Below are positions 1 to 64,000 of a stretch of 64,000 nt of DNA, piece by piece. The number at the start of each line of letters is the position of its first letter. Positions within the stretch are counted from its first letter, which is position 1. The position numbers were made by a program, and so were the translations under genes. The notes under the pieces were generated by a model, which ran no database searches, was not told the DNA's origin, and was given only the letters and a program-made list of their open reading frames with translations. The stretch is from Lepisosteus oculatus (Eukaryota > Chordata > Actinopteri > Semionotiformes > Lepisosteidae), in the NCBI RefSeq assembly GCF_040954835.1, contig NC_090709.1, forward strand, positions 45,578,490-45,642,489. The letters run 5' to 3'.

Positions 1-232
1 ACACATACACACACGCACACACACACACTCTGCTAATTTCATCTGTGACCCTCCTGACACACTCTGATAAGATTGTTAATCTTTTATCAGTGTCAACATA
101 AAAAAATACTCTTAACAGCCCACAAAAAATAAACCACTCTCTGCCCTAATCATCGTCACAAACACCATCATCACTATTATTAGATGGATGTGAGACACAG
201 TGTCCTGTCTGAAATAAAAATCGGATCGGTAC

Positions 233-2667
233 CTGACTGTCCTGTCTCTTGCTGTGTCCTCCAGTCTTGGGGCGACTCTCAGAGCTTCTACTGCCTGGTT
301 TCAAAGAGGAAACACAGTTATACTCCACTGTGACCCCAAAATATTTTCCACTTCCTAGCATCACTGTAAAAGATGGTTTTGTTCATCTGTCAGATCAGGG
401 TGAAGAATATGTAACTCTCTGGATCTGAGTATATAAAGACAATATACAGCACTTTCAGTAGTTTGATGCAGTAGGCAAACATTGCTTTTAAAAATGACTT
501 TTCAGCGTCGATTGAAAATAAATAAGTGTGACGGAGAAATGTAAATCTTCCTCACCTGTCTTTTTAAAAGACACAAGCAGATCAAATTAAAAACCCCTTG
601 GAGTTGATCTTAAATATTTAATTCTGACGTTTTCTACTTTTTCCACAATAAGTGTTTCTTGGGATTGGGACAAACTGGAATACTGAGAAAGTTTCTCTGG
701 ACTGAAAAAGCTACTAGGACTGGCTATAAAGGTCAATGCAAACAGACGTAGATAATTCACATCAGGTTTTCATTTAGTTTATTTAGATTTTAGCATCAGA
801 AGCAAAACATTCCAGTTTAACGCGTGAAACTTAAAATTAAACCGATACACTTGAGACACTGAAAAACAAAAGTTCTATCTTCCAGTTAATTTCACAGCCA
901 CACAAGACAAGCTAGTCTAGTAGAATTATACACTATAATAGTTAAAACATTTTTGAAACAATAACACAATGAAAGATTTGGAGTATTTCCATCTGCCTTT
1001 CACGCATTTAAGTGTCTGTTGATGTTTTCCTAACTAACAGCGGCTTTTGTGCAAATTGTATTTCACTTTTCATAATAAAACACAGCTGTGTGGACAGTCC
1101 TACCTCTTCTAAGGGAAACGCAGGAGAAAACGCAGACAGAGGACACGATGGCACAGACCACACTCACAGAGGGCAGAAGAGTCCAGCACGTCAGGCAGGG
1201 ACAGGGACTGACCAATGTCCGGTCAGGTTCCTCCAAGGAGGAGTTTTCTAAAGGACACAGAGCAGGTGAGAGGCTAATTCACAACATCTTCACTGCTGCT
1301 GGACAGCCTTTCTGAAGTAACAGCTCAGACAATGTTCATTTTCTGTGATATAGGAAATGAGTTTCTCAAAAAGGAAATGCAAACGATCGTATTGCTTGGA
1401 ACAGAAACATTTGGCAATTTTTTACCTGTGTCCGCAGTTAATTATATAGGGAAACGATGAGGCACCGAGAGACACGGGGAAGCAGGGTCGTGTACAAACA
1501 TGGCAACACCGGAACCGGTACCGAACAAGACTGCAGTGTTGAACAGTGAAGGAGTGGGACCCCAGAGTGTCTGTGCTGTGTAGGGGAGCGGGTGCACAGA
1601 CTGGAACTGCTCGCCTGTTAGTGTGTGTGAGGGGTTATCGGGGTGTCGGGCGGTGGCTGGGGCTCACCGGGGAAGACGAGCTCCGTCCCGTTTCCGAAGC
1701 TCAGCCGCCCGCCGGCTCTGTCGGCGCAGTAGTACAGCGCCCGGTCGGACTCCGTCAGGTTGGCGAGCGCCAGGCTGACGGAGAAGGTCGAGGGTTCGAG
1801 GACGAGGGAGAGGCGAGACCGGTACCCCTCTTCCACCTCCTTGATGATCTGGGAGCCGCTGATCTGGGCGACGGCGGCGATGAGCGGCACCTCCAGGGGC
1901 CGCTGTATCATCCACAGCGTCTCGGTCCGGTGGCTGATGCCACAGGGCAGGGTGACCGTGTCTCCGGCTCGGACCCGCAGCTCCACGACCGCGGCCGGTT
2001 CGGCCCCGAGCCCCCGCGTCATGCAGACATCTGAGACAGGAAACTTGCGTCAGTCCTTTCAGAAGCTCGGAACGAATTGGCCTTGATCGGCACACAACCA
2101 GCCTTTGCCCTTCTATGTTTTTTTAAAATCTGTTGTCTTCTGCAAGACACAGATAATAAAACTGTAATCGCACTGGCGAGACCACTTCGTAAGGAAGACG
2201 CGCTAATGTCGCTCATTTCAATCGCTTTCTGCTGGCGGGTGCAACACCGTTCATTCGGAAAAAAACAACAGAAGAAGAGACAGAAATGATTGATTTCAAC
2301 CTCAAGTTTTCAAAAATAATTAGATCATCGTGAGCAACAGGCACAGGCGGGATCAATCAAACTAAAAACTATCATGTAAAAAGACACTACATACTGCAAA
2401 CTGAGGCTATTGGACCTACAGTATATTATTAACTTGCGTAATTGATATACATATATCAGCAATCGATTTGATATCCGTAGAACGCGCTTAACTGAAAAGT
2501 GCCCCAGTTCTAAATATTTTTATTTAACAATAAGTATGATTAGTACGAAGTCCGCTGAGCGTTTAGTTTTTATCGAAGTCAAAGAATTCCCACATATTGG
2601 CGATTCAGCCGGTAACAGCACCATGTCACTCACAGAGGAAGAGAGGCAGGGTGCGCGCTGCGTCCAT
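233..2667 (-). CDS. Gene A: NITR-like single-V immune receptor, 3' end off window
   Basis: Partial type I membrane receptor on the minus strand. Leader exon 2634-2667 starts with ATG at 2667 (MDAARTLPLFL) and ends in GTGAGT. The V exon 1668-2030 follows a CTGTCTCAG acceptor and ends in GTGAGC. Transmembrane exon is 1104-1247 and first tail exon 233-294. All junctions agree in phase (1, 1, 1, then 0). The V domain shows the framework cysteine LPC, a Trp in TLWMIQRP, DRALYYC, and a J-like SFGNGTELVF within the same exon, which is a hallmark of NITRs. The transmembrane exon is nearly identical to that of gene C. The final tail exon, expected to hold a tyrosine motif, lies beyond base 1: the intron sequence at 1-90 still aligns to the gene C intron just before its last exon. 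A TCR/CD8-like receptor is an alternative label. No lesion is seen. Confidence 0.8.
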
Positions 2668-2670
2668 GTC

Positions 2671-3004
2671 ATCCTCTGCGCTGCTGTTGTAAAAAAGACC
2701 TGCTAGTTCTCAGCCTATTTTGTACTTTACCCGGATTCTCATTGGTCGGAGGCCCAACTATTACACGTCTAACAACGAATTAACTATTTCAGTTCCTCTG
2801 ATAGTCGACCTACAGTACACTGACTAAGGTGTTACTGTCGTCGTGATCTCGTCATAGACAAGGGCGTGTTCTGTGTAGATCGCAATTATGAGGAGTCCAT
2901 ACAGACTGTTTACCGGTATATGAAGCAGTAATTATACAAAATAACATAAAAAAGTTTATAAATGAGAGGAGGTCATTCCGGCCATCTGGTCGTTAATTGA
3001 TCCC
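2671..3004. other. 5' flank of gene A
   Basis: Non-coding flank upstream of the gene A start codon. I see no gene and no clear TATA box. The stretch is moderately AT-rich. Confidence 0.5.
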
Positions 3005-3340
3005 AGGAGCTCACCCAGATGTGTCTGGAGAGAAGCCAGGGTATCGGCTTCAACCACAGGGCTGGGCAGCTTGTTCCCCACCCCCACCACCCTCTGTGTG
3101 CAGAAGTACCTCACGTTCTCTGTTTTAAATGCGCTTCTGTTCCAAATATTTCCTCTGGGTTGACTTTGTCATTAATGCCTTTGAAACTTATCAGGTTACC
3201 TAATAGTCTTCTCTGTTCAGGACTAAAGAGACTCAGTTCCTCAAGCTTGTAAGTGTGGGACACTCCCTTCAGACTGAAGAGACTCAGTTCCTCCGGCCTG
3301 TCAGTGTGGGACACTCCCTTCAGACTTAAATAGAAGACAA
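3005..3340 (+). repeat. Dispersed repeat family R1 with internal ~50-bp tandem units
   Basis: Contains GGCAGCTTGTTCCCCACCC and 'gagaagccagggtatcggcttcaa' type text that recurs near 8.1, 22.9, 50.6, 54.1, 60.3 and 61.8 kb in both orientations. Its right part repeats a ~50-bp unit built around 'gagactcagttcctc' and 'tgtgggacactcccttc'. It looks like the 3' part of a retroposon; the class is not identified. Confidence 0.6.
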
Positions 3341-4240
3341 ACACAATGGTCTAGAATTATTTGGGATGGTTTTGTCGCCCCTTATGTAAATGGGTAATAC
3401 TTCAGCAATGCTCTGCGTATTACTCCTGTCTTAACTCTTTAAACTAGTAAAGTTTGTGAACGGTTTATCTTTCCATGTGGACAATTACTTAAACCGATCA
3501 ATTTACATATTTTAGGACGTACAGTGGTTGTTAACACAGAAGGTAATGATTGTTCTGTGTTAAGCACTTCCCTCTAGTGGGCGTTTGTATGTAATGCATC
3601 AAGATGGCCTTAAGCGAATGATAACGTCTTATTATCATGTACAACCCATTGAAATAGTCAAACAAGGGACCAATATCGTGTACCATTTAGGGCAGAATCA
3701 AAACGCTATGATTTTGTTCCGGATGTCAAGTGAATCGATGTGCTTTCCATTCTTGTACGCATGTTCCTTTTATTACTGGACAGACAGTGCTGCTCATCTG
3801 TGGTTACCAGTGAGCCCACTCTCTGGTTTCCCCACTGTGGGGCTGCCTGTGGGAGCAGTCTTACTACAGGGGGGCTGGATCCGGTTGGGCTGTGGAGAGC
3901 CAGGCCAGGCTGGACCCAGCCCGTACCACGGTAACAAAAACCACCTAGTGCTGGTGGACCAGTACTGCCTGATGCCATTTCCAAACTAGAGATGACCAGG
4001 GACACTGAGCTGTAGGAGGTCAGAACTAGATCAAAGTAGGATTACAGCTGAGGTCCCGCCTGCTTATTCATTAAAGATCCCAGAGACATTGATTGTAGGA
4101 GCAGGGGTGTGGAGTCCCACTCTCCCAGAGTCCCAGCTGTATCTGAGCTTGAACTGTCCCCTCCTACACATGAAACACCCTGGGATTGTTTGGAAAGACA
4201 AGCGCCAAATGAAGGCAAAGTAGTATTAATAATCAATTAA
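3341..4240. other. Intergenic, no gene recognised
   Basis: Open frames here are short and unlike known proteins. The text 'cccattgaaatagtcaa' near 3650 has a relative near 25335-25350, so part of this stretch may be an old dispersed repeat. Confidence 0.4.
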
Positions 4241-4990
4241 TGCCAACAGTGTTCTTTCAATTCTTATGAGTATTGATTAGAAACAGCTTAGCAGTATTCA
4301 TAGTCAGTGTCCTGACCTCATTCCTGGCCAGATCAGAGCTTGAACAGTCTGAGATTTTCAGGTGAACAGTGCCCTCCTATGTGTGAAGCACCTTCAGGTC
4401 CTTCAGGAGGAACGATAATGCAGTATTGATAACTTATTGTTTTTCCTGTACGTATCCAGTAGGAGGTGCTTGAGGAACATCCCTTCAGGCTGGGGGTGTG
4501 TTATGTATTCTGCTCAGTGGTCTGGTCCACAGCTCCCTGTGTTAACAGCAGTTGCTCGGCACTGTCTCCAGACTGATCCGCGGTGCTGAGGGACGACCCC
4601 AGCAGGAGTCTGTGATGGTCTACAGGGTGTGCCATTCACTGACACAGTACGACACTCTGCCCCCTGACCGTCCACAGCGACGGTCTTCTGCTCTCCTCCC
4701 TCGAATCCTTGTTCTCCTGACTTCCTCAGATCTGCCGGTCTGTCAGGCTCAATACCTCCCCCAGTTCCCTGCAGCGCTGATATTGATCTGGGATGGTGAA
4801 TTTTACTGACCGTGTCTAAACACTGGAGTATCGGCTCCGCTGTTTTTCAGGAACCAAAGCGCGAGGTACCAGAAGCCTAGATGCCTCTGTGTCCTGTGGG
4901 ATTTTGGGAATATCTGAAAAACTGGAGAGAGAGGGAGGGATCAGAAGTTTTGCTGGGTTTAGACAATTCCTTTGAAGTTTTTTAATAGAA
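4241..4990 (+). repeat. Dispersed repeat R2, inverted partner at 24.6-25.3 kb
   Basis: About 700 bases match the reverse complement of 24595-25340. Shared landmarks include the stretch around 'gtctgtgatggtctacag', the 'ctcctgacttcctcagatctg' region, and a block ending near 'cctgtgggattttggga'. Both copies are diverged by substitutions and small indels, so this is an old interspersed repeat and not a recent inverted duplication. The class is not recognised. Confidence 0.6.
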
Positions 4991-5980
4991 AATATTTTAT
5001 GCAACAAACCATAATTTATACAGTAACTTATCTGAGTAAAAAGGATTCTCTATCTACTTCTTGTAAGCTGACCAGGAGTTCGAATGGCAGTTCAGTAGTT
5101 AAGGGCCTGTCCTGTTAATTAGGTAACAGCTTTTCATTACAACACTCCCAAAAGATTAGATGCCAAGATATGATTTCCCCTGTAGTGTGATGAAAAACAT
5201 AACGATTGAATGTTTGTTATTTTTTGTATTTTTATGTTTTTGTTTTTGTGCCATATGTTTAATATTTTAATATTTTAGTGAGCTGGACTGAGGTCTTAAT
5301 GAGAAACAGGGTGGGAAAGCAAAGCGGGCAGATGCGCAATTGAGACCAGTCTCTGATTGGCCAGAGATCGCTGAGTGACAGAGGTTTCCACCTGTTAGAG
5401 GAGCGGTTTCTACAGCCGGGCTATTTGAGCCGGTGGGAGGGGTTAGTCGTCATTCCGGCTGTGAGGTGTGTTCAAGCGAACAGGTTCGCTGCTTTTACTG
5501 CGAGAATAAACGGGTGATTTTTCGAGGTGAAGGAAAACGTTTTGATGCACCTTCAGCAAACTTTTGCTTTAAATGTTACCGATAAGTTATCGATATGCTC
5601 TGTCGTGTTTTAAACTGTTCTAAAACGTTGTTTTCAAGGTAAGGAGAAGCGTTTTTAGGCAATTAAGCGAACCTTTGCTGGAAAGCTGTTAAATCTCTAT
5701 TGATCTCGATTGCAGACGCTTTCAAATTCAAAGACGCTCCTTTTCTAGAACATCATCATTTATAAGGACGGTGCGACAGGCTGTTGGAGAGGGATCTTTA
5801 ACATTGGCTCCAAGCCAGCAGATAGACCAAACACACAGCTGTGAGGTTTAAAAACACACCCTTTTGCCTTTGTAAAAATAGTAATAATTGCTTATTCTGC
5901 AACTCACAACTGGAAACCCACTGAAGCCCAGCAGGTGTGAGCCTGGCCAGTACCTGGAGGAGAGACTCCTGGGAAAAACT
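4991..5980. other. Intergenic, no gene recognised
   Basis: AT-rich non-coding sequence. Nothing with convincing coding or RNA-gene character was found. Confidence 0.4.
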
Positions 5981-5984
5981 CAGG

Positions 5985-6190
5985 TTGCTGCTGGGAGAGG
6001 TGTGAGTGGGGTCAGCAGGGGGCGCTCTCACCCTGTGGTCTGTGTGGGTCCTGATGCCCCAGTATAGTGACGGGGGACACTGGACTGTAAAAGGCGCCGT
6101 CCTTCTGATGAGACGTAAAACCGAGGTCCTGACTCTCTGTGCTCATTAACAATCCCAGGGTCTCGTCTTTTGATTCTGTACATTTCTAAC
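5985..6190 (+). repeat. SINE/LINE-tail type repeat R3, partial
   Basis: Matches the left half of the better copy at 43858-44285: 'gccagcaggggg', 'ctgtgtgggtcct', 'atgccccagtatagtga' and 'cattaacaatcccaggg' occur in the same order. It is truncated after the last of these. Confidence 0.6.
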
Positions 6191-6927
6191 AGAATGTAAA
6201 TAAAAAAGAAATTCAACTTTCATAGAGGGAGTAGTGTTAGACCATTCACGTTTGTGGATAAAATATTTACCCACAACAATGAAAAGATTAATGATACAAA
6301 CGTCCTTTATCCCAATCAGATCTCACAAATTCACCCACAGTCACAGAAACGCGCCAGGTCCTTGTCATGCATCGCGTTGTGTGTGTGTGTGTGATGTCCC
6401 CAGCCTGTGTAAGGATGTATCTGTGTGTGTGTGTGATGCACAAAGACACAGTTGTGGACTTCCTGTGACCAGTAACACAGGCCAGCAGCCCGCCCCCGCT
6501 CCACCTGTGTGAAGTGCTTGCTGTGGTTTTGAACTCAGCTCGCTGAAGTTCCGGTGGGGGGGGAGATCAGGTCTGACTTGTGTGAAGATACACCCCAAGA
6601 GCTCCCGCACGCTGCGTACTCCAGCCCCGTTTGAGCCGCTGGGATCTGGTTTTATTGAGTTTTTCTGCGAATGCACGACCCCCACCACCACCAAAGGGCG
6701 TCGGAGCAGTTCGGGGGTCCGGACGGCGCAGATCCCTGGTTGCAACAGCTCTGTCCCGTCGAAGGCCGGTGTCCGGACTCAACTGCGGGACCCGCCAACG
6801 GTGGAAAATAACGCCCTTTTATTGGGGGGGAGGGGGGCGGCCAGCCAGAGGAAACGAGACGTCGTCGTCTCTGGTGGTCTGAAGCCCAGCCACCGCCCCG
6901 GACTAACTGCCCCTGGACCGGGAGGAG

Positions 6928-9443
6928 ATGGACGCGCCGGCGGCGGCGAGAATCGCGCTGGTCTTCCTCACCCGTGAGTAGGCTAGCGTCCCCGTCAAAT
7001 GCGCCTCTTCGGGGTTCATGCACGGCCGGACCGGACCGGACCGGACCGGACCGGACCGGAGCGACGTTGCGCGCAAAAACGCCCCGTACGTGCGGCGCTC
7101 AAGCCGCGCTGGGGTCGAGGGCGCTGCTTTGGATTTGCTCTGCGGCGGAAGCGATTCGGATGAGCAAAATCGTGTTTTTTTCTGTTCTCTTCTTGATCAG
7201 CGGGGCATCCTCGCTCCTGAAACAGCAACGGGGTGTGAAACGTGTTTCCCTCTTAGTTCTGGGTACCAGTCCGAACCGGTACTTCATAAGGCCAGCAGTC
7301 TGAAATAAACCGCACCGATGAGCTTCGGTCCTCTGTAACTGTCCTGTTAGCGAGCAGTGTACCCGGACGGATCTGAAATCAGCCCGCCAGCCCCGTCCTG
7401 CCGGTGTCTGAAAAGGACTGACGCGAGTTTCCTGTCTCAGATGTCTGCATGACGCGGGGACTCGGGGCCGAACCGGCCGCGGTCGTGGAGCTGCGGGTCC
7501 GAGCCGGAGACACGGTCACCCTGCCCTGCGGCATCAGGCACCTGAAGGAGACGCTGTGGATGATACAGCGGCCCCTGGAGATGCCGCTCATCGCCGCCGT
7601 CGGTCAGGTCAGCGGCTCCCAGGTCAACAAGGAGGTGGAAGAGGGGTACCGGTCTCGCCTCTCCCTCGTCCTCGAACCCTCGACCCTCTCCGTCAGCCTG
7701 ACGCTCGCCAACCTGACGGAGTCCGACCGGGCGCTGTACTACTGCGCCGACAGAGTCGGCGGGCAGCTGAGCTTCGGAAACGGGACGGAGCTCGTCTTCC
7801 CCGGTGAGCCCCAGCCACCGCCCCTCAGCGCGGATCGCTCTGTCCTCAGCTCTCTGATCCGTTTTGCGGGCAAGAATACAATCGTTCATCTGCCGTCAGC
7901 CCTCCGGAAGAGCAGTACGTTGTGCTGAGGTCGGGTTTATGCAGTAGATTTACAGTTCCCCCCTAATTTCAACGACCAACCCCACCTTTTCTTTACCGTG
8001 CGGTGTCCTGGACTCCTGTCAGCGTGAGATACATAGAAGGACATTTAAAAGTGAGAACTGGAGGCTCTACTGTACACAGAGGGGGGCGGGGGTGGGGAAC
8101 AAGCTGCCCAGCCGTGTGGTTGAAGCCGATACCCTGGCTTCTCTCCAGACACAGCTGGGTGAGCTCCTCCAGTCAGGACAGGAGGCTCTACTGTACACAG
8201 AGGGGGGTGGGGGTGGGGAACAAGCTGCCCAGCCCTGTGGTTGAAGCCAATACTCTGGCACAATGGGGTTTCATTAGAGAGGTTCCCAGTCTGGGGGCTC
8301 TTCTACCCCGCGCTCGGTGAGGTGATCCGGACACTGAGGGCTGTTTCCTTGTCTGTCGCAGGAGGAGGCCCGGAGCGTACCCCACCCGTTCACCTCCAGC
8401 TGTCCTGCCTGCTCGTCCTGCTGTCGGCTCTGCCTCTGAGTGTCCTAGTGTCCTCTTGCTGCGCCTACTGCCTGTTCGCGAGAGACGGTACGGCCGCTCG
8501 GCCCTGCTGGACAGGACCGTGTCCAGCTCAGTGCACTGTGAATCACGACGGGACCTCTCGCACCAGGAACAGGGATTCGCTCTGCCAGCTGCTGTGTCCT
8601 GGTCTTCCTAACCTCCTGCTGCAACGTCTCCTTACAGCTCCGGAGCTGTGTGTCGCCTGTCGGAAGAGTTCGAGGGCAAGACGTCCTCCCAGCATTCGGG
8701 TAATTCAGACGTTACACTTTCTAGATCACAAGACAGCAGCAGAACGAATCGCAAAATCTAAAGGGCAGCCGTGCTGGGGCTCTGTGTTCAATGATGGACC
8801 CGGGGTGCTGTCTGTGTGGAGTCTGCATGTTCCCTTCATGTTGGTGTTGGTGTCCTCCAGGAGCTCCAGTTTCCTCCCACAGTCCAGAGACAGGCTGGGT
8901 AGGATACCTGGCTTAAGTGTGTATGTGAGTGTGTGTCCTGTCTAGGGTGTGAGTGTCTGTGTGTGTCCTGTGATGGACTGGTGTCCTGTCCAGGGTGTGT
9001 GTGTGTGTGTGTCCTGTGATGGACTGGTGTCCTGTCCAGGGTGTGTGTGTGTGTGTGTGTGTGTCCTGTGATGGACTGGTGTCCTGTCCAGGGTGTGTGT
9101 GTGTGTGTGTGTGTGTCCTGTGATGGACTGGTGTCCTGTTCAGGGTGTGTGTGTCCTGTGATGGACTGGTGTCCTGTCCAGGGTGTGTGTGTCCTGTGAT
9201 GGACTGGTGTCCTGTCCAGGGTGTGTGTGTGTGTGTGTCCTGTGATGGACTGGTGTCCTGTCCAGGGTGTGTGTGTGTGTGTGTGTGTGTCCTGTGATGG
9301 ACTGGTGTCCTGTCCAGGGTGTGTGTGTGTGTGTCCTGTGATGGACTGGTGTCCTGTCCAGGGTGTGTCTGTGTGTGTCCTGTCCTGTCCAGGGTGTGAG
9401 TGTCTGTGTGAGTCCTGTCCTGTGATGGACTGGTGTCCTGTCC

Positions 9444-9509
<66 letters not shown>

Positions 9510-9848
9510 TGTGATGGACTGGTGTCCTGTCCAGGGTGTGTGTGTGTGTGTGTGTCCTGTGATGGACTGGTGTCCTGTCCAGGGTGTGTGTGTGTGTCCT
9601 GTGATGGACTGGTGTCCTGTCCAGGGTGTGTGTGTGTGTGTCCTGTGATGGACTGGTGTCCTGTCCAGGGTGTGAGTGTCTGTGTGAGTCCTGTCCTGTC
9701 CAGGGTGTGAGTGTCTGTGTGAGTCCTGTCCTGTGATGGACTGGTGTCCTGTCCAGGGTGTGTGTGTGTGTGTGTGTCCTGTGATGGACTGGTGTCCTGT
9801 CCAGGGTGTGTGTGTGTGTGTGTCCTGTGATGGACTGGTGTCCTGTCC

Positions 9849-9896
<48 letters not shown>

Positions 9897-10193
9897 TGTG
9901 ATGGACTGGTGTCCTGTCCAGTGTGTGTGTGTGTGTGTGTCCTGTGATGGACTGGTGTCCTGTCCAGTGTGTGTGTGTGTGTGTGTGTCCTGTGATGGAC
10001 TGGTGTCCTGTCCAGGGTGTGTGTGTGTGTGTGTCCTGTGATGGACTGGTGTCCTGTCCAGGGTGTGTGTGTGTGTGTGTCCTGTGATGGACTGGTGTCC
10101 TGTCCAGGGTGTGAGTGTCTGTGTGAGTCCTGTCCTGTCCAGGGTGTGAGTGTCTGTGTGAGTCCTGTCCTGTGATGGACTGGTGTCCTGTCC

Positions 10194-10227
<34 letters not shown>

Positions 10228-10324
10228 TGTGATGGACTGGTGTCCTGTCCAGTGTGTGTGTGTGTGTGTGTCCTGTGATGGACTGGTGTCCTGTCCAGGG
10301 TGTGTGTGTGTGTGTGTCCTGTCC

Positions 10325-10369
<45 letters not shown>

Positions 10370-10934
10370 TGTGATGGACTGGTGTCCTGTCCAGGGTGTG
10401 TGTGTCTGTGTGAGTCCTGTCCTGTGATGGACTGGTGTCCTGTCCAGGGGGTGGGTGTGTGTGTGTGTGTCCTGTCCAGGGGGTGGGGGTGTGTGTGTGT
10501 GTGAGTCCTGTGATGGACTGCTGTCCTGTCCAGGGTGTGTGAGTGTGTGTCCTGTGATGGACTGCTGTCCTGTCCAGGGTGTGTGAGTGTGTGTGTGTGT
10601 GTCCTGTGATGGACTGGTGTCCTGTCCAGGGTGTGTGAGTGTCTGTGTGTGTCCTGTGATGGACTGCTGTCCTGTCCAGGGTGTGTGAGTGTGTGTCCTG
10701 TGATGGACTGCTGTCCTGTCCAGGGTGTGTGAACATGACACCAGCAGGGGGAGCTCAGGACAGGCTGCAGAGGGGCTGAGCTGAGCTGGCCTCTCACTCC
10801 TGGTTTCCCTGTGGTCTCGCCCCCCCCCCCCGCAGGCGGCGACAGGCGATCAGACGCAGTACGAAAACGTCGACGTGACCGTGCCCCCGGCCGCCCCCAG
10901 GAACAGAGACGTCCGCAGGATGAGGCCCGTCTAG
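6928..10934 (+). CDS. Gene B: NITR-like single-V immune receptor with ITSM-like tail, complete
   Basis: Predicted 231-aa inhibitory-type membrane receptor. Exons: 6928-6973 (leader, MDAPAAARIALVFLT), 7441-7803 (V), 8362-8487 (stalk and membrane), 8638-8699 (basic juxtamembrane), 10836-10934 (tail, stop TAG). Each junction has GT/AG and matching phase (1,1,1,0), so the frame runs through without a stop. V domain: Cys45, Trp55, Cys117 in DRALYYC, and FGNGT at residues 127-131. Membrane segment is about residues 148-175, rich in Leu and Cys. The tail carries TQYENV (Tyr208), fitting the ITSM pattern TxYxx(V/I). The last intron holds a 1.8-kb minisatellite. The V exon is close to genes A and C, but the membrane and tail exons are unrelated to theirs. 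Ligand unknown; NITR assignment rests on exon layout and the J-like motif. Confidence 0.82.
7022..7061 (+). repeat. CCGGA microsatellite in gene B intron 1
   Basis: Roughly seven tandem copies of the 5-base unit ccgga, about 50 bases after the leader exon donor. Confidence 0.9.
8050..8270 (-). repeat. R1 repeat, tandem dimer in gene B intron 2
   Basis: Two ~120-base units, each with a run like 'ggggtggggaacaagctgcc', in the reverse orientation relative to the 3.0-kb copy. The dimer sits between the V exon and the membrane exon. Confidence 0.7.
8935..10735. repeat. 1.8-kb minisatellite/(GT)n array in last intron of gene B
   Basis: Dozens of units combine a conserved core (cctgtgatggactggtgtcc plus tgtccaggg) with GT runs of variable length. 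The left flank 8790-8900 ('gtggagtctgcatgttc', 'cagtttcctcccacagtcc') is the fish interspersed repeat that also occurs at 39.5-40.5, 41.6-41.8 and 58.8 kb. The array is therefore an expanded internal segment of that element. Long frames crossing it are an artefact of the periodic sequence. Confidence 0.92.
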
Positions 10935-11128
10935 TCTCTCCTCGGGGCTGCAGTCCGGACGGAAACGAAGAGAGAGCGCTCCTCGTGCTCCATTATCCCA
11001 CCCGACCCGAAGCCACGGGGATCGGCTCCGCGGACCGCAGGCACAGAGCTCCCTCTGTCCTCCGTGTGCCTCAGCCCTGTGTTTGTTTCGACTGGAGACA
11101 GCGTGTACGAGCCACGTGTGTGAGCCGA

Positions 11129-11134
11129 AATAAA
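11129..11134 (+). terminator. Polyadenylation signal of gene B
   Basis: AATAAA lies 195 bases after the gene B stop codon on the same strand. It is the first such hexamer downstream. Confidence 0.65.
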
Positions 11135-11279
11135 CACAGGCCGTGCCCAGCTGCGTGTGCCCACCTTGTTCTCCGCAGAAACGCCAGCCCGGCCCTCTCC
11201 TCCCCCTCGGGAAACCAGGCCGAGGGAGAGCGCGGGCTGAGAGAGTCCCCACGCTGCTGAAGAGGCAGGGTTGAGACGG

Positions 11280-12120
11280 GGGGGGGGCTCAGCCCGCAGA
11301 GGGGACAGAGAGTCTGTGTGGGCTGGCAGGAAGGGACGGGGGGGGACTGCGCTGGCGTAGGTGCGTGTGGGCCAACAGGAAGTAGAGTAAGACAGCGACA
11401 CAGCACCGGCCTCAGCCCTGAGCAGATCGCTGTGCCGCAGGGAGGGAGTGAAATGGTCTCCTCCATTTTCCCAGGCTGCTCGAAAATCCACATTTCTCCT
11501 GCCTAGACTTGGGAAAGACTCAGAAAAGCTGAGCGCCGTTCTAGTGAATCCTGGTACCGAGTCCGGTTAAGGGTTCGGTTCTGTGCCTGTGAGGGGGGCT
11601 GGGAACCGACACTGTGGGTGTGTGCGTCTCCTGGATCATGATAAGGAACAACCAAGGTAGACACAGCGCCCCCTGCAGGACCAAGACCTGCAAAAATCAG
11701 GTGGTGAAACCCGACAGCCTGAACTGCCCCTCTCCCTACAGCCTGAGGTCACTCTGAGCCGACAGCTGGACTGTACCTGAACAGCCAGAAACTGGGACAG
11801 GACCTTCCCAGAGGACTTCATTGCTACTAGGAGCCAATCAGAGCAAACAGAGACGTACACGCACCTGGATATTAAAATCTAGCATTATTTACTACAATAC
11901 TGGTCCTACTTATACGGGGGTCAGCATTAGTAAAATCAATAATAAAAAGTGAGAAAATAATAAAAATGATTGTTATGAATATATACAAAATACAATTAAG
12001 TAGACATTAACTCCTTTTCAGAAGTTACATTCCAAACTTGTATACAAATATAATTATTTTATATAAATACATATACATATTTGATAAAAATACAACAATC
12101 ACACCCTCACCCTCCAAATT
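11280..12120. other. Intergenic between convergent genes B and E
   Basis: Begins with a GC-rich part containing a G run and becomes AT-rich after about 11870. Genes B (plus) and E (minus) converge here. No gene is seen. Confidence 0.4.
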
Positions 12121-12124
12121 AAGT

Positions 12125-12440
12125 TCAAATCCCCTGTGCAGCTGCAGAGGGAAAAGTCCGTTCAGATCGGCCACTAGGGGGCGCGAGTGTCCAGGCTCCT
12201 TGTTCACACAGCTTTGATCATGTCCTGCGGCTCAGCTCTTTCCCCGGTTTTATCGGCGTTTTGTTCGAGGCAAACCAGCGAATCTGGTCCATTATCCACG
12301 CAGGAGGTCAGTTAGAGTGGCTTCCTGTGAGGACGTGATGCGGCTCTGTGACACAGGGATCAGGTCAGGAGCAGCAGCAGGCAGGAGAGGGGCCCCTCCA
12401 TGTGAAGGTGAGGTTCCTGTGGGGAAGAGCTCTGTGGGTC
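12125..12440 (-). repeat. Segment shared downstream of genes E and G
   Basis: Aligns with 46229-46540: 'agctgcagagggaaaagtcc', 'gtgtccaggctccttgttca', 'gctctgtgacacagggatca' and 'gaggggcccctccatgtgaa' occur in the same order. In G this block ends inside the long tail frame, so in E it marks the 3' part of the ancestral gene. It supports E and G as duplicates of one unit. Confidence 0.75.
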
Positions 12441-12760
12441 CAGGGGGTCTCTCTCTCTCTGATCAGTCTGTACCCCCAGTACAGCAGGAGAGCTGGGAGT
12501 CCCTTCACCTTGACAAGAGGAGTAATCTGCCCACTGTGACGTCAGCAGCTCTCGTCCTGGGCTTGGCAGTGTCTCAGTGCCTGCGTCTTTGAAATGTACA
12601 CAAGCTGTGACGGAATAAAAACTTAGTTCTATTGCACTGAAATGTGGAAGGAGCTCAAGTTTACTGTGCAAAGGCCGGTCTGGCTTCCTGCACTGTCTGA
12701 CGGGGATGTCTGACAGCTGCACCAGTAACTTGGCCGGCTACACTGGCAGTGATGGTCAGG

Positions 12761-15242
12761 TCACTGATCTCCTCCGTCAGACAGCAGAGCCTCTTCCAGA
12801 TTTGACTGGTCTTCAGGATCAGCTGGGGTCGACTCTCCACTGAGCTCCAGGACTGTCGATTCTTCTTCACCTGCAGGAGGCAGCTCACCATCATCCTCCT
12901 CAGATGGATATCCCGAGTCTCTCTTCTTCTTTCACAAAAACTGTGCCTGAAGGGATTCCTGCAGTAAAACTGGGAGAACTGGATCCACCGGGAACTGGAG
13001 TATAATGGAGTTTAACCACTGGAACAATCTCACTTCCTATACCATCGTCTTCCTCCATGCGCAGGGACACAGCATCACTGAGCCTCTCAGATACCTCAAG
13101 GATTCAATTTTCTTTATGGATATTAATATTGTTGCTTTCAGCTGGTATCATGTTTCTCTCCTCTCTCATCTTCCACTGGTTCTTACACACAACAGCACCC
13201 AGTCCAGCACCCATCAGCACAGCCACTATCGCAGTGATGACTGCAACACTTACAGGCCATGACACGCTGCTCATCTCTGAAAACACAAGAACAGAGACAG
13301 TCACACAGATAGCAAATCTACAACAGCAAGAAGGAAAAGAAAAACTATCCAGCAGCCGGTGTGAGAGAGTGTTCTTGCTGCCCAGTTTCACATCCCAGCT
13401 TAGAGCCCGAGAAACACCAGGAGAGGAACTGGAAAACTGCCGTCTCTGAAACACCAGCTGACACAGTGGACCTGTGTGATCGGCTTCAAACCATAAGAGA
13501 AAATCAGCACTGAAACAGCTCAAGTATTGTTTCTTCATAAGCAGGTAAGTTCAGGTGGAGATCAGTTTAACTCAGTTTGTCCTGTAATGAAGACTCACCT
13601 CCCCCAGTGACAGTGACGATCGCAGTGCTGATGGTGTTTCCCTGAAGGTCCCTCACTGTGTAGCTCCCCTGATCAGCTGGTGTGAGGGAGCGCAGTGTCA
13701 GAGAGCCGTCCTGCACCCACACTCTCTGCTCGTACCCGGGGCCAGGGAGCCCTGCGCTGCTCAGTAAGACTCCGGGAGACTTGGGCAGATCCTGCAGGAT
13801 CAAACAGCACCTCCACTGGAGCAGCAGTGTGGAGAGGGAGAGACAGATTGTCTCCAGACTGCAGGGTGAGGACTTCTGATTGAGCTGAAATTCATGGAAA
13901 GGAGCAGAGTGAAAGAATGATGCAGACAGCAATTCATCAGCTGTAAAGACTGCACTCACTCAGAGGAGACAGTATTGATCACATTTAAGTCTTGAGATTG
14001 AAGATAGTTTCAGAACAGCAACACTGATTTAGAGTTTTAAGTTCAAATATATTCAAGAACCTTAATGAAAAATCCTTCAATGTCAGGAAATCAATACCTC
14101 CTATTGACCCCACACATCAGGGACTGACACTTGTGAAAGAGTCACACTGTGCACATTCCCCACTGGAGCCCCACTCTCACCTCCCACAGTGACGTGGACA
14201 GTGCTGATGGGGTTCCCCTGGGAGTCCTGCACTGTGTAAGTGCCCCCGTCTTCAGCTCTCACAATGGAGATCTTCAGCACCTGGTCTTGAACCTTCAGCC
14301 TGCTGGAGTCTGGGGTCACAGTGCTGTCGAGCACAGAGCACAGCCTGCGAGACTCTCCTCCCTCAGGCCTGAACCACAGCTCTACAGCCTGCTGTGTGCG
14401 CAGAGGGACACTGAGGGGGTCTCCCCAGGAGAGACCGATGTTGTCCTCGTGTCCTACAGGAAGACGTGACAAGTGATCAGTCAGTCACATGGTTGTGTCC
14501 CAGAATTCCCCCTCAGTCATGGCCAGAATCAGGTGAAAATATCAGCCATGATCTTGGGATGAAGAAGAAGGAGTTTGGAAGAAAAAAAAATGCAAACAGA
14601 TGCTGTTGCACCCTAGAGAACAAAGAGGACTAACAACCGTAGGTCCGGTTAGTTGTCAGGAGTCATGGATCACTGTCCTGTACACAACTGAGTGTTCAGA
14701 TCGCAACAAAGAAAAAGATTACCTAGAACTGTGAGCTTCACATCTCCCAGGAATTTTCTCTTGCTCTTGTCATCCACAAATCGACACTCGTAGATATCCT
14801 GATCCGAGAATGTCACGTTATGAAGGATCAGGGAGAAATCTCCATCTCTGATCCTCTCTCTGGACAGCTCAGCTCTGTTCTCGAACCCTGGGTAAGTGTG
14901 GATTTGGCCACTGTAGAACTCCAGCACATGGTGGTCAGCAGTCTGCCACCGGATAATCTTTCTCTCCTCGGGAATATGTCTGTAGGAGCTCCCATCACAG
15001 GGCAGAGCGACTGTGTCCCCATAGAGCCCAGACACAGGGAGGAGAGCAGAGCACACTGGGAGACAGAGGACAGAGACAGAGAGACACTTCAGCTCCCTTA
15101 AAACACACAACTGTGAGACACAGCACTCTGGAGGTGACTGTACCTGCTTGTGGACAGCATTTCTTCACAGGCGAGCAAACGACAACTCTGATCTCTTACC
15201 TTGAGAGTAAAACACGGTCAGTACGATACCCAGGACCTTCAT
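12761..15242 (-). pseudogene. Gene E: B7/butyrophilin-like Ig receptor with broken second domain and tail
   Basis: Minus-strand membrane Ig protein. Exons: 15200-15242 (signal, MKVLGIVLTVFYSQ), 14723-15055 (V), 14181-14453 (Ig-like D1), 13599-13884 (Ig-like D2), 13104-13276 (membrane exon, stop TGA at 13104). All junctions are phase 1. The V domain has LPCDGSS and DIYECRF. D1 ends in GTYTVQD, where the usual YxC cysteine is absent. D2 carries a one-base insertion relative to gene F (gcccaag versus gcccag), so its frame breaks. Skipping D2 leaves an open 273-aa frame: V, D1, membrane. After the stop the same frame continues with an ITIM, LHYTPV, at 12993-13010, then an acidic tail relic down to 12761 with one more frameshift. 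F reads GGA where E has the stop. It may still act as a truncated receptor. Confidence 0.7.
12993..13010 (-). other. Stranded ITIM codons of gene E
   Basis: LHYTPV fits the ITIM pattern (L/V/I/S)xYxx(V/L/I). It lies in the membrane-exon frame but 31 codons past the TGA at 13104-13106. Gene G has Ser in place of this Tyr at 46672-46689. Confidence 0.75.
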
Positions 15243-15259
15243 GATGAGGGACCTGCAGT

Positions 15260-15480
15260 AAGATTGCAATATGAGTGAGGGAATTAAAGCTGAAAAGAAA
15301 ACCAGTGTCCAATGTGGTTTAAATAATCAGTTAGGAAAAATACAAAGTAAGAATGTTCTTTGTAAGATGATGAAAAGACACCAGGATCCAGCTACAAGGA
15401 GCACAGTAACTCGAACACATACAATGTAAAATGTTCTTCCACACTAGAACAGCAAGATAAACATGCACACATTTTCACTT
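15260..15480 (-). promoter_or_regulatory. Shared 5' flank of genes E and F
   Basis: The flank upstream of the E start codon aligns with that of F at 28765-28990 ('atgagtgagggaattaaagc', 'gtggtttaaataatcagtta', 'agacaccaggatccagc'). This is the region expected to hold the promoter. No precise element can be assigned, and the likeness may only reflect the duplication. Confidence 0.4.
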
Positions 15481-15483
15481 ACA

Positions 15484-15790
15484 GTGCCTTGCACAAGTAT
15501 CCAAACCCTTTAAAAGTTTACTAATGTTGCTGGATTACAAAAGACATATTTTTCCCCAACCAGTATTTGGACTGCAAACAGTCTGCATTTAAAGATAAAA
15601 CCAGTTATCTGCTGACAAATATCGTAAAGTCAAAACCCGAAATACAGTGCTTGCAGAAGTATTCAGACCCCACACATTAATATTTGGTAGACATTTTAAT
15701 ACAATAACAGCTTTAAGTCTTTTAGGGTACAGTAGGTGTCTACCAGTTTAGCACACTGGTTAGGAGTGATTTCCGCGCAGTATTACCGTA
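15484..15790. mobile_element. Degenerate Tc1/mariner-type terminal relic
   Basis: 'cagtgccttgcacaagtatc' and 'cagtgcttgcagaagtattc' resemble the terminal repeats of fish Tc1-like or derived non-autonomous elements. The related relic upstream of gene F starts at about 29000 in the equivalent position, so the insertion predates the E/F duplication. Confidence 0.5.
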
Positions 15791-18460
15791 ATGCCCATAA
15801 TACGAGCTCTCACAATCTGTTAATGCCAGTGAGACAGACTGAAGTACCAGATAGACTTCACGCAGTGATCTCACCCAGAACACTGCCCTGATACGACAGT
15901 TTCACGGAATAAACTTCTCACCTGAAGAGCTTTCAGATGAAAGCTACTCCTTGATAAAATGCTTTCTTGACCCCGGGCTCTAGAGCGCCTAAACTCGCTC
16001 TGCTTTGATGGAAGACGAATTTCGGCTAAGTGTGAACTGACCGGCGACAGAGGAGCAACAGCTCTCGGATCTCTTCCCCGCTCGTAACACCGTAAAATAA
16101 GTTTAATGCTGGTGCAGCTGAGCCTGCTTACCGCAGAACAACAGAGGGCTTCTTATCTTTTTGCGATTGCATGTGTAACCTTGTCTTAAGGGGAGCCAGG
16201 TTTTAGAACTGGGTACCGCTGTTCACAGCTGCCTTTACGAACTACAACTCCCATAAAAGCACTGGGCAACTTCCGGCACTCACAGCCGAGTGGGGGGGGG
16301 GGGGGGGGGGGGGCAGTCACTTACAGCCCAGGGGAGGAGCTCCTTTCTAAAGTTTATTTTCTAACCTCACGTTTAAACAACAGAATGATCTCTCATATTA
16401 CTACAACACACTTTTCACCCAGCGACTCGACACAATTCGCAAACGAGGGTCTGTATTCGTCTGTGACAACCCTCAGCCCCTGAATACACACTTCACAACA
16501 AAACTACACGCTGAATCCTTAAACTGAAACGGTGACAGCGGTAAACGAAACTTCAGACCTTTTAAAAAAGCACCTCATTACTTTGGGTTTACGGCTCTTA
16601 CCTACGAAATCAGAAGAACACCTCGGGAGGGTTTGCAGAGATATCTGCTGGTCCGGGGTACAGCAGGCTGGCAGCCGGGCGCTATGTCCTCACCCCTGGT
16701 TGGTTATTCGTGTAAAGCGATGGGAATCTCCTTCGCTGAAGTTTCGCACCCGGGATAGACCTCGACTCACCTTCCTGAGCCCAGAGACCGGCCGGGTACT
16801 GGAGTAAAGCACTGTGACTCTGTCATCGCACCACTGGCGCTGAACTAACAAGCTCAGGCCCAGGAGCCGCAGGGAAACATTAAATACCCCCCAGGCTAAC
16901 CACTCAATGTGGTACAGGACGCGCCAATCAACTTTAAGGCTTAAGGAAGGGGAGGGAAAGAACAAGCTTAAAAAGGTGTTTTGCAGTTAAGTGTCCTAAG
17001 GGGTGGGTACAATAGGAGTGGTTTGTATATCTCTGTCCTATGTATGTCTCCTACATAGTTTGCCGTTGGGTTTTTTTTAATGTATGGACTTAATGGCGAT
17101 GTTAGTCTCTCTATAAAAACAAAAGCGTAATCGCTGTGCTTCACTAAGCACGTTTGTCTAACTGGCTCCTCTTTATTTTCGGGGGGTCCTCATTTGTCAA
17201 GATATTCATGCTTTAACTGCCTGTAAAGTACTTTTACGGGTTTCTTCAATGATTCTTTTAAAAAAACGAGGCAGGAAACCGTGGTTCTCTACTTGACTCG
17301 TCCCCCGCTATTTTGACTAAGGAAAGGTTTACTCCTGTGCTGAATTATTTTTGTTAAAATTAAGTTTTTATTTAAACAATAAATATCAATAAAGTTATCT
17401 ATCTAAACACCAAAAAAGGAGACAGAATAGTGAACTATATACATTAATAGACACTTCACAGCCAGGGGAATTCACAATTGTAAAAATGTACAATTATTGT
17501 AAAAATTACAAACATTGTAATAAAGGAAACGTTGATGTTGAGTGGTGCACTGAGGTCTCTGGCGTTACGGGGTTTAAAAACTGCATTTTCTTTTAATTAG
17601 GAAACACGTCTCTATCGGGCAGCATGATAAGAGCTGCACTGTTTCGCCGGGTTGGCAAGAAACTACAGTAGAAGCAAAAGTCAGATTGGAGATTTCCTGT
17701 GGACATTTAATATGGATTAAACCTCAGTGGCTTCTTTTTGATTGCTGTGTAGCTTGTAAAAAATCTGTCCCTTTCCTTTAAAAATCGGATTTAAATTCCA
17801 TTTAGACACGCAGAAACAAAACCGGTGTATATATATCTAAAACACACCAAGTGTCTATAGATTAGTTTTCCTTGGGGGCCGAGACCACATCCCCCATTTC
17901 AACTTCAAGTTCTTTACAAACCTTTTTTCAGCTTTAAAAGGTTACTTACCGCAAATCGCCTTTGAACAAGTGAGCAAAAGTGAAGAACAGACGGGTGATG
18001 CCCTTTTTCCTTTAAGAGGGAAAAAAATGAACCGGAAAGGAGAGCCCAGATAAAAAAAAAGTAGTCTTTTTCTGGAGTGAGAACCGTGAACCGCTCTCGA
18101 AAACCAGGAGCTGGAAGAACGACTTTGTGAGCCGAGGTGAAGCAAGGATTACACCGGACTCGCTCGCTGTCTAGTGTGGGCAAACTCTCTCTCGCTCTCT
18201 CTCGGCTGCTCGGGAGAGTGCAGTGCTGCTGGCAGGTGATAACGGAGAAAGAAATACAGCGCCGTTTATAACTCCGCAAGTCTGAGTGTCTCTGTGTTCG
18301 TCCTCACCGAACCCGCATTCGTTACAATATTAGTTGGTCGGCCATATCGGCCACAGACATATCGTTACAATGTCTGTGTGCTCTTGCTTTTTGGCTCTGA
18401 CAGGCAGCAGATAGACCACAGCGGATTACGGAAATGAAGAGGGTTCAGTCACCCAACAGC
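15790..18460. other. Intergenic, no gene recognised
   Basis: Contains a run of about 20 G at 16293-16312 and AT-rich stretches around 17400-17520. Short open frames show no family signature. An undetected non-coding exon cannot be excluded. Confidence 0.4.
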
Positions 18461-18466
18461 ATGAAT

Positions 18467-20375
18467 GAACCCCCTGCAAGAGACTGACCACACTCCCTTC
18501 CCCTCCAGTCACTCCTACAGCACGAATGACCCCCTGCAAGAGACTGAGCACCCCCCCTTCTCCTCCAGTCACTCCTACAGCACGAATGACCCCCTGCAAG
18601 AGACTGACCACACTCCCTTCTCCTCCAGTCACTCCTACAGCACGAATGACCCCCTGCAAGAGACTGACCACACTCCCTTCCCCTCCAGTCACTCCTACAG
18701 CACGAATGACCCCCTGCAAGAGACTGAGCACCCCCCCTTCTCCTCCAGTCACTCCTACAGCACGAATGATCCCCTGCAAGAGACTGAGCACCCCCCCTTC
18801 TCCTCCAGTCACTCCTACAGCACGAATGACCCCTGCAAGAGACTGACCACACTCCCTTCCCCTCCAGTCACTCCTACAGCACGAATGACCCCCTGCAAGA
18901 GACTGAGCACACTCCCTTCTCCTCCAGTCACTCCTACAGCACGAATGATCCCCTGCAAGAGACTGACCACACTCCCTTCCCCTCCAGTCACTCCTACAGC
19001 ATGAATGATCCCCTGCAAGAGACTGACCACACTCCCTTCCCCTCCAGTCACTCCTACAGCACGAATGATCCCCTGCAAGAGACTGACCACACTCCCTTCC
19101 CCTCCAGTCACTCCTACAGCACGAATGACCCCCTGCAAGAGACTGACCACACTCCCTTCTCCTCCAGTCACTCCTACAGCACGAATGACCCCCTGCAAGA
19201 GACTGACCACACTCCCTTCTCCTCCAGTCACTCCTACAGCACGAATGACCCCCTGCAAGAGACTGACCACACTCCCTTCCCCTCCAGTCACTCCTACAGC
19301 ACGAATGACCCCCTGCAAGAGACTGACCACACTCCCTTCTCCTCCAGTCACTCCTACAGCACGAATGACCCCCTGCAAGAGACTGACCACACTCCCTTCC
19401 CCTCCAGTCACTCCTACAGCACGAATGATCCCCTGCAAGAGACTGACCACACTCCCTTCTCCTCCAGTCACTCCTACAGCACGAATGATCCCCTGCAAGA
19501 GACTGACCACACTCCCTTCTCCTCCAGTCACTCCTACAGCACGAATGACCCCCTGCAAGAGACTGAGCACCCCCCCCTTCCCCTCCAGTCACTCCTAGAG
19601 CACGAATGACCCCCTGCAAGAGACTGACCACACTCCCTTCTCCTCCAGTCACTCCTACAGCACGAATGATCCCCTGCAAGAGACTGACCACACTCCCTTC
19701 CCCTCCAGTCACTCCTACAGCACGAATGACCCCCTGCAAGAGACTGACCACACTCCCTTCTCCTCCAGTCACTCCTACAGCACGAATGATCCCCTGCAAG
19801 AGACTGACCACACTCCCTTCCCCTCCAGTCACTCCTACAGCACGAATGATCCCCTGCAAGAGACTGACCACACTCCCTTCCCCTCCAGTCACTCCTACAG
19901 CACGAATGATCCCCTGCAAGACACTGAGCACCCCCCCTTCTCCTCCAGTCACTCCTACAGCACGAATGACCCCCTGCAAGAGACTGAGCACCCCCCCCTT
20001 CCCCTCCAGTCACTCCTACAGCACGAATGACCCCCTGCAAGAGACTGACCACACTCCCTTCTCCTCCAGTCACTCCTACAGCACGAATGATCCCCTGCAA
20101 GAGACTGACCACACTCCCTTCCCCTCCAGTCACTCCTACAGCACGAATGACCCCCTGCAAGAGACTGACCACACTCCCTTCTCCTCCAGTCACTCCTACA
20201 GCACGAATGACCCCCTGCAAGAGACTGACCACCCCCCCTTCTCCTCCAGTCACTCCTACAGCACGAATGATCCCCTGCAAGAGACTGACCACACTCCCTT
20301 CTCCTCCAGTCACTCCTACAGCACGTATGACCCCCTGCAAGAGACTGACCACACTCCCTTCCCCTCCAGTCAGAA
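18467..20375. repeat. 60-bp minisatellite, about 32 copies
   Basis: Near-perfect 60-base units with a core such as 'ccctgcaagagactgacc' and 'cctccagtcactcctacagc'. Units fall in register with a few one-base slips (near 18833, 19570 and 19998). Variant positions recur: tga(c/t)ccc, tga(c/g)ca, cacactccc versus cacccccc, and ttc(t/c)cc. Because 60 is a multiple of three, long open frames appear on both strands. I treat them as non-coding. Confidence 0.95.
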
Positions 20376-20507
20376 AGCTCTCACAGCAGCTGGTGTCACT
20401 CCACGGATGTGTTGCAGCAGTGTATATTATCATACAAAATAATTAATCGAATTTACCCAGTTAAGACTCTTGTTACCCAGTGATTTAAAATCAATATAGA
20501 TGACAAA

Positions 20508-20862
20508 TGTGTTTTTTGTGACAATAGCCCTGAAACTATTCAGCATTTGTTTTGGTTATGTCCTAGGGTAAAAAGTTTCTGGACTAAATTGCAGACTTAT
20601 ATAAAAAAAGGAAAACCAATAGTGACATTTGTTTTGAGGGAAAAAAGATGCTATGTTAATTTTCAGCCCAAACGAAAACGATATAAAATTGCATTTGTAA
20701 TACCTTGAATTATTCTGATGGCACGTTATTATATACATAAAATGAAGTGGTCTGGGAAGACCCCTTTGCTTGAGCATTTAAAAATGGACGTAAGGGGGTA
20801 TTTGCAGACTATTTTGAAGTGCAAAAAATATGAGAGCGGTGCGGACATTATTTTTATTTAAC
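20508..20862 (+). mobile_element. L1/Tx1-like LINE C-terminal fragment
   Basis: Conceptual translation gives CVFCDNSPETIQHLFWLC, a zinc-knuckle-like CxxC...H...C block, then SFWTKLQTYI and, after an in-frame stop (TTGA region, ~20704), ILMARYYIHKMKW, ending in a stop near 20860. This matches the conserved C-terminal domain of L1/Tx1-type reverse transcriptase proteins. No RT core is present, so it is a 5'-truncated relic. Confidence 0.7.
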
Positions 20863-20869
20863 CTTTTTT

Positions 20870-21580
20870 AATAACTTGAATTGATGTAGTAATATTTACC
20901 CCCGACGATCTTTTTGTCTTGAATTGTTATACGTACTCTTGTTTGTATTGTAATTTTTATTTTGTTAAGCAGAAAAAAAGCAGTGTATATTAATGTTGGA
21001 TAGTGCAAAAGAGCAGCATGGGAGGATCAAAAAATTGTAGAAGCTGTTTTTTTTTTCCTAAACATGTTTCTGAAGCTCCAGTTGATAAGGAAGCTGGGTT
21101 CCCCCTACAGACAGCAAAGTGACCCACTCCAGCGTTTGACTGCTGCTGCTCTTCTCCCCGGGATCTAGAGCTGCCTGCTCAGCTGTGACGGCTGTGACCC
21201 ACCGATATGTTTGACTAAACATCACAACCAACTGTCCGTCTTCATGCAGCTGACGGCAGCACCGAGTGTTGAACTGGACTGGGAGATACGAGCTGCACCT
21301 TCAACTGGGGACCTTTGCAAATCCTAAATTATTGTATTACGCTGTTGTGGGATATTATGGTATTATTAATGTTGTCAATTAGTTTTTAACTGAGATTTTT
21401 TAATCGCAGGAAGCAGCTGGATGAGGTCACTTAACTGCTCACTAGTGGACCAGACTGGCCAGATGGCCTCTGCCTCTTGGTCTCTGGTCTTGTGTTGGTT
21501 TGGGTGGTGGTACCCCACATCGCCAAATACATTTCAGAGTTTCCCAGCTGTTCCTGACCCTGACCTTTTCTCTGTTTTCC
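20870..21580. other. Intergenic before terminal-exon module 1
   Basis: No gene recognised. A short plus-strand frame at 21421-21600 runs into the module but shows no known domain. Confidence 0.35.
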
Positions 21581-21581
21581 A

Positions 21582-21958
21582 GGTGTCATGGTGTCCCGGG
21601 ACAGGCTGGGAGGAGGTGACTGTGGCTGTGCTGACCGCTGAGCTCCTGGCCCAGGAGAGGAGGCCTGTCCAGCAGTGGACAGGAGGAAGACCGCTGAGCT
21701 CCTGGCCCAGGAGAGGAGGCCTGTCCAGCAGTGGACAGGAGGAAGACCGCTGAGCTCCTGGCCCAGGAGAGGAGGCCTGTCCAGCAGTGGACAGGAGGAA
21801 GACCGCTGAGCTCCTGGCAGTGAGCAGTGGACAGGAGGAAGACTGTGGGCTGGAGGTGTTGTAGCGCAGGTGAGGAAGGTGAGAGTGCAGAGAGGAATGA
21901 AAGTGCTTTGTATTTCACGACTTTCCAACTCTGAATAAAGTTTTCAGAAAACCTTTCA
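21582..21958 (+). other. Terminal-exon module 1 (splice acceptor to polyA signal) with 56-bp tandem repeat
   Basis: Starts with a good acceptor (ctgttttccag) followed by 'gtgtcatggtgtcccggga' and ends with AATAAA at 21934. Related modules occur at 30889-30996 and 50770-51100. Inside, a 56-base unit starting 'cgctgagctcctggcccagg' is present in three full copies (21636-21803) and one shortened copy. It looks like the 3' exon and UTR of a plus-strand gene lying 5' to the minus-strand family 2 genes. The upstream exons are not recognised, so the parent gene is unknown. Confidence 0.5.
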
Positions 21959-21999
21959 TGTGTTTGTGTTCATTAAGTTATTTCTGACATTTGGAATCT

Positions 22000-22890
22000 A
22001 ACCAGATGCCCATGGGTCAGTATAAATAGCACCGGGGCCCAGGTTTCAATTGTGAGTGTGTGAGTGTCCTGTGAGGGACTGGTGTCCTGTGATCCCACTA
22101 CACTCGGAAACCCAGGATCCATCTTACCACCACACTGACCTGCAGGGGAATCTCCCTCACTTCCCTGGAGAGGTGTCTGGACAAGAGGACCACGCCCGCT
22201 CTCTTCACGGAGGTCAAGACCACCGAGATTTCAGGGAGACCGTCTCTGGCCCCTGGGTGCCGGGGTTCGAATACAGAACAGGCTCCGAGGCCCAGATCTT
22301 CCAGGGGACCGACTCTTCTCGGCTCGGGGACAAGGAACAGCATCTGTCTGGATCTGAAGGGACAGCGGCTCTCAGGCTCCCACAGAGAGATCAGAAAACT
22401 GGGACTCAAAGCTTCCGAAATAAGAGCGCCTTTCAAAGACAAAGGACAAACAAGCCCCTTGTGTCTTTTCCCCCCCTTTTATTGAAAAATTAAAATCTTT
22501 TACAAAAAGGGTTCCAAAGAGAACCTTTATCGCTTACTGACACCAGTTCTCTTTTGAACGAAGACTGTCCTGCTCAGTCTCAGGTTTGGGGAAAAAGTAT
22601 CTGGAATATCACAGCAGCAGTATTGCATAATCTGGAACATATTTTAAGTGTCTGCTTTGTGATAAAAATTTACAACTTGGTTTATTGCATCTTCTTCTCC
22701 TCTGAATCTGAATTTGATCAGGCTCCATATTAAAGCAACATTCTTTCTCTCAGAACTGGGACATGGCCTCCTGTAACAGTCACAGTTCCCTCATACTGCC
22801 AGCACCCAACACAATGACAGCGCTTGAAGAATAAAAGTAAGGCCACCAACAGGAAGAGGATATTGGTAGTTAATGGCTCATTGATGATTC
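22000..22890. other. Intergenic, unclassified open frames
   Basis: 22056-22493 is open on both strands. It begins with a piece of the tgtcctgtga...ggactggtgtcc repeat. No domain is recognised, so I do not call a gene. Confidence 0.35.
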
Positions 22891-22895
22891 TTTGC

Positions 22896-23062
22896 CAAGG
22901 ATCTGCTTCAACCACAAGGCTGGGCAGCTTGTTCCCCACCCCCACCACCCTTTGTGTAAAGAAGAGCTTCCTGCCCTGACTTCTCTGCAGCTGTGTGTGG
23001 AGAGAAGCCAGGGTATCGGCTTCAACCACACGGCTGGGCAGTTTTGCTTCCCACTCCCACTG
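22896..23062 (+). repeat. R1 repeat copy
   Basis: Two overlapping units with GGCAGCTTGTTCCCCACCC and 'gagaagccagggtatcggct', in the same orientation as the 3.0-kb copy. Confidence 0.7.
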
Positions 23063-23079
23063 TCCACACAATAACCTTT

Positions 23080-24594
23080 TATGTACCTTGGGTGTGCAAT
23101 GAATAACACTCACATACAGTACATGGCACATGTATTGAAGCCATTCCAGTGGGGAGCCTGTACAGGCTCCACAGGAAAAGGTAATGGTTCATTCCACAGC
23201 TCAGGGCAAGCTGCAGATCAATAAGGCACAGGAGAACAGCAGGAGCAGGGAGGAGAAGGGCATTTAGCAGGCGGGAATGAGCCCCAACTCGGGGAGAAGA
23301 GGAGGAAAGGTCTGGAAAGCCGAAACCTTCATTGGAACTGAACAAACTCCTACTGAACGAAGCCACAAGTGAATCTGCCGGTTTCAGCTTTCCACTCCTC
23401 CCCGAGACTGGACGATAGCAGATCTGCTGCACACCCCATCTCTCATTCGCACCTGGAGACGAGGGCCCCACAGACAAGCTGCAGCATGAACCTTGACCTG
23501 CTTTTATAAACAGGCCTAGTCAAAGCCCCGATCTGAAATCTCAAAACTGACAAGAAAACTTCATGTAAATACTGCACAAACCCACAGAGTTAAAATCCCT
23601 CTGGTTCATATGGCTTCAATAGACACATCTCACAATTATCAACACAACATAAATCTATACAAAGAAAAATTCACAAATACATAGATAAAAAAAACTTCTA
23701 GACAGCTGAAGGTCAGATTTGAACCCAGGTTTGAAAGCCACATGTATCTGACACTTCAAAACGCCCCAAACCCCTCAGTACAAACCCCATACATCCATTC
23801 ATTCCAACTGTCAACACTGAACATTTTCCACACTCAGTTTGTACAGCAGCAACTGTATCAGTGTGGATGTGACACCCCATAGACAAAAATCCCATCAACG
23901 CAAAACCACAAAACCATGAAATTCATATGAAAGCTCAACCACAGGGCACAAGACATGAAAACATGTACCGAAAACATATAAAATTACAAAAACCCTAGTA
24001 GGTACACACCCAATGGGTATTTTTTTACCACACTACAGGGGAAATCGCATCATGGCTTGTAATCTGTTGGCAGCTACACTGGAAACACTGCCACTTGATT
24101 ACTGACACTCAGCAACACCGTATATCTCCCAGTCCCACATAATACAGTCTAGATTCTTCTGCAACCATTCATATTATTCAGCAAACCATTTTTAAGAATA
24201 TTTTTTAATCCCAGAAATTATATTGTTTACCTTCCCACTTTGGGACACTCAGGAGTTTTGTATCCAGAATCACTTCTATATAAGTGCTTTAAAACTCTTT
24301 GAGCAATATAAAAAAATCTCCTAGGTGTCCAGATTTATACTCTGTGAATGACTGGCATTAACCTGTGCACAAACCAATTCATCATTTAAAAAAAACAAAT
24401 CTCTAATCAGTGCATAATCCAGCCTGGAGTGTGTGATGTTTCCAGTAAGACATATAGAGATGTTGCATTAGTGCAATGATACACTCAAAACACTCAGATC
24501 TGATCGATTCAGTGCCGAGTGTAACATAAAAAAAACGTCCAAAGGAACGTTCCTAACACACTTCCTTCTAGATATGTGCATATGAAAATAAGAC
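23080..24594. other. Intergenic, no gene recognised
   Basis: AT-rich after 23520. Only short frames without family signatures are seen. Confidence 0.4.
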
Positions 24595-25340
24595 ACATCA
24601 ATACTGTGAATTCCCTCTGCAGTCTTCTGCTCTCTCTCTCTCCAATTTTTCAGTTATTCCCGAAATCCCACAGGACACAGAGGCACTTAGGCTTCTGGTA
24701 ACTTGTGTTTTGGTTCCTGAAAAACAGTGGAGCCGATTCTCCAGTATTAAGTACTCTGTCAGTAAAATGTACAATCCCAGATCAAGATTAGTGCTACAGG
24801 GAACTGGGGGAGGTATTGAGCACGACAGACCGGCGGATCTGAGGAAGTCAGGAGAATGAGGATTTGAGAGAGGAGAGCAGAAGACCATCGCTGTGGAGTC
24901 AGACTTGACAGAGTGCAAAGAGCTTCGTACTGTCTCAGTGAATGGCACACACCATAGACCATCACAGACTCCTGCTGGGGTCATCCCTCAGCACCGTGGA
25001 GCGCAGTCTGGAGTTAACAGAGGGAGCGACGTGTATCAGGACACATGACCACCCCCAGCCTGAAGGGATGTTCCTAACGCACCTCCTTCTGGATATGTGC
25101 GAAGGAAAATAAGACTTACATCAATACTGCTGTGCATTCAATTTTGGGAGTTAAATTAATAATCTCCCAAATTCATAAAATTAAGTTAAACTCATGAAAT
25201 CCTTTCCAAAGGACCTGAAAGTGCTTTACATATAGGAGGGCACTGTTCACCGTGAACCTCAGACTGTTCAAGCTCTGATCTAGCCAGGAATGTGGTCAGG
25301 ACACTGATTATTAATACTGCTAATCTGGCCATGTTCAACT
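24595..25340 (-). repeat. Dispersed repeat R2, second copy
   Basis: Reverse-complement partner of 4241-4990, sharing the same landmarks in inverted order. Confidence 0.6.
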
Positions 25341-25429
25341 ATTTCAATGGGTCCTTGACTGTCGTGTGGATAAACTACTCTTTTGCTTGACAAAAAGCTC
25401 TCTGGTGGATTTTTACACAGACAAACGAC

Positions 25430-26165
25430 ATTATATACTGATGGAAAAAAGAAACGCAACACCCCCTCCTCCATACTCTGGCCCTCTCGTCTGCATGGAA
25501 CTGGCTGGAGAGGTCCTGATGACCCTGCTGACAAGTCCAGCACAGCCTCTGTCTGGCCCAAGCCAGTCGGGTGCGACGTCTAGGAGGTGTGAGCAGAGGG
25601 CCTCTGACAGGTCGCTTTGCTCTAAGGCCAGCAGCATGGAGCCTCACTGTCCTGTCACTGATGCGGGCACTGTGTCTGCCGGCAGTTTCAGCAGCAGTAT
25701 GGGTGGCAGATCTGAAACGATCTCTCAGATGGACAAGTCTGATGTGTCGGTCCTGCTCTGGTGTGGTCACTCGAGGATGACCGGATCATCTGTCCTGCCC
25801 GTCTGCTGAAACGTTCTCTGCAGTCAGGACACAGTGGAGCGGCTTACTCCATAGTGTCTGGCAATGCTGGCACATGACATGCCTGCCTGCAGCATGCCAA
25901 TGGCCCTCTCCCTTGCTTCTGGTGACATTCGAGGCATTATGGAATGCACAGCAAACTGACTAAGTGTGGCCTTTTTCTTGTAGTGACCTCAGCTTTGAAT
26001 TAAGGCCTTTTTAAAGGTGACCTGATCAGGCATTGTTCCACCTGGACCTCGTTGGGTAAAAGTGCACCTAACGAGCTTTCGTGTGATTGGCAAGTTGCAA
26101 TGCCTCACTGCACAAGCTGTACTGCTGGTCAGAGGGCTTAAAACAAATTGACAAGCTATAACTAT
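25430..26165 (-). mobile_element. Degenerate Tc1-like transposon with internal deletion
   Basis: Minus-strand frame from ATG at 25937 reads MPRMSPEARERAIGML, then SIARHYGVSRSTV, which is the Tc1 N-terminal helix-turn-helix, and hits a stop. Further down, TTPEQDRHIRL and ARVWRRG match later transposase segments. The part holding the second and third catalytic acidic residues is missing. The left edge 'ctgatggaaaaaagaaacgc' resembles a terminal repeat of this family. Inactive. Confidence 0.7.
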
Positions 26166-26169
26166 AGGA

Positions 26170-26330
26170 GGCTGCAAGTAACAGGTTTCTTCCGGTGCTG
26201 AAAAGAGAAGAAAGAAAACACAACGTTTCGGCTGTGGAGCCTTCTTCAGGTGTGAGCCGAAAAGTTGTCTTATCTTCTTGTCTTGCTCCTTTGCAGCCTA
26301 CGCATGCTGACGCAGCTCCCCACCTTAACT
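26170..26330. mobile_element. Penelope-like terminal hairpin relic
   Basis: Reads 'acaacgtttcggctgtgg' and 'agccttcttcaggtgtgag', matching the left arm of the 62.4-kb element. It then turns into the reverse complement of that element's outer edge ('cagcctacgcatgctgacgc'). The result is a small solo remnant of a Penelope-like end with no coding part. Confidence 0.6.
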
Positions 26331-26396
26331 ACAATAACTATAGTATTCTCATTCCCGAAAATGTTGCACTTCTTTTTCCCCCCATCAGTATATTTC

Positions 26397-26890
26397 TTAA
26401 AACGTCCTGTCTGATTGCTCATCCAAGCTAACGAGCCCTGGACTGTACCCCAGTGAGCAGATCAAGGGCTCTGTGCAGCACTGACCCGACCGCAGGCTGA
26501 GCTTGGCTCCGGACCAGAGCTTCAGAGCGATGTTCAGCATGACGACCACAGATGCTTCCATGAGCTCAAGCCCCCTCTGTCTCGTCTGCAGCACGAACGC
26601 TGGGCTCAGGAAGAAGGTGGAGAATTTGACAACAGACTTGCACTGACGGTTTCCTGTCTTGTGTCTGTTGCTGTGTCTCTGCTGGGCTGTGTGCTGGTTT
26701 ATTCCTATCCACCCCGGAGGGCACCGTCAAGCAGAATTTGGATCAGAAACTACCCAAATGTGTCCAAAATATCCCAAGGTGATGGTGAGAAACAAAAATG
26801 TGTAAAACTGGTCTGTGCTCCGTTTTTGTAAGACGCCTGTAACCCCACCGTTTTTTTTTCTCAAATATCAGATGCTTTTGATTCTGCACA
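26397..26890. repeat. 3' flank of gene F, partly duplicated at 40.9-41.3 kb
   Basis: 'gatgttcagcatgacgacca', 'aaggtggagaat', 'tttcctgtcttg' and 'cagatgcttttgattctgca' recur in the same order at 40938-41270. Confidence 0.6.
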
Positions 26891-26957
26891 CATCAGTGAG
26901 CTTTTCAGATTCCTCAAGGTGTCCGTTTTCTTTACGGTTATTAACAATCTTGCTCTT

Positions 26958-28746
26958 TCAGTCCTCACAACAACGCTTAACACACCCAATACAGCACATC
27001 AGCACAACCAACACTGCAACAGTGATTCCAACAATTGCAGGCCATGACATGGTCGTTGCGTCTGAAAAAAAAAACAAGAACAGAGGCAATTCAATATAAA
27101 CAAACCTAGAACAGCAAAATGAAAAATATCCAGCAGCCGGCGTCTGAGACACAGAGCTTTCTACATCAGTAAGGGATCTTGTTGTCAAGAATCACATCCT
27201 GAAACATCTCTAATTGCAGCTCAGAACCCGAGAGACGCCATGAGAGGGGCTGGAAAACAAGACAGTCTCACTCTCATATCTGAAACAGCAGCAGATGGTT
27301 TCACACTACAGAAGAAAATCAGCACTGAAACAGCTGGAGCAGAGGGCTAATCTCAAGTCAATTTTATTCATGCAGTTGCTTGATTTTGTCTACTGAGATT
27401 GAATGATAAAAGACATTTACTTTAGGTGAAGATGAGTTTAACTCATAGTTTTTCCTGTACTAAAGACTCACCTCCCACAGTGACGATCACAGTGCTGATG
27501 ATGTTTCCCCGAAGGTCCCTCACTGTGTAGCTCCCCTGGTCAGCTGGTGTGAGGGATCGCAGTGTCAGAGTGCTGTACTGCACCGACACTCTCTGCTCGT
27601 ACCCGTGGCCAGGGAGCCCTGCGCTGCTCAGGAAGACTCTGGGAGACTGGGCAGATCCTCCAGGATTAAACAGCACCTCCACTCGCTCAGCAGTGTGGAG
27701 TGGGAGAGTTAGATTGTCTCCGGATAGCAGGGTGAGGACTTCTGATCGAGCTGAAATTCAAGGTACAGAGTAAGACTGATTCATTCAGCAAATTATCAGC
27801 CTGAGAGACTCTCCTCCCTGAGGCCTGAACCACATCTACAGCCTGCTGTGTGCACAGAGGGACACTGAGAGGGTCTCCACAGTAGAGACTGATGTTCTCC
27901 TCATGCATTGACAAATGATCAGTCAGCAACAATAGGAAAAACGCAGTGTTCTCCCAAAATTCCCAGACTCTCCTGAATAGAGAATTCAGCAACGTAACCC
28001 GACACCGTCTGAGTTGAGCCCCGGCCATTATAATGAGCTAAAATTTAGCAACAACCCTTTTCTGTGGTTTGGGATAAAAGAAATGTAGAAGAAAAATCAG
28101 ATATGCCCAAATATAAAAGAGGAAAAACAGCTGTAGGGATCCTTTCTCTTACAGAACCGATTTCCTCAAACTGCTCGGATCACAAGGAAGGAAAAGGAGA
28201 TTACCTATAACTGATGTGAGCTTCACATCTCCGAGGAATTTCCTGTAGCCATTTTCATCCACAGTTCGACACTCGTAGGTATCTTCATCTGAGAATTTCA
28301 CATTATGAAGGATCAGGGAGAAATCTCCATGTCTGATCCTCTCTCTGGACAGCTCAGCTCTGTTCTCAAACCCATTGTAAGTTTGGATTCGTCCTCTGTA
28401 GAAATCCACCACGTGGCGGTCGGCAGTCTCCCAATGTATAATCTTTCTCTCCTCAGGAATGTGTCTGTAGGAGCTCCCATCACAGGGAAGAAAGACTGTG
28501 TCCCCATAGATCCCAGTCACAGGGTCGAGAGCAGAGCACACTGGGAGACAGAGGACAGAGACAGAGAGAGACTCAGAAACACAAGTCAGACATCAGCTCC
28601 CTTAAAACAAACAACAGTGAGACACAGCACTCTGGACGTGACTAACTGCTTGTGGACAGCATTTCTTCACAAGCAACTTCACACAACAACTGTGATCTCT
28701 TACCTTGAGAGCAAAACACCATCAAGACAACAACCAGGACCTTCAT
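26958..28746 (-). CDS. Gene F: B7/butyrophilin-like Ig receptor lacking D1
   Basis: Best-preserved family 2 copy. Exons: 28704-28746 (signal, MKVLVVVLMVFCSQ), 28205-28540 (V), 27472-27750 (D2), 26958-27061 (membrane, stop TGA at 26958). Lengths 43, 336, 279 and 104 give an open 253-aa frame. The V domain has LPCDGSS and DTYECRT. D2 has LTLPLHT and GSYTVRD, so both usual Ig cysteines are absent. The membrane segment is in SWPAIVGITVAVLVVLMC, followed by VKRCCED. The D1 exon is a relic at 27795-27920: its acceptor and 3' half are deleted and a two-base deletion shifts its frame, so it should be skipped. After the stop the frame continues briefly (RKENGHLEESEKLTD), a vestige of the long tail of E and G. 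Ligand unknown. Confidence 0.72.
27795..27920 (-). pseudogene. Relic of gene F D1 exon
   Basis: Matches the first half of the E D1 exon ('gacactgagagggtctcc', 'gcctgctgtgtgc'), then jumps straight into the intron before D2. The CTTCCTGTAG acceptor seen in E and G is missing. Confidence 0.75.
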
Positions 28747-28994
28747 GTTGAGGGACCTGCAATACGATTGCAATATGAGTGAGGGAATTAAAGCTAAAAA
28801 GAAAATCAGTGTCCAACGTGGTTTAAATAATCAGTTAGGAAAAAATCAAAGTAAAGTTCTTTGTAAAATAATGAAAAGACACCAGGATCCAGCAACAAGG
28901 AGTAAATTCTACAAATAAAAAAAGGAAGTTATAATAATGTTCAATAAGTTCTTTCAACACTATAACAGCCAAGTACGTGCACACATTTATTTTC

Positions 28995-29760
28995 ATCCAC
29001 AGTGCCTTGCAACGATATCCAAACCCTTTATACGTTTACAAAAGTTGCTGGATTACAAAATATACTCGCACATCTTTTTCCAGTCAGAATGGGGATGGCA
29101 AACAGAATAAGCAGTTGCCAAATCTGCTGCCAAATATCGAAAAGTCAAAAACTGAAATATAGTGCTTGCAGACGTATTCAGACCCCACACAGTCTCACAG
29201 GGCACAGGAGGTGTGTACGAGCTCAGCACACTGGTTAGGAAAGATGCTCACTCACGGTTATGGGACAGCGCCTGAGGACCCCAGATTCTGGCTGGGGTTG
29301 AGGTGGGGACTTTGACTTTTATTGACTGGTCCACTCGAGGACATTCAGCTTGTCTTTCTTGAGCCACACACCCATGCTGCTCCAGCCCTGAATGTGGCAT
29401 CACCGACCTGCTCCCAAGCGTCGGATCCTCAGCAGACTGAAACAGTCCCCCCCCAGTGCATGATGCTGCCTCTGTCACGCATCACTGCAGGGACATGGAC
29501 TGGTCAGCCTAGCGTCACACACAGCTCTTTGAATTTGGGTCCAAAAAGCTCTATCTTGGTCTCATCCAGGTGCAGACCCTTTTCCCAAATCCTAGCTCAA
29601 TCACGCTTGTGTTGCAAGCTCCAGAGAGACTGTAAGACGGTTCTTTCTGAGCAATGGTTTTTTTCTTACAACCCTCTCATACTGACCGGCGTTATGCCGA
29701 GAGAGTTCTGGATATCGTCGACTGACGCACCTTGACTCCACTCTGAGCCCCTGAGCTCCT
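28995..29760. mobile_element. Degenerate Tc1-derived element
   Basis: Starts with 'cagtgccttgcaacgatatc'. It contains 'gcatgatgctgcctctgtcacgc'-type text followed by 'aatttgggtccaaaaagctc' and 'ttggtctcatccaggtgcag', as in fish Tc1-type elements that carry a reversed transposase (dispersed copies read '...catgatgctgcca...'). No intact frame is left. A shorter counterpart stands upstream of gene E at 15.5 kb. Confidence 0.5.
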
Positions 29761-30880
29761 CAGGTCTGTCAGAGTGACTACTGGCCTCTCAGCGGTATGG
29801 CTCATGTAGCGGAGCTGGTGTGGTGACATCAGCGCCCTCACTGCGCGTAGCAGGGTCCTCAGCTGCCTGGGCTGGGGGAGGTCTCCTTTGGCTCACGCAC
29901 TTGGTGCCCTGTTGCGTTACGCCGGAGACCCAGGTTCGCGCCCCAGGTGTTGCGGGACGGAACGGGTGGCGGAGGGCACGAATCCGCGCAGAACCGCTAT
30001 GTTACACTCACAACTTGCTCCTTGTTCAGAGGCTGAGTTTCGAGCAACAGCCTTTTCCAGGCACGGTCTGGGTGGTGTGAAAGAGCTTTCCCTTCTTGAT
30101 GACTGAGCCAGCAGTGCTCACCAGGCTTTCCAAACACTCTGATATTTTTCCAATCCTTTTTCCTAATCTACTCATTCCTATCCTTCAAAAAAACGAGCTC
30201 ATCCACCATCAGCTCACGATTTAAGTAGGACTTTTAATACCCATCGACTGAGTTGCACTGAGCTTTGGAACGATAATAAACCACACCCTCAACTCGGACA
30301 ACCACGAATAAACCTCCTTTTATCTTCAATTTCTGGTTTCAAGATTTAGCACATATTTACCAACCCATTTAAAAAACAAGCACATCCACCATCAGCTTAC
30401 GATGTTAGAGGAAAAAATGAAAGAACAAGAGAAAGCAGAGTAGAAATAAACCCGTCTCACAGAGGGGAGTTTCCAGTTTCCTGTCCTAAGAACACAGCTC
30501 TACCGAGGGACTTCACGCTGTTAAAAACGCGGCTTACAAATGCAGCCTGTGTGGCTCTGTTATTGAATCCTTTATTTCAGCGATGGCTCATAAAGTTTAA
30601 AGTTGATTTTTTTTTTCATGAGGACATAATCAGGTCTTAAATCTTGCGATTATCGAGATGAAGCTAATTCAAAAGCCACCGGGCTTTATATATATATAAT
30701 AAGACGTACATGTAGGATAATGAACAAATTTGTTAAGGGGTTTATGCTGTGCGATCCCTGCCTGCAAGGCGGGTGTCCCCATCTGGGACAGTTAAAGGTT
30801 TCTGGAATGTGATGTTTAAAAAACCGGGGACAGAAAACCGCACTCAGAACGACAACGGTTGACCCTGAACTTGTCTCTCT
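29761..30880. other. Intergenic, no gene recognised
   Basis: Open frames at 29820-30106 show no domain. AT-rich after 30120. Confidence 0.35.
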
Positions 30881-30888
30881 CTATTTTC

Positions 30889-30996
30889 CAGGTGTCATGG
30901 CGGACAGCAGTGCACAGGAGGAAGACTTTCAGATTTTTCAGAATGAATTCACTTTGTATTCCAGTCTCTAAATAAAGTTTCCGGGAAACCTATCTC
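30889..30996 (+). other. Terminal-exon module 2
   Basis: 'ctctctattttccag' acceptor followed by 'gtgtcatggcggacagcag', 'cacaggaggaagac' and AATAAA at 30971. A short version of module 1, without the 56-base units. Confidence 0.5.
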
Positions 30997-31958
30997 GTCT
31001 CTCTGGGCTCATGAGTTTATTCTGGAGCTGTTCTGTGGTCTACCCAGGTGCCCTGGCCCAGTGTGAGGGGTTCTGGGGAATATCCATCATCACCTTCACT
31101 GCAAACTGGGAGTGCAGCCAGCCTGTCTCCTGCCCCAGTCCAGCAAACACACCTGCACAGCCAGCACAGTCCTGAACCTCACTGAACTGCACCGGGATCA
31201 AACCAGTTCAAAAAGACAAAGAGGCCTCAAATAGAAGATCTGAACAGACTCTGTGATGAGGAACTCCACTACAAGACAAGCCGGGAGATACAGGGATACT
31301 ACCAGGCTGGGAGCAAGATCCTTAGCACTCCCCAATTAAAAAACACAAAGAACAGTGATTTCAGCTTTTAACACAGGTGCAGCCATATTCACTACAATTC
31401 TTGTATCTATGTAGCAAACAAGTATGTAGAGGGTGTGTGCAGACCTAGAAGAGAGATCAGTGCTGTTGATATTCACACTGTGAGGATTCAGAGATCTTTA
31501 TAAACCCTGGAGGCCTGTGTGTTACTGTAGTTTCTAACCCCAGTGGCTCAGAGAGAGCAGTGCTGTTGATATTCACACTGTGAGGATTCAGAGATCTCTA
31601 TAAACCCTGCAGGTCTGTGTGTTACTGTAGTTTCTAACCCCAGTGGCTCAGAGAGAGCAGTGCTGTCGAAATTCACACTGTGAGGAGTCAGAGATCTCTA
31701 GAAACTCCGCAGGCCTGTGTGTTACTGTAATTCATAACTTCCTGTCGAATTAGCCGAAGTGAAGGCTCTGAAAACAAACCTCTCTGAGACTCACAAATCA
31801 CAACGCAAGCTTTTCCATATACCTAGGACATTTATTAAAAACGGTATTGACGTTCCGAAATGAGCCAACTTCACCGCGGTACAAGAGAAAGGAAAACGTT
31901 TTACCTTTGATCCCTCCGAATCAAGCGCTCGATGCGTCAATGGAGGTCACGCTCAACC

Positions 31959-31970
31959 GAAAGTGAAAGT
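31959..31970 (+). promoter_or_regulatory. ISRE-like site, copy 1
   Basis: GAAAGTGAAAGT fits the interferon-response core GAAANNGAAA. It is preserved in both tandem copies. No transcription start is known next to it. Confidence 0.4.
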
Positions 31971-32891
31971 AATTTTTAAAACGAGTGCGAGGTAACCTAA
32001 AACTCACTCGTTTCTCTATTTTCTTTGGCGGTCTGGGGTAAGCGAAAAGACAAAGAGGCCTCAAATAGAAGATCTGAACAGACTCTGTGATGAGGAACTC
32101 CACTACAAGACAAGCCGGGAGATACAGGGATACTACCAGGCTGGGAGCAAGATCCTTAGCACTCCCCAATTAAAAAACACAAAGAACAGTGATTTCAGCT
32201 TTTAACACAGGTGCAGCCATATTCACTACAATTCTTGTATCTATGTAGCAAACAAGTATGTAGAGGGTGTGTGCAGACCTAGAAGAGAGATCAGTGCTGT
32301 TGATATTCACACTGTGAGGATTCAGAGATCTTTATAAACCCTGCAGGCCTGTGTGTTACTGTAGTTTCTGACCCCAGTGGCTCAGAGACAGCAGTGCTGT
32401 TGATATTCACACTGTGAGGATTCAGAGATCTCTATAAACCCCGCAGGTCTGTGTGTTACTGTAGTTTCTGACCCCAGTGGCTCAGAGACAGCAGTGCTGT
32501 TGATATTCACACTGTGAGGATTCAGAGATCTCTATAAACCTGCAGGTCTGTGTGTTACTGAAGTTTCTAACCCCAGTGGCTCAGAGAGAGCAGTGCTGTC
32601 GAACTTCACACTGTGAGGAGTCAGAGATCTCTAGAAACTCCGCAGGCCTGTGTGTTACTGTAATTCATAACTTCCTGTCGAATTAGCCGAAGTGAAGGCT
32701 CTGAAAACAAACCTCTCTGAGACTCACAAATCACAACGCAAGCTTTTCCATATACCTAGGACATTTATTAAAAACGGTATTGACGTTCCGAAATGAGCCA
32801 ACTTCACCGCGGTACAAGAGAAAGGAAAACGTTTTACCTTTGATCCCTCCGAATCAAGCGCTCGATGCGTCAATGGAGGTCACGCTCAACC

Positions 32892-32903
32892 GAAAGTGAA
32901 AGT
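32892..32903 (+). promoter_or_regulatory. ISRE-like site, copy 2
   Basis: Same GAAAGTGAAAGT string in the second tandem copy. Within the next 250 bases are an ETS-like CTTCCGG and a CRE-like TCACGTCA (33100-33135), the look of a vertebrate promoter, yet no coding exon is recognised beside it. Confidence 0.4.
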
Positions 32904-33304
32904 AATTTTTAAAACGAGTGCGAGGTAACCTAAAACTCACTCGTTTCTCTATTTTCTTTGGCGGTCTGGGGTAAGCGATAGAACATTTTTCTCTTATGTA
33001 GTTAAACGACATATATCCAACACTTTCAGCGAAAAACGTGTTGAGCTCAACCGCTGCGCCGCCAGTTACTTAACACGACGGCGACCTGGTGTCCCTCGCT
33101 TCCGGGAAGACGGCAGATGTGACCTCACGTCATACGAACCCAGTCGCTCAAACTTGATATTACGTGACGTTTTTCCAAAATGGAATATGGAAGACATTTA
33201 TTTATTACTTAATCTGGTATTAAGACTGGGCAGATATCACAGTCACAATACAGAATTGTCTTATGCGTCTCCCATCTGCAGTGCTTATAAGGTGGAAGGT
33301 TGAC

Positions 33305-33570
33305 TGTATTGGTGGCATGATGGTTTACGTGACTGACTTGTAACCCTAAGGTCGGGTGTTCAAATCTAGCTGTCGCCATGAGTTTAGAGCGGAGTGGTGG
33401 CTCTGTTTGCCGGTTCGAATCCCGCAATTGGCAGAGGAATCCTACTCCGTTGGGCCCCTGAGCAAGGCCCTTAACCCCAACTACTCCAGGGGCGCTGTAC
33501 AATGGCAGACCCTGCGCTCTGACGACTTTGCGAAAAGACAAGTCCTCATGCAAGAAATTGTATAGGGCTA
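33305..33570 (+). mobile_element. tRNA-derived SINE
   Basis: Carries a B-box-like GGTTCGAATCC at 33412-33422 and the fish SINE-type text 'cctgagcaaggcccttaacc', ending near 'caagaaattgtatagggct'. It is followed by short ATGT-rich tail-like sequence. Confidence 0.65.
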
Positions 33571-33574
33571 ATAA

Positions 33575-34355
33575 TCTGATCTGCGCTAGATTACTCTATA
33601 GGGCTAGCAAAGTGATGTGATGTAATGTTAATGTAATGAAATGCAGTTATTACTTAAACTCCATTATAAAACATGAAAATCACAAGGCAGAAACAGAAAC
33701 TGGGGACAGAACACGTGCTCCTTTGCATTATTTTTTCCCTTAAAAGAGGAGTGTAACGATATTGTTCTGTTGTTAAAGTCAGTGCAACTTTGCACGGGAC
33801 AATATTATTACAAATGTAACGCAATATATGAATATCGAAGTTGGCAATACTGTTCACAGATGAACTATTGCGTTTCAACGTAATACTGTACATTTCTCGT
33901 CTGAACGATGATGTTTTCTCCGTGGCGCTAATAAGCTTTCCTAGCCACTAGGGGGCGTGAGAGTGTCAATCTTTTTATCATCAGGAGTGGAGAAACACTA
34001 ACCGGGAGAAACGCTCGACAGGTTAACCCAACACTGAGGCAAACTGTTCTTAAACACATTGAGAGGAGAGGGTGTGTCGGAAAATAAGCGAACCGATAGG
34101 TTAGCTGATTTAGCGTGGTCTATGCCTCCTTCTAAGGCTTGACCGGGACGCCGGGGTGGTAACAATAGACACCCTACAAACAAGAGCAAGAAGCACCCCT
34201 TTTTACTAAGGTAACGTATTTTAACATTAAAAATAAAAACAAGAAATGTTACCCTGCTAACATGGAGTAAAACAGCTCCAGCAGTCTACCTGTCTGCGAG
34301 ACAATCGGGCTTGTCTTCCGTCCTGTGGTTGCATGGGATCAAACTGAAACCAACG
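33575..34355. other. Intergenic, no gene recognised
   Basis: AT-rich sequence without recognisable coding capacity. Confidence 0.4.
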
Positions 34356-34359
34356 TGTT

Positions 34360-34680
34360 TGTAGCAGCAGGCGTAGGCTGCAAAGGAAGAGGAAAAAAAG
34401 AAAAATTGCTCACCCTTATAGCGCCTTGCTGGACCCTCCACTCCGAGCTCTTTCCAGGTCATGGGGACTCCCCTCCAGCCCCACCTGGATGGTGCGAGGC
34501 AGCCAGAGTGCGCCAGTCCGCCCATGTGTTCGGCTGCGGGAGCCTTCTTCAGGTGTGAGGGAGAGAGGAGACAGTCAGCTGATAAGGCGCCCGGAGAAGC
34601 CTCCGCAGCCGAATCGTCGAGTTTCTTTTCTGCTCTTATCAGCACCGGAATAAACTTTCGCGTGTTCCCAAGTTCGCCTA
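34360..34680. mobile_element. Penelope-like terminal relic
   Basis: Has 'gcgtaggctgcaaaggaa' and 'gagccttcttcaggtgtgag' of the 62.4-kb left arm, then 'gagaagcctccgcagccga' and 'agcaccggaataaactt', which echo the right arm. It appears to be a collapsed pair of arms, more diverged than the 62.4-kb copy. Confidence 0.5.
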
Positions 34681-34689
34681 AACCAAGGG

Positions 34690-35590
34690 CCGGTCCTGCG
34701 TTCCCTGTTCTTTTTATTGCACACCAGAGAGAGAAAGTGTCAATAATTAATAAATGAAGTACACCTAATTCACTCACAGGAAAAGATCACAATTTCAGAC
34801 AATTTCTGAGAGCACCGAGTCCAGCGCCGTGTCCAGAGAGCGACAGGGTGCGTCTGAAACTGCTAATAAAGAAAAGGAGAAACTAAGGAGACAGGCCAGG
34901 TGTACGCATATAAAATATTCTGCCTCGTGTCTAATAAGGTTCCTAATTAAAAAACAGCTCTCTCTATAGCTTTATTTATAGATTACATCACTCACCACCC
35001 GTTTGATAATAAAAAAAAAACTCTGTTGAAGTCACTTCTGTTATTAACGACAAGATTCCACGACAACCATCGAGATCTACTGTCAACTCCAGACATGACT
35101 GCTCTCGGTTTGAAACCACCCTGATTCCCTGACAGTCCGGGGAGAAAGTTTAAATGAGCAATTGATCCGTCTGATTTCCTACAACCCTCAGATCTTTTGA
35201 TTATTTGTCACAGAGCTCTGCTCTCTCTGTCTTCCTGTCCCGCACCGGCCATGAATGGTGCAGCCATTAACACGACACCCAGTAACGCGTGTAAAGGCTT
35301 TTTCATCTAAACCACACGGAATTCACGTAAAACGATTAAAACGAACAATTCATTTACAAATGTGCACTCCTGTGACCCGAGTATGCAGCGGTTCTGGTCT
35401 CAGGGGATGAGGAGATACAAAGACAGACACCTTCTGTCTGCATTTCTTAAAGATATTTTTTTGTGATTTTTTTTGGACTGGCGTACATCGGTTTACACGT
35501 CATTGGAAACTAATATCTGGGCCCAATGAGAGCGCGGTTTTCACAGAGTGAGGCGCAGGTTAAGAGACCCGCTCTACCTCTTTCACCAGA
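34690..35590 (+). other. 5' flank of gene C
   Basis: Non-coding sequence ahead of the gene C leader exon. No promoter element can be fixed with confidence. Confidence 0.4.
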
Positions 35591-35594
35591 CGGA

Positions 35595-38500
35595 ATGGAC
35601 ACTGTGCGGACGACATATAACCCGCTCTTCCTCTGTGAGTAGATATATTTGTATAGATGTTTGTTTCGTTAATAGGCTTCAGTCAACAAAGCAGTGAATT
35701 ATAATTGTTTTATACATTCAAACATTATATTGGGCGGCATGAGAGTTTCTGGGGTCAGTGATTCTCCAGTGCTCTGTCTTCTGCAGGGCTGTACTTGTAT
35801 ATAAAGATGATGTATAACATGTTTACAATATGTATTACCCGTATATGTACAGGTGTATACAACGTATATAAAGACTGAGTATAAAGTATATAGTTGTGAG
35901 TTGTATATAAAAACAGTATATAAAATATACAGCTACTAGATTTATATAAAGACAGTATATAGGTATGTAGCTGTTCGTTGGATATAAAGACAGTATAAAG
36001 GTATGTAGCTGTTGGTTGGATACAGTGTACCGAGCTGAGTTACACGGTTGATCTCTGGAAGAAGCAGCCAGCTCTCTCCCGGAGGGAAGTAACTCGCTAT
36101 CAAGCAATTAAATAGCGCGAAGGCACAAGGGGGTTTGTTCAGTTGAGATGAGCTGCCACAGAAAAAAAAAAGTCTAAAATAATTTACAGTTAGCTTCACA
36201 AAACTGCATGCGAAGTTTGGATTATCACACTGAAGTCGAACTTTATTCGACGTCAATAAAAATGGCACAACAGGTGATGTACGTTTTTGGTTACCTTGAA
36301 ATTATCCGAAACTGCCGAAAAAAGTTCGAGATTTTATTATATTTTTATGTTATATTTATATTCTATTATTATACTTTTTATTATATTGTTCCAGAATTTC
36401 CAAACATGGTCAATTTTCACAAATTTCAGGGGAAAAAAATCAATATTAAACAGTAACATGAAAGTTGTTTCCCTCTAGAGGTATTTAACTCTTGGATCAG
36501 TCGTGAACTGGTGACGCGGTACTTAATAATACCAGAAAGATGGAATAAAACCCAGAAATTATGGTCATATGTAACTGTTCTGTTCATTATGTTTAATAAG
36601 AATGATCTGAATCAAAACTACTGTATTGTTCAGATCGCAGAGATAGATCTTGTATCCTGACGAGTTTCTGAACGGACTGACGCGAGTTTCATGTCTCAGA
36701 TGTCTTCCTGGCGTGGGAACTGTTCGCTGGCTCGGCCGCGATGGTGGAGCTGCGGGTCCGAGCCGGAGACACGGTCACCCTGCCCTGCGGCATCAGGCAC
36801 CAGAAGGAGACGCTGTGGGTGATACAGCGCCCCCTGGAGGTGCCGCTCATCGCCGCCGTCGCCCGGATTAGCAACTCTGAAATCACCAAGGAGGTGGAAG
36901 AGGAGTACCGGTCTCGCCTCTCCCTCGTCCTCGAACCCTCGACCCTCTCCGTCAGCCTGACGCTCGCCAACCTGACGGAGTCCGACCGGGCGCTGTACTA
37001 CTGTGCCGACAGAGTCTACGGGCGGCTGCGCTTTGGAAACGGGACGGAGCTCGTCTTCCCCGGTGAGCCCCAGCCACCGCCCGACACCCCGATAACCCCT
37101 CACGCACGCTAACACGCAACTGCAGTTCCAGTCTGTGCACATATTCCCCTGCACAGCACAGACACCCTGGGGTCCCATTCCTCCACTATTCAACACTGCA
37201 GTCTTGTTCGGTACCTGTTTCGGTTTTGACATGTTTATACTCGACACCGGCTGCGTTCCATTTTCACACCTGCTTAGTGTGAAATCGTTTCCCTTTACCT
37301 GATTTTACTGTGCTTTATTACAGCTTAGTTAGAGTCATTTAGGCACCCAGAGAAACCTATAATACCAATATCATGGAAAATGAACAGTGTCCTGTCCATA
37401 TTTCAGCGGCAGTGAAGATGTTGTGAATTAGCCTCTCACCTGCTCTTTGTCTTGTAGAAAACTCCTCCTTGGAAGAACCTGACCAGACACTGGTCAGTCC
37501 CAGTAAGTGATTCTTCACGTCTGAGCTGTTACTTCAGAAAGCCTGTCCAGCGGCAGTGAAGATGTTGTGAATTAGCCTCTCACCTGCTCTGTGTCCTTTA
37601 GAAAACTCCTCCTTGGAGGAACCTGACCGGACAGTGGTCAGTCCCTGTCCCTGCCTGACGTGCTGGACTCTTCTGCCCTCTGTGAGTGTGGTCTGTGCCA
37701 TCGTGTCCTCTGTCTGTGTTTTCTCCTGCGTTTCCCTTAGAAGAGGTAAGAGTGTTCACACTGCTGTGTTTTATTATGAAAAGTGAAATACAATTTGCGC
37801 AAAAGCTGCTGTTAGTTAGGAAAACATCAACAGACACGCAAAAGCGTGAAAGCTAAATCATTGAGATACTGTAGCATTTACATTTGCTATGGTTTCATGA
37901 AGGTTTCAGGGATATGAATGTTGTATCTGGACTCACTTTAACATGACGATAAAACACGAGAAAACACTTTAAAAACAAAAGCAACAATTGAGTACTAAGT
38001 ATTTGGGCCGACATTTTTCAGGGCTGAAACTGGGATTTCGTATTTGTGATGCTAAAGATTACATCAAAATATTATCTTACAACCAGGAGAGCGAAAAGAT
38101 AAAAATAACGATGAAACTGAACCAAAGCCTTATCCTTTTATAACAGCTTGCTGGAATTGACCTTTTTCACACTGGTTTTCTGTCAATCCCCGATATGAAA
38201 AGTCACTGTGTATAACAATGATTATTTTACTAGTTGCATCAAAGCAGGAAGACGTATTTTAAATTTGACATACAGTCAGCGCCAGCCGGTTACATTTTCT
38301 TCTCTTTCTCTGTTACCTGACAGATTAACAAAAACATCTTTCACGGTGCTGTTCAGATGTGTAGAACAATAATTTCCTTTTATTTTCTGGTCACCTTTTG
38401 TCTGAGACAAAAAGTTATTTTAACTCTGGTTCTCCATACAGTAGGTTCTCAGTGTACTAAGTAATGTATTGTGATACATGTATTACAGTCACTGTTGGTC

Positions 38501-39074
38501 ATTTTGGGGGGTCACAGCGGAGTATAACTGTGTTTCCTCTTTAAAAACCAGGCAGTAAAAGTTCTGAGAGTCGCCCCCAGACTGGAGGACACAGCAAAAG
38601 ACAGGAAAGTCAGGTACCGATCAGATTTTTCTTACTGATACAACACTGTGTCTCATCACCAGGAGTGTCGCTTCTGTCTGTGATATAACACATTCTCAGA
38701 TCATATCTCGTTTCAACAACAACAATACAAACCATAAATGAAGGTGTGATCCAGCTATTATTAGTGATTATAGTATTTGTTGGCATTTTTGTGGGCAGCT
38801 AAATGTTTTTTCTGGATTTTTTATTTCGATCCTGACGAAAGTTGGCCATTCTTATCAGAGTGTGTCAGGTGGGTCACAGAGGAAATTAGCAGAGTGTGTG
38901 TGTGTTCAGACTCATCCTCACCAGTAGCTGTGCTGTGTGTCTGTGTGTTTGCAGGAGGAGTCAGGAGAGACCACTATAGAGATCAGCAGCCAAAACACAA
39001 AGCCCATGAAGAGAGGTGGCCACAACACACAGTCTACTGTGTATGCTGAGATCAAGCATGGGAGACGTGTGTGA
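35595..39074 (+). CDS. Gene C: NITR-like single-V immune receptor with ITSM tail, complete
   Basis: Predicted 242-aa membrane receptor. Exons: 35595-35634 (leader, MDTVRTTYNPLFL), 36700-37062 (V), 37602-37745 (stalk and membrane), 38552-38613 (juxtamembrane), 38955-39074 (tail, stop TGA). All junctions are GT/AG and phases match. After splicing, the signal peptide reads on through YVFLAWELFAGSAA. V landmarks: Cys43, Cys115 in YYCADRV, FGNGT. The membrane segment begins at WTLLPSVSVVC. The tail contains TVYAEI (Tyr233), a textbook ITSM, expected to bind SH2 proteins when phosphorylated. An extra 45-base stalk exon at 37458-37502 (ENSSLEEPDQTLVSP) with good splice sites could add 15 residues in frame. 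Nearly identical to gene A in the V, membrane and juxtamembrane exons. Confidence 0.82.
37404..37645 (+). repeat. Tandem duplication creating an optional stalk exon in gene C
   Basis: A ~97-base unit with intron end, acceptor and first stalk codons occurs at 37404-37500 and again at 37549-37645. The first copy acquired a donor (cccagtaagt) after 45 exon bases, phase 1 at both ends. Gene A has only one copy. Confidence 0.8.
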
Positions 39075-39079
39075 AAGTA

Positions 39080-39540
39080 AAGTATAGAAGTACACTCACA
39101 GAGTGCTTAGCTGAGCTGAAAAAACATAAGCAGGTTGAGTACTGGGAATCAAAATGGATAAATGTGTAACTCATAAAAAATGTATTTTATAAAGTCTTCC
39201 AGTGGAGAACTAGTTAAACTGCATTGAATTGTCCTCTTACACAAGCCTCCCGTGAAACTGTGATTTCTGTTAGTTTTATAAATTTCCTGTCTCCAGGTGT
39301 TTTTTTCCACTGCTTAAATATGGATTTAGGGACCATCCAGACAACTTCCTCTGAAATGAAATTTAGGAAACTTTTGTTGAACACTGAAGGGAGGGATCCA
39401 AATTAAAAAAAATATATTGTTAGATTAAGTATCTCTTTATTTCACATGAAAAAAATATATATGCTTGGCAGCAATATTGTAAAGTCCTTGGAATTTAAAT
39501 ATATAGCTACAATCATAACATAGATAATGCAAGATATCCA
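39080..39540. other. 3' flank of gene C
   Basis: AT-rich and non-coding. No canonical AATAAA was found close to the stop codon. Confidence 0.4.
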
Positions 39541-40244
39541 TCCATCTCTATTTTCTAACCTCTTTATCTAGTCCAGGGTCACAGGGGGGAGCTGGAGTCT
39601 GTCCCAGCCAGCAACAGGCACAAGGCAGGGTTCACCCAGGACAGGACACCAGTCCATCACAAGACACACACACACTCACACACCCTGGACAGGACACCAG
39701 TCCATCACAGGACACACACACACTCACACACCCTGGACAGGACACCAGTCCAACACAAGACACCAGTCTTGTGTGACTGGACACTAACACACCCTGGACA
39801 GGACACCAGTCCATCACAGGACACACACAAACACTCACACACCCTGGACAGGACACCAGTCCATCACAGGACACACACAGACACTCACACACCCTGAACA
39901 GGACACCAGTCCATCACAGGACACACACAGACACTCACACACCCTGGACAGGACACCAGACCATCACAACACACACACACACTCACACACCCTTGACAGG
40001 ATACCAGTCTATCACAGGACACACACACACTCACACACCCTGGACAGGACATCAGTCCATCACAGGACACACACACACACCCTGGACAGGACACCAGTCC
40101 ATCACAGGACACACACACACTCACACACCCTGGAGAGGACAGCAGTCCATCACAGGACACACACACACTCACACACCCTGAATAGGACACCAGTCCAACA
40201 CAGGACACACACACACACCCTGGAGAGGACACCAGTCCATCACA

Positions 40245-40287
<43 letters not shown>

Positions 40288-40490
40288 GGACAGGACACCA
40301 GTCCATCACAGGACACATAACCATTCACAGACTCACACACTCACACACTCACACCAGGGCCAATTTTCCTAGAAGCCAATTCACCAACCAGCCTGTCTGT
40401 GGACTGTTGGAGAAAACTGGAGCACCTGGAGGAAACCCACAAATGGAAAGAACATACAAACTCCAAACAGACAGCACCCCCAGGAATGTA
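39540..40490 (+). repeat. Fish interspersed repeat with internal minisatellite
   Basis: Left flank 'ccatccatctctattttct' and 'gtcacaggggggagctggag', core of repeated 'gacaccagtccatcacagg' with CA runs (39640-40345), and right flank 'gtggactgttggagaaaact' and 'aggaaacccacaaatgg'. It is the opposite orientation of the array inside gene B, and gives the fuller structure of that element. Confidence 0.85.
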
Positions 40491-40499
40491 CTCTTTTTG

Positions 40500-40920
40500 C
40501 TCATTGTGAGGCAGCAATGCGAACCACTATTTCAGATCAAGAAATTTTTGCTTGGCAGTTATCTTGTAAAGCCCTGAGAATCTAAAAAAAACAGATATAA
40601 TCATAAAACAGATAATGCAAGATTAAAAAATTCTTAATTACTGATAAAGGCAAGGCCCATGCACTGATAGGGGAGTCTGGCAACAGTAGTTGTTCTGGAA
40701 AGCATCAGGAAGTTAGGCTCTGCCTTTATTTACGCTATTGTTTTTTTCAGAACTCTTCAGTGCAATTACAGGATTGAATACAGTATCCCTGGTCTGGCCA
40801 GAGAATTGCATGAAAAAACATACCATACAGAGGCAAAGACTGGTGTGTGAGTTTCTTAAGCAGTAAACAAGAAAGCAGCCAAACAACTTAGATTGACTAA
40901 TTCTCTGAGTCTCGCACAAG
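40500..40920. other. Intergenic, no gene recognised
   Basis: Nothing recognisable; short frames only. Confidence 0.35.
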
Positions 40921-40924
40921 CTAG

Positions 40925-41285
40925 TGAGCCCTTAAGTGATGTTCAGCACGATGACCGCAGATGTTTCCATGAGCTCAACTGCTCTGTATATTTATTCTCT
41001 ATCTTAGGCGTATGATTTTCACACTGGGCTCAAGAGGAGAGGGGGCTGGGGAGGAAGGTGGAGAATCTGGTTTCAAACTTGAGAAGAAGTTTGCATTGAG
41101 CTTCCTGTCTTGAGTAAATCGTCAAGAAGAAAACAGAAGCACCCCCCAAAAACTCATGTGATGGCAAGAAATAAAACGGTGTAAAAATGGATTCCCACAG
41201 GCCTGTGCCCCTGATTTCAAGACCCACAGACTGTTTCTCAGAGATCAGACGCTTTTGATTCTGCAGAGGAGAGCTGCACATGTTA
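40925..41285. repeat. Detached copy of gene F 3' flank
   Basis: Aligns in order with 26430-26890 but has no Ig exon beside it. Likely the stump of a further family 2 gene or a duplicated flank. Confidence 0.55.
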
Positions 41286-41574
41286 GACAAGTGGTGCCTT
41301 CCTGTACAGAGGACACAAGACCGGTCACAAACGAGAGGTAGCTATAGGGCACAGCTGGCCCGATGGGTAGTTAGCAGTTAATCAATCTGAAGGTCTCAAC
41401 TAGAAAAAAGTAAATCACAGATCTTCTGCAGCTTGTTCCATAACCCCACTAGCCTCTGTGTAAAGAAGAGCATCCTTTGCTGATACTAACCTTTTTACCT
41501 GAATAAAACTCACTCAGTGCAACAAGGTGGAGCAATGATTATTATTTCTGCCTTGCAGCTTTGAAGCCTTGGGC

Positions 41575-41810
41575 TCAATTCCCTTGTGGTGCTGTCTGTG
41601 TGGAGTTTGCATGTTCTCCTTGTGTTGGTGTGTTTCCCCCCACAGTCCAAAGACATGCTTGGTGGGTTAACTGGCTTCTGGGGAAATGGGCCCCAGTGTA
41701 AGTGTGTGTGATGGACTGGTGTCCTGTCCAGGGTGTGTGAGTGTGTGTCCTGTCCAGGGTGTGTGTGTGTGTGGGTCTTGTGATGGACTGGTGTCCTGTC
41801 CAGGGTTAAC
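41575..41810 (-). repeat. Short copy of the minisatellite-bearing interspersed repeat
   Basis: 'tgtggagtttgcatgttctc', 'cccacagtccaaagacatgc' and a few 'gatggactggtgtcctgtcc' units, in the same orientation as the gene B array. Confidence 0.75.
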
Positions 41811-41859
41811 CTTACCTTGCGCCTATTGCTTGCTGGGATAGTCTCCCCTCAACCCTATG

Positions 41860-43855
41860 CTGGAAGAAGCGGTTCCCCTCCGTCAGCTGCAGTACTCTTG
41901 TCCGTCGCCGCCTGCGCTATTCTCTAATTGTTTAGAAAGGAAACCTGTAAATAAGAGATCCCGTCTGTTCATTTTCATCGCCCGCTTCAAAGAAGACACC
42001 AGCGCTGGGCGGGGCCTTCATGACGTCACCAGACCGCTTCGCCACTGGTGACGCACTCGCCGTCAGGAAGTCGCTCCGCGGGTTTCATGGGAGTTGTAGT
42101 TGTTGTTCCTGCAGCCGGTTTTTGAGTTTGCCATGCGAAGGCACTAGGACAGGGTTACACGAACACGAATTCCCACGATTTCCATCCGTTCAGCCTCGAT
42201 TTAATCCAGGGAGGCTGGCGAGCAAACAAGCACACAACCTGGCAGAGACACAGCAACGCGGGTTAAATTAAACCCGTTTTAAATCACCGTTGCTACACTG
42301 ATGTTACAATGTTCAAGAGCGCCACCTTGTGGATCCTGTGTGTTTAGGGTTTTAATGCTCCACTCGGACTGCTAAATATTTTCTTCCTGTCCTGTTGTCA
42401 TTCAAGGCTCTCTTGTACGGTCGTCACACACCTCGCTCTGCAGTGGAGTTTCTTATAAGAGCATCTAAATGCATCAAAGCAGGGAAGTGTTGATATATTT
42501 GGAAATACAGTTACCCAAATACCAGCTCCCATTATTTACAGATCAGCCCCTTGCCATCAGTATAGTAATAACAGCAGGTGGACACCCCGAGTTCATAGTG
42601 ATGAGACTCGGACTTCTATCGCTACAAAAGCCGAGTCTAAGCGAGATCTCATCAGCAAAGCAGATACGGACACAAGACAGACGAGACGATATAAACACAA
42701 TCCTCATTTTTTAGTCACTTTTTATTGTGATTGTGATTCTTCTCTAGAAGGAGATTTTGTGATTTGAACAGTCATGATGCTGTGTTTTGCTAAGTCGCAT
42801 GGTAAAATTAACATAGACTTTTTCCTTAAAATATTAAACAGTCCCTTAAAAATGTACCTGATTTTTTTTTTTTACAGGATGAGTAAACTAATGAACGGAG
42901 GATTTAGTTTTATTTAATGTTTTGCAGAAAGAATTATCAGTAAGTGGAAGCAAGAAGCCTCTAACCCAAGACGGAAAAACAAAATGCTATGTGTGATATC
43001 TTAGTTACATTCAAACAATAAGTGTCACCAAGTCAAAGAGGAATAAAGTTTTTTTTACCACGAAATAGCAAAAATGAAACTAGTGTTAAAAATGAAAGCT
43101 GTAAGGCACCTTAGCTGAAACTTTTCCGGTATAAAGCAAGGAATGTTATACAACAGGGACATTGAAGATACCTGCTGTAGCTTTAACTATAACTGCCAAC
43201 TGCATAAACATGGCAACTTCAGTGCTGCAAAGGTTTCATCTCTAACTCAGGCAGCTCATTCGAAACCAACTGATGTTGCAGAGGTGGTTTTAGGCTGAGC
43301 CTCAAGACAGACGTGATCTGTGAAACAGCCCCGGAGATGTTAAGTCTTTTTTGAAAGAGAAGTAAAAATACAAGCTCCCCTCACAAACGGCAAGGGTTAC
43401 GGACTGGCAAAAGTCCAGCTAGAAAACAGGGGGCTGGCTTCACTGAGTTCCTCTCGTTCACATGCACCATACTTCAACACAAGAAAGCAATACAAGTGCA
43501 TTGCAAAAGGATAATGTTGCTTACATTGAATCTTCAGACTTGAGACCTAGCTACAGCACCTGATAAATATTTTTGCTGCAGAAGAACGACTGTGCTTATC
43601 TGGCTTTTCTCCACAGCTTATAAAACACCCCTATTGACGGCATCAGACTTCAGACGGGATCTTAAATTCAAGCGGCTCACACTGGCTTCGCTCTTCCTCA
43701 TCTGTAGGGCTCGTGTTGTAGTTAATCTCTCCTGGCGATTGGAAGGGTTAGAGAACATTAAAACTGCACCAGTAACCAGGATTAAGCTGGAGAAAATCCT
43801 CCGTGCAGTGTTTCCCCCCCACACAGACCTGTCGACTTTTCCTCATCTGGTCAGA
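41860..43855. other. Intergenic, no gene recognised
   Basis: 41860-42260 is less CpG-poor and has a CRE core TGACGTCA near 42021. The rest is AT-rich. No gene is identified. Confidence 0.4.
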
Positions 43856-43857
43856 TG

Positions 43858-44285
43858 GTGTTAGTGGGGCCAGCAGGGGGCACTCTCACCCTGCGGTCTG
43901 TGTGGGTCCTAATGCCCCAGTATAGTGATGGGGACACTGGATTGTAAACAGGCACTGTCCTTTAGATGAGACGTACTGTAAAACTGAGGTCCTGACTCTC
44001 TGTGGTCATTAACAATCCCAGGGTGTCTCTGGAGAAGAGTAGGGGTGCTACCCCAGTGTCCTGGTCTAATTCCCCTCCTGGTCTTGACCCATCATGGCCT
44101 CCTAATAACTCCCCTCTCTGAACTGGCTTAATCATTCTGCTCTCCTCCCCACGGGAAGCTGCTGTGTGGGGAGAGTACTGGTGGGGGTGCACACTGGGGT
44201 GGGGTGGGGGGATCCCCATGTCCTGTAAAGCGCTTTGAGTGGAGTGTCCAGAAAAGCGCTATATAAATGTAAGCAATTATTAGAT
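43858..44285 (+). repeat. SINE/LINE-tail type repeat R3, fuller copy
   Basis: Runs from 'ggggccagcagggggcactc' to 'gtaaagcgctttgagtgg' and 'aaaagcgctatataaatgta', a 3' end seen widely in fish retroposons. Confidence 0.7.
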
Positions 44286-44372
44286 GAAGCACAGTCTGGC
44301 TCAGGGTCTGTCAGCGGCACTTAACTCCACAACACTTCCAGTCACTCACAAAGTAACACAGTGAACGTTATA

Positions 44373-45925
44373 CAGTGGTGTGAAAAAGTGTTTGCCCCCT
44401 TCCTGAGTTCTTATTTTTTTGCATGTTTGTCACACTGAAATGTTTCAGATCATCAAACAAATTGAAATATTAGACAAAGATAACACAAGTAAACACAAGG
44501 TTTTTATTATTAAGGGAAAAAAAATCCAAACCTACATGGACCTGTGTGAAAAAGTTCAATTTCTCTAGCCACATCCAGGCCTGATTACTGCCACACCTGT
44601 TCTCAATCAAGAAATCACTTAAAAGGACCTGCCTGACAAAGTGAAGTAGACCAAAAGATCCTCAAAAGCTAGACATCATGCTGCGATCCAAAGAAATTCA
44701 GGAACAAATGATAAACGGAGTAATTGAGATTTATCAGTCTGGAAAAGGTTATTAAGCAATTTCTAAAGCTTTGGGACTCCAGCGAACCACAGTGAGAGCC
44801 ATTATCCACAAATGGCGAAAGCATGGAAGAGTGGTGAACCTTCCCAGGAGTGGCCGGCCGACCAAAATTACCAAAATTACCCCAAGAGCGCAGCAATGAC
44901 TCATCCAAGAGGTCAGAAAAAAACCCACAACAACATCCAAAGAACTGCAGGCTTCACTTGCCTCAGTTAAGATCAGTGTTCATGACTCCACCATAAGAAA
45001 GAGACCGGGCAAAACTGACCTGCATGGCAGAGTTCCAAGACGAAAACCACTGCTGAGCAAAAAGAACATAAAGGCTCGTCTCAGTTTTGCCAGAAAACAT
45101 CTTGATGATCCCCAAGACTTTTGGGGAAAATACTCTGAACTGACGCGACAAAAGTTGAACTTTTTGGAAGGTGTGTGTCCCATTACATCTGGCGTAAAAG
45201 TAACACAGCATTTCAGAAAAGGAACATCATACTAACAGTAAAATATGGTGGTGGTAGTGTGATGGTCTGGGGCTGTTTTGCTGCTTCAGGACCTGGAAGA
45301 CTTTCTGTGGTAAATGGAACAATGAATTCTGCTGTCTACCAAAAAATCCTGAAATAGAATGTCGGCCATCTGTTCGTGACTTCAAGCTGAAGCGCACTTG
45401 GGTTCTGCAGCAGGACAATGATCCAAAACACACCAGCAAGTCCACCTCTGAATGGCTTAAGAAAAACAAAATGAAGACTTTGGAGTGGCCTAGTCAAAGT
45501 CCTGACCTGAATCCGATTGAGATGTTGTGGCATGACCTTAAAAAAGCGGTTAAGGCTCGAAAACCCTCCAATGTGGCTGAATTACAACAATTCTGCAAAG
45601 ATGAGTGGGCCAAAATTCCTCCACAGGGCTGTAAAAGACTCATTGCCAGTTATCGCAAACGCTTGATTGCAGTTGTTGCTGCTAAGGGTGGCCCAACCAG
45701 TTTAGGTTTAGGGGGCAATCACTTTTTCACACAGGGCCATGTAGGTTTGGATTTTTTTTTTTCACTTAATAATAAAAACCTTCATTTAAAAACTGCATTT
45801 TGTGTTTACTTGTGTTATCTTTGTCTAATATTTCAATTTGTTTGATGTTCTGAAACATTTCAGTGTGACAAACATGCAAAAAAAAAAGAAATCAGGAAGG
45901 GGGCAAACACTTCTTAACACCACTG
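44373..45925 (+). mobile_element. Tc1-like DNA transposon, full length, transposase broken
   Basis: 1553 bases bounded by inverted ends (cagtggtgtgaaaaagtg at left, its complement at right) and by TA on both sides (44371-44372, 45926-45927). Inner direct repeats around 44520-44554 and 45723-45758 give the IR/DR layout. The transposase starts at 44678 (MLRSKEIQEQM) and retains the paired-like DNA-binding part (TTVRAIIHKWRKHGRV), MVWGCFAASGPG, QDNDPKHTS and DLNPIEMLWHDL. In-frame stops (first at 44753) and several frameshifts inactivate it, and the first catalytic TDE reads TDA. Confidence 0.92.
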
Positions 45926-45929
45926 TAGA

Positions 45930-46228
45930 GCTGAAACATGTTACACCCAATTTTTTTTTTACAGTTTACAAAAAGACACGAATAAAGCAGGTGAGGGCCT
46001 TAAGCAGATTCTCAGGACGACCAGCAGGCCTACTGGTTCAGCTGCCTGAATTGCACACCTACTGTATAAAACATACTTAAACATCACACTACAAGAAACA
46101 AAAAAATAAATTAAAGCTTAAAAACAGCATTGCGGTAAACGGGGAAGAAAAGCTTAAATATCCCATTTCAGCAATTAGTTAAAATGTGAAATTAATGAAC
46201 CCCGCGGGTTACAAGACTTGTGGTCGGG
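45930..46228. other. Intergenic between Tc1 element and gene G
   Basis: Short AT-rich stretch with no gene. Confidence 0.4.
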
Positions 46229-46452
46229 TTCAAATCCCATGTCCAGCTGCAGAGGGAAAAGTCCATTCAGAATCCAGGACCCGCCCCTAGGGGGCGTGAG
46301 TGTCCAGGCTCCTTGTTCACACAGCTTTGATTGTGTCCTGCAGCTCAGCTCTTTCCCCGATTTTATCAATGTTTTGTTCAAGGCAACCCAGCGAATCTGG
46401 TAAATTATCCACGCAGGAGGTCAATTAGAGTGGTTTTCTGTGAGGACTTGAT

Positions 46453-49013
46453 TCAGCTCTGTGACACAGGGATCAGGTCAGGAGCAGCAGGCAGGAGAGG
46501 GGCCCCTCCATGTGAAAGTGAGGTTCCTGTGGGGAGAGTCGCCCCTGAATGAAGATCATCATTCTCCTCCTCCATATAAAATCCTGAGTCTTTTCTCTGC
46601 TCTGGGTCTTTCACAATAACTGTGTCTGAAGGGCTTACTGTAGAAGCACTGGGAGAACTGGATCCACTGGGAACTGGAGTAGAATGTACAATTACCATAA
46701 TCTCTTCTCCTTGTCCATCGTCTTCAGCATCAGTGAGCCTTTCCAATTGTGATTCCTCCAATTGTCTGTTTTCTACATTGCTATCAACACCGTGTTTCTC
46801 TTCTCTCTTCTCTTGAGCCACTTATTATAGAGAACAAGGCCCAGTACACCTCCCACCAGCACAATCACTGGCACAGAGACACCAGTAACAATTCCAGGCC
46901 AAATCTCTGAAAAACAGGAAAGAGAGAATTTAATGGGAGCTGCAGTCCCAGTTTTGTCAGGCCAGTTATTAAATCTCAGTAACCAAATAAATTAATTGAC
47001 AGTACCACAAAATTTTAATAATTCCAAATAAAGCACTAAATCAGGTACTATGGGAAAGTTGGCCTTGATCTTGCCAATGGCAAGAATTGTGACGTGATGC
47101 GGCTCTTCCTGCTCACTAGTCACAGTGATGACTAGCAATGTACTGAGATGATCGAAGTACAGATTGTGCAGCAGATATTTCACTGATCAAGTAAATTGTA
47201 TTTAAACAGTTGCTTGATTTTGTCTACTGAGATTGAATGACAGAAGCCAATTAATTTAAACTAATCTGCATCTAACTCAATTTTTCCTGTAATGAAGACT
47301 CACCTCACCCAGTGACAGTGACGATCGCAGTGCTGATGGTGTTTCCCTGAAGGTCCCTCACTGTGTAGCTCCCCTGATCAGCTGGTGTGAGGGAGCGCAG
47401 TGTCAGAGAGCCATCCTGCACCCACACTCTCTGCTTGTACCCGGGGCCAGGGAGCCCTGCGCTGCTCAGTAAGACTCCGGTAGACTTGGGCAGATCCTGT
47501 AGGATCAAACAGCACCTTCACTGGAGCAGCAGTGTGGAGGGGGAGAGACAGAGAGGCACCAGGCTGCAGGCTGTGGACTTCTGATTGAGCTTTAATTCAA
47601 GGAAAGGAGCAGAGTGTAAGAATGATGCAGACAGCAATTAAACAGCTGTCAAGACTGCACGCACTCAGAAGAGAAAGTATGTCTTGAAATTGAAGATAGT
47701 TTCATAACAGCAACACTGATTTAGAGTTTTAAGTTAAAATATATTCAAGTGCTATAATGAAAAATCCTTAAATATCAGGAAATCAATACCTAATCACATT
47801 TAGCTCCTATAAATGCAGATGTCAGGGACTGACACTTGTGAAAGAGTCACACTGTGCACGTTCCCCACTGGAGCCCCACTCTCACCTCCCACAGTGACAT
47901 GGACAGTGCTGATGGGGTTCCCCTGGGAGTCCTGCACTGTGTAAGTGCCCCCGTCTTCAGCTCTCACACTGGAGATTTTCAGCACCTGGTCTTGAACCCA
48001 GGCCTTCAGCCTGCTGGAGTCTGGGGTCACAGTGCTGTCGAGCACAGAGCACAGCCTGCGAGACTCTCCTCCCTCAGGCCTGAACCACAGCTCTAAAGCC
48101 TGCTGTGTGCGCAGAGGGACACTGAGGGGGTCTCACCAGGAGAGACTGATGTTCTCCTCATGTCCTACAGGAAGACATTGACAAGTGATCAGTCAGCAAG
48201 ACCAGACAAGTCACATGGCCTTCTCCCAGAATTCCCTGTCTGTCCTGAAGAGTGAATTCAGTCAACATTGTTTAAGCTGAACCCCGGCTAAAATTCACCA
48301 AGGGCCCTGGTCTGGGGTTTGGGATGAAGGAGAAGGAAGAAAAATTATAAACAGAAGATGCTGGTGCACCCTAGAGAACTGAGAGAGAAAACAACCGTAG
48401 GTCAGGTTAGTCGACACGAGTCAGGAATCACTACACTGTAAACACCCGATTCCCTCAAACTGCCCGGATCACAAAGAAGGAAAAGGAGATTACCTAGAAC
48501 TGTGAGCTTCACATCTTCGAGGAAGTTCCTGTTGCTCTTGTCATCCACAAATCGACACTCATAGATATCTTCATCCAAGAACGTCACGTTATGAAGGATC
48601 AGGGAGAAATCCCCATCTCTGATCCTCTCTCTGGACAGCTCAGCTCTGTTCTCGAACCCAGGGCCAGTGCAGTTTAGCCCTCTGTTGAACTCCAGCACAT
48701 AGTGGTCAGCTGTCTCCCACTGTATAATCTTTCTCTCCTCCAGAGTGTCTCTGTAGGAGCTCCCATCACAGGGTAGAGCAACTGTGTCCCCATAGAGCCC
48801 AGATACAGAGAGGAGAGCAGAGCACACTGGGAGACAGAGGACAGAGACAGAGAGAGACTTCAGCTCCCTTAAAACACACAACAGTGAGACACAGCTCTCT
48901 GGATGTGACTGTAACTGCTTGTGGACAGCATTTCTTCACAGGCGAGGGAACTAGAACTCTGATCTCTTACCTTGAGAGTAAAACACCGTCAGGACGATAC
49001 TCAGGACCAACAT
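46453..49013 (-). pseudogene. Gene G: family 2 Ig receptor with both cysteine-less domains broken
   Basis: Exons: 48971-49013 (signal, MLVLSIVLTVFYSQ), 48494-48826 (V, intact), 47886-48164 (D1, with TGG TGA where E has TGG GGA), 47304-47589 (D2, same one-base insertion as E, a stop at its end and a weakened acceptor), 46773-46906 (membrane: IWPGIVTGVSVPVIVLVGG..., stop TAG). The long acidic tail is open in a shifted frame from 46818 to 46453, with SSSPS and DSGFYMEEEND. The tyrosine of the E ITIM is Ser here (VHSTPV). Signal, V and membrane exons spliced directly would give an open 169-aa frame, a possible minimal receptor. Mostly pseudogene, but a V-only product is conceivable. Confidence 0.7.
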
Positions 49014-49019
49014 GATAAG

Positions 49020-50540
49020 GGACCTGCAGTAAGGATATGAGCGACAGGAGTAAAGCTATAACAGAAAACAATGACCCTGATGCTTTAGTAGTAGCAGAGT
49101 GAGGAGTTCATTGCCCTGTGTTCGTGTACACTGGAATTCTTATTTGCACTGAGCTCTCAGGGCATACACAATACTACACACGTACTGTAGAGCAAACGGG
49201 TGTTGGTATAACACCATTTTTACCGTTATTGTAATTAAACAAGCAATGACTGAAATGACATTTAATTCGAGAAACTTCTCAGACCGAACAGTTTTCAAGA
49301 ACATTACTTACTTTCGTAAACGGCGCGCTGATTATCCGAGATCAGCCTCGCCCAGAAATGTGAACTACGCGTCACTGGCCCTATGTACCGCCGCCGTATC
49401 ACCTGTCAGCCAGACTAGTCCCGATTTCTTTCAACTGTGGAGTGAATCACAAGTGACCGTGGAGTGACCTGCAGAGTGCTATTCGTGTGTCAGAGGACGC
49501 GGGGGGGTTAGAAAGATTGAGGATCTCAAAGCGTTTCCTGGGTACCTTCCCCGGTGCAGTGTGTGATCATACACGTCTGCACAATTGTCACGGAATAACA
49601 GCATTTATCTGACTCGGTTTTAGGCAGTGGGATCGATTTAATCGCACGGACGACATACACGACTGTACTTACACGGGGTGCAAACTGTATCGTGTCATCA
49701 TGATTAATCTCCGGGGGGAGAGTCGGGCTGTGTGCATTTTGCAGCGCCGCACATGGTCAGAAACGCTCAAGCCACAGAGCCAGCCCAGCTGTCGGGAGCC
49801 TGGACGTGTGGTGATTGCCGAGTGTGACAGGCTGCTCACACACGGACACGATCGCTGCGGATCTCGTAGATACGAGGTAACGCGATAAGGTTGAAGGCGC
49901 TGTCGTAGTCTTTAAAGTATCCCTCTGTAGCACACTCTGTGTTGACGCGCTGTATTAAATGTAACCCAATATGGACACTAACGAAACATTTCTTGACAGT
50001 TTTAACCAACGGATCTGTTCGGGTGTCTTTTGTCGTTTTTATGTACTTGCCGGTTTGGTAACATGAGCACTGCAGGGTTTAGCAGATTGACAAAAAAAAA
50101 CGGAAGAGAGTACTTTGTTTCTGTTTCGGTTTTGGATGTTTGCCACGGGATTCTGCTTCCTGATTATCGAAAATGTATCGTTTCCCCCCCCTATTGTGTG
50201 TCTACATATCTACTTGCAATATTTACTTAACACTCAAGAGGTTCAGTAAAAGGAGTTGTAATTTACAAATCAATCATGAGCTTTAGAAAAATATTACATT
50301 CATGATATGTCATTGCATTTTTTTTGGTTTTACTTTATTGGGTGTGAACTACACTTTACTGAAATGTTCATTGTCATAAATACATCAGCCCAGGGAGAGC
50401 TACTTTGAAAAACAGCTTCTTCAGCAATTATTGTCAATGCCATGACCAAGGTGTGACCTTGTTTAAAAATGTTTTTGGCCTCAGCTTTTGTTGAAATTAA
50501 TTCTGGTGTAAGGAATGCTGTTGTATGTTGAAGCTGATAT
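49020..50540. other. 5' flank of gene G, no other gene
   Basis: The shared E/F promoter-side sequence is not recognisable beyond a few tens of bases here. No gene is seen. Confidence 0.4.
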
Positions 50541-50547
50541 CCTGACT

Positions 50548-50675
50548 TCTCATAACACAGCTGGCTGAGCTCCTCCAGTCAGGACAGGGAGCTCTTCTGT
50601 ACACACTGGGTGGTAGGGGTGGGGAACAAGCTGCCAAGCCCTGTTGTTGAAGCTAATACCTGGCTTCTCAAATCC
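50548..50675 (-). repeat. R1 repeat copy
   Basis: 'gagctcctccagtcaggaca' and 'ggggtggggaacaagctgcc' in reverse orientation. Confidence 0.65.
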
Positions 50676-50769
50676 CTCCAATCAATTAGCTACTTATTAC
50701 CGAATGGCTTAGATGGCCTCCTCTCATTTGTGACTGTGTGCTAACATTGTGTTCAATATTGATTCTTCA

Positions 50770-51100
50770 TCAGGCTCTGGTGTCCCGGGACAGGCTGGGA
50801 GGAAGTGAATGTGGCTGTGCTGACCGCGGAGCTCCTGGCCCAGGAGAGGAGGCCTGTCCAGCAGTGGACAGGAGGAAGACTGCGGGATGGAGGTCAAGGT
50901 AAGGAAGGTGAGAGTGTAGAGAGGAGAGACGTGGCTGTCGGGGAGAGTCAGTGATTCTCCTCACCCTCTTAGACCAGTATCAGTAAATCTAGCTGTCTGA
51001 TGCATGATCTTCTGTTCTTTCTTTAGATTTTTAAATGAAGTTGCTTTGTATATCATGATGCTTTCCAACTCTGAATAAAGTTTTCAGAAAACCTTTCCTG
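50770..51100 (+). other. Terminal-exon module 3
   Basis: 'ggtgtcccgggacaggctgg', one 56-base unit ('ctcctggcccaggagagg...'), then 'ctttccaactctgaataaag' with AATAAA at 51074. Closest to module 1, without its unit expansion. Confidence 0.55.
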
Positions 51101-51439
51101 TGTTTGTGGCTGTGTGTTCATAAACTTCTAAAAAAGTTACTCTAGGATTATTGTGTAACTTACCCAAATGCCATGGGTCAATATATCATATCTACTCTGG
51201 TAACCTGCTTTATGGTTTTGTCAGTCCCCTAATGCTGAGATCTGGTTGAGGGAGTTAAATGGGTGTAATAAACACCTCAATCATCTGATGATTATGTTTT
51301 GCAATAAAAATAATTCTGATCTCAAAGGTCCATCCCAAGACAAGCAAAAACAGACATCAGAATAGACGAAAAGTTATACAAAATAAATATAAATTAAAAA
51401 AAATACATAGGTGTGTGCAAAATATGATGATCGTAGTCA

Positions 51440-52637
51440 CTGTAGAAACAATAAAAATATGTGCAAAATGTGCATAATTTTATACAGATTGATTGCCCAA
51501 AAAGTACAATGGAGTAAACATGCTGTCCATAGAGGAGCAGATGAAGGGCTAACAGTCCTAGCCAAGGGCAGCGTTATACACCCTGACAGCCACCGGGAGG
51601 AAAGACCTGTGGAAACGTTCCCTTGAACACCGGAGCTGGAGCAGTCTATTGCTAAAAGTGCTCCGCTGCCCAGTAACAGTCCCATGAAGCGGATGAGAGG
51701 CGTTGTTCCTGATGGCTGTGAGCTTGGTCAGCATTCTCCTCTCAGCCACCACCTCCATGGGGTCAAGGCTCAGCCCCAACACAGAGCCAGCCTTCTTGAT
51801 GAGTTTATTGAGCCTATTTGCATCTGTCATGATGCTGCTGCCCCAGCTTACAACAGCTTAGAAGATGGCTGCTGCCACCACTGATTCATAAAAAATGTGT
51901 AGCAGTGTTCCACACACACCAAAGGACCTGAGTCTCCTAAGAAAATAGAGTTGGCTCTGACCTTTCTTGTACAGGGCATCGGTAGGACTGTACCCCCTCT
52001 ATGTCCTCACCCTGAATGGAAACAGGGTTCAGCGGAGACTAATTCCTCCGGAAGTCCAAGATCATTTCTTTGGTCTTGCTGGTGTAAAGCTGGAGATGGT
52101 TAAGATGACACCACTCCACGAAGTTGGTAATCAACTTCCTATATTACTCCTCCCTCCCCTCTCTTATACACCCCACACTTGCAGAGTCATCCGAAAACTT
52201 CTGCAGATTACATGTCTCAGAGTTGTACCTGAAGTCAGAGGTGTAAAACGTGAACAGGAATGGAGCAAGGGCAGTCCCCTGTGGAGCCCCAGTACTGCTA
52301 ACAACCTGTTCAGACACACAGCTCTGTAGCCGTACATACTGTGGCCTGCAGGTCAGATAGTCTATAATCCAGGACACCAGGGGAGTGTCCACCTGTGCCA
52401 CCCTTAGCTTATCTCTCAGTAAAGGTGGATGGATGGTGTTAAAGGCACTGGAGAAGTCAAAGAACATAACTCTCACGATGCTCCCCGTCTTCTCCAGGTG
52501 AGAGTTAGCTCTGTGTAGCAGATAGATGACTGCGTCCTCCACTCCCAGGTGTGACCGGTAGGCGAACTGCAGGGGGTCCAGTGCTGTACTCACCAGGGTT
52601 CTGAGGTGGTCCAGTACAAGTTTTTCCAGAGTTTCAA
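51440..52637 (-). mobile_element. L2-type LINE fragment (reverse transcriptase C-terminal half)
   Basis: Minus strand. 52144-52593 encodes an RT block: LDPLQFAYRSHLGVEDA, FFDFSSAFNTI, STGAPQGTALAPFLFT and QKFSDDSA, where the catalytic FADD-type box reads FSDD. 51558-51830 encodes the conserved C-terminus (NRLNKLIKKAGSVLG, SHPLHGTV, RSFLPVAVRVYN). Stops and frameshifts lie between the two blocks. 5'-truncated and inactive. Confidence 0.85.
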
Positions 52638-52639
52638 CA

Positions 52640-53370
52640 GTGACAACAGGATGTCAACAGTGGTTTTGCGCTCAGATCTGAGCAGGTCTTTACACACCAA
52701 GCTACGCCAACCTCCCACAGATAGCAAAAAAACAACAACAAAATATCACCCAAGAGAATAGTAGTGGTCGCAGTTAATCACCAATCCCGCGTCTGACGTG
52801 TTTACATATACAAACAAAAGCAGGATGAGGCCAGGTATTGGACATATCGGTATTGACGCACTGATTCAGACTCAGGAAATCTTTCATCCCCACTGCAATC
52901 ACAGTCCAAAACAATGCAAAGTAACTACTGTACCTTGTCTCCTGTCTCCTGTTTCTTATCTCCTGTAACACCACTGTATTCCCTTCCCTTTTGATAATGT
53001 GTATTGTCATTGTGTTGTGTTTGACTGTGCCGTAAAAAAAAAAATTCCCCCAGGGGACAATAAAGCTTGAAATTGAAAACTGAATTGAAAATGAAAATGA
53101 TGAGGTAAACGCAAAAATTCACCAGATCACACCATTTTTCCGTATATAGACGAACACCCCCCTCCACACACACACATACAACAAAAAATCATTTTACATA
53201 ACAGTCAAACTCATCAGAGTAACGACAATTCATTTCAGCCAGCCCTGACGAGGGAGAAATTAGAACTGGCTTGATGTTCTAGTCCGTTGTTGAGCTGAAC
53301 GGTCCTTGATAATGTTTATTTCCCTACGAGCAAATCCACACACCCCAGAGTCATGCGACCAGGAAAGGAC
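52640..53370. other. Intergenic, retroposon-like debris
   Basis: Near 53035-53070 'aaattcccccaggggacaataaag' resembles the 3' end of a non-LTR element. No gene. Confidence 0.4.
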
Positions 53371-53374
53371 GCTT

Positions 53375-54949
53375 GCTTTGATAGGAGGATCGTTCCTGAA
53401 TCGCCTGACTGTCCATTCAGCCATTTTATAACCGTATGATAAAGCTTTAGGGTCGCGGTCAAACCGGAGCTTATCCCGGCAAGCAGCGGGCGCAAATCAG
53501 AATACACCCAGCACGGGACGCCAGACCACCACAGGACACACACACACACACCAGGGCCAGTTTTCCCACCAGCATCTCTGAACTGTGTGCAGGAAAACCA
53601 CACGAACACTAGATAAACTCCAGGTCCAGAATTGAACCCAGGTCCCCTTCAATGCGAGGGCACCCATGCTGGCCACTACGATGCCGTGCCGCCCCCGAAG
53701 AAAATTCTACACTCCAAGACACCAGCGAGCAGGGAGATCGGTCACACAAAGGCGAGAAGGCGGTCGTCGTATTTTCTTGAAAGCCGCATCACATTCAGAG
53801 CAACGGTAAGGAATCCATTGTACACAGAAACGTTACTTGCTTATAGAACTGACCCAGTGCGCGACAACTCGACACATTTTTACATAGATAATGATCAAAA
53901 GAAGCTCTGGGTTTCTGAAAGTTAAAGATACCTCCCACATTTATGCGCTATTAAAGCTTCAAAGAACCCCCAAGATCTGTGCTTTTGTTCCCTTTAAGTA
54001 ACTGCACGGTCATATCTTTGGCGACTTTTCTCAATACAGAAAAGGTATATAATATTGAGGAGGCTGTTACCTCGAGCTACACCTCTAATCGATATTACCC
54101 AATCAGGATAGCGGCTTCAACATCATGGCTGGGAGGGGGTTGTTCCCCATCCCTGCCACCCTTTGTGTAAAGAAACACCTCCTGTCCTGCCTGCAGGATC
54201 TTAACCAGCTGTTTCCCCCAAAAGATGCCGGGGTACCCCGTCTTTTCCTTGCACCCTTAAAATGATTTTAATCCCAATTGTGTAACTTTTCGATTGCACA
54301 TTTAACTATGGCACAGTGAAAACCCATTGAAAATTGAAAAATACGCGACTCCCAACAACATTCCTAAGGCACACATCGGCTGCCCTTAACCTCCCGTCAC
54401 AGAAAAGCTTAGCCCAAGGCTAAAAACTTTGATTAACATCGTTCAAGGAGGCAGACAGGGCGATAAAGCTCAGAGACTGAGAGTCGAGCTGCCTATGGAA
54501 GGTGTCACCCGCCTGAGTTCGGTTTGAGGATCAACACAGCAAAAAAAAATAAATAAATAATGAAGCTGCTCTTTGTGATCTGTGAGTATACAAGTGAAAT
54601 AGATTGTAGAAACGTAAGATTGAATTTTTTTTTCTTCCGTTTTTGCCTAAATGTCAACTGGCCTTCTAGGCAAGATGTCACGGTTAAATGTTGTTCAAAC
54701 ATGCAGCACTCGGCCAAAGTTTAATTTATTTTATTTTTAGACGGACATAAACTGACTTCTCTCGTCTTTTCACGGCTCCCTAATGTCCGAAAACACGAGG
54801 GGAGGGGGATACAAAAACGAAGGCGGTTTTATTGACGTCTTGTAAAAATAATCAGAAAAGCGGTTCTAAACTTCTCGTCTGGTGGATTATGTCGGAGGTG
54901 AGGCTGGTAAAAACACGCGATCAGCGAAAAACGCCTTCCTCGGTGACTA
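53375..54949 (+). repeat. Duplicated segment, copy 1 (uninterrupted)
   Basis: 1.57 kb, nearly identical to 61048-63878 apart from the insertion there. It contains a right end of the minisatellite-bearing repeat (53515-53690) and an R1 fragment (54105-54200). The boundaries 'gctttgataggaggatcg' and 'ttcctcggtgacta' show no terminal inverted repeats. No gene. Confidence 0.9.
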
Positions 54950-56795
54950 TTGAACAACTCAGAGTGATTAAAGTAGAATTGTATACATTTGGTTTAGAAC
55001 CTATTAGGTTTCTGCAAGGGCAATATTGCTAAATTATTCACAGGAGTGCCAGCTTCTTGAAGTAACCGGGGTGCTCCAGCGTAACTTTAGAGACAACGGT
55101 TGACGGTACATTTTTGGATTGGGAACAAGTTTCTACCGCAATGGTTGGAATTAAATACACCGTGGAAAAAAATAGTTCCGTATTGGCATGGTAAAAGAAC
55201 TCTTCACAGAGTGTCGGGAAAGCGCTGTTTTTTAATGTTATGGTATTAATCACAAGATTTAAATATATTTTTTATTCCGAATTTAAAGCCACCGTAATAT
55301 TTTCCCTTACAACTTTCAGTCTGATCGAGCGATGAGGTCTTACTTTGAAAACCGTCGTAGAAAAGCGCGTAGTTTTTACGCACTGTTTGAACACAGCCAG
55401 ACGTGTAAAAGGGACTTTTCGATTTTGCGCCAGTATCCCCGACAACCTTATGTGCTTTGGCGACATCAAGACGTTTTCGACGCCGGATGGGTTGTCGAAC
55501 CGTCACATTGATCTCGATGCGTTTCAAAACCGGACACGTGCAGGATCGCGCCTCCAAAATGTATCGCTGGGCTCGACTTTTGTTTGATTCCCCCGAGTAG
55601 TCGTTTTTTTTAACTTTCCTGTCGGAGTCCCACAGGTAAACTATCGATATGAACAAGGAAATGTCCTAAAACGCATTTGGGCACTAGAGAATATCCTCGA
55701 CTCCAAGATACTGAGGTTTGAAACCTTTTGTAAAAAAGTAAAAAAAGGCACGAAGTGTTAGGTTATTTAACATTAGACCTTGGGTGTCTTTTAAGTACAG
55801 CAATGCTTTTTTAAAATAATACTTCGATGTTTGACGTCTTCAGCCGCCGTCGCTTTCAAAGAAGGAAACTCTCATTCACTCACTCTGCGACTTTGAAAGC
55901 AAAGTTCGATTTTTAAACGACTCGACCAATGTCCACTACAAGCCGAACATTTAATCGAATGCTGCGTTGACGGCGATGGAACACTCGAATCAATCAGAAA
56001 ACACCGATTTGTAACACGACCACAATAATATTTTCAGAGCACTAACCTTTCTGATCCAAAACGACTACGCCCGTTACTAAAAAAAAGTCATTTGTAGTCA
56101 GGACAATAACGTGAAATCACACTATTACAGATTATTAACGTACATGATGATCAATATGGGTGTACGTCTAAGCTTTGGTTTCTCAAATTAGTTTTAAGAG
56201 AAACACTGACCAAAAACGAACCAATGACGTACTGAAGAACGACAACGCTTAACGACAGAGAAAATTAATTTCCAGATGTTTAATTAATCCAATCATTAGT
56301 GAACTGATATGTAGTCTTTCACATAAAATTCCACTTTTTTTTGCTAACGCGGAACGACACTTGCTGTATAAACCGCTCCGATGCTCGGGGTTAAAAGAAC
56401 ATCGAAAAACCTCTCAATGGAGACGGTAAGAACCAGCGAAAGCCCAGGATCAACATTCAGGTCACCATCACTCTTGAACTCAGACACCGCGCAAAAATAA
56501 AAATAAAGAGAGAAAGCGTGAGAATTGGCGCTCGACCCTTCATCGCGAAGAACCTCTTCGTCGAACCGGGACTGAGGAAAAAAAACGGGATTCGCGGACT
56601 TACAGGGGCTCCCTTCCAAATCCTGCAGCCGTGTCGCGTCCAGTCGTGTCCGGTGGTTCGTTCCCCGTTCCCAGAACCCCCCGGGCCGCGCGCCTGGTCA
56701 GGCCAATTAACAGGCGCCGCTAATTACAGCGCTTACAGTTCAGGAGTGAACACCCAGGCACGCGTGCCAAACTGACCCCCGCTCGTCGATGATGG
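54950..56795. other. Intergenic, no gene recognised
   Basis: Several open frames overlap on both strands at 55246-55656 but show no known domain. Confidence 0.35.
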
Positions 56796-56814
56796 TGAGA
56801 TTCGGTGCAGCTCT

Positions 56815-56970
56815 CGGTATCACACGGTATCACACGGTACTAATCGGTATCAAACGGTATAACACGGTATTACACGTTCTCGGTATCACATGCTATCACA
56901 TGGTATTAATCGGTATCAAACGGTATCACACGCTACCAGACGGTATTAGTCGGTATCACACGATATCACA
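56815..56970 (+). repeat. Degenerate 10-11-bp minisatellite (cggtatcaca)
   Basis: About fifteen imperfect copies of 'cggtatcaca' and variants such as 'cggtattaat' and 'cggtatcaaa'. Confidence 0.9.
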
Positions 56971-56989
56971 CGCTCAAAGTCTATAAATT

Positions 56990-57680
56990 TAATATGTCAT
57001 ATCCTCGGGACGTCCAGCGTGTTTAAGGTGCAAGGTACAATATTTTAACGAGCCGCTTCTCCGTTTCCAGCAAGTTTGAAATCGAATTAGCTTCCTATAA
57101 TGCTGGTGTTTTTTTTGTTGTTGTTGTTGTTGTTGTAAATGCCCTGTGCGTTTTGCTTCGTGTAAGATTTAAATTCCCATAGAATCGGGCATTCCGTGCG
57201 TCAGAAGGATTGGAGAAGCGTCAGGAAACGGGGAAGAGCATGCAGATTCCTTACAGAATGTCCCCCCGGGCCAGATTCAAACCCGGGAACCCAGACCTGC
57301 AATGTAGCAACACTAATGACCAAAATACCCCTGCCGCGTGTCGCTTAATTTTGACTAATCAGCAAAAAAAAATGGCACATGAATGCTACGCTAATTACTG
57401 AAGCTTATTAATACACGTCTGTTCTTAAACTGATTTTAGAGCACCACTTGCAACTTGCTTCCTTTTTGGAAAAGGAAAAAATAGCCCTTTGAGCCAAAAC
57501 GGTTTAATCCCTCAGAGCGCGTTTTTAAAGCGTGAAACTGACGATGGCGCCGAACAGCATAAAATAGCGTTTTATTATTCTTTGACTTTTGGAAGTCGAC
57601 TTCGGGACTCGTGTTATCTAGCAAGGTGTTTCCCGGCCGGCACGCGTGAGCGGAGATTTTTTTTCAATCCAAAAACACTT
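56990..57680. other. Flank upstream of gene D
   Basis: Includes a TTG microsatellite at 57112-57137. The leader exon of gene D should lie here; a candidate ATG at 57692 (MSRGLSFWAVLG) lacks a clear donor. Confidence 0.35.
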
Positions 57681-58144
57681 TTTCGTTTAAAAATGTCCCG
57701 TGGCCTCTCGTTCTGGGCTGTTTTAGGGAGCCGTTTTGACTGACTGGATTGAAAAGCTTGGGTTGTGAAGGGCTTTATGTCAGGGGCCGCTGTCCAGGCG
57801 CGCCGAGGTGAGAGCGGTCAGTCCGGCGACACGGTCATCCTGGGCTGTGACGTCACTTGCCAATCTGGGACCATGTGGTTCGCACAGCGAGCCTGGCGGA
57901 CCCCGGTCCCGGTGCTGACGTTGATGCGCTCCGGCTCCAATCAGGAGAAAAATAATACGGCGTACAGTAAAGGGGGTCTGGAGTCTCGCTTCACCGCTCT
58001 TCTGAACAGCAGCAGCCTGCGGACCGAGGAATGTAACCGAGGAAGACCTGGCGCTGTATTACTGAGCTGACAGAGCCGAAGGAGCAATCAGCTTCGGAAA
58101 CGGAACCCGACTCGTCTTCCTAGGTGAGAGATCTAGGGGGCTCA

Positions 58145-58560
58145 GCGAGGCTGGACCTGGCCAGTCAGTGTGTCTGTTAATCAATCAATGTGTCAGTTAA
58201 TCAGTGTGCCAGCTACTCAAAATCAGTTTGCCAGTTAATCAATCAATGTATCAGTGTGCCAGTCAGTATATCAGGGTGCCAGCTAATCAATTAGTGTGTC
58301 AGTGTGCCAGTCAGTGTACCAATTAATCAATCAATCTGTCAATCAGTATGTTGATATGTCAGTTAATCAATCAGTGTGCCAGTCTGTAGGTCAGTGTACC
58401 AGTTAATCACTCATTGTGCCAGTGTGCCAGTTAATTCATCAGTGTGCCAGCTAATCAGTGTCAGTGTGCCAGTTAATCAATCAGTGTGTCAGTTATTCAT
58501 TATTGTGCCAGTGTGCCAGTTAGTCAATCAGTCTGGCAGTCTGTGCATCACAGTAGCAGA
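58145..58560 (+). repeat. Degenerate tandem repeat in gene D intron
   Basis: About twenty imperfect copies of a unit like 'cagtgtgccagttaatcaat', varying in length. Confidence 0.88.
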
Positions 58561-58764
58561 TCTCTAAGGACATGAAAGCGCTATATTGTCCTCACATGCT
58601 GTTAGAGGTGGGCAGGTCTCATCCTCCAGGGCTGGACTGTCCTCTTGTTTTCATGCCCCCAGTGGCCCCGGGGGGCTCTGAGATGGGGGATCTGTCCAGA
58701 CAGCAGCACCACTGCCTGATGAGGCGCTGACGGACGAGTCTAGCAGGTTAGTGACCGTCTGAGA

Positions 58765-58950
58765 TCATGGGGTGCTGTCTGTGTGGAGTCTGCACGTTCT
58801 CCCTGCATTCAAGTGGGTTTCCTCCAGGTGCTCCAGTTTCCTCCCACTGTGCAAAGACATGCTGGTGGGGTAGGAAAATTGGCCCTGGTGTGTGTGTGTG
58901 ATGGACTGGTGTCCAGCTTGTGTCTGTTGCTTGCTGGGATAAGCTCCAGC
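58765..58950 (-). repeat. Short copy of the minisatellite-bearing interspersed repeat
   Basis: 'gtggagtctgcacgttctcc', 'cagtttcctcccactgtgc' and 'gtgatggactggtgtcc' in order. Confidence 0.75.
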
Positions 58951-59100
58951 GTGATTCTGTGTGCACATTCAGTGTGTTCAAATGCTCTGGTGAGCCCAGA
59001 GATGAGTCAGATGTGATTCTGTGTGCACATTCACTGCGTCTAAATGCTCTGGTGAGGCCAGAGATGAACAAAGCGTGATTCTGTGTGCATGTGCTGGATG
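58948..59100 (+). repeat. ~62-bp tandem repeat, about 2.5 units
   Basis: Unit with 'gtgattctgtgtgcacattca' and 'aaatgctctggtgag'. Confidence 0.8.
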
Positions 59101-60265
59101 TGAGCTCGGGTCAAAAAGATATATCCAATAGCAGCCACAGCTCTGAGATCTCACAGTTCTGAAGCACAGAGAGAGGAGACAGGTGTGAATCTGCGCGTAT
59201 CATCACTATGACAGCTCGGGTGTTGTAGATGGCAGCCCCCAAGCTGTGCGAGCTAACAGTTCTGACGAGCACAGAAACAAGTGTGAGGTTCTCAGTGGCT
59301 ACCAGCTGAGAACATGTAAACTCCCCACAGACAGCACCCCAGGTCCAGAATTGAACCCAGGGCTCCGGGGCTGCAGGATGGCATTGCTTACCCCTGCCTG
59401 GGCCACTGTACTGCCCCACTTCTGTATCAAAGCTGGTGAAAAAAATTTAAACCAGACAGTTACCCTGTCGTACACTGGTGGCCCCATTTGACTGTAGATG
59501 TCAGAGGAAACCCTCCCCTGAATCTGTCCCTGCTCCCCAGTCTCTCATCTTCTCCTCCTTAGAACGTAATGGGCGGTAACATTTCAGTCCGCTGTGCCTC
59601 AGTGTCCCCCAGCTTGGGCCAGGCAGTTTGTTCCAGTCACACTCTTTGTGTAAGGATGTTGCTGGGAAAAAATAATTCTCTCTCTCTTAACATCCAGTCT
59701 CTAAAAAGCCAAAAAAAAAACCAAAACGTTTCATGTTGATGGGTTCCTGTTGTCTGTTGGATTGTCACTGGCTTCTGCCTAAAAGTGTCAAACTGTGGAG
59801 AGTCGCACCCAGAGACACGACAGCAGACGCGTGGAGGTGCAACATGTGTTGCAACGGGCTGCATCAGCCCGAAAGGTGTCTTTGCACACGCAGAGGCCAA
59901 GTCTGCACAACCTCGGTTGTCTCACAAGGTGTCGATAATTTTCTTTTGATGCTGTAAAGCAGAGAATACGCATCGCACATAGATTACATTCATATTGTCT
60001 CTTTATTCCCTTTGAATATGCCCACACACTCAGCTTAACTCTATTGTGTCTGGTGCTGTCTTGTTACCATTATTATCATTCATTCCTCCTCCTACCTAAT
60101 ATTTTGGCTGGTGCTTTGATCTACAAATGACTCACGTTTGTACCCCTTCACAAAACGGTGCATTTTGCCAACCGAGTGGAGTGCCTTTTCTCACAAACAG
60201 AAATACACATCAGGTCAGAAATACGCCCCCATCTAAAATAAGAACCCGCAGCCACTCAAGTTGAA
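59100..60265. other. Gene D intron, no exon recognised
   Basis: Holds another piece of the interspersed repeat near 59310-59420 ('ccagaattgaacccaggg'). No hydrophobic phase-1 exon was found. Confidence 0.4.
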
Positions 60266-60269
60266 ACTA

Positions 60270-60495
60270 CATTGGATTTATATCTGAAAGCGCGAGGCAC
60301 GTCTGTACTCAAAGGGGGGCGGGGGTGGGGAACAAGCCGCCCTGCCACGTTGTTGAGGCCGATACCCTGGCTTCTATCCAGACACAGCTGGATGAGATCC
60401 TCCAGTCAGGACAGGAGGCTCTTCTTTACGCAAAGGGGTGGTGGGGGTGTGGAACAAGCTGCCCAGCCCTGTTGCTGGGCCTGGTACCCTGATTT
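60270..60495 (-). repeat. R1 repeat, two units, just upstream of gene D tail exon
   Basis: Two units with 'ggtggggaacaagccgcc' and 'ggtgtggaacaagctgcc', ending about 20 bases before the exon at 60518. Confidence 0.65.
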
Positions 60496-60674
60496 ACCGT
60501 TCCTGAATTATTTCTAGACCGCAGAGACAGGAGCTCCAATGAAGGGAGCCGCCAGATGAGGAGTGTCAAGAGAGCCAGTCAAGACAACCAGGTAATAGGT
60601 GACGAACTACTGTGCAGAATAGTGCAGTGTACAAAAATGGTAAATCCCATTCAGGAACCTGGAGACAAATTTGA

Positions 60675-60890
60675 GCTATAAATAATGCCTGTGATGGGGA
60701 AGTGGTGGTGGGGGAGAGCGATTAATAATGCCTGAGATGGGGAAGTGGGGGAAAAGCGATTAATAATGCCTCTCATAAGCAAGTGGGGGAGGGGATTGTT
60801 TATTAATGCCTCTGATGAGAAAGTGGGGGGAAGAGCTATTAATAATGCCTGTGATGAGGAAGTGGGGGGAAGAGTGATTACTAATGCCTG
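60675..60890 (+). repeat. ~42-bp minisatellite in gene D last intron
   Basis: Five or so units of 'taataatgcctgtgatgggg' plus 'aagtgggggaagagcgat', moderately diverged. Confidence 0.85.
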
Positions 60891-62408
60891 ACCTGCCCTG
60901 TGTCTGTGAGCAGGAGGAAGAGGAAGGGCTGCACTACTCAACTGTAGTCCCCACAGGGAGCTCCAGATAGAAGGGAGAGAGGTGCAGTGCACCGGAGACG
61001 ACCTATGCCGAGATCAGAACCTTCCAACGGGTAGCAGTGTCTGTGGTGCTTTGATAGGAGGATCGTTCCTGAATCGCCTGACTGTCCATTCAGCCTTTTT
61101 ATAACCGCATGATAAAGCTTTAGGGTCGCGGGCAAACCGGAGCTTATCCCGGCAAGCAGCGGGCGCAAATCAGAATACACCCAGCACGGGATGCCAGACC
61201 ACCACAGGACACACACACACACACCAGGGCCAGTTTTCCCACCAGCATGGCTCTGAACCCTGTGCAGGAAAACTACATGAACACTAGATAAACTCCAGGT
61301 CCAGAATTGAACCCAGGTCCCCTTCAATGCGAGGGCACCCATGCTGGCCACTACGATGCCGTGCCGCCCCCGAAGAAAATTCTACACTCCAAGACACCAG
61401 CGAGCAGGGAGATTGGTCACACAAAGGCGAGAAGGCGGTCGTCGTATTTTCTTGAAAGCCGCATCACATTCAGAGCAACGGTAAGGAATCCATTGTACAC
61501 AGAAACGTTACTTGCTTATAGAACTGTCCCAGTGCGCGACAACTCGACACATTTTTACATAGATAATGATCAAAAGAAGCTCTGGGTTTCTGAAAGTTAA
61601 AGATACCTCCCACATTTATGCGCTATTAAAGCTTCAAAGAACCCCCAAGATCTGCGCTTTTGTTCCCTTTAAGTAACTGCACGGTCATATCTTTGGCGAC
61701 TTTTCTCAATACAGAAAAGGTATATAATATTGAGGAGGCTGTTACCTCGAGCTACACCTCTAATCGATATTACTCAATCAGGATAGCGGCTTCAACATCA
61801 TGGCTGGGAGGGGGTTGTTCCCCACCCCCGCCACCCTTTGTGTAAAGAAACACCTCCTGTCCTGCCTGCAGGATCGTAACCAGCTGTTTCCCCCAAAAGA
61901 TTCCAGGGTACCCCGTCTTTTCCTTGCACCCTTAAAATGATTTTAATCCCAATTGTGTAACGTTTCGATTGCAAATTTAACTATGGCACAGTGAAAACCC
62001 ATTGAAAATTGAAAAATACGCGACTCCCAACAACATTCCTAAGGCACACATCGGCTGCCCTTCACCTCTCGTCACAGAAAAGCTTAGCCCAAGGCTAAAA
62101 ACTTTGATTAACATCGTTCAAGGAGGCAGACAGGGCGATAAAGCTCAGAGACACTGAGAGTCGAGCTGCCTATGGAAGGTGTCACCCGCCTGAGTTCGGT
62201 TTGAGGATCAACACAGCAAAAAAAAAAATAAAAAAAATAATCAAGCTGCTCTTTGTGATCTGTGAGTATACAAGTGAAATAGATTGTAGAAACGTAAGAT
62301 TGAATTTTTTTTTCTTCCGTTTTTGCCTAAATGTCAACTGGCCTTCTAGGCAAGATGTCACGGTTAAATGTTGTTCAAACATGCAGCACTCGGCCAAAGT
62401 TTATTTTA

Positions 62409-63632
62409 GGTGGGTAGCTGCGTCAGCATGCGTAGGCTGCAAAGGAACAAGTAATAGGTTTATTCCATGCTGAAAAAAAGAAGAAAGAGAACACAACGTT
62501 TCGGCCGTGGAGCCTTCTTCAGGTGTGAGAGAGACAGGGCAGTAGGCAAAGGTAAAGTAGCGGGAGAACAAAGGTTGAGAGGGAGGAGGAGTGAGAGGCG
62601 GGAGCAGGGGACAGAAAGAGAGGCCAATCAAGAGGTGTGAAGTCAGAATGGGTGCAGAGAGGTGTGAAATGAAACTTCCAATGAATGGAGAAAATTTAAA
62701 AGAACAGTAATCTGTCGTTAAGGGAAGGGAGAATGTGTGATCCCAGCTGCAGAATAATTTTAGTTTCGGTGGTCTTTCTGATGTATCCTGGGGATAGGAA
62801 GTGTGTTAGGGGACCATTAACCAGAACTTTTCCATCCTACAGGATGATCCCTCCATTGGGGCCCTCTTTTCTGATCGCCCTATCATCTCATATCGCCGAC
62901 CACCTAATCTGCGTAACCTCCTTGTCCACAGCTCCCTTGACCGCCCTCAGCAACCATCCACACCAGGCACTTTCCCTTGCAAAAGAGCTCGCTGTATCAC
63001 CTGCAAGTACACAGCCACCACCACACTCATTCAAGGCCCCTCAGGACAATTCCGGATCACCCAGACAGCATCTTGTACCTCCAGCAACCTTATTTACTGT
63101 ATCTCTTGCAGTAAATGCCCAGCCATCTACATTGGGGAAACAGGAAGGAGACTCGGAGACCGCTTCAGAGAACACGTCAGGGCTGTGAAGATTAAAGATC
63201 TCTCCAAGCCCATTGTTTCTCATTTCACCTCTGACGGCCACGACCACTCTAATCTCTCCGTCTGTGTTCTCAAAGACGGTTTTCCGAACTCATACATCAG
63301 AAAGACCACCGAAACTAAAATTATTCTGCAGCTAGGATCACACATTCTCCCTTCCCTTAACGACAGATTACTGTTCTTTTAAATTTTCTCCATTCATTGG
63401 AAGTTTCATTTCACACCTCTCTGCACCCATTCTGACTTTAAACCTCTTGTTTGGCCTCTCTTTCTGTCCCCTGCTCCCGCCTCTCACTCCTCCTCCCTCC
63501 CAGCCTTTGTTCTCCTGCTTCTGTACCTTTGCCTACTGCCCTGTCTCTCTCACACCTGAAGAAGGCTCCACGGCCGAAACGTTGTGTTCTCTTTCTTCTT
63601 TTTTTCAGCATGGAATAAACCTATTACTTGTT
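62409..63632 (+). mobile_element. Penelope-like element, 5'-truncated, long inverted arms and 15-bp TSD
   Basis: Arms 62409-62782 and 63291-63632 are inverted copies; the left arm even includes the reverse of the last coding codons. The direct repeat 'ccaaagtttatttta' occurs at 62394-62408 and 63633-63647. The uninterrupted sister segment at 54.7 kb has one copy of this site with a single base difference. The frame 62837-63382 encodes only the C-terminal part of a Penelope protein. No reverse transcriptase is present. Each arm has a hammerhead-like CTGAAGA...GAAAC core. Confidence 0.88.
62837..63382 (+). CDS. Penelope-like GIY-YIG endonuclease domain (partial ORF)
   Basis: 182 codons including stop TAA at 63380. 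RPPNLRNLLVHSSL is the linker typical of Penelope-like elements. CKRARCITCKY and CISCSKCPAIYIGETGRRLGDRFREH form the Cys-rich and GIY-YIG core (here IYIGETGRRL with the following Arg and His-containing helix), and PIVSHF and the final LNDRL complete the domain. The domain nicks DNA to prime reverse transcription in this class of retroelement. The N-terminal reverse transcriptase is missing, so the element cannot move on its own. Confidence 0.85.
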   Translation, partial: LQDDPSIGALFSDRPIISYRRPPNLRNLLVHSSLDRPQQPSTPGTFPCKRARCITCKYTATTTLIQGPSGQFRITQTASCTSSNLIYCISCSKCPAIYIGETGRRLGDRFREHVRAVKIKDLSKPIVSHFTSDGHDHSNLSVCVLKDGFPNSYIRKTTETKIILQLGSHILPSLNDRLLFF

Positions 63633-63879
63633 CCAAAGTTTATTTTATTTTATTTTTAGACGGACATAAACTGACTTCTCTCGTCTTTTCACGGCTCCCT
63701 AATGTCCGAAAACACGAGGGGAGGGGGATACAAAAACGAAGGCGGTTTTATTGACGTCTTGAGACGGCTCGTAAAAATAATCAGAAAAGCGGTTCTAAAC
63801 TTCTCGTCTGGTGGATTATGTCGGAGGTGAGGCTGGTAAAAACACGCGATCAGCGAAAAACGCCTTCCTCGGTGACTAC

Positions 63880-64000
63880 CCAGTGGGCAAAAGACGTATA
63901 ATATACGTCTATTAAACGTATACCCTAGACGTCTAAATGTGGTCTACAATTCGTCTAGAATGAAATTCTAATATACGTCTAAAGTTATACGTCAATTATA
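63880..64000. mobile_element. Start of a palindrome-rich repeat cut by the window edge
   Basis: Starts directly at the end of the duplicated segment with 'cccagtgggcaaaagacgta', then repeats acgtct/agacgt motifs, including the palindrome gacgtataatatacgtc. Looks like the end of a non-autonomous DNA element; the family is not identified. Confidence 0.4.

Follow-up and report, generated by a model that had tools for sequence, protein, structure and literature searches.

Do Ig receptor genes with damaged domain exons still yield receptors of reduced length, or are they copies in decay? The question is raised by three paralogs, E, F and G, on the reverse strand of the window analysed here, a 64,000-nt stretch of the Lepisosteus oculatus genome (GCF_040954835.1, NC_090709.1, forward strand 45,578,490-45,642,489). 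Each consists of a signal exon, the domain exons V, D1 and D2, and a membrane exon, bounded by AG/GT, with D1 of F being a remnant only. The V, D1 and D2 exons are all in phase 1-1, in agreement with the original prediction. That prediction held that each paralog had lost a different exon and could splice to an open product of 273 aa in E, 253 aa in F and 169 aa in G. These lengths were reproduced exactly, as were the junctions (14181 to 13276 in E, 28205 to 27750 in F and 48494 to 46906 in G). The losses themselves are not all different, because E and G carry the identical one-base frameshift in D2. We consider it rather probable that the locus reflects birth-and-death decay in a modular, KIR-like family, in which F is a two-domain gene made by deletion, E a recently damaged copy and G a further-decayed mosaic.

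The family appears to encode type-I Ig receptors with a signal exon, a V-set domain, cysteine-less D1 and D2, a membrane exon and, in some members, a long tail. V scores 45.4 (E), 40.7 (F) and 36.6 bits (G) against the Pfam V-set model (cut-off 26), and its paired cysteines C19 and C90 are invariant in all three genes; the AlphaFold model of V (pLDDT 38.7) is too low for use. D1 of E and D2 of F fall below every Pfam cut-off and lack the usual cysteine pair, and a comparison of the F D2 model (pLDDT 71) with the PDB gave matches to Ig domains (best E-value 2.2e-5). NITRs are marked by a J-like FGxG motif after V and a cysteine-bearing I domain. Here V ends in FLGDVKLTVL (E), FLGDVKLTSVI (F) or FLEDVKLTVL (G), with no FGxG seen by eye, and D1 and D2 have no cysteine pair. 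The best 19-residue membrane segments of E, F and G hold no charged residue of the activating type. None of the papers found in literature searches was recognised as describing this family, although its absence from the literature is not proven.

F is probably a two-domain receptor (V-D2-membrane) and is presumed to be functional. The signal exon (28704..28746), V (28205..28540, open), D2 (27472..27750, 279 nt, open) and membrane exon (26958..27061, with a tail of about six residues) are in place, and D1 survives as 109 bp (27797..27905) joined to the end of intron 3, with acceptor and donor gone. A DNA deletion has thus taken out most of D1 along with the splice sites of that exon, which makes V-D2-membrane the expected default transcript. 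The predicted shorter receptor is supported, with its 253-aa frame open, and what falls away is the skipping of a ruined D1, as there is no exon to skip. In the V-D2 intron, splice scoring found no donor-like site that exceeded the 95th percentile. The D1 remnant has 5/105 private changes, compared with 0-4/273 in the 13 other tabulated genes with a full D1. Despite this divergence the V-D2-membrane frame is open, for which the chance is about 0.01-0.14 at 3-5% drift; D2 itself, with 15.5 replacement against 6.5 synonymous changes, gives no sign of purifying selection. A second, independent D1 deletion occurs in the paralog L053.

In E, the signal exon (15200..15242; MKVLGIVLTVFYSQ), V (14723..15055, open, phase 1-1, Pfam V-set 1e-11), D1 (14181..14453, 273 nt, open) and the membrane exon up to its TGA (13104..13276), where relatives continue into a long tail, accompany a D2 exon (13599..13884) of 286 nt, against 285 in most intact relatives, which keeps its splice dinucleotides and carries the one-base frameshift. 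The inserted base is common to E, G and L039, the last a duplicate of E in which D2 has three further indels and the membrane exon has lost 10 bp. Apart from this base, E D2 has no private substitution (0/285), so the lesion looks young and the open remainder of the gene says little; neutral simulations with one substitution model and indel rates of 0-0.2 per substitution (0.06-0.27 in introns and flank of the window) give an open remainder in 0.26-0.78 of cases at the ages tested. The lack of private substitutions would also suit a polymorphism or assembly error, with most E alleles whole, which is highly improbable given that the same base stands at three separate places (E, G and L039). Under the birth-and-death reading, the damage to E would be recent, and its default transcript, which holds the shifted D2, should be degraded or yield little product; a V-D1-membrane receptor would come from E only upon D2 skipping.

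The splice sites bear on such skipping. Scored with position frequencies, the D2 acceptor is the weakest (0.8 bits in E and F, -0.8 in G; 2.6-9.5 at the acceptors of V, D1 and the membrane exon), which favours the model that E skips D2 and G skips D1 and D2, making E, F and G membrane receptors of three graded lengths. We regard that model as unlikely. The D2 of intact paralogs has an equally weak acceptor and the same donor as E. The last 25 bases before D2 are one base off most intact paralogs in E and do not differ from them in L040 and L044. More in its favour, intron 3 of E lacks 12 bp that are found in L049 and L042 and otherwise has 3/292 differences from L049; L040 and L044 have other small gaps there (four pairs compared). 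The best cryptic in-frame acceptor in E D2, at 13676, scores 0.7 bits, about as much as the true one, and its use would leave just the last 78 nt of D2. The open skipped frames also speak for skipping, and those of E and G would both be open by chance in 0.018-0.060 at 2.5% drift each. As all domain exons are in phase 1-1, skipping is in frame in intact relatives too, where each tested skip combination reads through the membrane exon (L042, L046 and L049), so that a frame rescued in this way carries no evidential weight. The chance figures for E and the lost membrane frame of L039 likewise weigh against the model. The predicted reduced receptor of E thus keeps its open 273-aa frame and is countered by D2 splice sites like those of intact paralogs and by a young-looking lesion.

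A precedent for skipping comes from KIR lineage III, where exon 3 has a 5-bp deletion and is constitutively skipped with splice sites intact (PMC7516082, PMC6288254). Primate KIR (lineage III 2DL1-3/2DS, lineage I 2DL4/5 and macaque KIR1D) resemble the present family in forming clusters of Ig receptor genes where each domain has its own exon, in retaining a frameshifted domain exon, and in having domain-loss forms and both long and short tails. They differ in that KIR skipping is documented by transcripts, whereas here it is a prediction. A 33-bp loss in intron 2 is peculiar to the skipping KIR genes; an intronic change of this kind was looked for here, and the comparison showed the 12-bp gap of E and the other small gaps of L040 and L044. 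Unlike KIR, the receptors here combine V with cysteine-less putative Ig domains, and no orthology is claimed.

G consists of a signal exon (48971..49013), an open V (48494..48826), D1 (47886..48164) with an in-frame TGA and good splice scores, D2 (47304..47589) with the frameshift shared with E, an extra TGA near its end and a weakened acceptor TTAAAG, and a membrane exon up to its TAG (46773..46906). It is a mosaic: V differs from that of L053 at 4/333 positions, and D2 at 14/286 from E and 40/285 from L053. A search for cryptic sites in G D2 gave nothing beyond low-scoring donors. G would be a mosaic copy decayed further than E, and it may be the older of the two, a weak case. The D1 TGA, the D2 frameshift and the 169-aa frame bear out the claim that both exons are broken, and the good D1 splice scores oppose skipping them. 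A skipped receptor is therefore least likely for G, in which two exons, one of them the well-scoring D1, would have to be lost. Of the graded ectodomain set, the shorter receptor of F stands, E is opposed by its D2 splice sites and lesion age, and E and G are presumably mostly unproductive.

Transcripts usually decay when a stop lies more than 50-55 nt before the last junction. The premature stops fall inside D1 or D2, ahead of the membrane exon and 74-533 nt before that junction, with 74 nt for the unskipped E transcript. Full-length transcripts that escaped decay could yield secreted decoys of 286 aa from E (V-D1-part D2), 135 aa from G (V) and 224 aa from L040 (V-D1), since the stops precede the membrane exon. 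We find this very unlikely, as the stops are past the decay limit and E, G, L040 and L044 all retain an open membrane exon.

The wider family fits birth-and-death decay. Nineteen close V exons (76-100%), including E, F and G, lie on one contig among 75 matches, for the best 150 of 158 candidates scored, and V identity between paralogs rises to 99-100%. D1 and/or D2 is broken in nine of these genes (E, F, G, L039, L040, L041, L044, L052 and L053), every exon is open in nine and V is broken in one (L054). The nine damaged genes carry at least seven lesions, three in D2 and four in D1 across the paralogs, and damaged exons are retained for D2 in E, G, L039, L040 and L044 and for D1 in G and L041. 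Among the all-open genes, L046, L048 and L051 draw on an upstream signal exon, for which L045 also has a candidate. No V-less copies were found by D1, all 16 close D1 exons (at least 89%) lying inside V-found genes (147 matches, best 150 of 325 candidates scored). D2 gave 17 matches of at least 78%, 14 in V-found genes and three in the distant L055-L057 (best 150 of 273 scored; D2 of G and L044 not in this list). Sharp shifts of sequence similarity along the genes indicate recombination. Turnover likely proceeds by tandem and segmental duplication and exon-by-exon recombination, with frequent damage to D1, D2 and tails.

Several selection tests were run. Against the nearest intact copies, V of damaged genes has 48 synonymous to 93 replacement changes (p 0.002 versus neutral; six of nine genes, near-duplicates L039, L052 and L053 excluded), with no difference from V of intact genes (40:96, p 0.44; eight of nine, L043 excluded), so V is not relaxed in damaged genes, a point for skipping. 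For E, L040 and L044, the counts suggest constraint on D1 (6:4) but not on D2 (1:14), with p 0.007, or 0.019 once codons near indels are removed, again as skipping would have it; in intact genes the two domains do not contrast in this way (p 1.0). Secreted decoys would also account for constrained V and D1 beside a free D2. We down-weight this contrast because, by eye, many or most D2 differences recur in other paralogs. The codon-change counts mildly favour skipping for E-type genes, and the V signal, the D1/D2 contrast, the chance-open frames and the 12-bp gap favour live genes. Tests on E/F/G pairs were set aside because, with recombination, window pairs cannot date lesions: divergence read as selection on kept frames (dN/dS 0.35-0.72 for V, 1.0-1.25 for D2), three signal-plus-V frames open by chance (at most 0.00013 at 11.5% drift and at least 0.05 indels per substitution), and a lesion-free signal/V/membrane core (chance 0.03-0.08).

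Among fish systems, zebrafish Nitr9, with long, short and supershort forms, is likewise an Ig receptor whose ectodomain is varied by splicing (PMC3463160), although there it is a single gene whose V is cut or lost, and here separate genes have lost D1 or D2 and kept V. Salmon NILT and medaka NITR clusters are also fish Ig multigene clusters that contain pseudogenes, one NILT pseudogene having its stop in Ig1 (PMC3022915, PMC2442602); domain make-up differs, and the available parts of these papers treat damaged copies as pseudogenes with no mention of skipping. It is unlikely that this fish family independently evolved the KIR strategy of turning damaged paralogs into graded ectodomains over a conserved V; its ingredients would be the phase 1-1 exons, the weak acceptor of D2, deletion of exons, tolerance of pseudoexons, and tails that are either long (some ITIM-like) or short. 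If skipped forms are expressed, receptors would have been reduced module by module in a convergent case outside mammals, for which the 19 paralogs of one genome serve as natural replicates. If not, phase 1-1 Ig exons easily make damaged genes look rescuable, a caution for genome annotation.

The cytoplasmic tail is cut in all three genes, by an in-frame TGA each in E and F and by a frameshift in G; these lesions differ and were absent from the original prediction. Behind its TGA, E keeps a tail relic (12760..13103, reverse strand) with a further frame change and an ITIM-like LHYTPV that is unread, and the tail-like frame of G (46453..46772, reverse strand) is out of frame with its membrane exon. 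The read tails of E, F and G contain no ITIM ([SIVL].Y..[ILV]). A long tail is read by 8 of 18 family members, and LHYTPV fits the pattern in two of the eight (L040 and L049; first 139 residues scanned).

Genes E (window positions 15242-13104), F (28746-26958) and G (49013-46773), all on the minus strand, are members of a fish type I Ig receptor family in which a 43-nt signal exon is followed by a V-set exon (V) of 333 or 336 nt, the Ig domain exons D1 (absent in F) and D2, and a membrane exon, with every internal join in phase 1. In each gene V scores above the Pfam V-set cut-off, and E's V has generic best matches among solved structures (MXRA8, JAML, MOG, CD4, CD80, CD276, PD-L1 and butyrophilins). 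E D1 and F D2 share 41% identity and lack the usual cysteine pair, and the F D2 model (pLDDT 71) has an Ig fold. No charged residue occurs in the membrane segments of E, F and G and no ITIM in their read tails, all of which are shortened, each by a different change. The ITIM-like string LHYTPV is present in E beyond the stop, where it is not read; of eight long tails, two read it, those of paralogs L040 and L049. DNA and protein searches with the E, F and G exons found no fourth V exon of this family within the window.

The original prediction held that each gene had lost a different exon but could splice around the damage, so that the three may encode receptors of graded ectodomain length. 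Its junctions and products (273 aa for E, 253 for F and 169 for G) were reproduced exactly. The losses do not differ between E and G, since both carry the identical one-base D2 insertion; G also has TGA codons within D1 and at the D2 end. F requires no skipping, as most of D1 is deleted from the DNA. The 109 bp left are fused to where intron 3 ends, no D1 acceptor remains, and in the V-D2 intron no site scores above the 95th percentile as a donor. Judged from the DNA, F is a shorter gene, as are L052, its duplicate, and, through an independent deletion, L053; E and G are damaged copies, which may yet yield reduced receptors.

Searching the 1.2-Gb host assembly gave 19 close matches (76-100%) to the E V domain among 75 listed, all 19 on C14, the contig holding the window (C14:45578490-45642489). 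Sequence was retrieved for the 16 close genes outside the window and four distant relatives, and exon states were read for all 19 close genes. D1 or D2 is damaged in nine of them, by seven separate lesions: D2 is broken in E, G and L039 (same base), L040 (-8) and L044 (-41), and D1 in F and L052 (same deletion), L053 (another deletion), G (stop) and L041 (+1). V is broken only in L054, whose membrane exon was not found in the stretch fetched. Every exon is open in nine genes (L042, L043, L045-L051), as is the whole frame in the three assembled (L042, L046 and L049); L047 has an additional domain exon, and the tails of L043, L045 and L050 are short. All 16 close D1 exons among 147 matches listed (150 of 325 candidates scored) lie within genes found by V, and of 17 listed D2 matches of at least 78%, which do not include D2 of G and L044, 14 lie in family genes and three in distant relatives. 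Thus, no close copy without V was seen among the V, D1 and D2 matches listed.

The usual signal exon has lost its start codon and donor in L040, L046, L048 and L051, which have in common a correctly phased upstream 43-nt signal exon reading MKVLRSVL[AT]LVCFP. One signal exon has thus taken the place of another within the family; L045 and L049 hold further candidates for the upstream exon. Long tails (163-190 aa including the membrane part) occur in 8 of 18 genes and shorter ones (32-109 aa) in 10, via several different stops.

Omitting the damaged exon keeps the membrane frame in eight of the nine damaged genes, the exception being L039 (shifted). Such rescue comes automatically where exons are phase 1-1: intact L042, L046 and L049 keep an open frame with each skip combination tested. 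The chance of an open remainder is 0.26-0.78 for E (0.35-1.35% drift), 0.05-0.51 for G (1.5-5%), and 0.009-0.14 (3-5%) or 0.0003-0.013 (7-9%) for F. Among the three, only F's open short form is telling, and this depends on the age of the D1 loss, for which only a bracket can be given.

The D2 acceptor scores weakest (0.8 bits in E and F, -0.8 in G), and G D1 splice scores are good. Compared with most intact genes, the last 25 bases before D2 differ once in E, twice in G and not at all in L040 and L044. Introns 3 and 4 of E are close to those of L049 (3/292 and 13/322 positions differ), apart from 12 bp of intron 3 that L049 and L042 have and E lacks. Unskipped transcripts are predicted from sequence to stop 74 nt (E) and 533 nt (G) before the last junction. 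KIR, the closest known system, is a fair counter-example, in that lineage III exon 3 is described as constitutively skipped despite intact splice sites, perhaps due to a 33-bp intronic loss (PMC6288254, PMC7516082).

Codon changes were counted against the nearest intact copy. Synonymous to replacement counts in V are 48:93 across six of the damaged genes (E, F, G, L040, L041 and L044) and 40:96 in intact ones (p = 0.44); for D2 they are 4:26 in E, G, L040 and L044 and 14:30 in intact genes (p = 0.098). D1 (6:4) contrasts with D2 (1:14) in E, L040 and L044 (p = 0.007, or 0.019 without codons near indels), and intact genes lack this contrast (p = 1.0). It leans toward skipping of damaged exons, with small counts and as one of several tests. 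Most of E's D2 differences recur in L049 or other paralogs (by eye), none being private to E, and membrane exons show no constraint in damaged or intact genes (ratios 0.9 and ~2).

That E and G make reduced receptors by skipping damaged exons gains slightly from the 12-bp gap in E's intron 3 and from the ITIM-like string, and we still consider it rather improbable. The same two observations slightly raise the reading that this family independently evolved the KIR strategy, with damaged paralogs giving graded ectodomains over a conserved V, which we regard as unlikely, and slightly lower the reading that we favor, namely that birth-and-death decay in a KIR-like modular family probably left F as a two-domain receptor and E and G mostly unproductive. 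The whole cluster is of a known kind, a birth-and-death receptor cluster, with this family as a new member.

The E and F regions (window ~11444-16688 and 21166-29538) are duplicated 93-95 kb upstream as L039 and L052, the duplicate around F covering 8.4 kb at 97.2%. Both copies carry the F D1 deletion and the E D2 base, which are thus older than the duplication. Private substitutions in damaged exons number 0/285 in E D2 (L039 left out), 0/273 in L041 D1, 1/244 in L044 D2, 4/277 in L040 D2, and 12/285 and 4/273 in G D2 and D1; F has 5/105 in the D1 remnant, 40/286 in intron 2 and 28/295 in intron 4 (L052 left out). Given its lack of private changes, the E D2 lesion looks young, yet older than the E/L039 duplication. 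E and G diverge at 8/273 positions in D1, 31/283 in intron 3 and 35/333 in V, and by >50% in intron 4 and the 5' flank; G and L053 (C14:58.6 Mb) are near-identical up to intron 3, yet differ at 40/285 in D2. Such sharp steps indicate swapped exons, so that pairwise rates are not simply datable to lesions. L053, G-like from the 5' flank to intron 3 and L050-like from D2 onward, looks chimeric, which points to exons being shuffled among family members.

D2-like exons are strongly amplified on C14 (~3.9-59 Mb), which holds all but one of 150 scored matches; about 100 of these, spread over C14, contain a stop, usually one TGA (counted by eye). At L059 (C14:14709200-14710900), a broken D2-like exon is followed by a second related domain. 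Another family is represented in the window by four V exons with FGNGTELVF-type endings, by which we take them to be NITR-like, at 1663-2001 (minus), 7470-7808 (plus) and 36735-37067 (plus), all open, and at 57819-58128 (plus), split over two frames. Reading frames at ~44900-45845 and 62810-63382 are presumably Tc1-like transposase and GIY-YIG-like.
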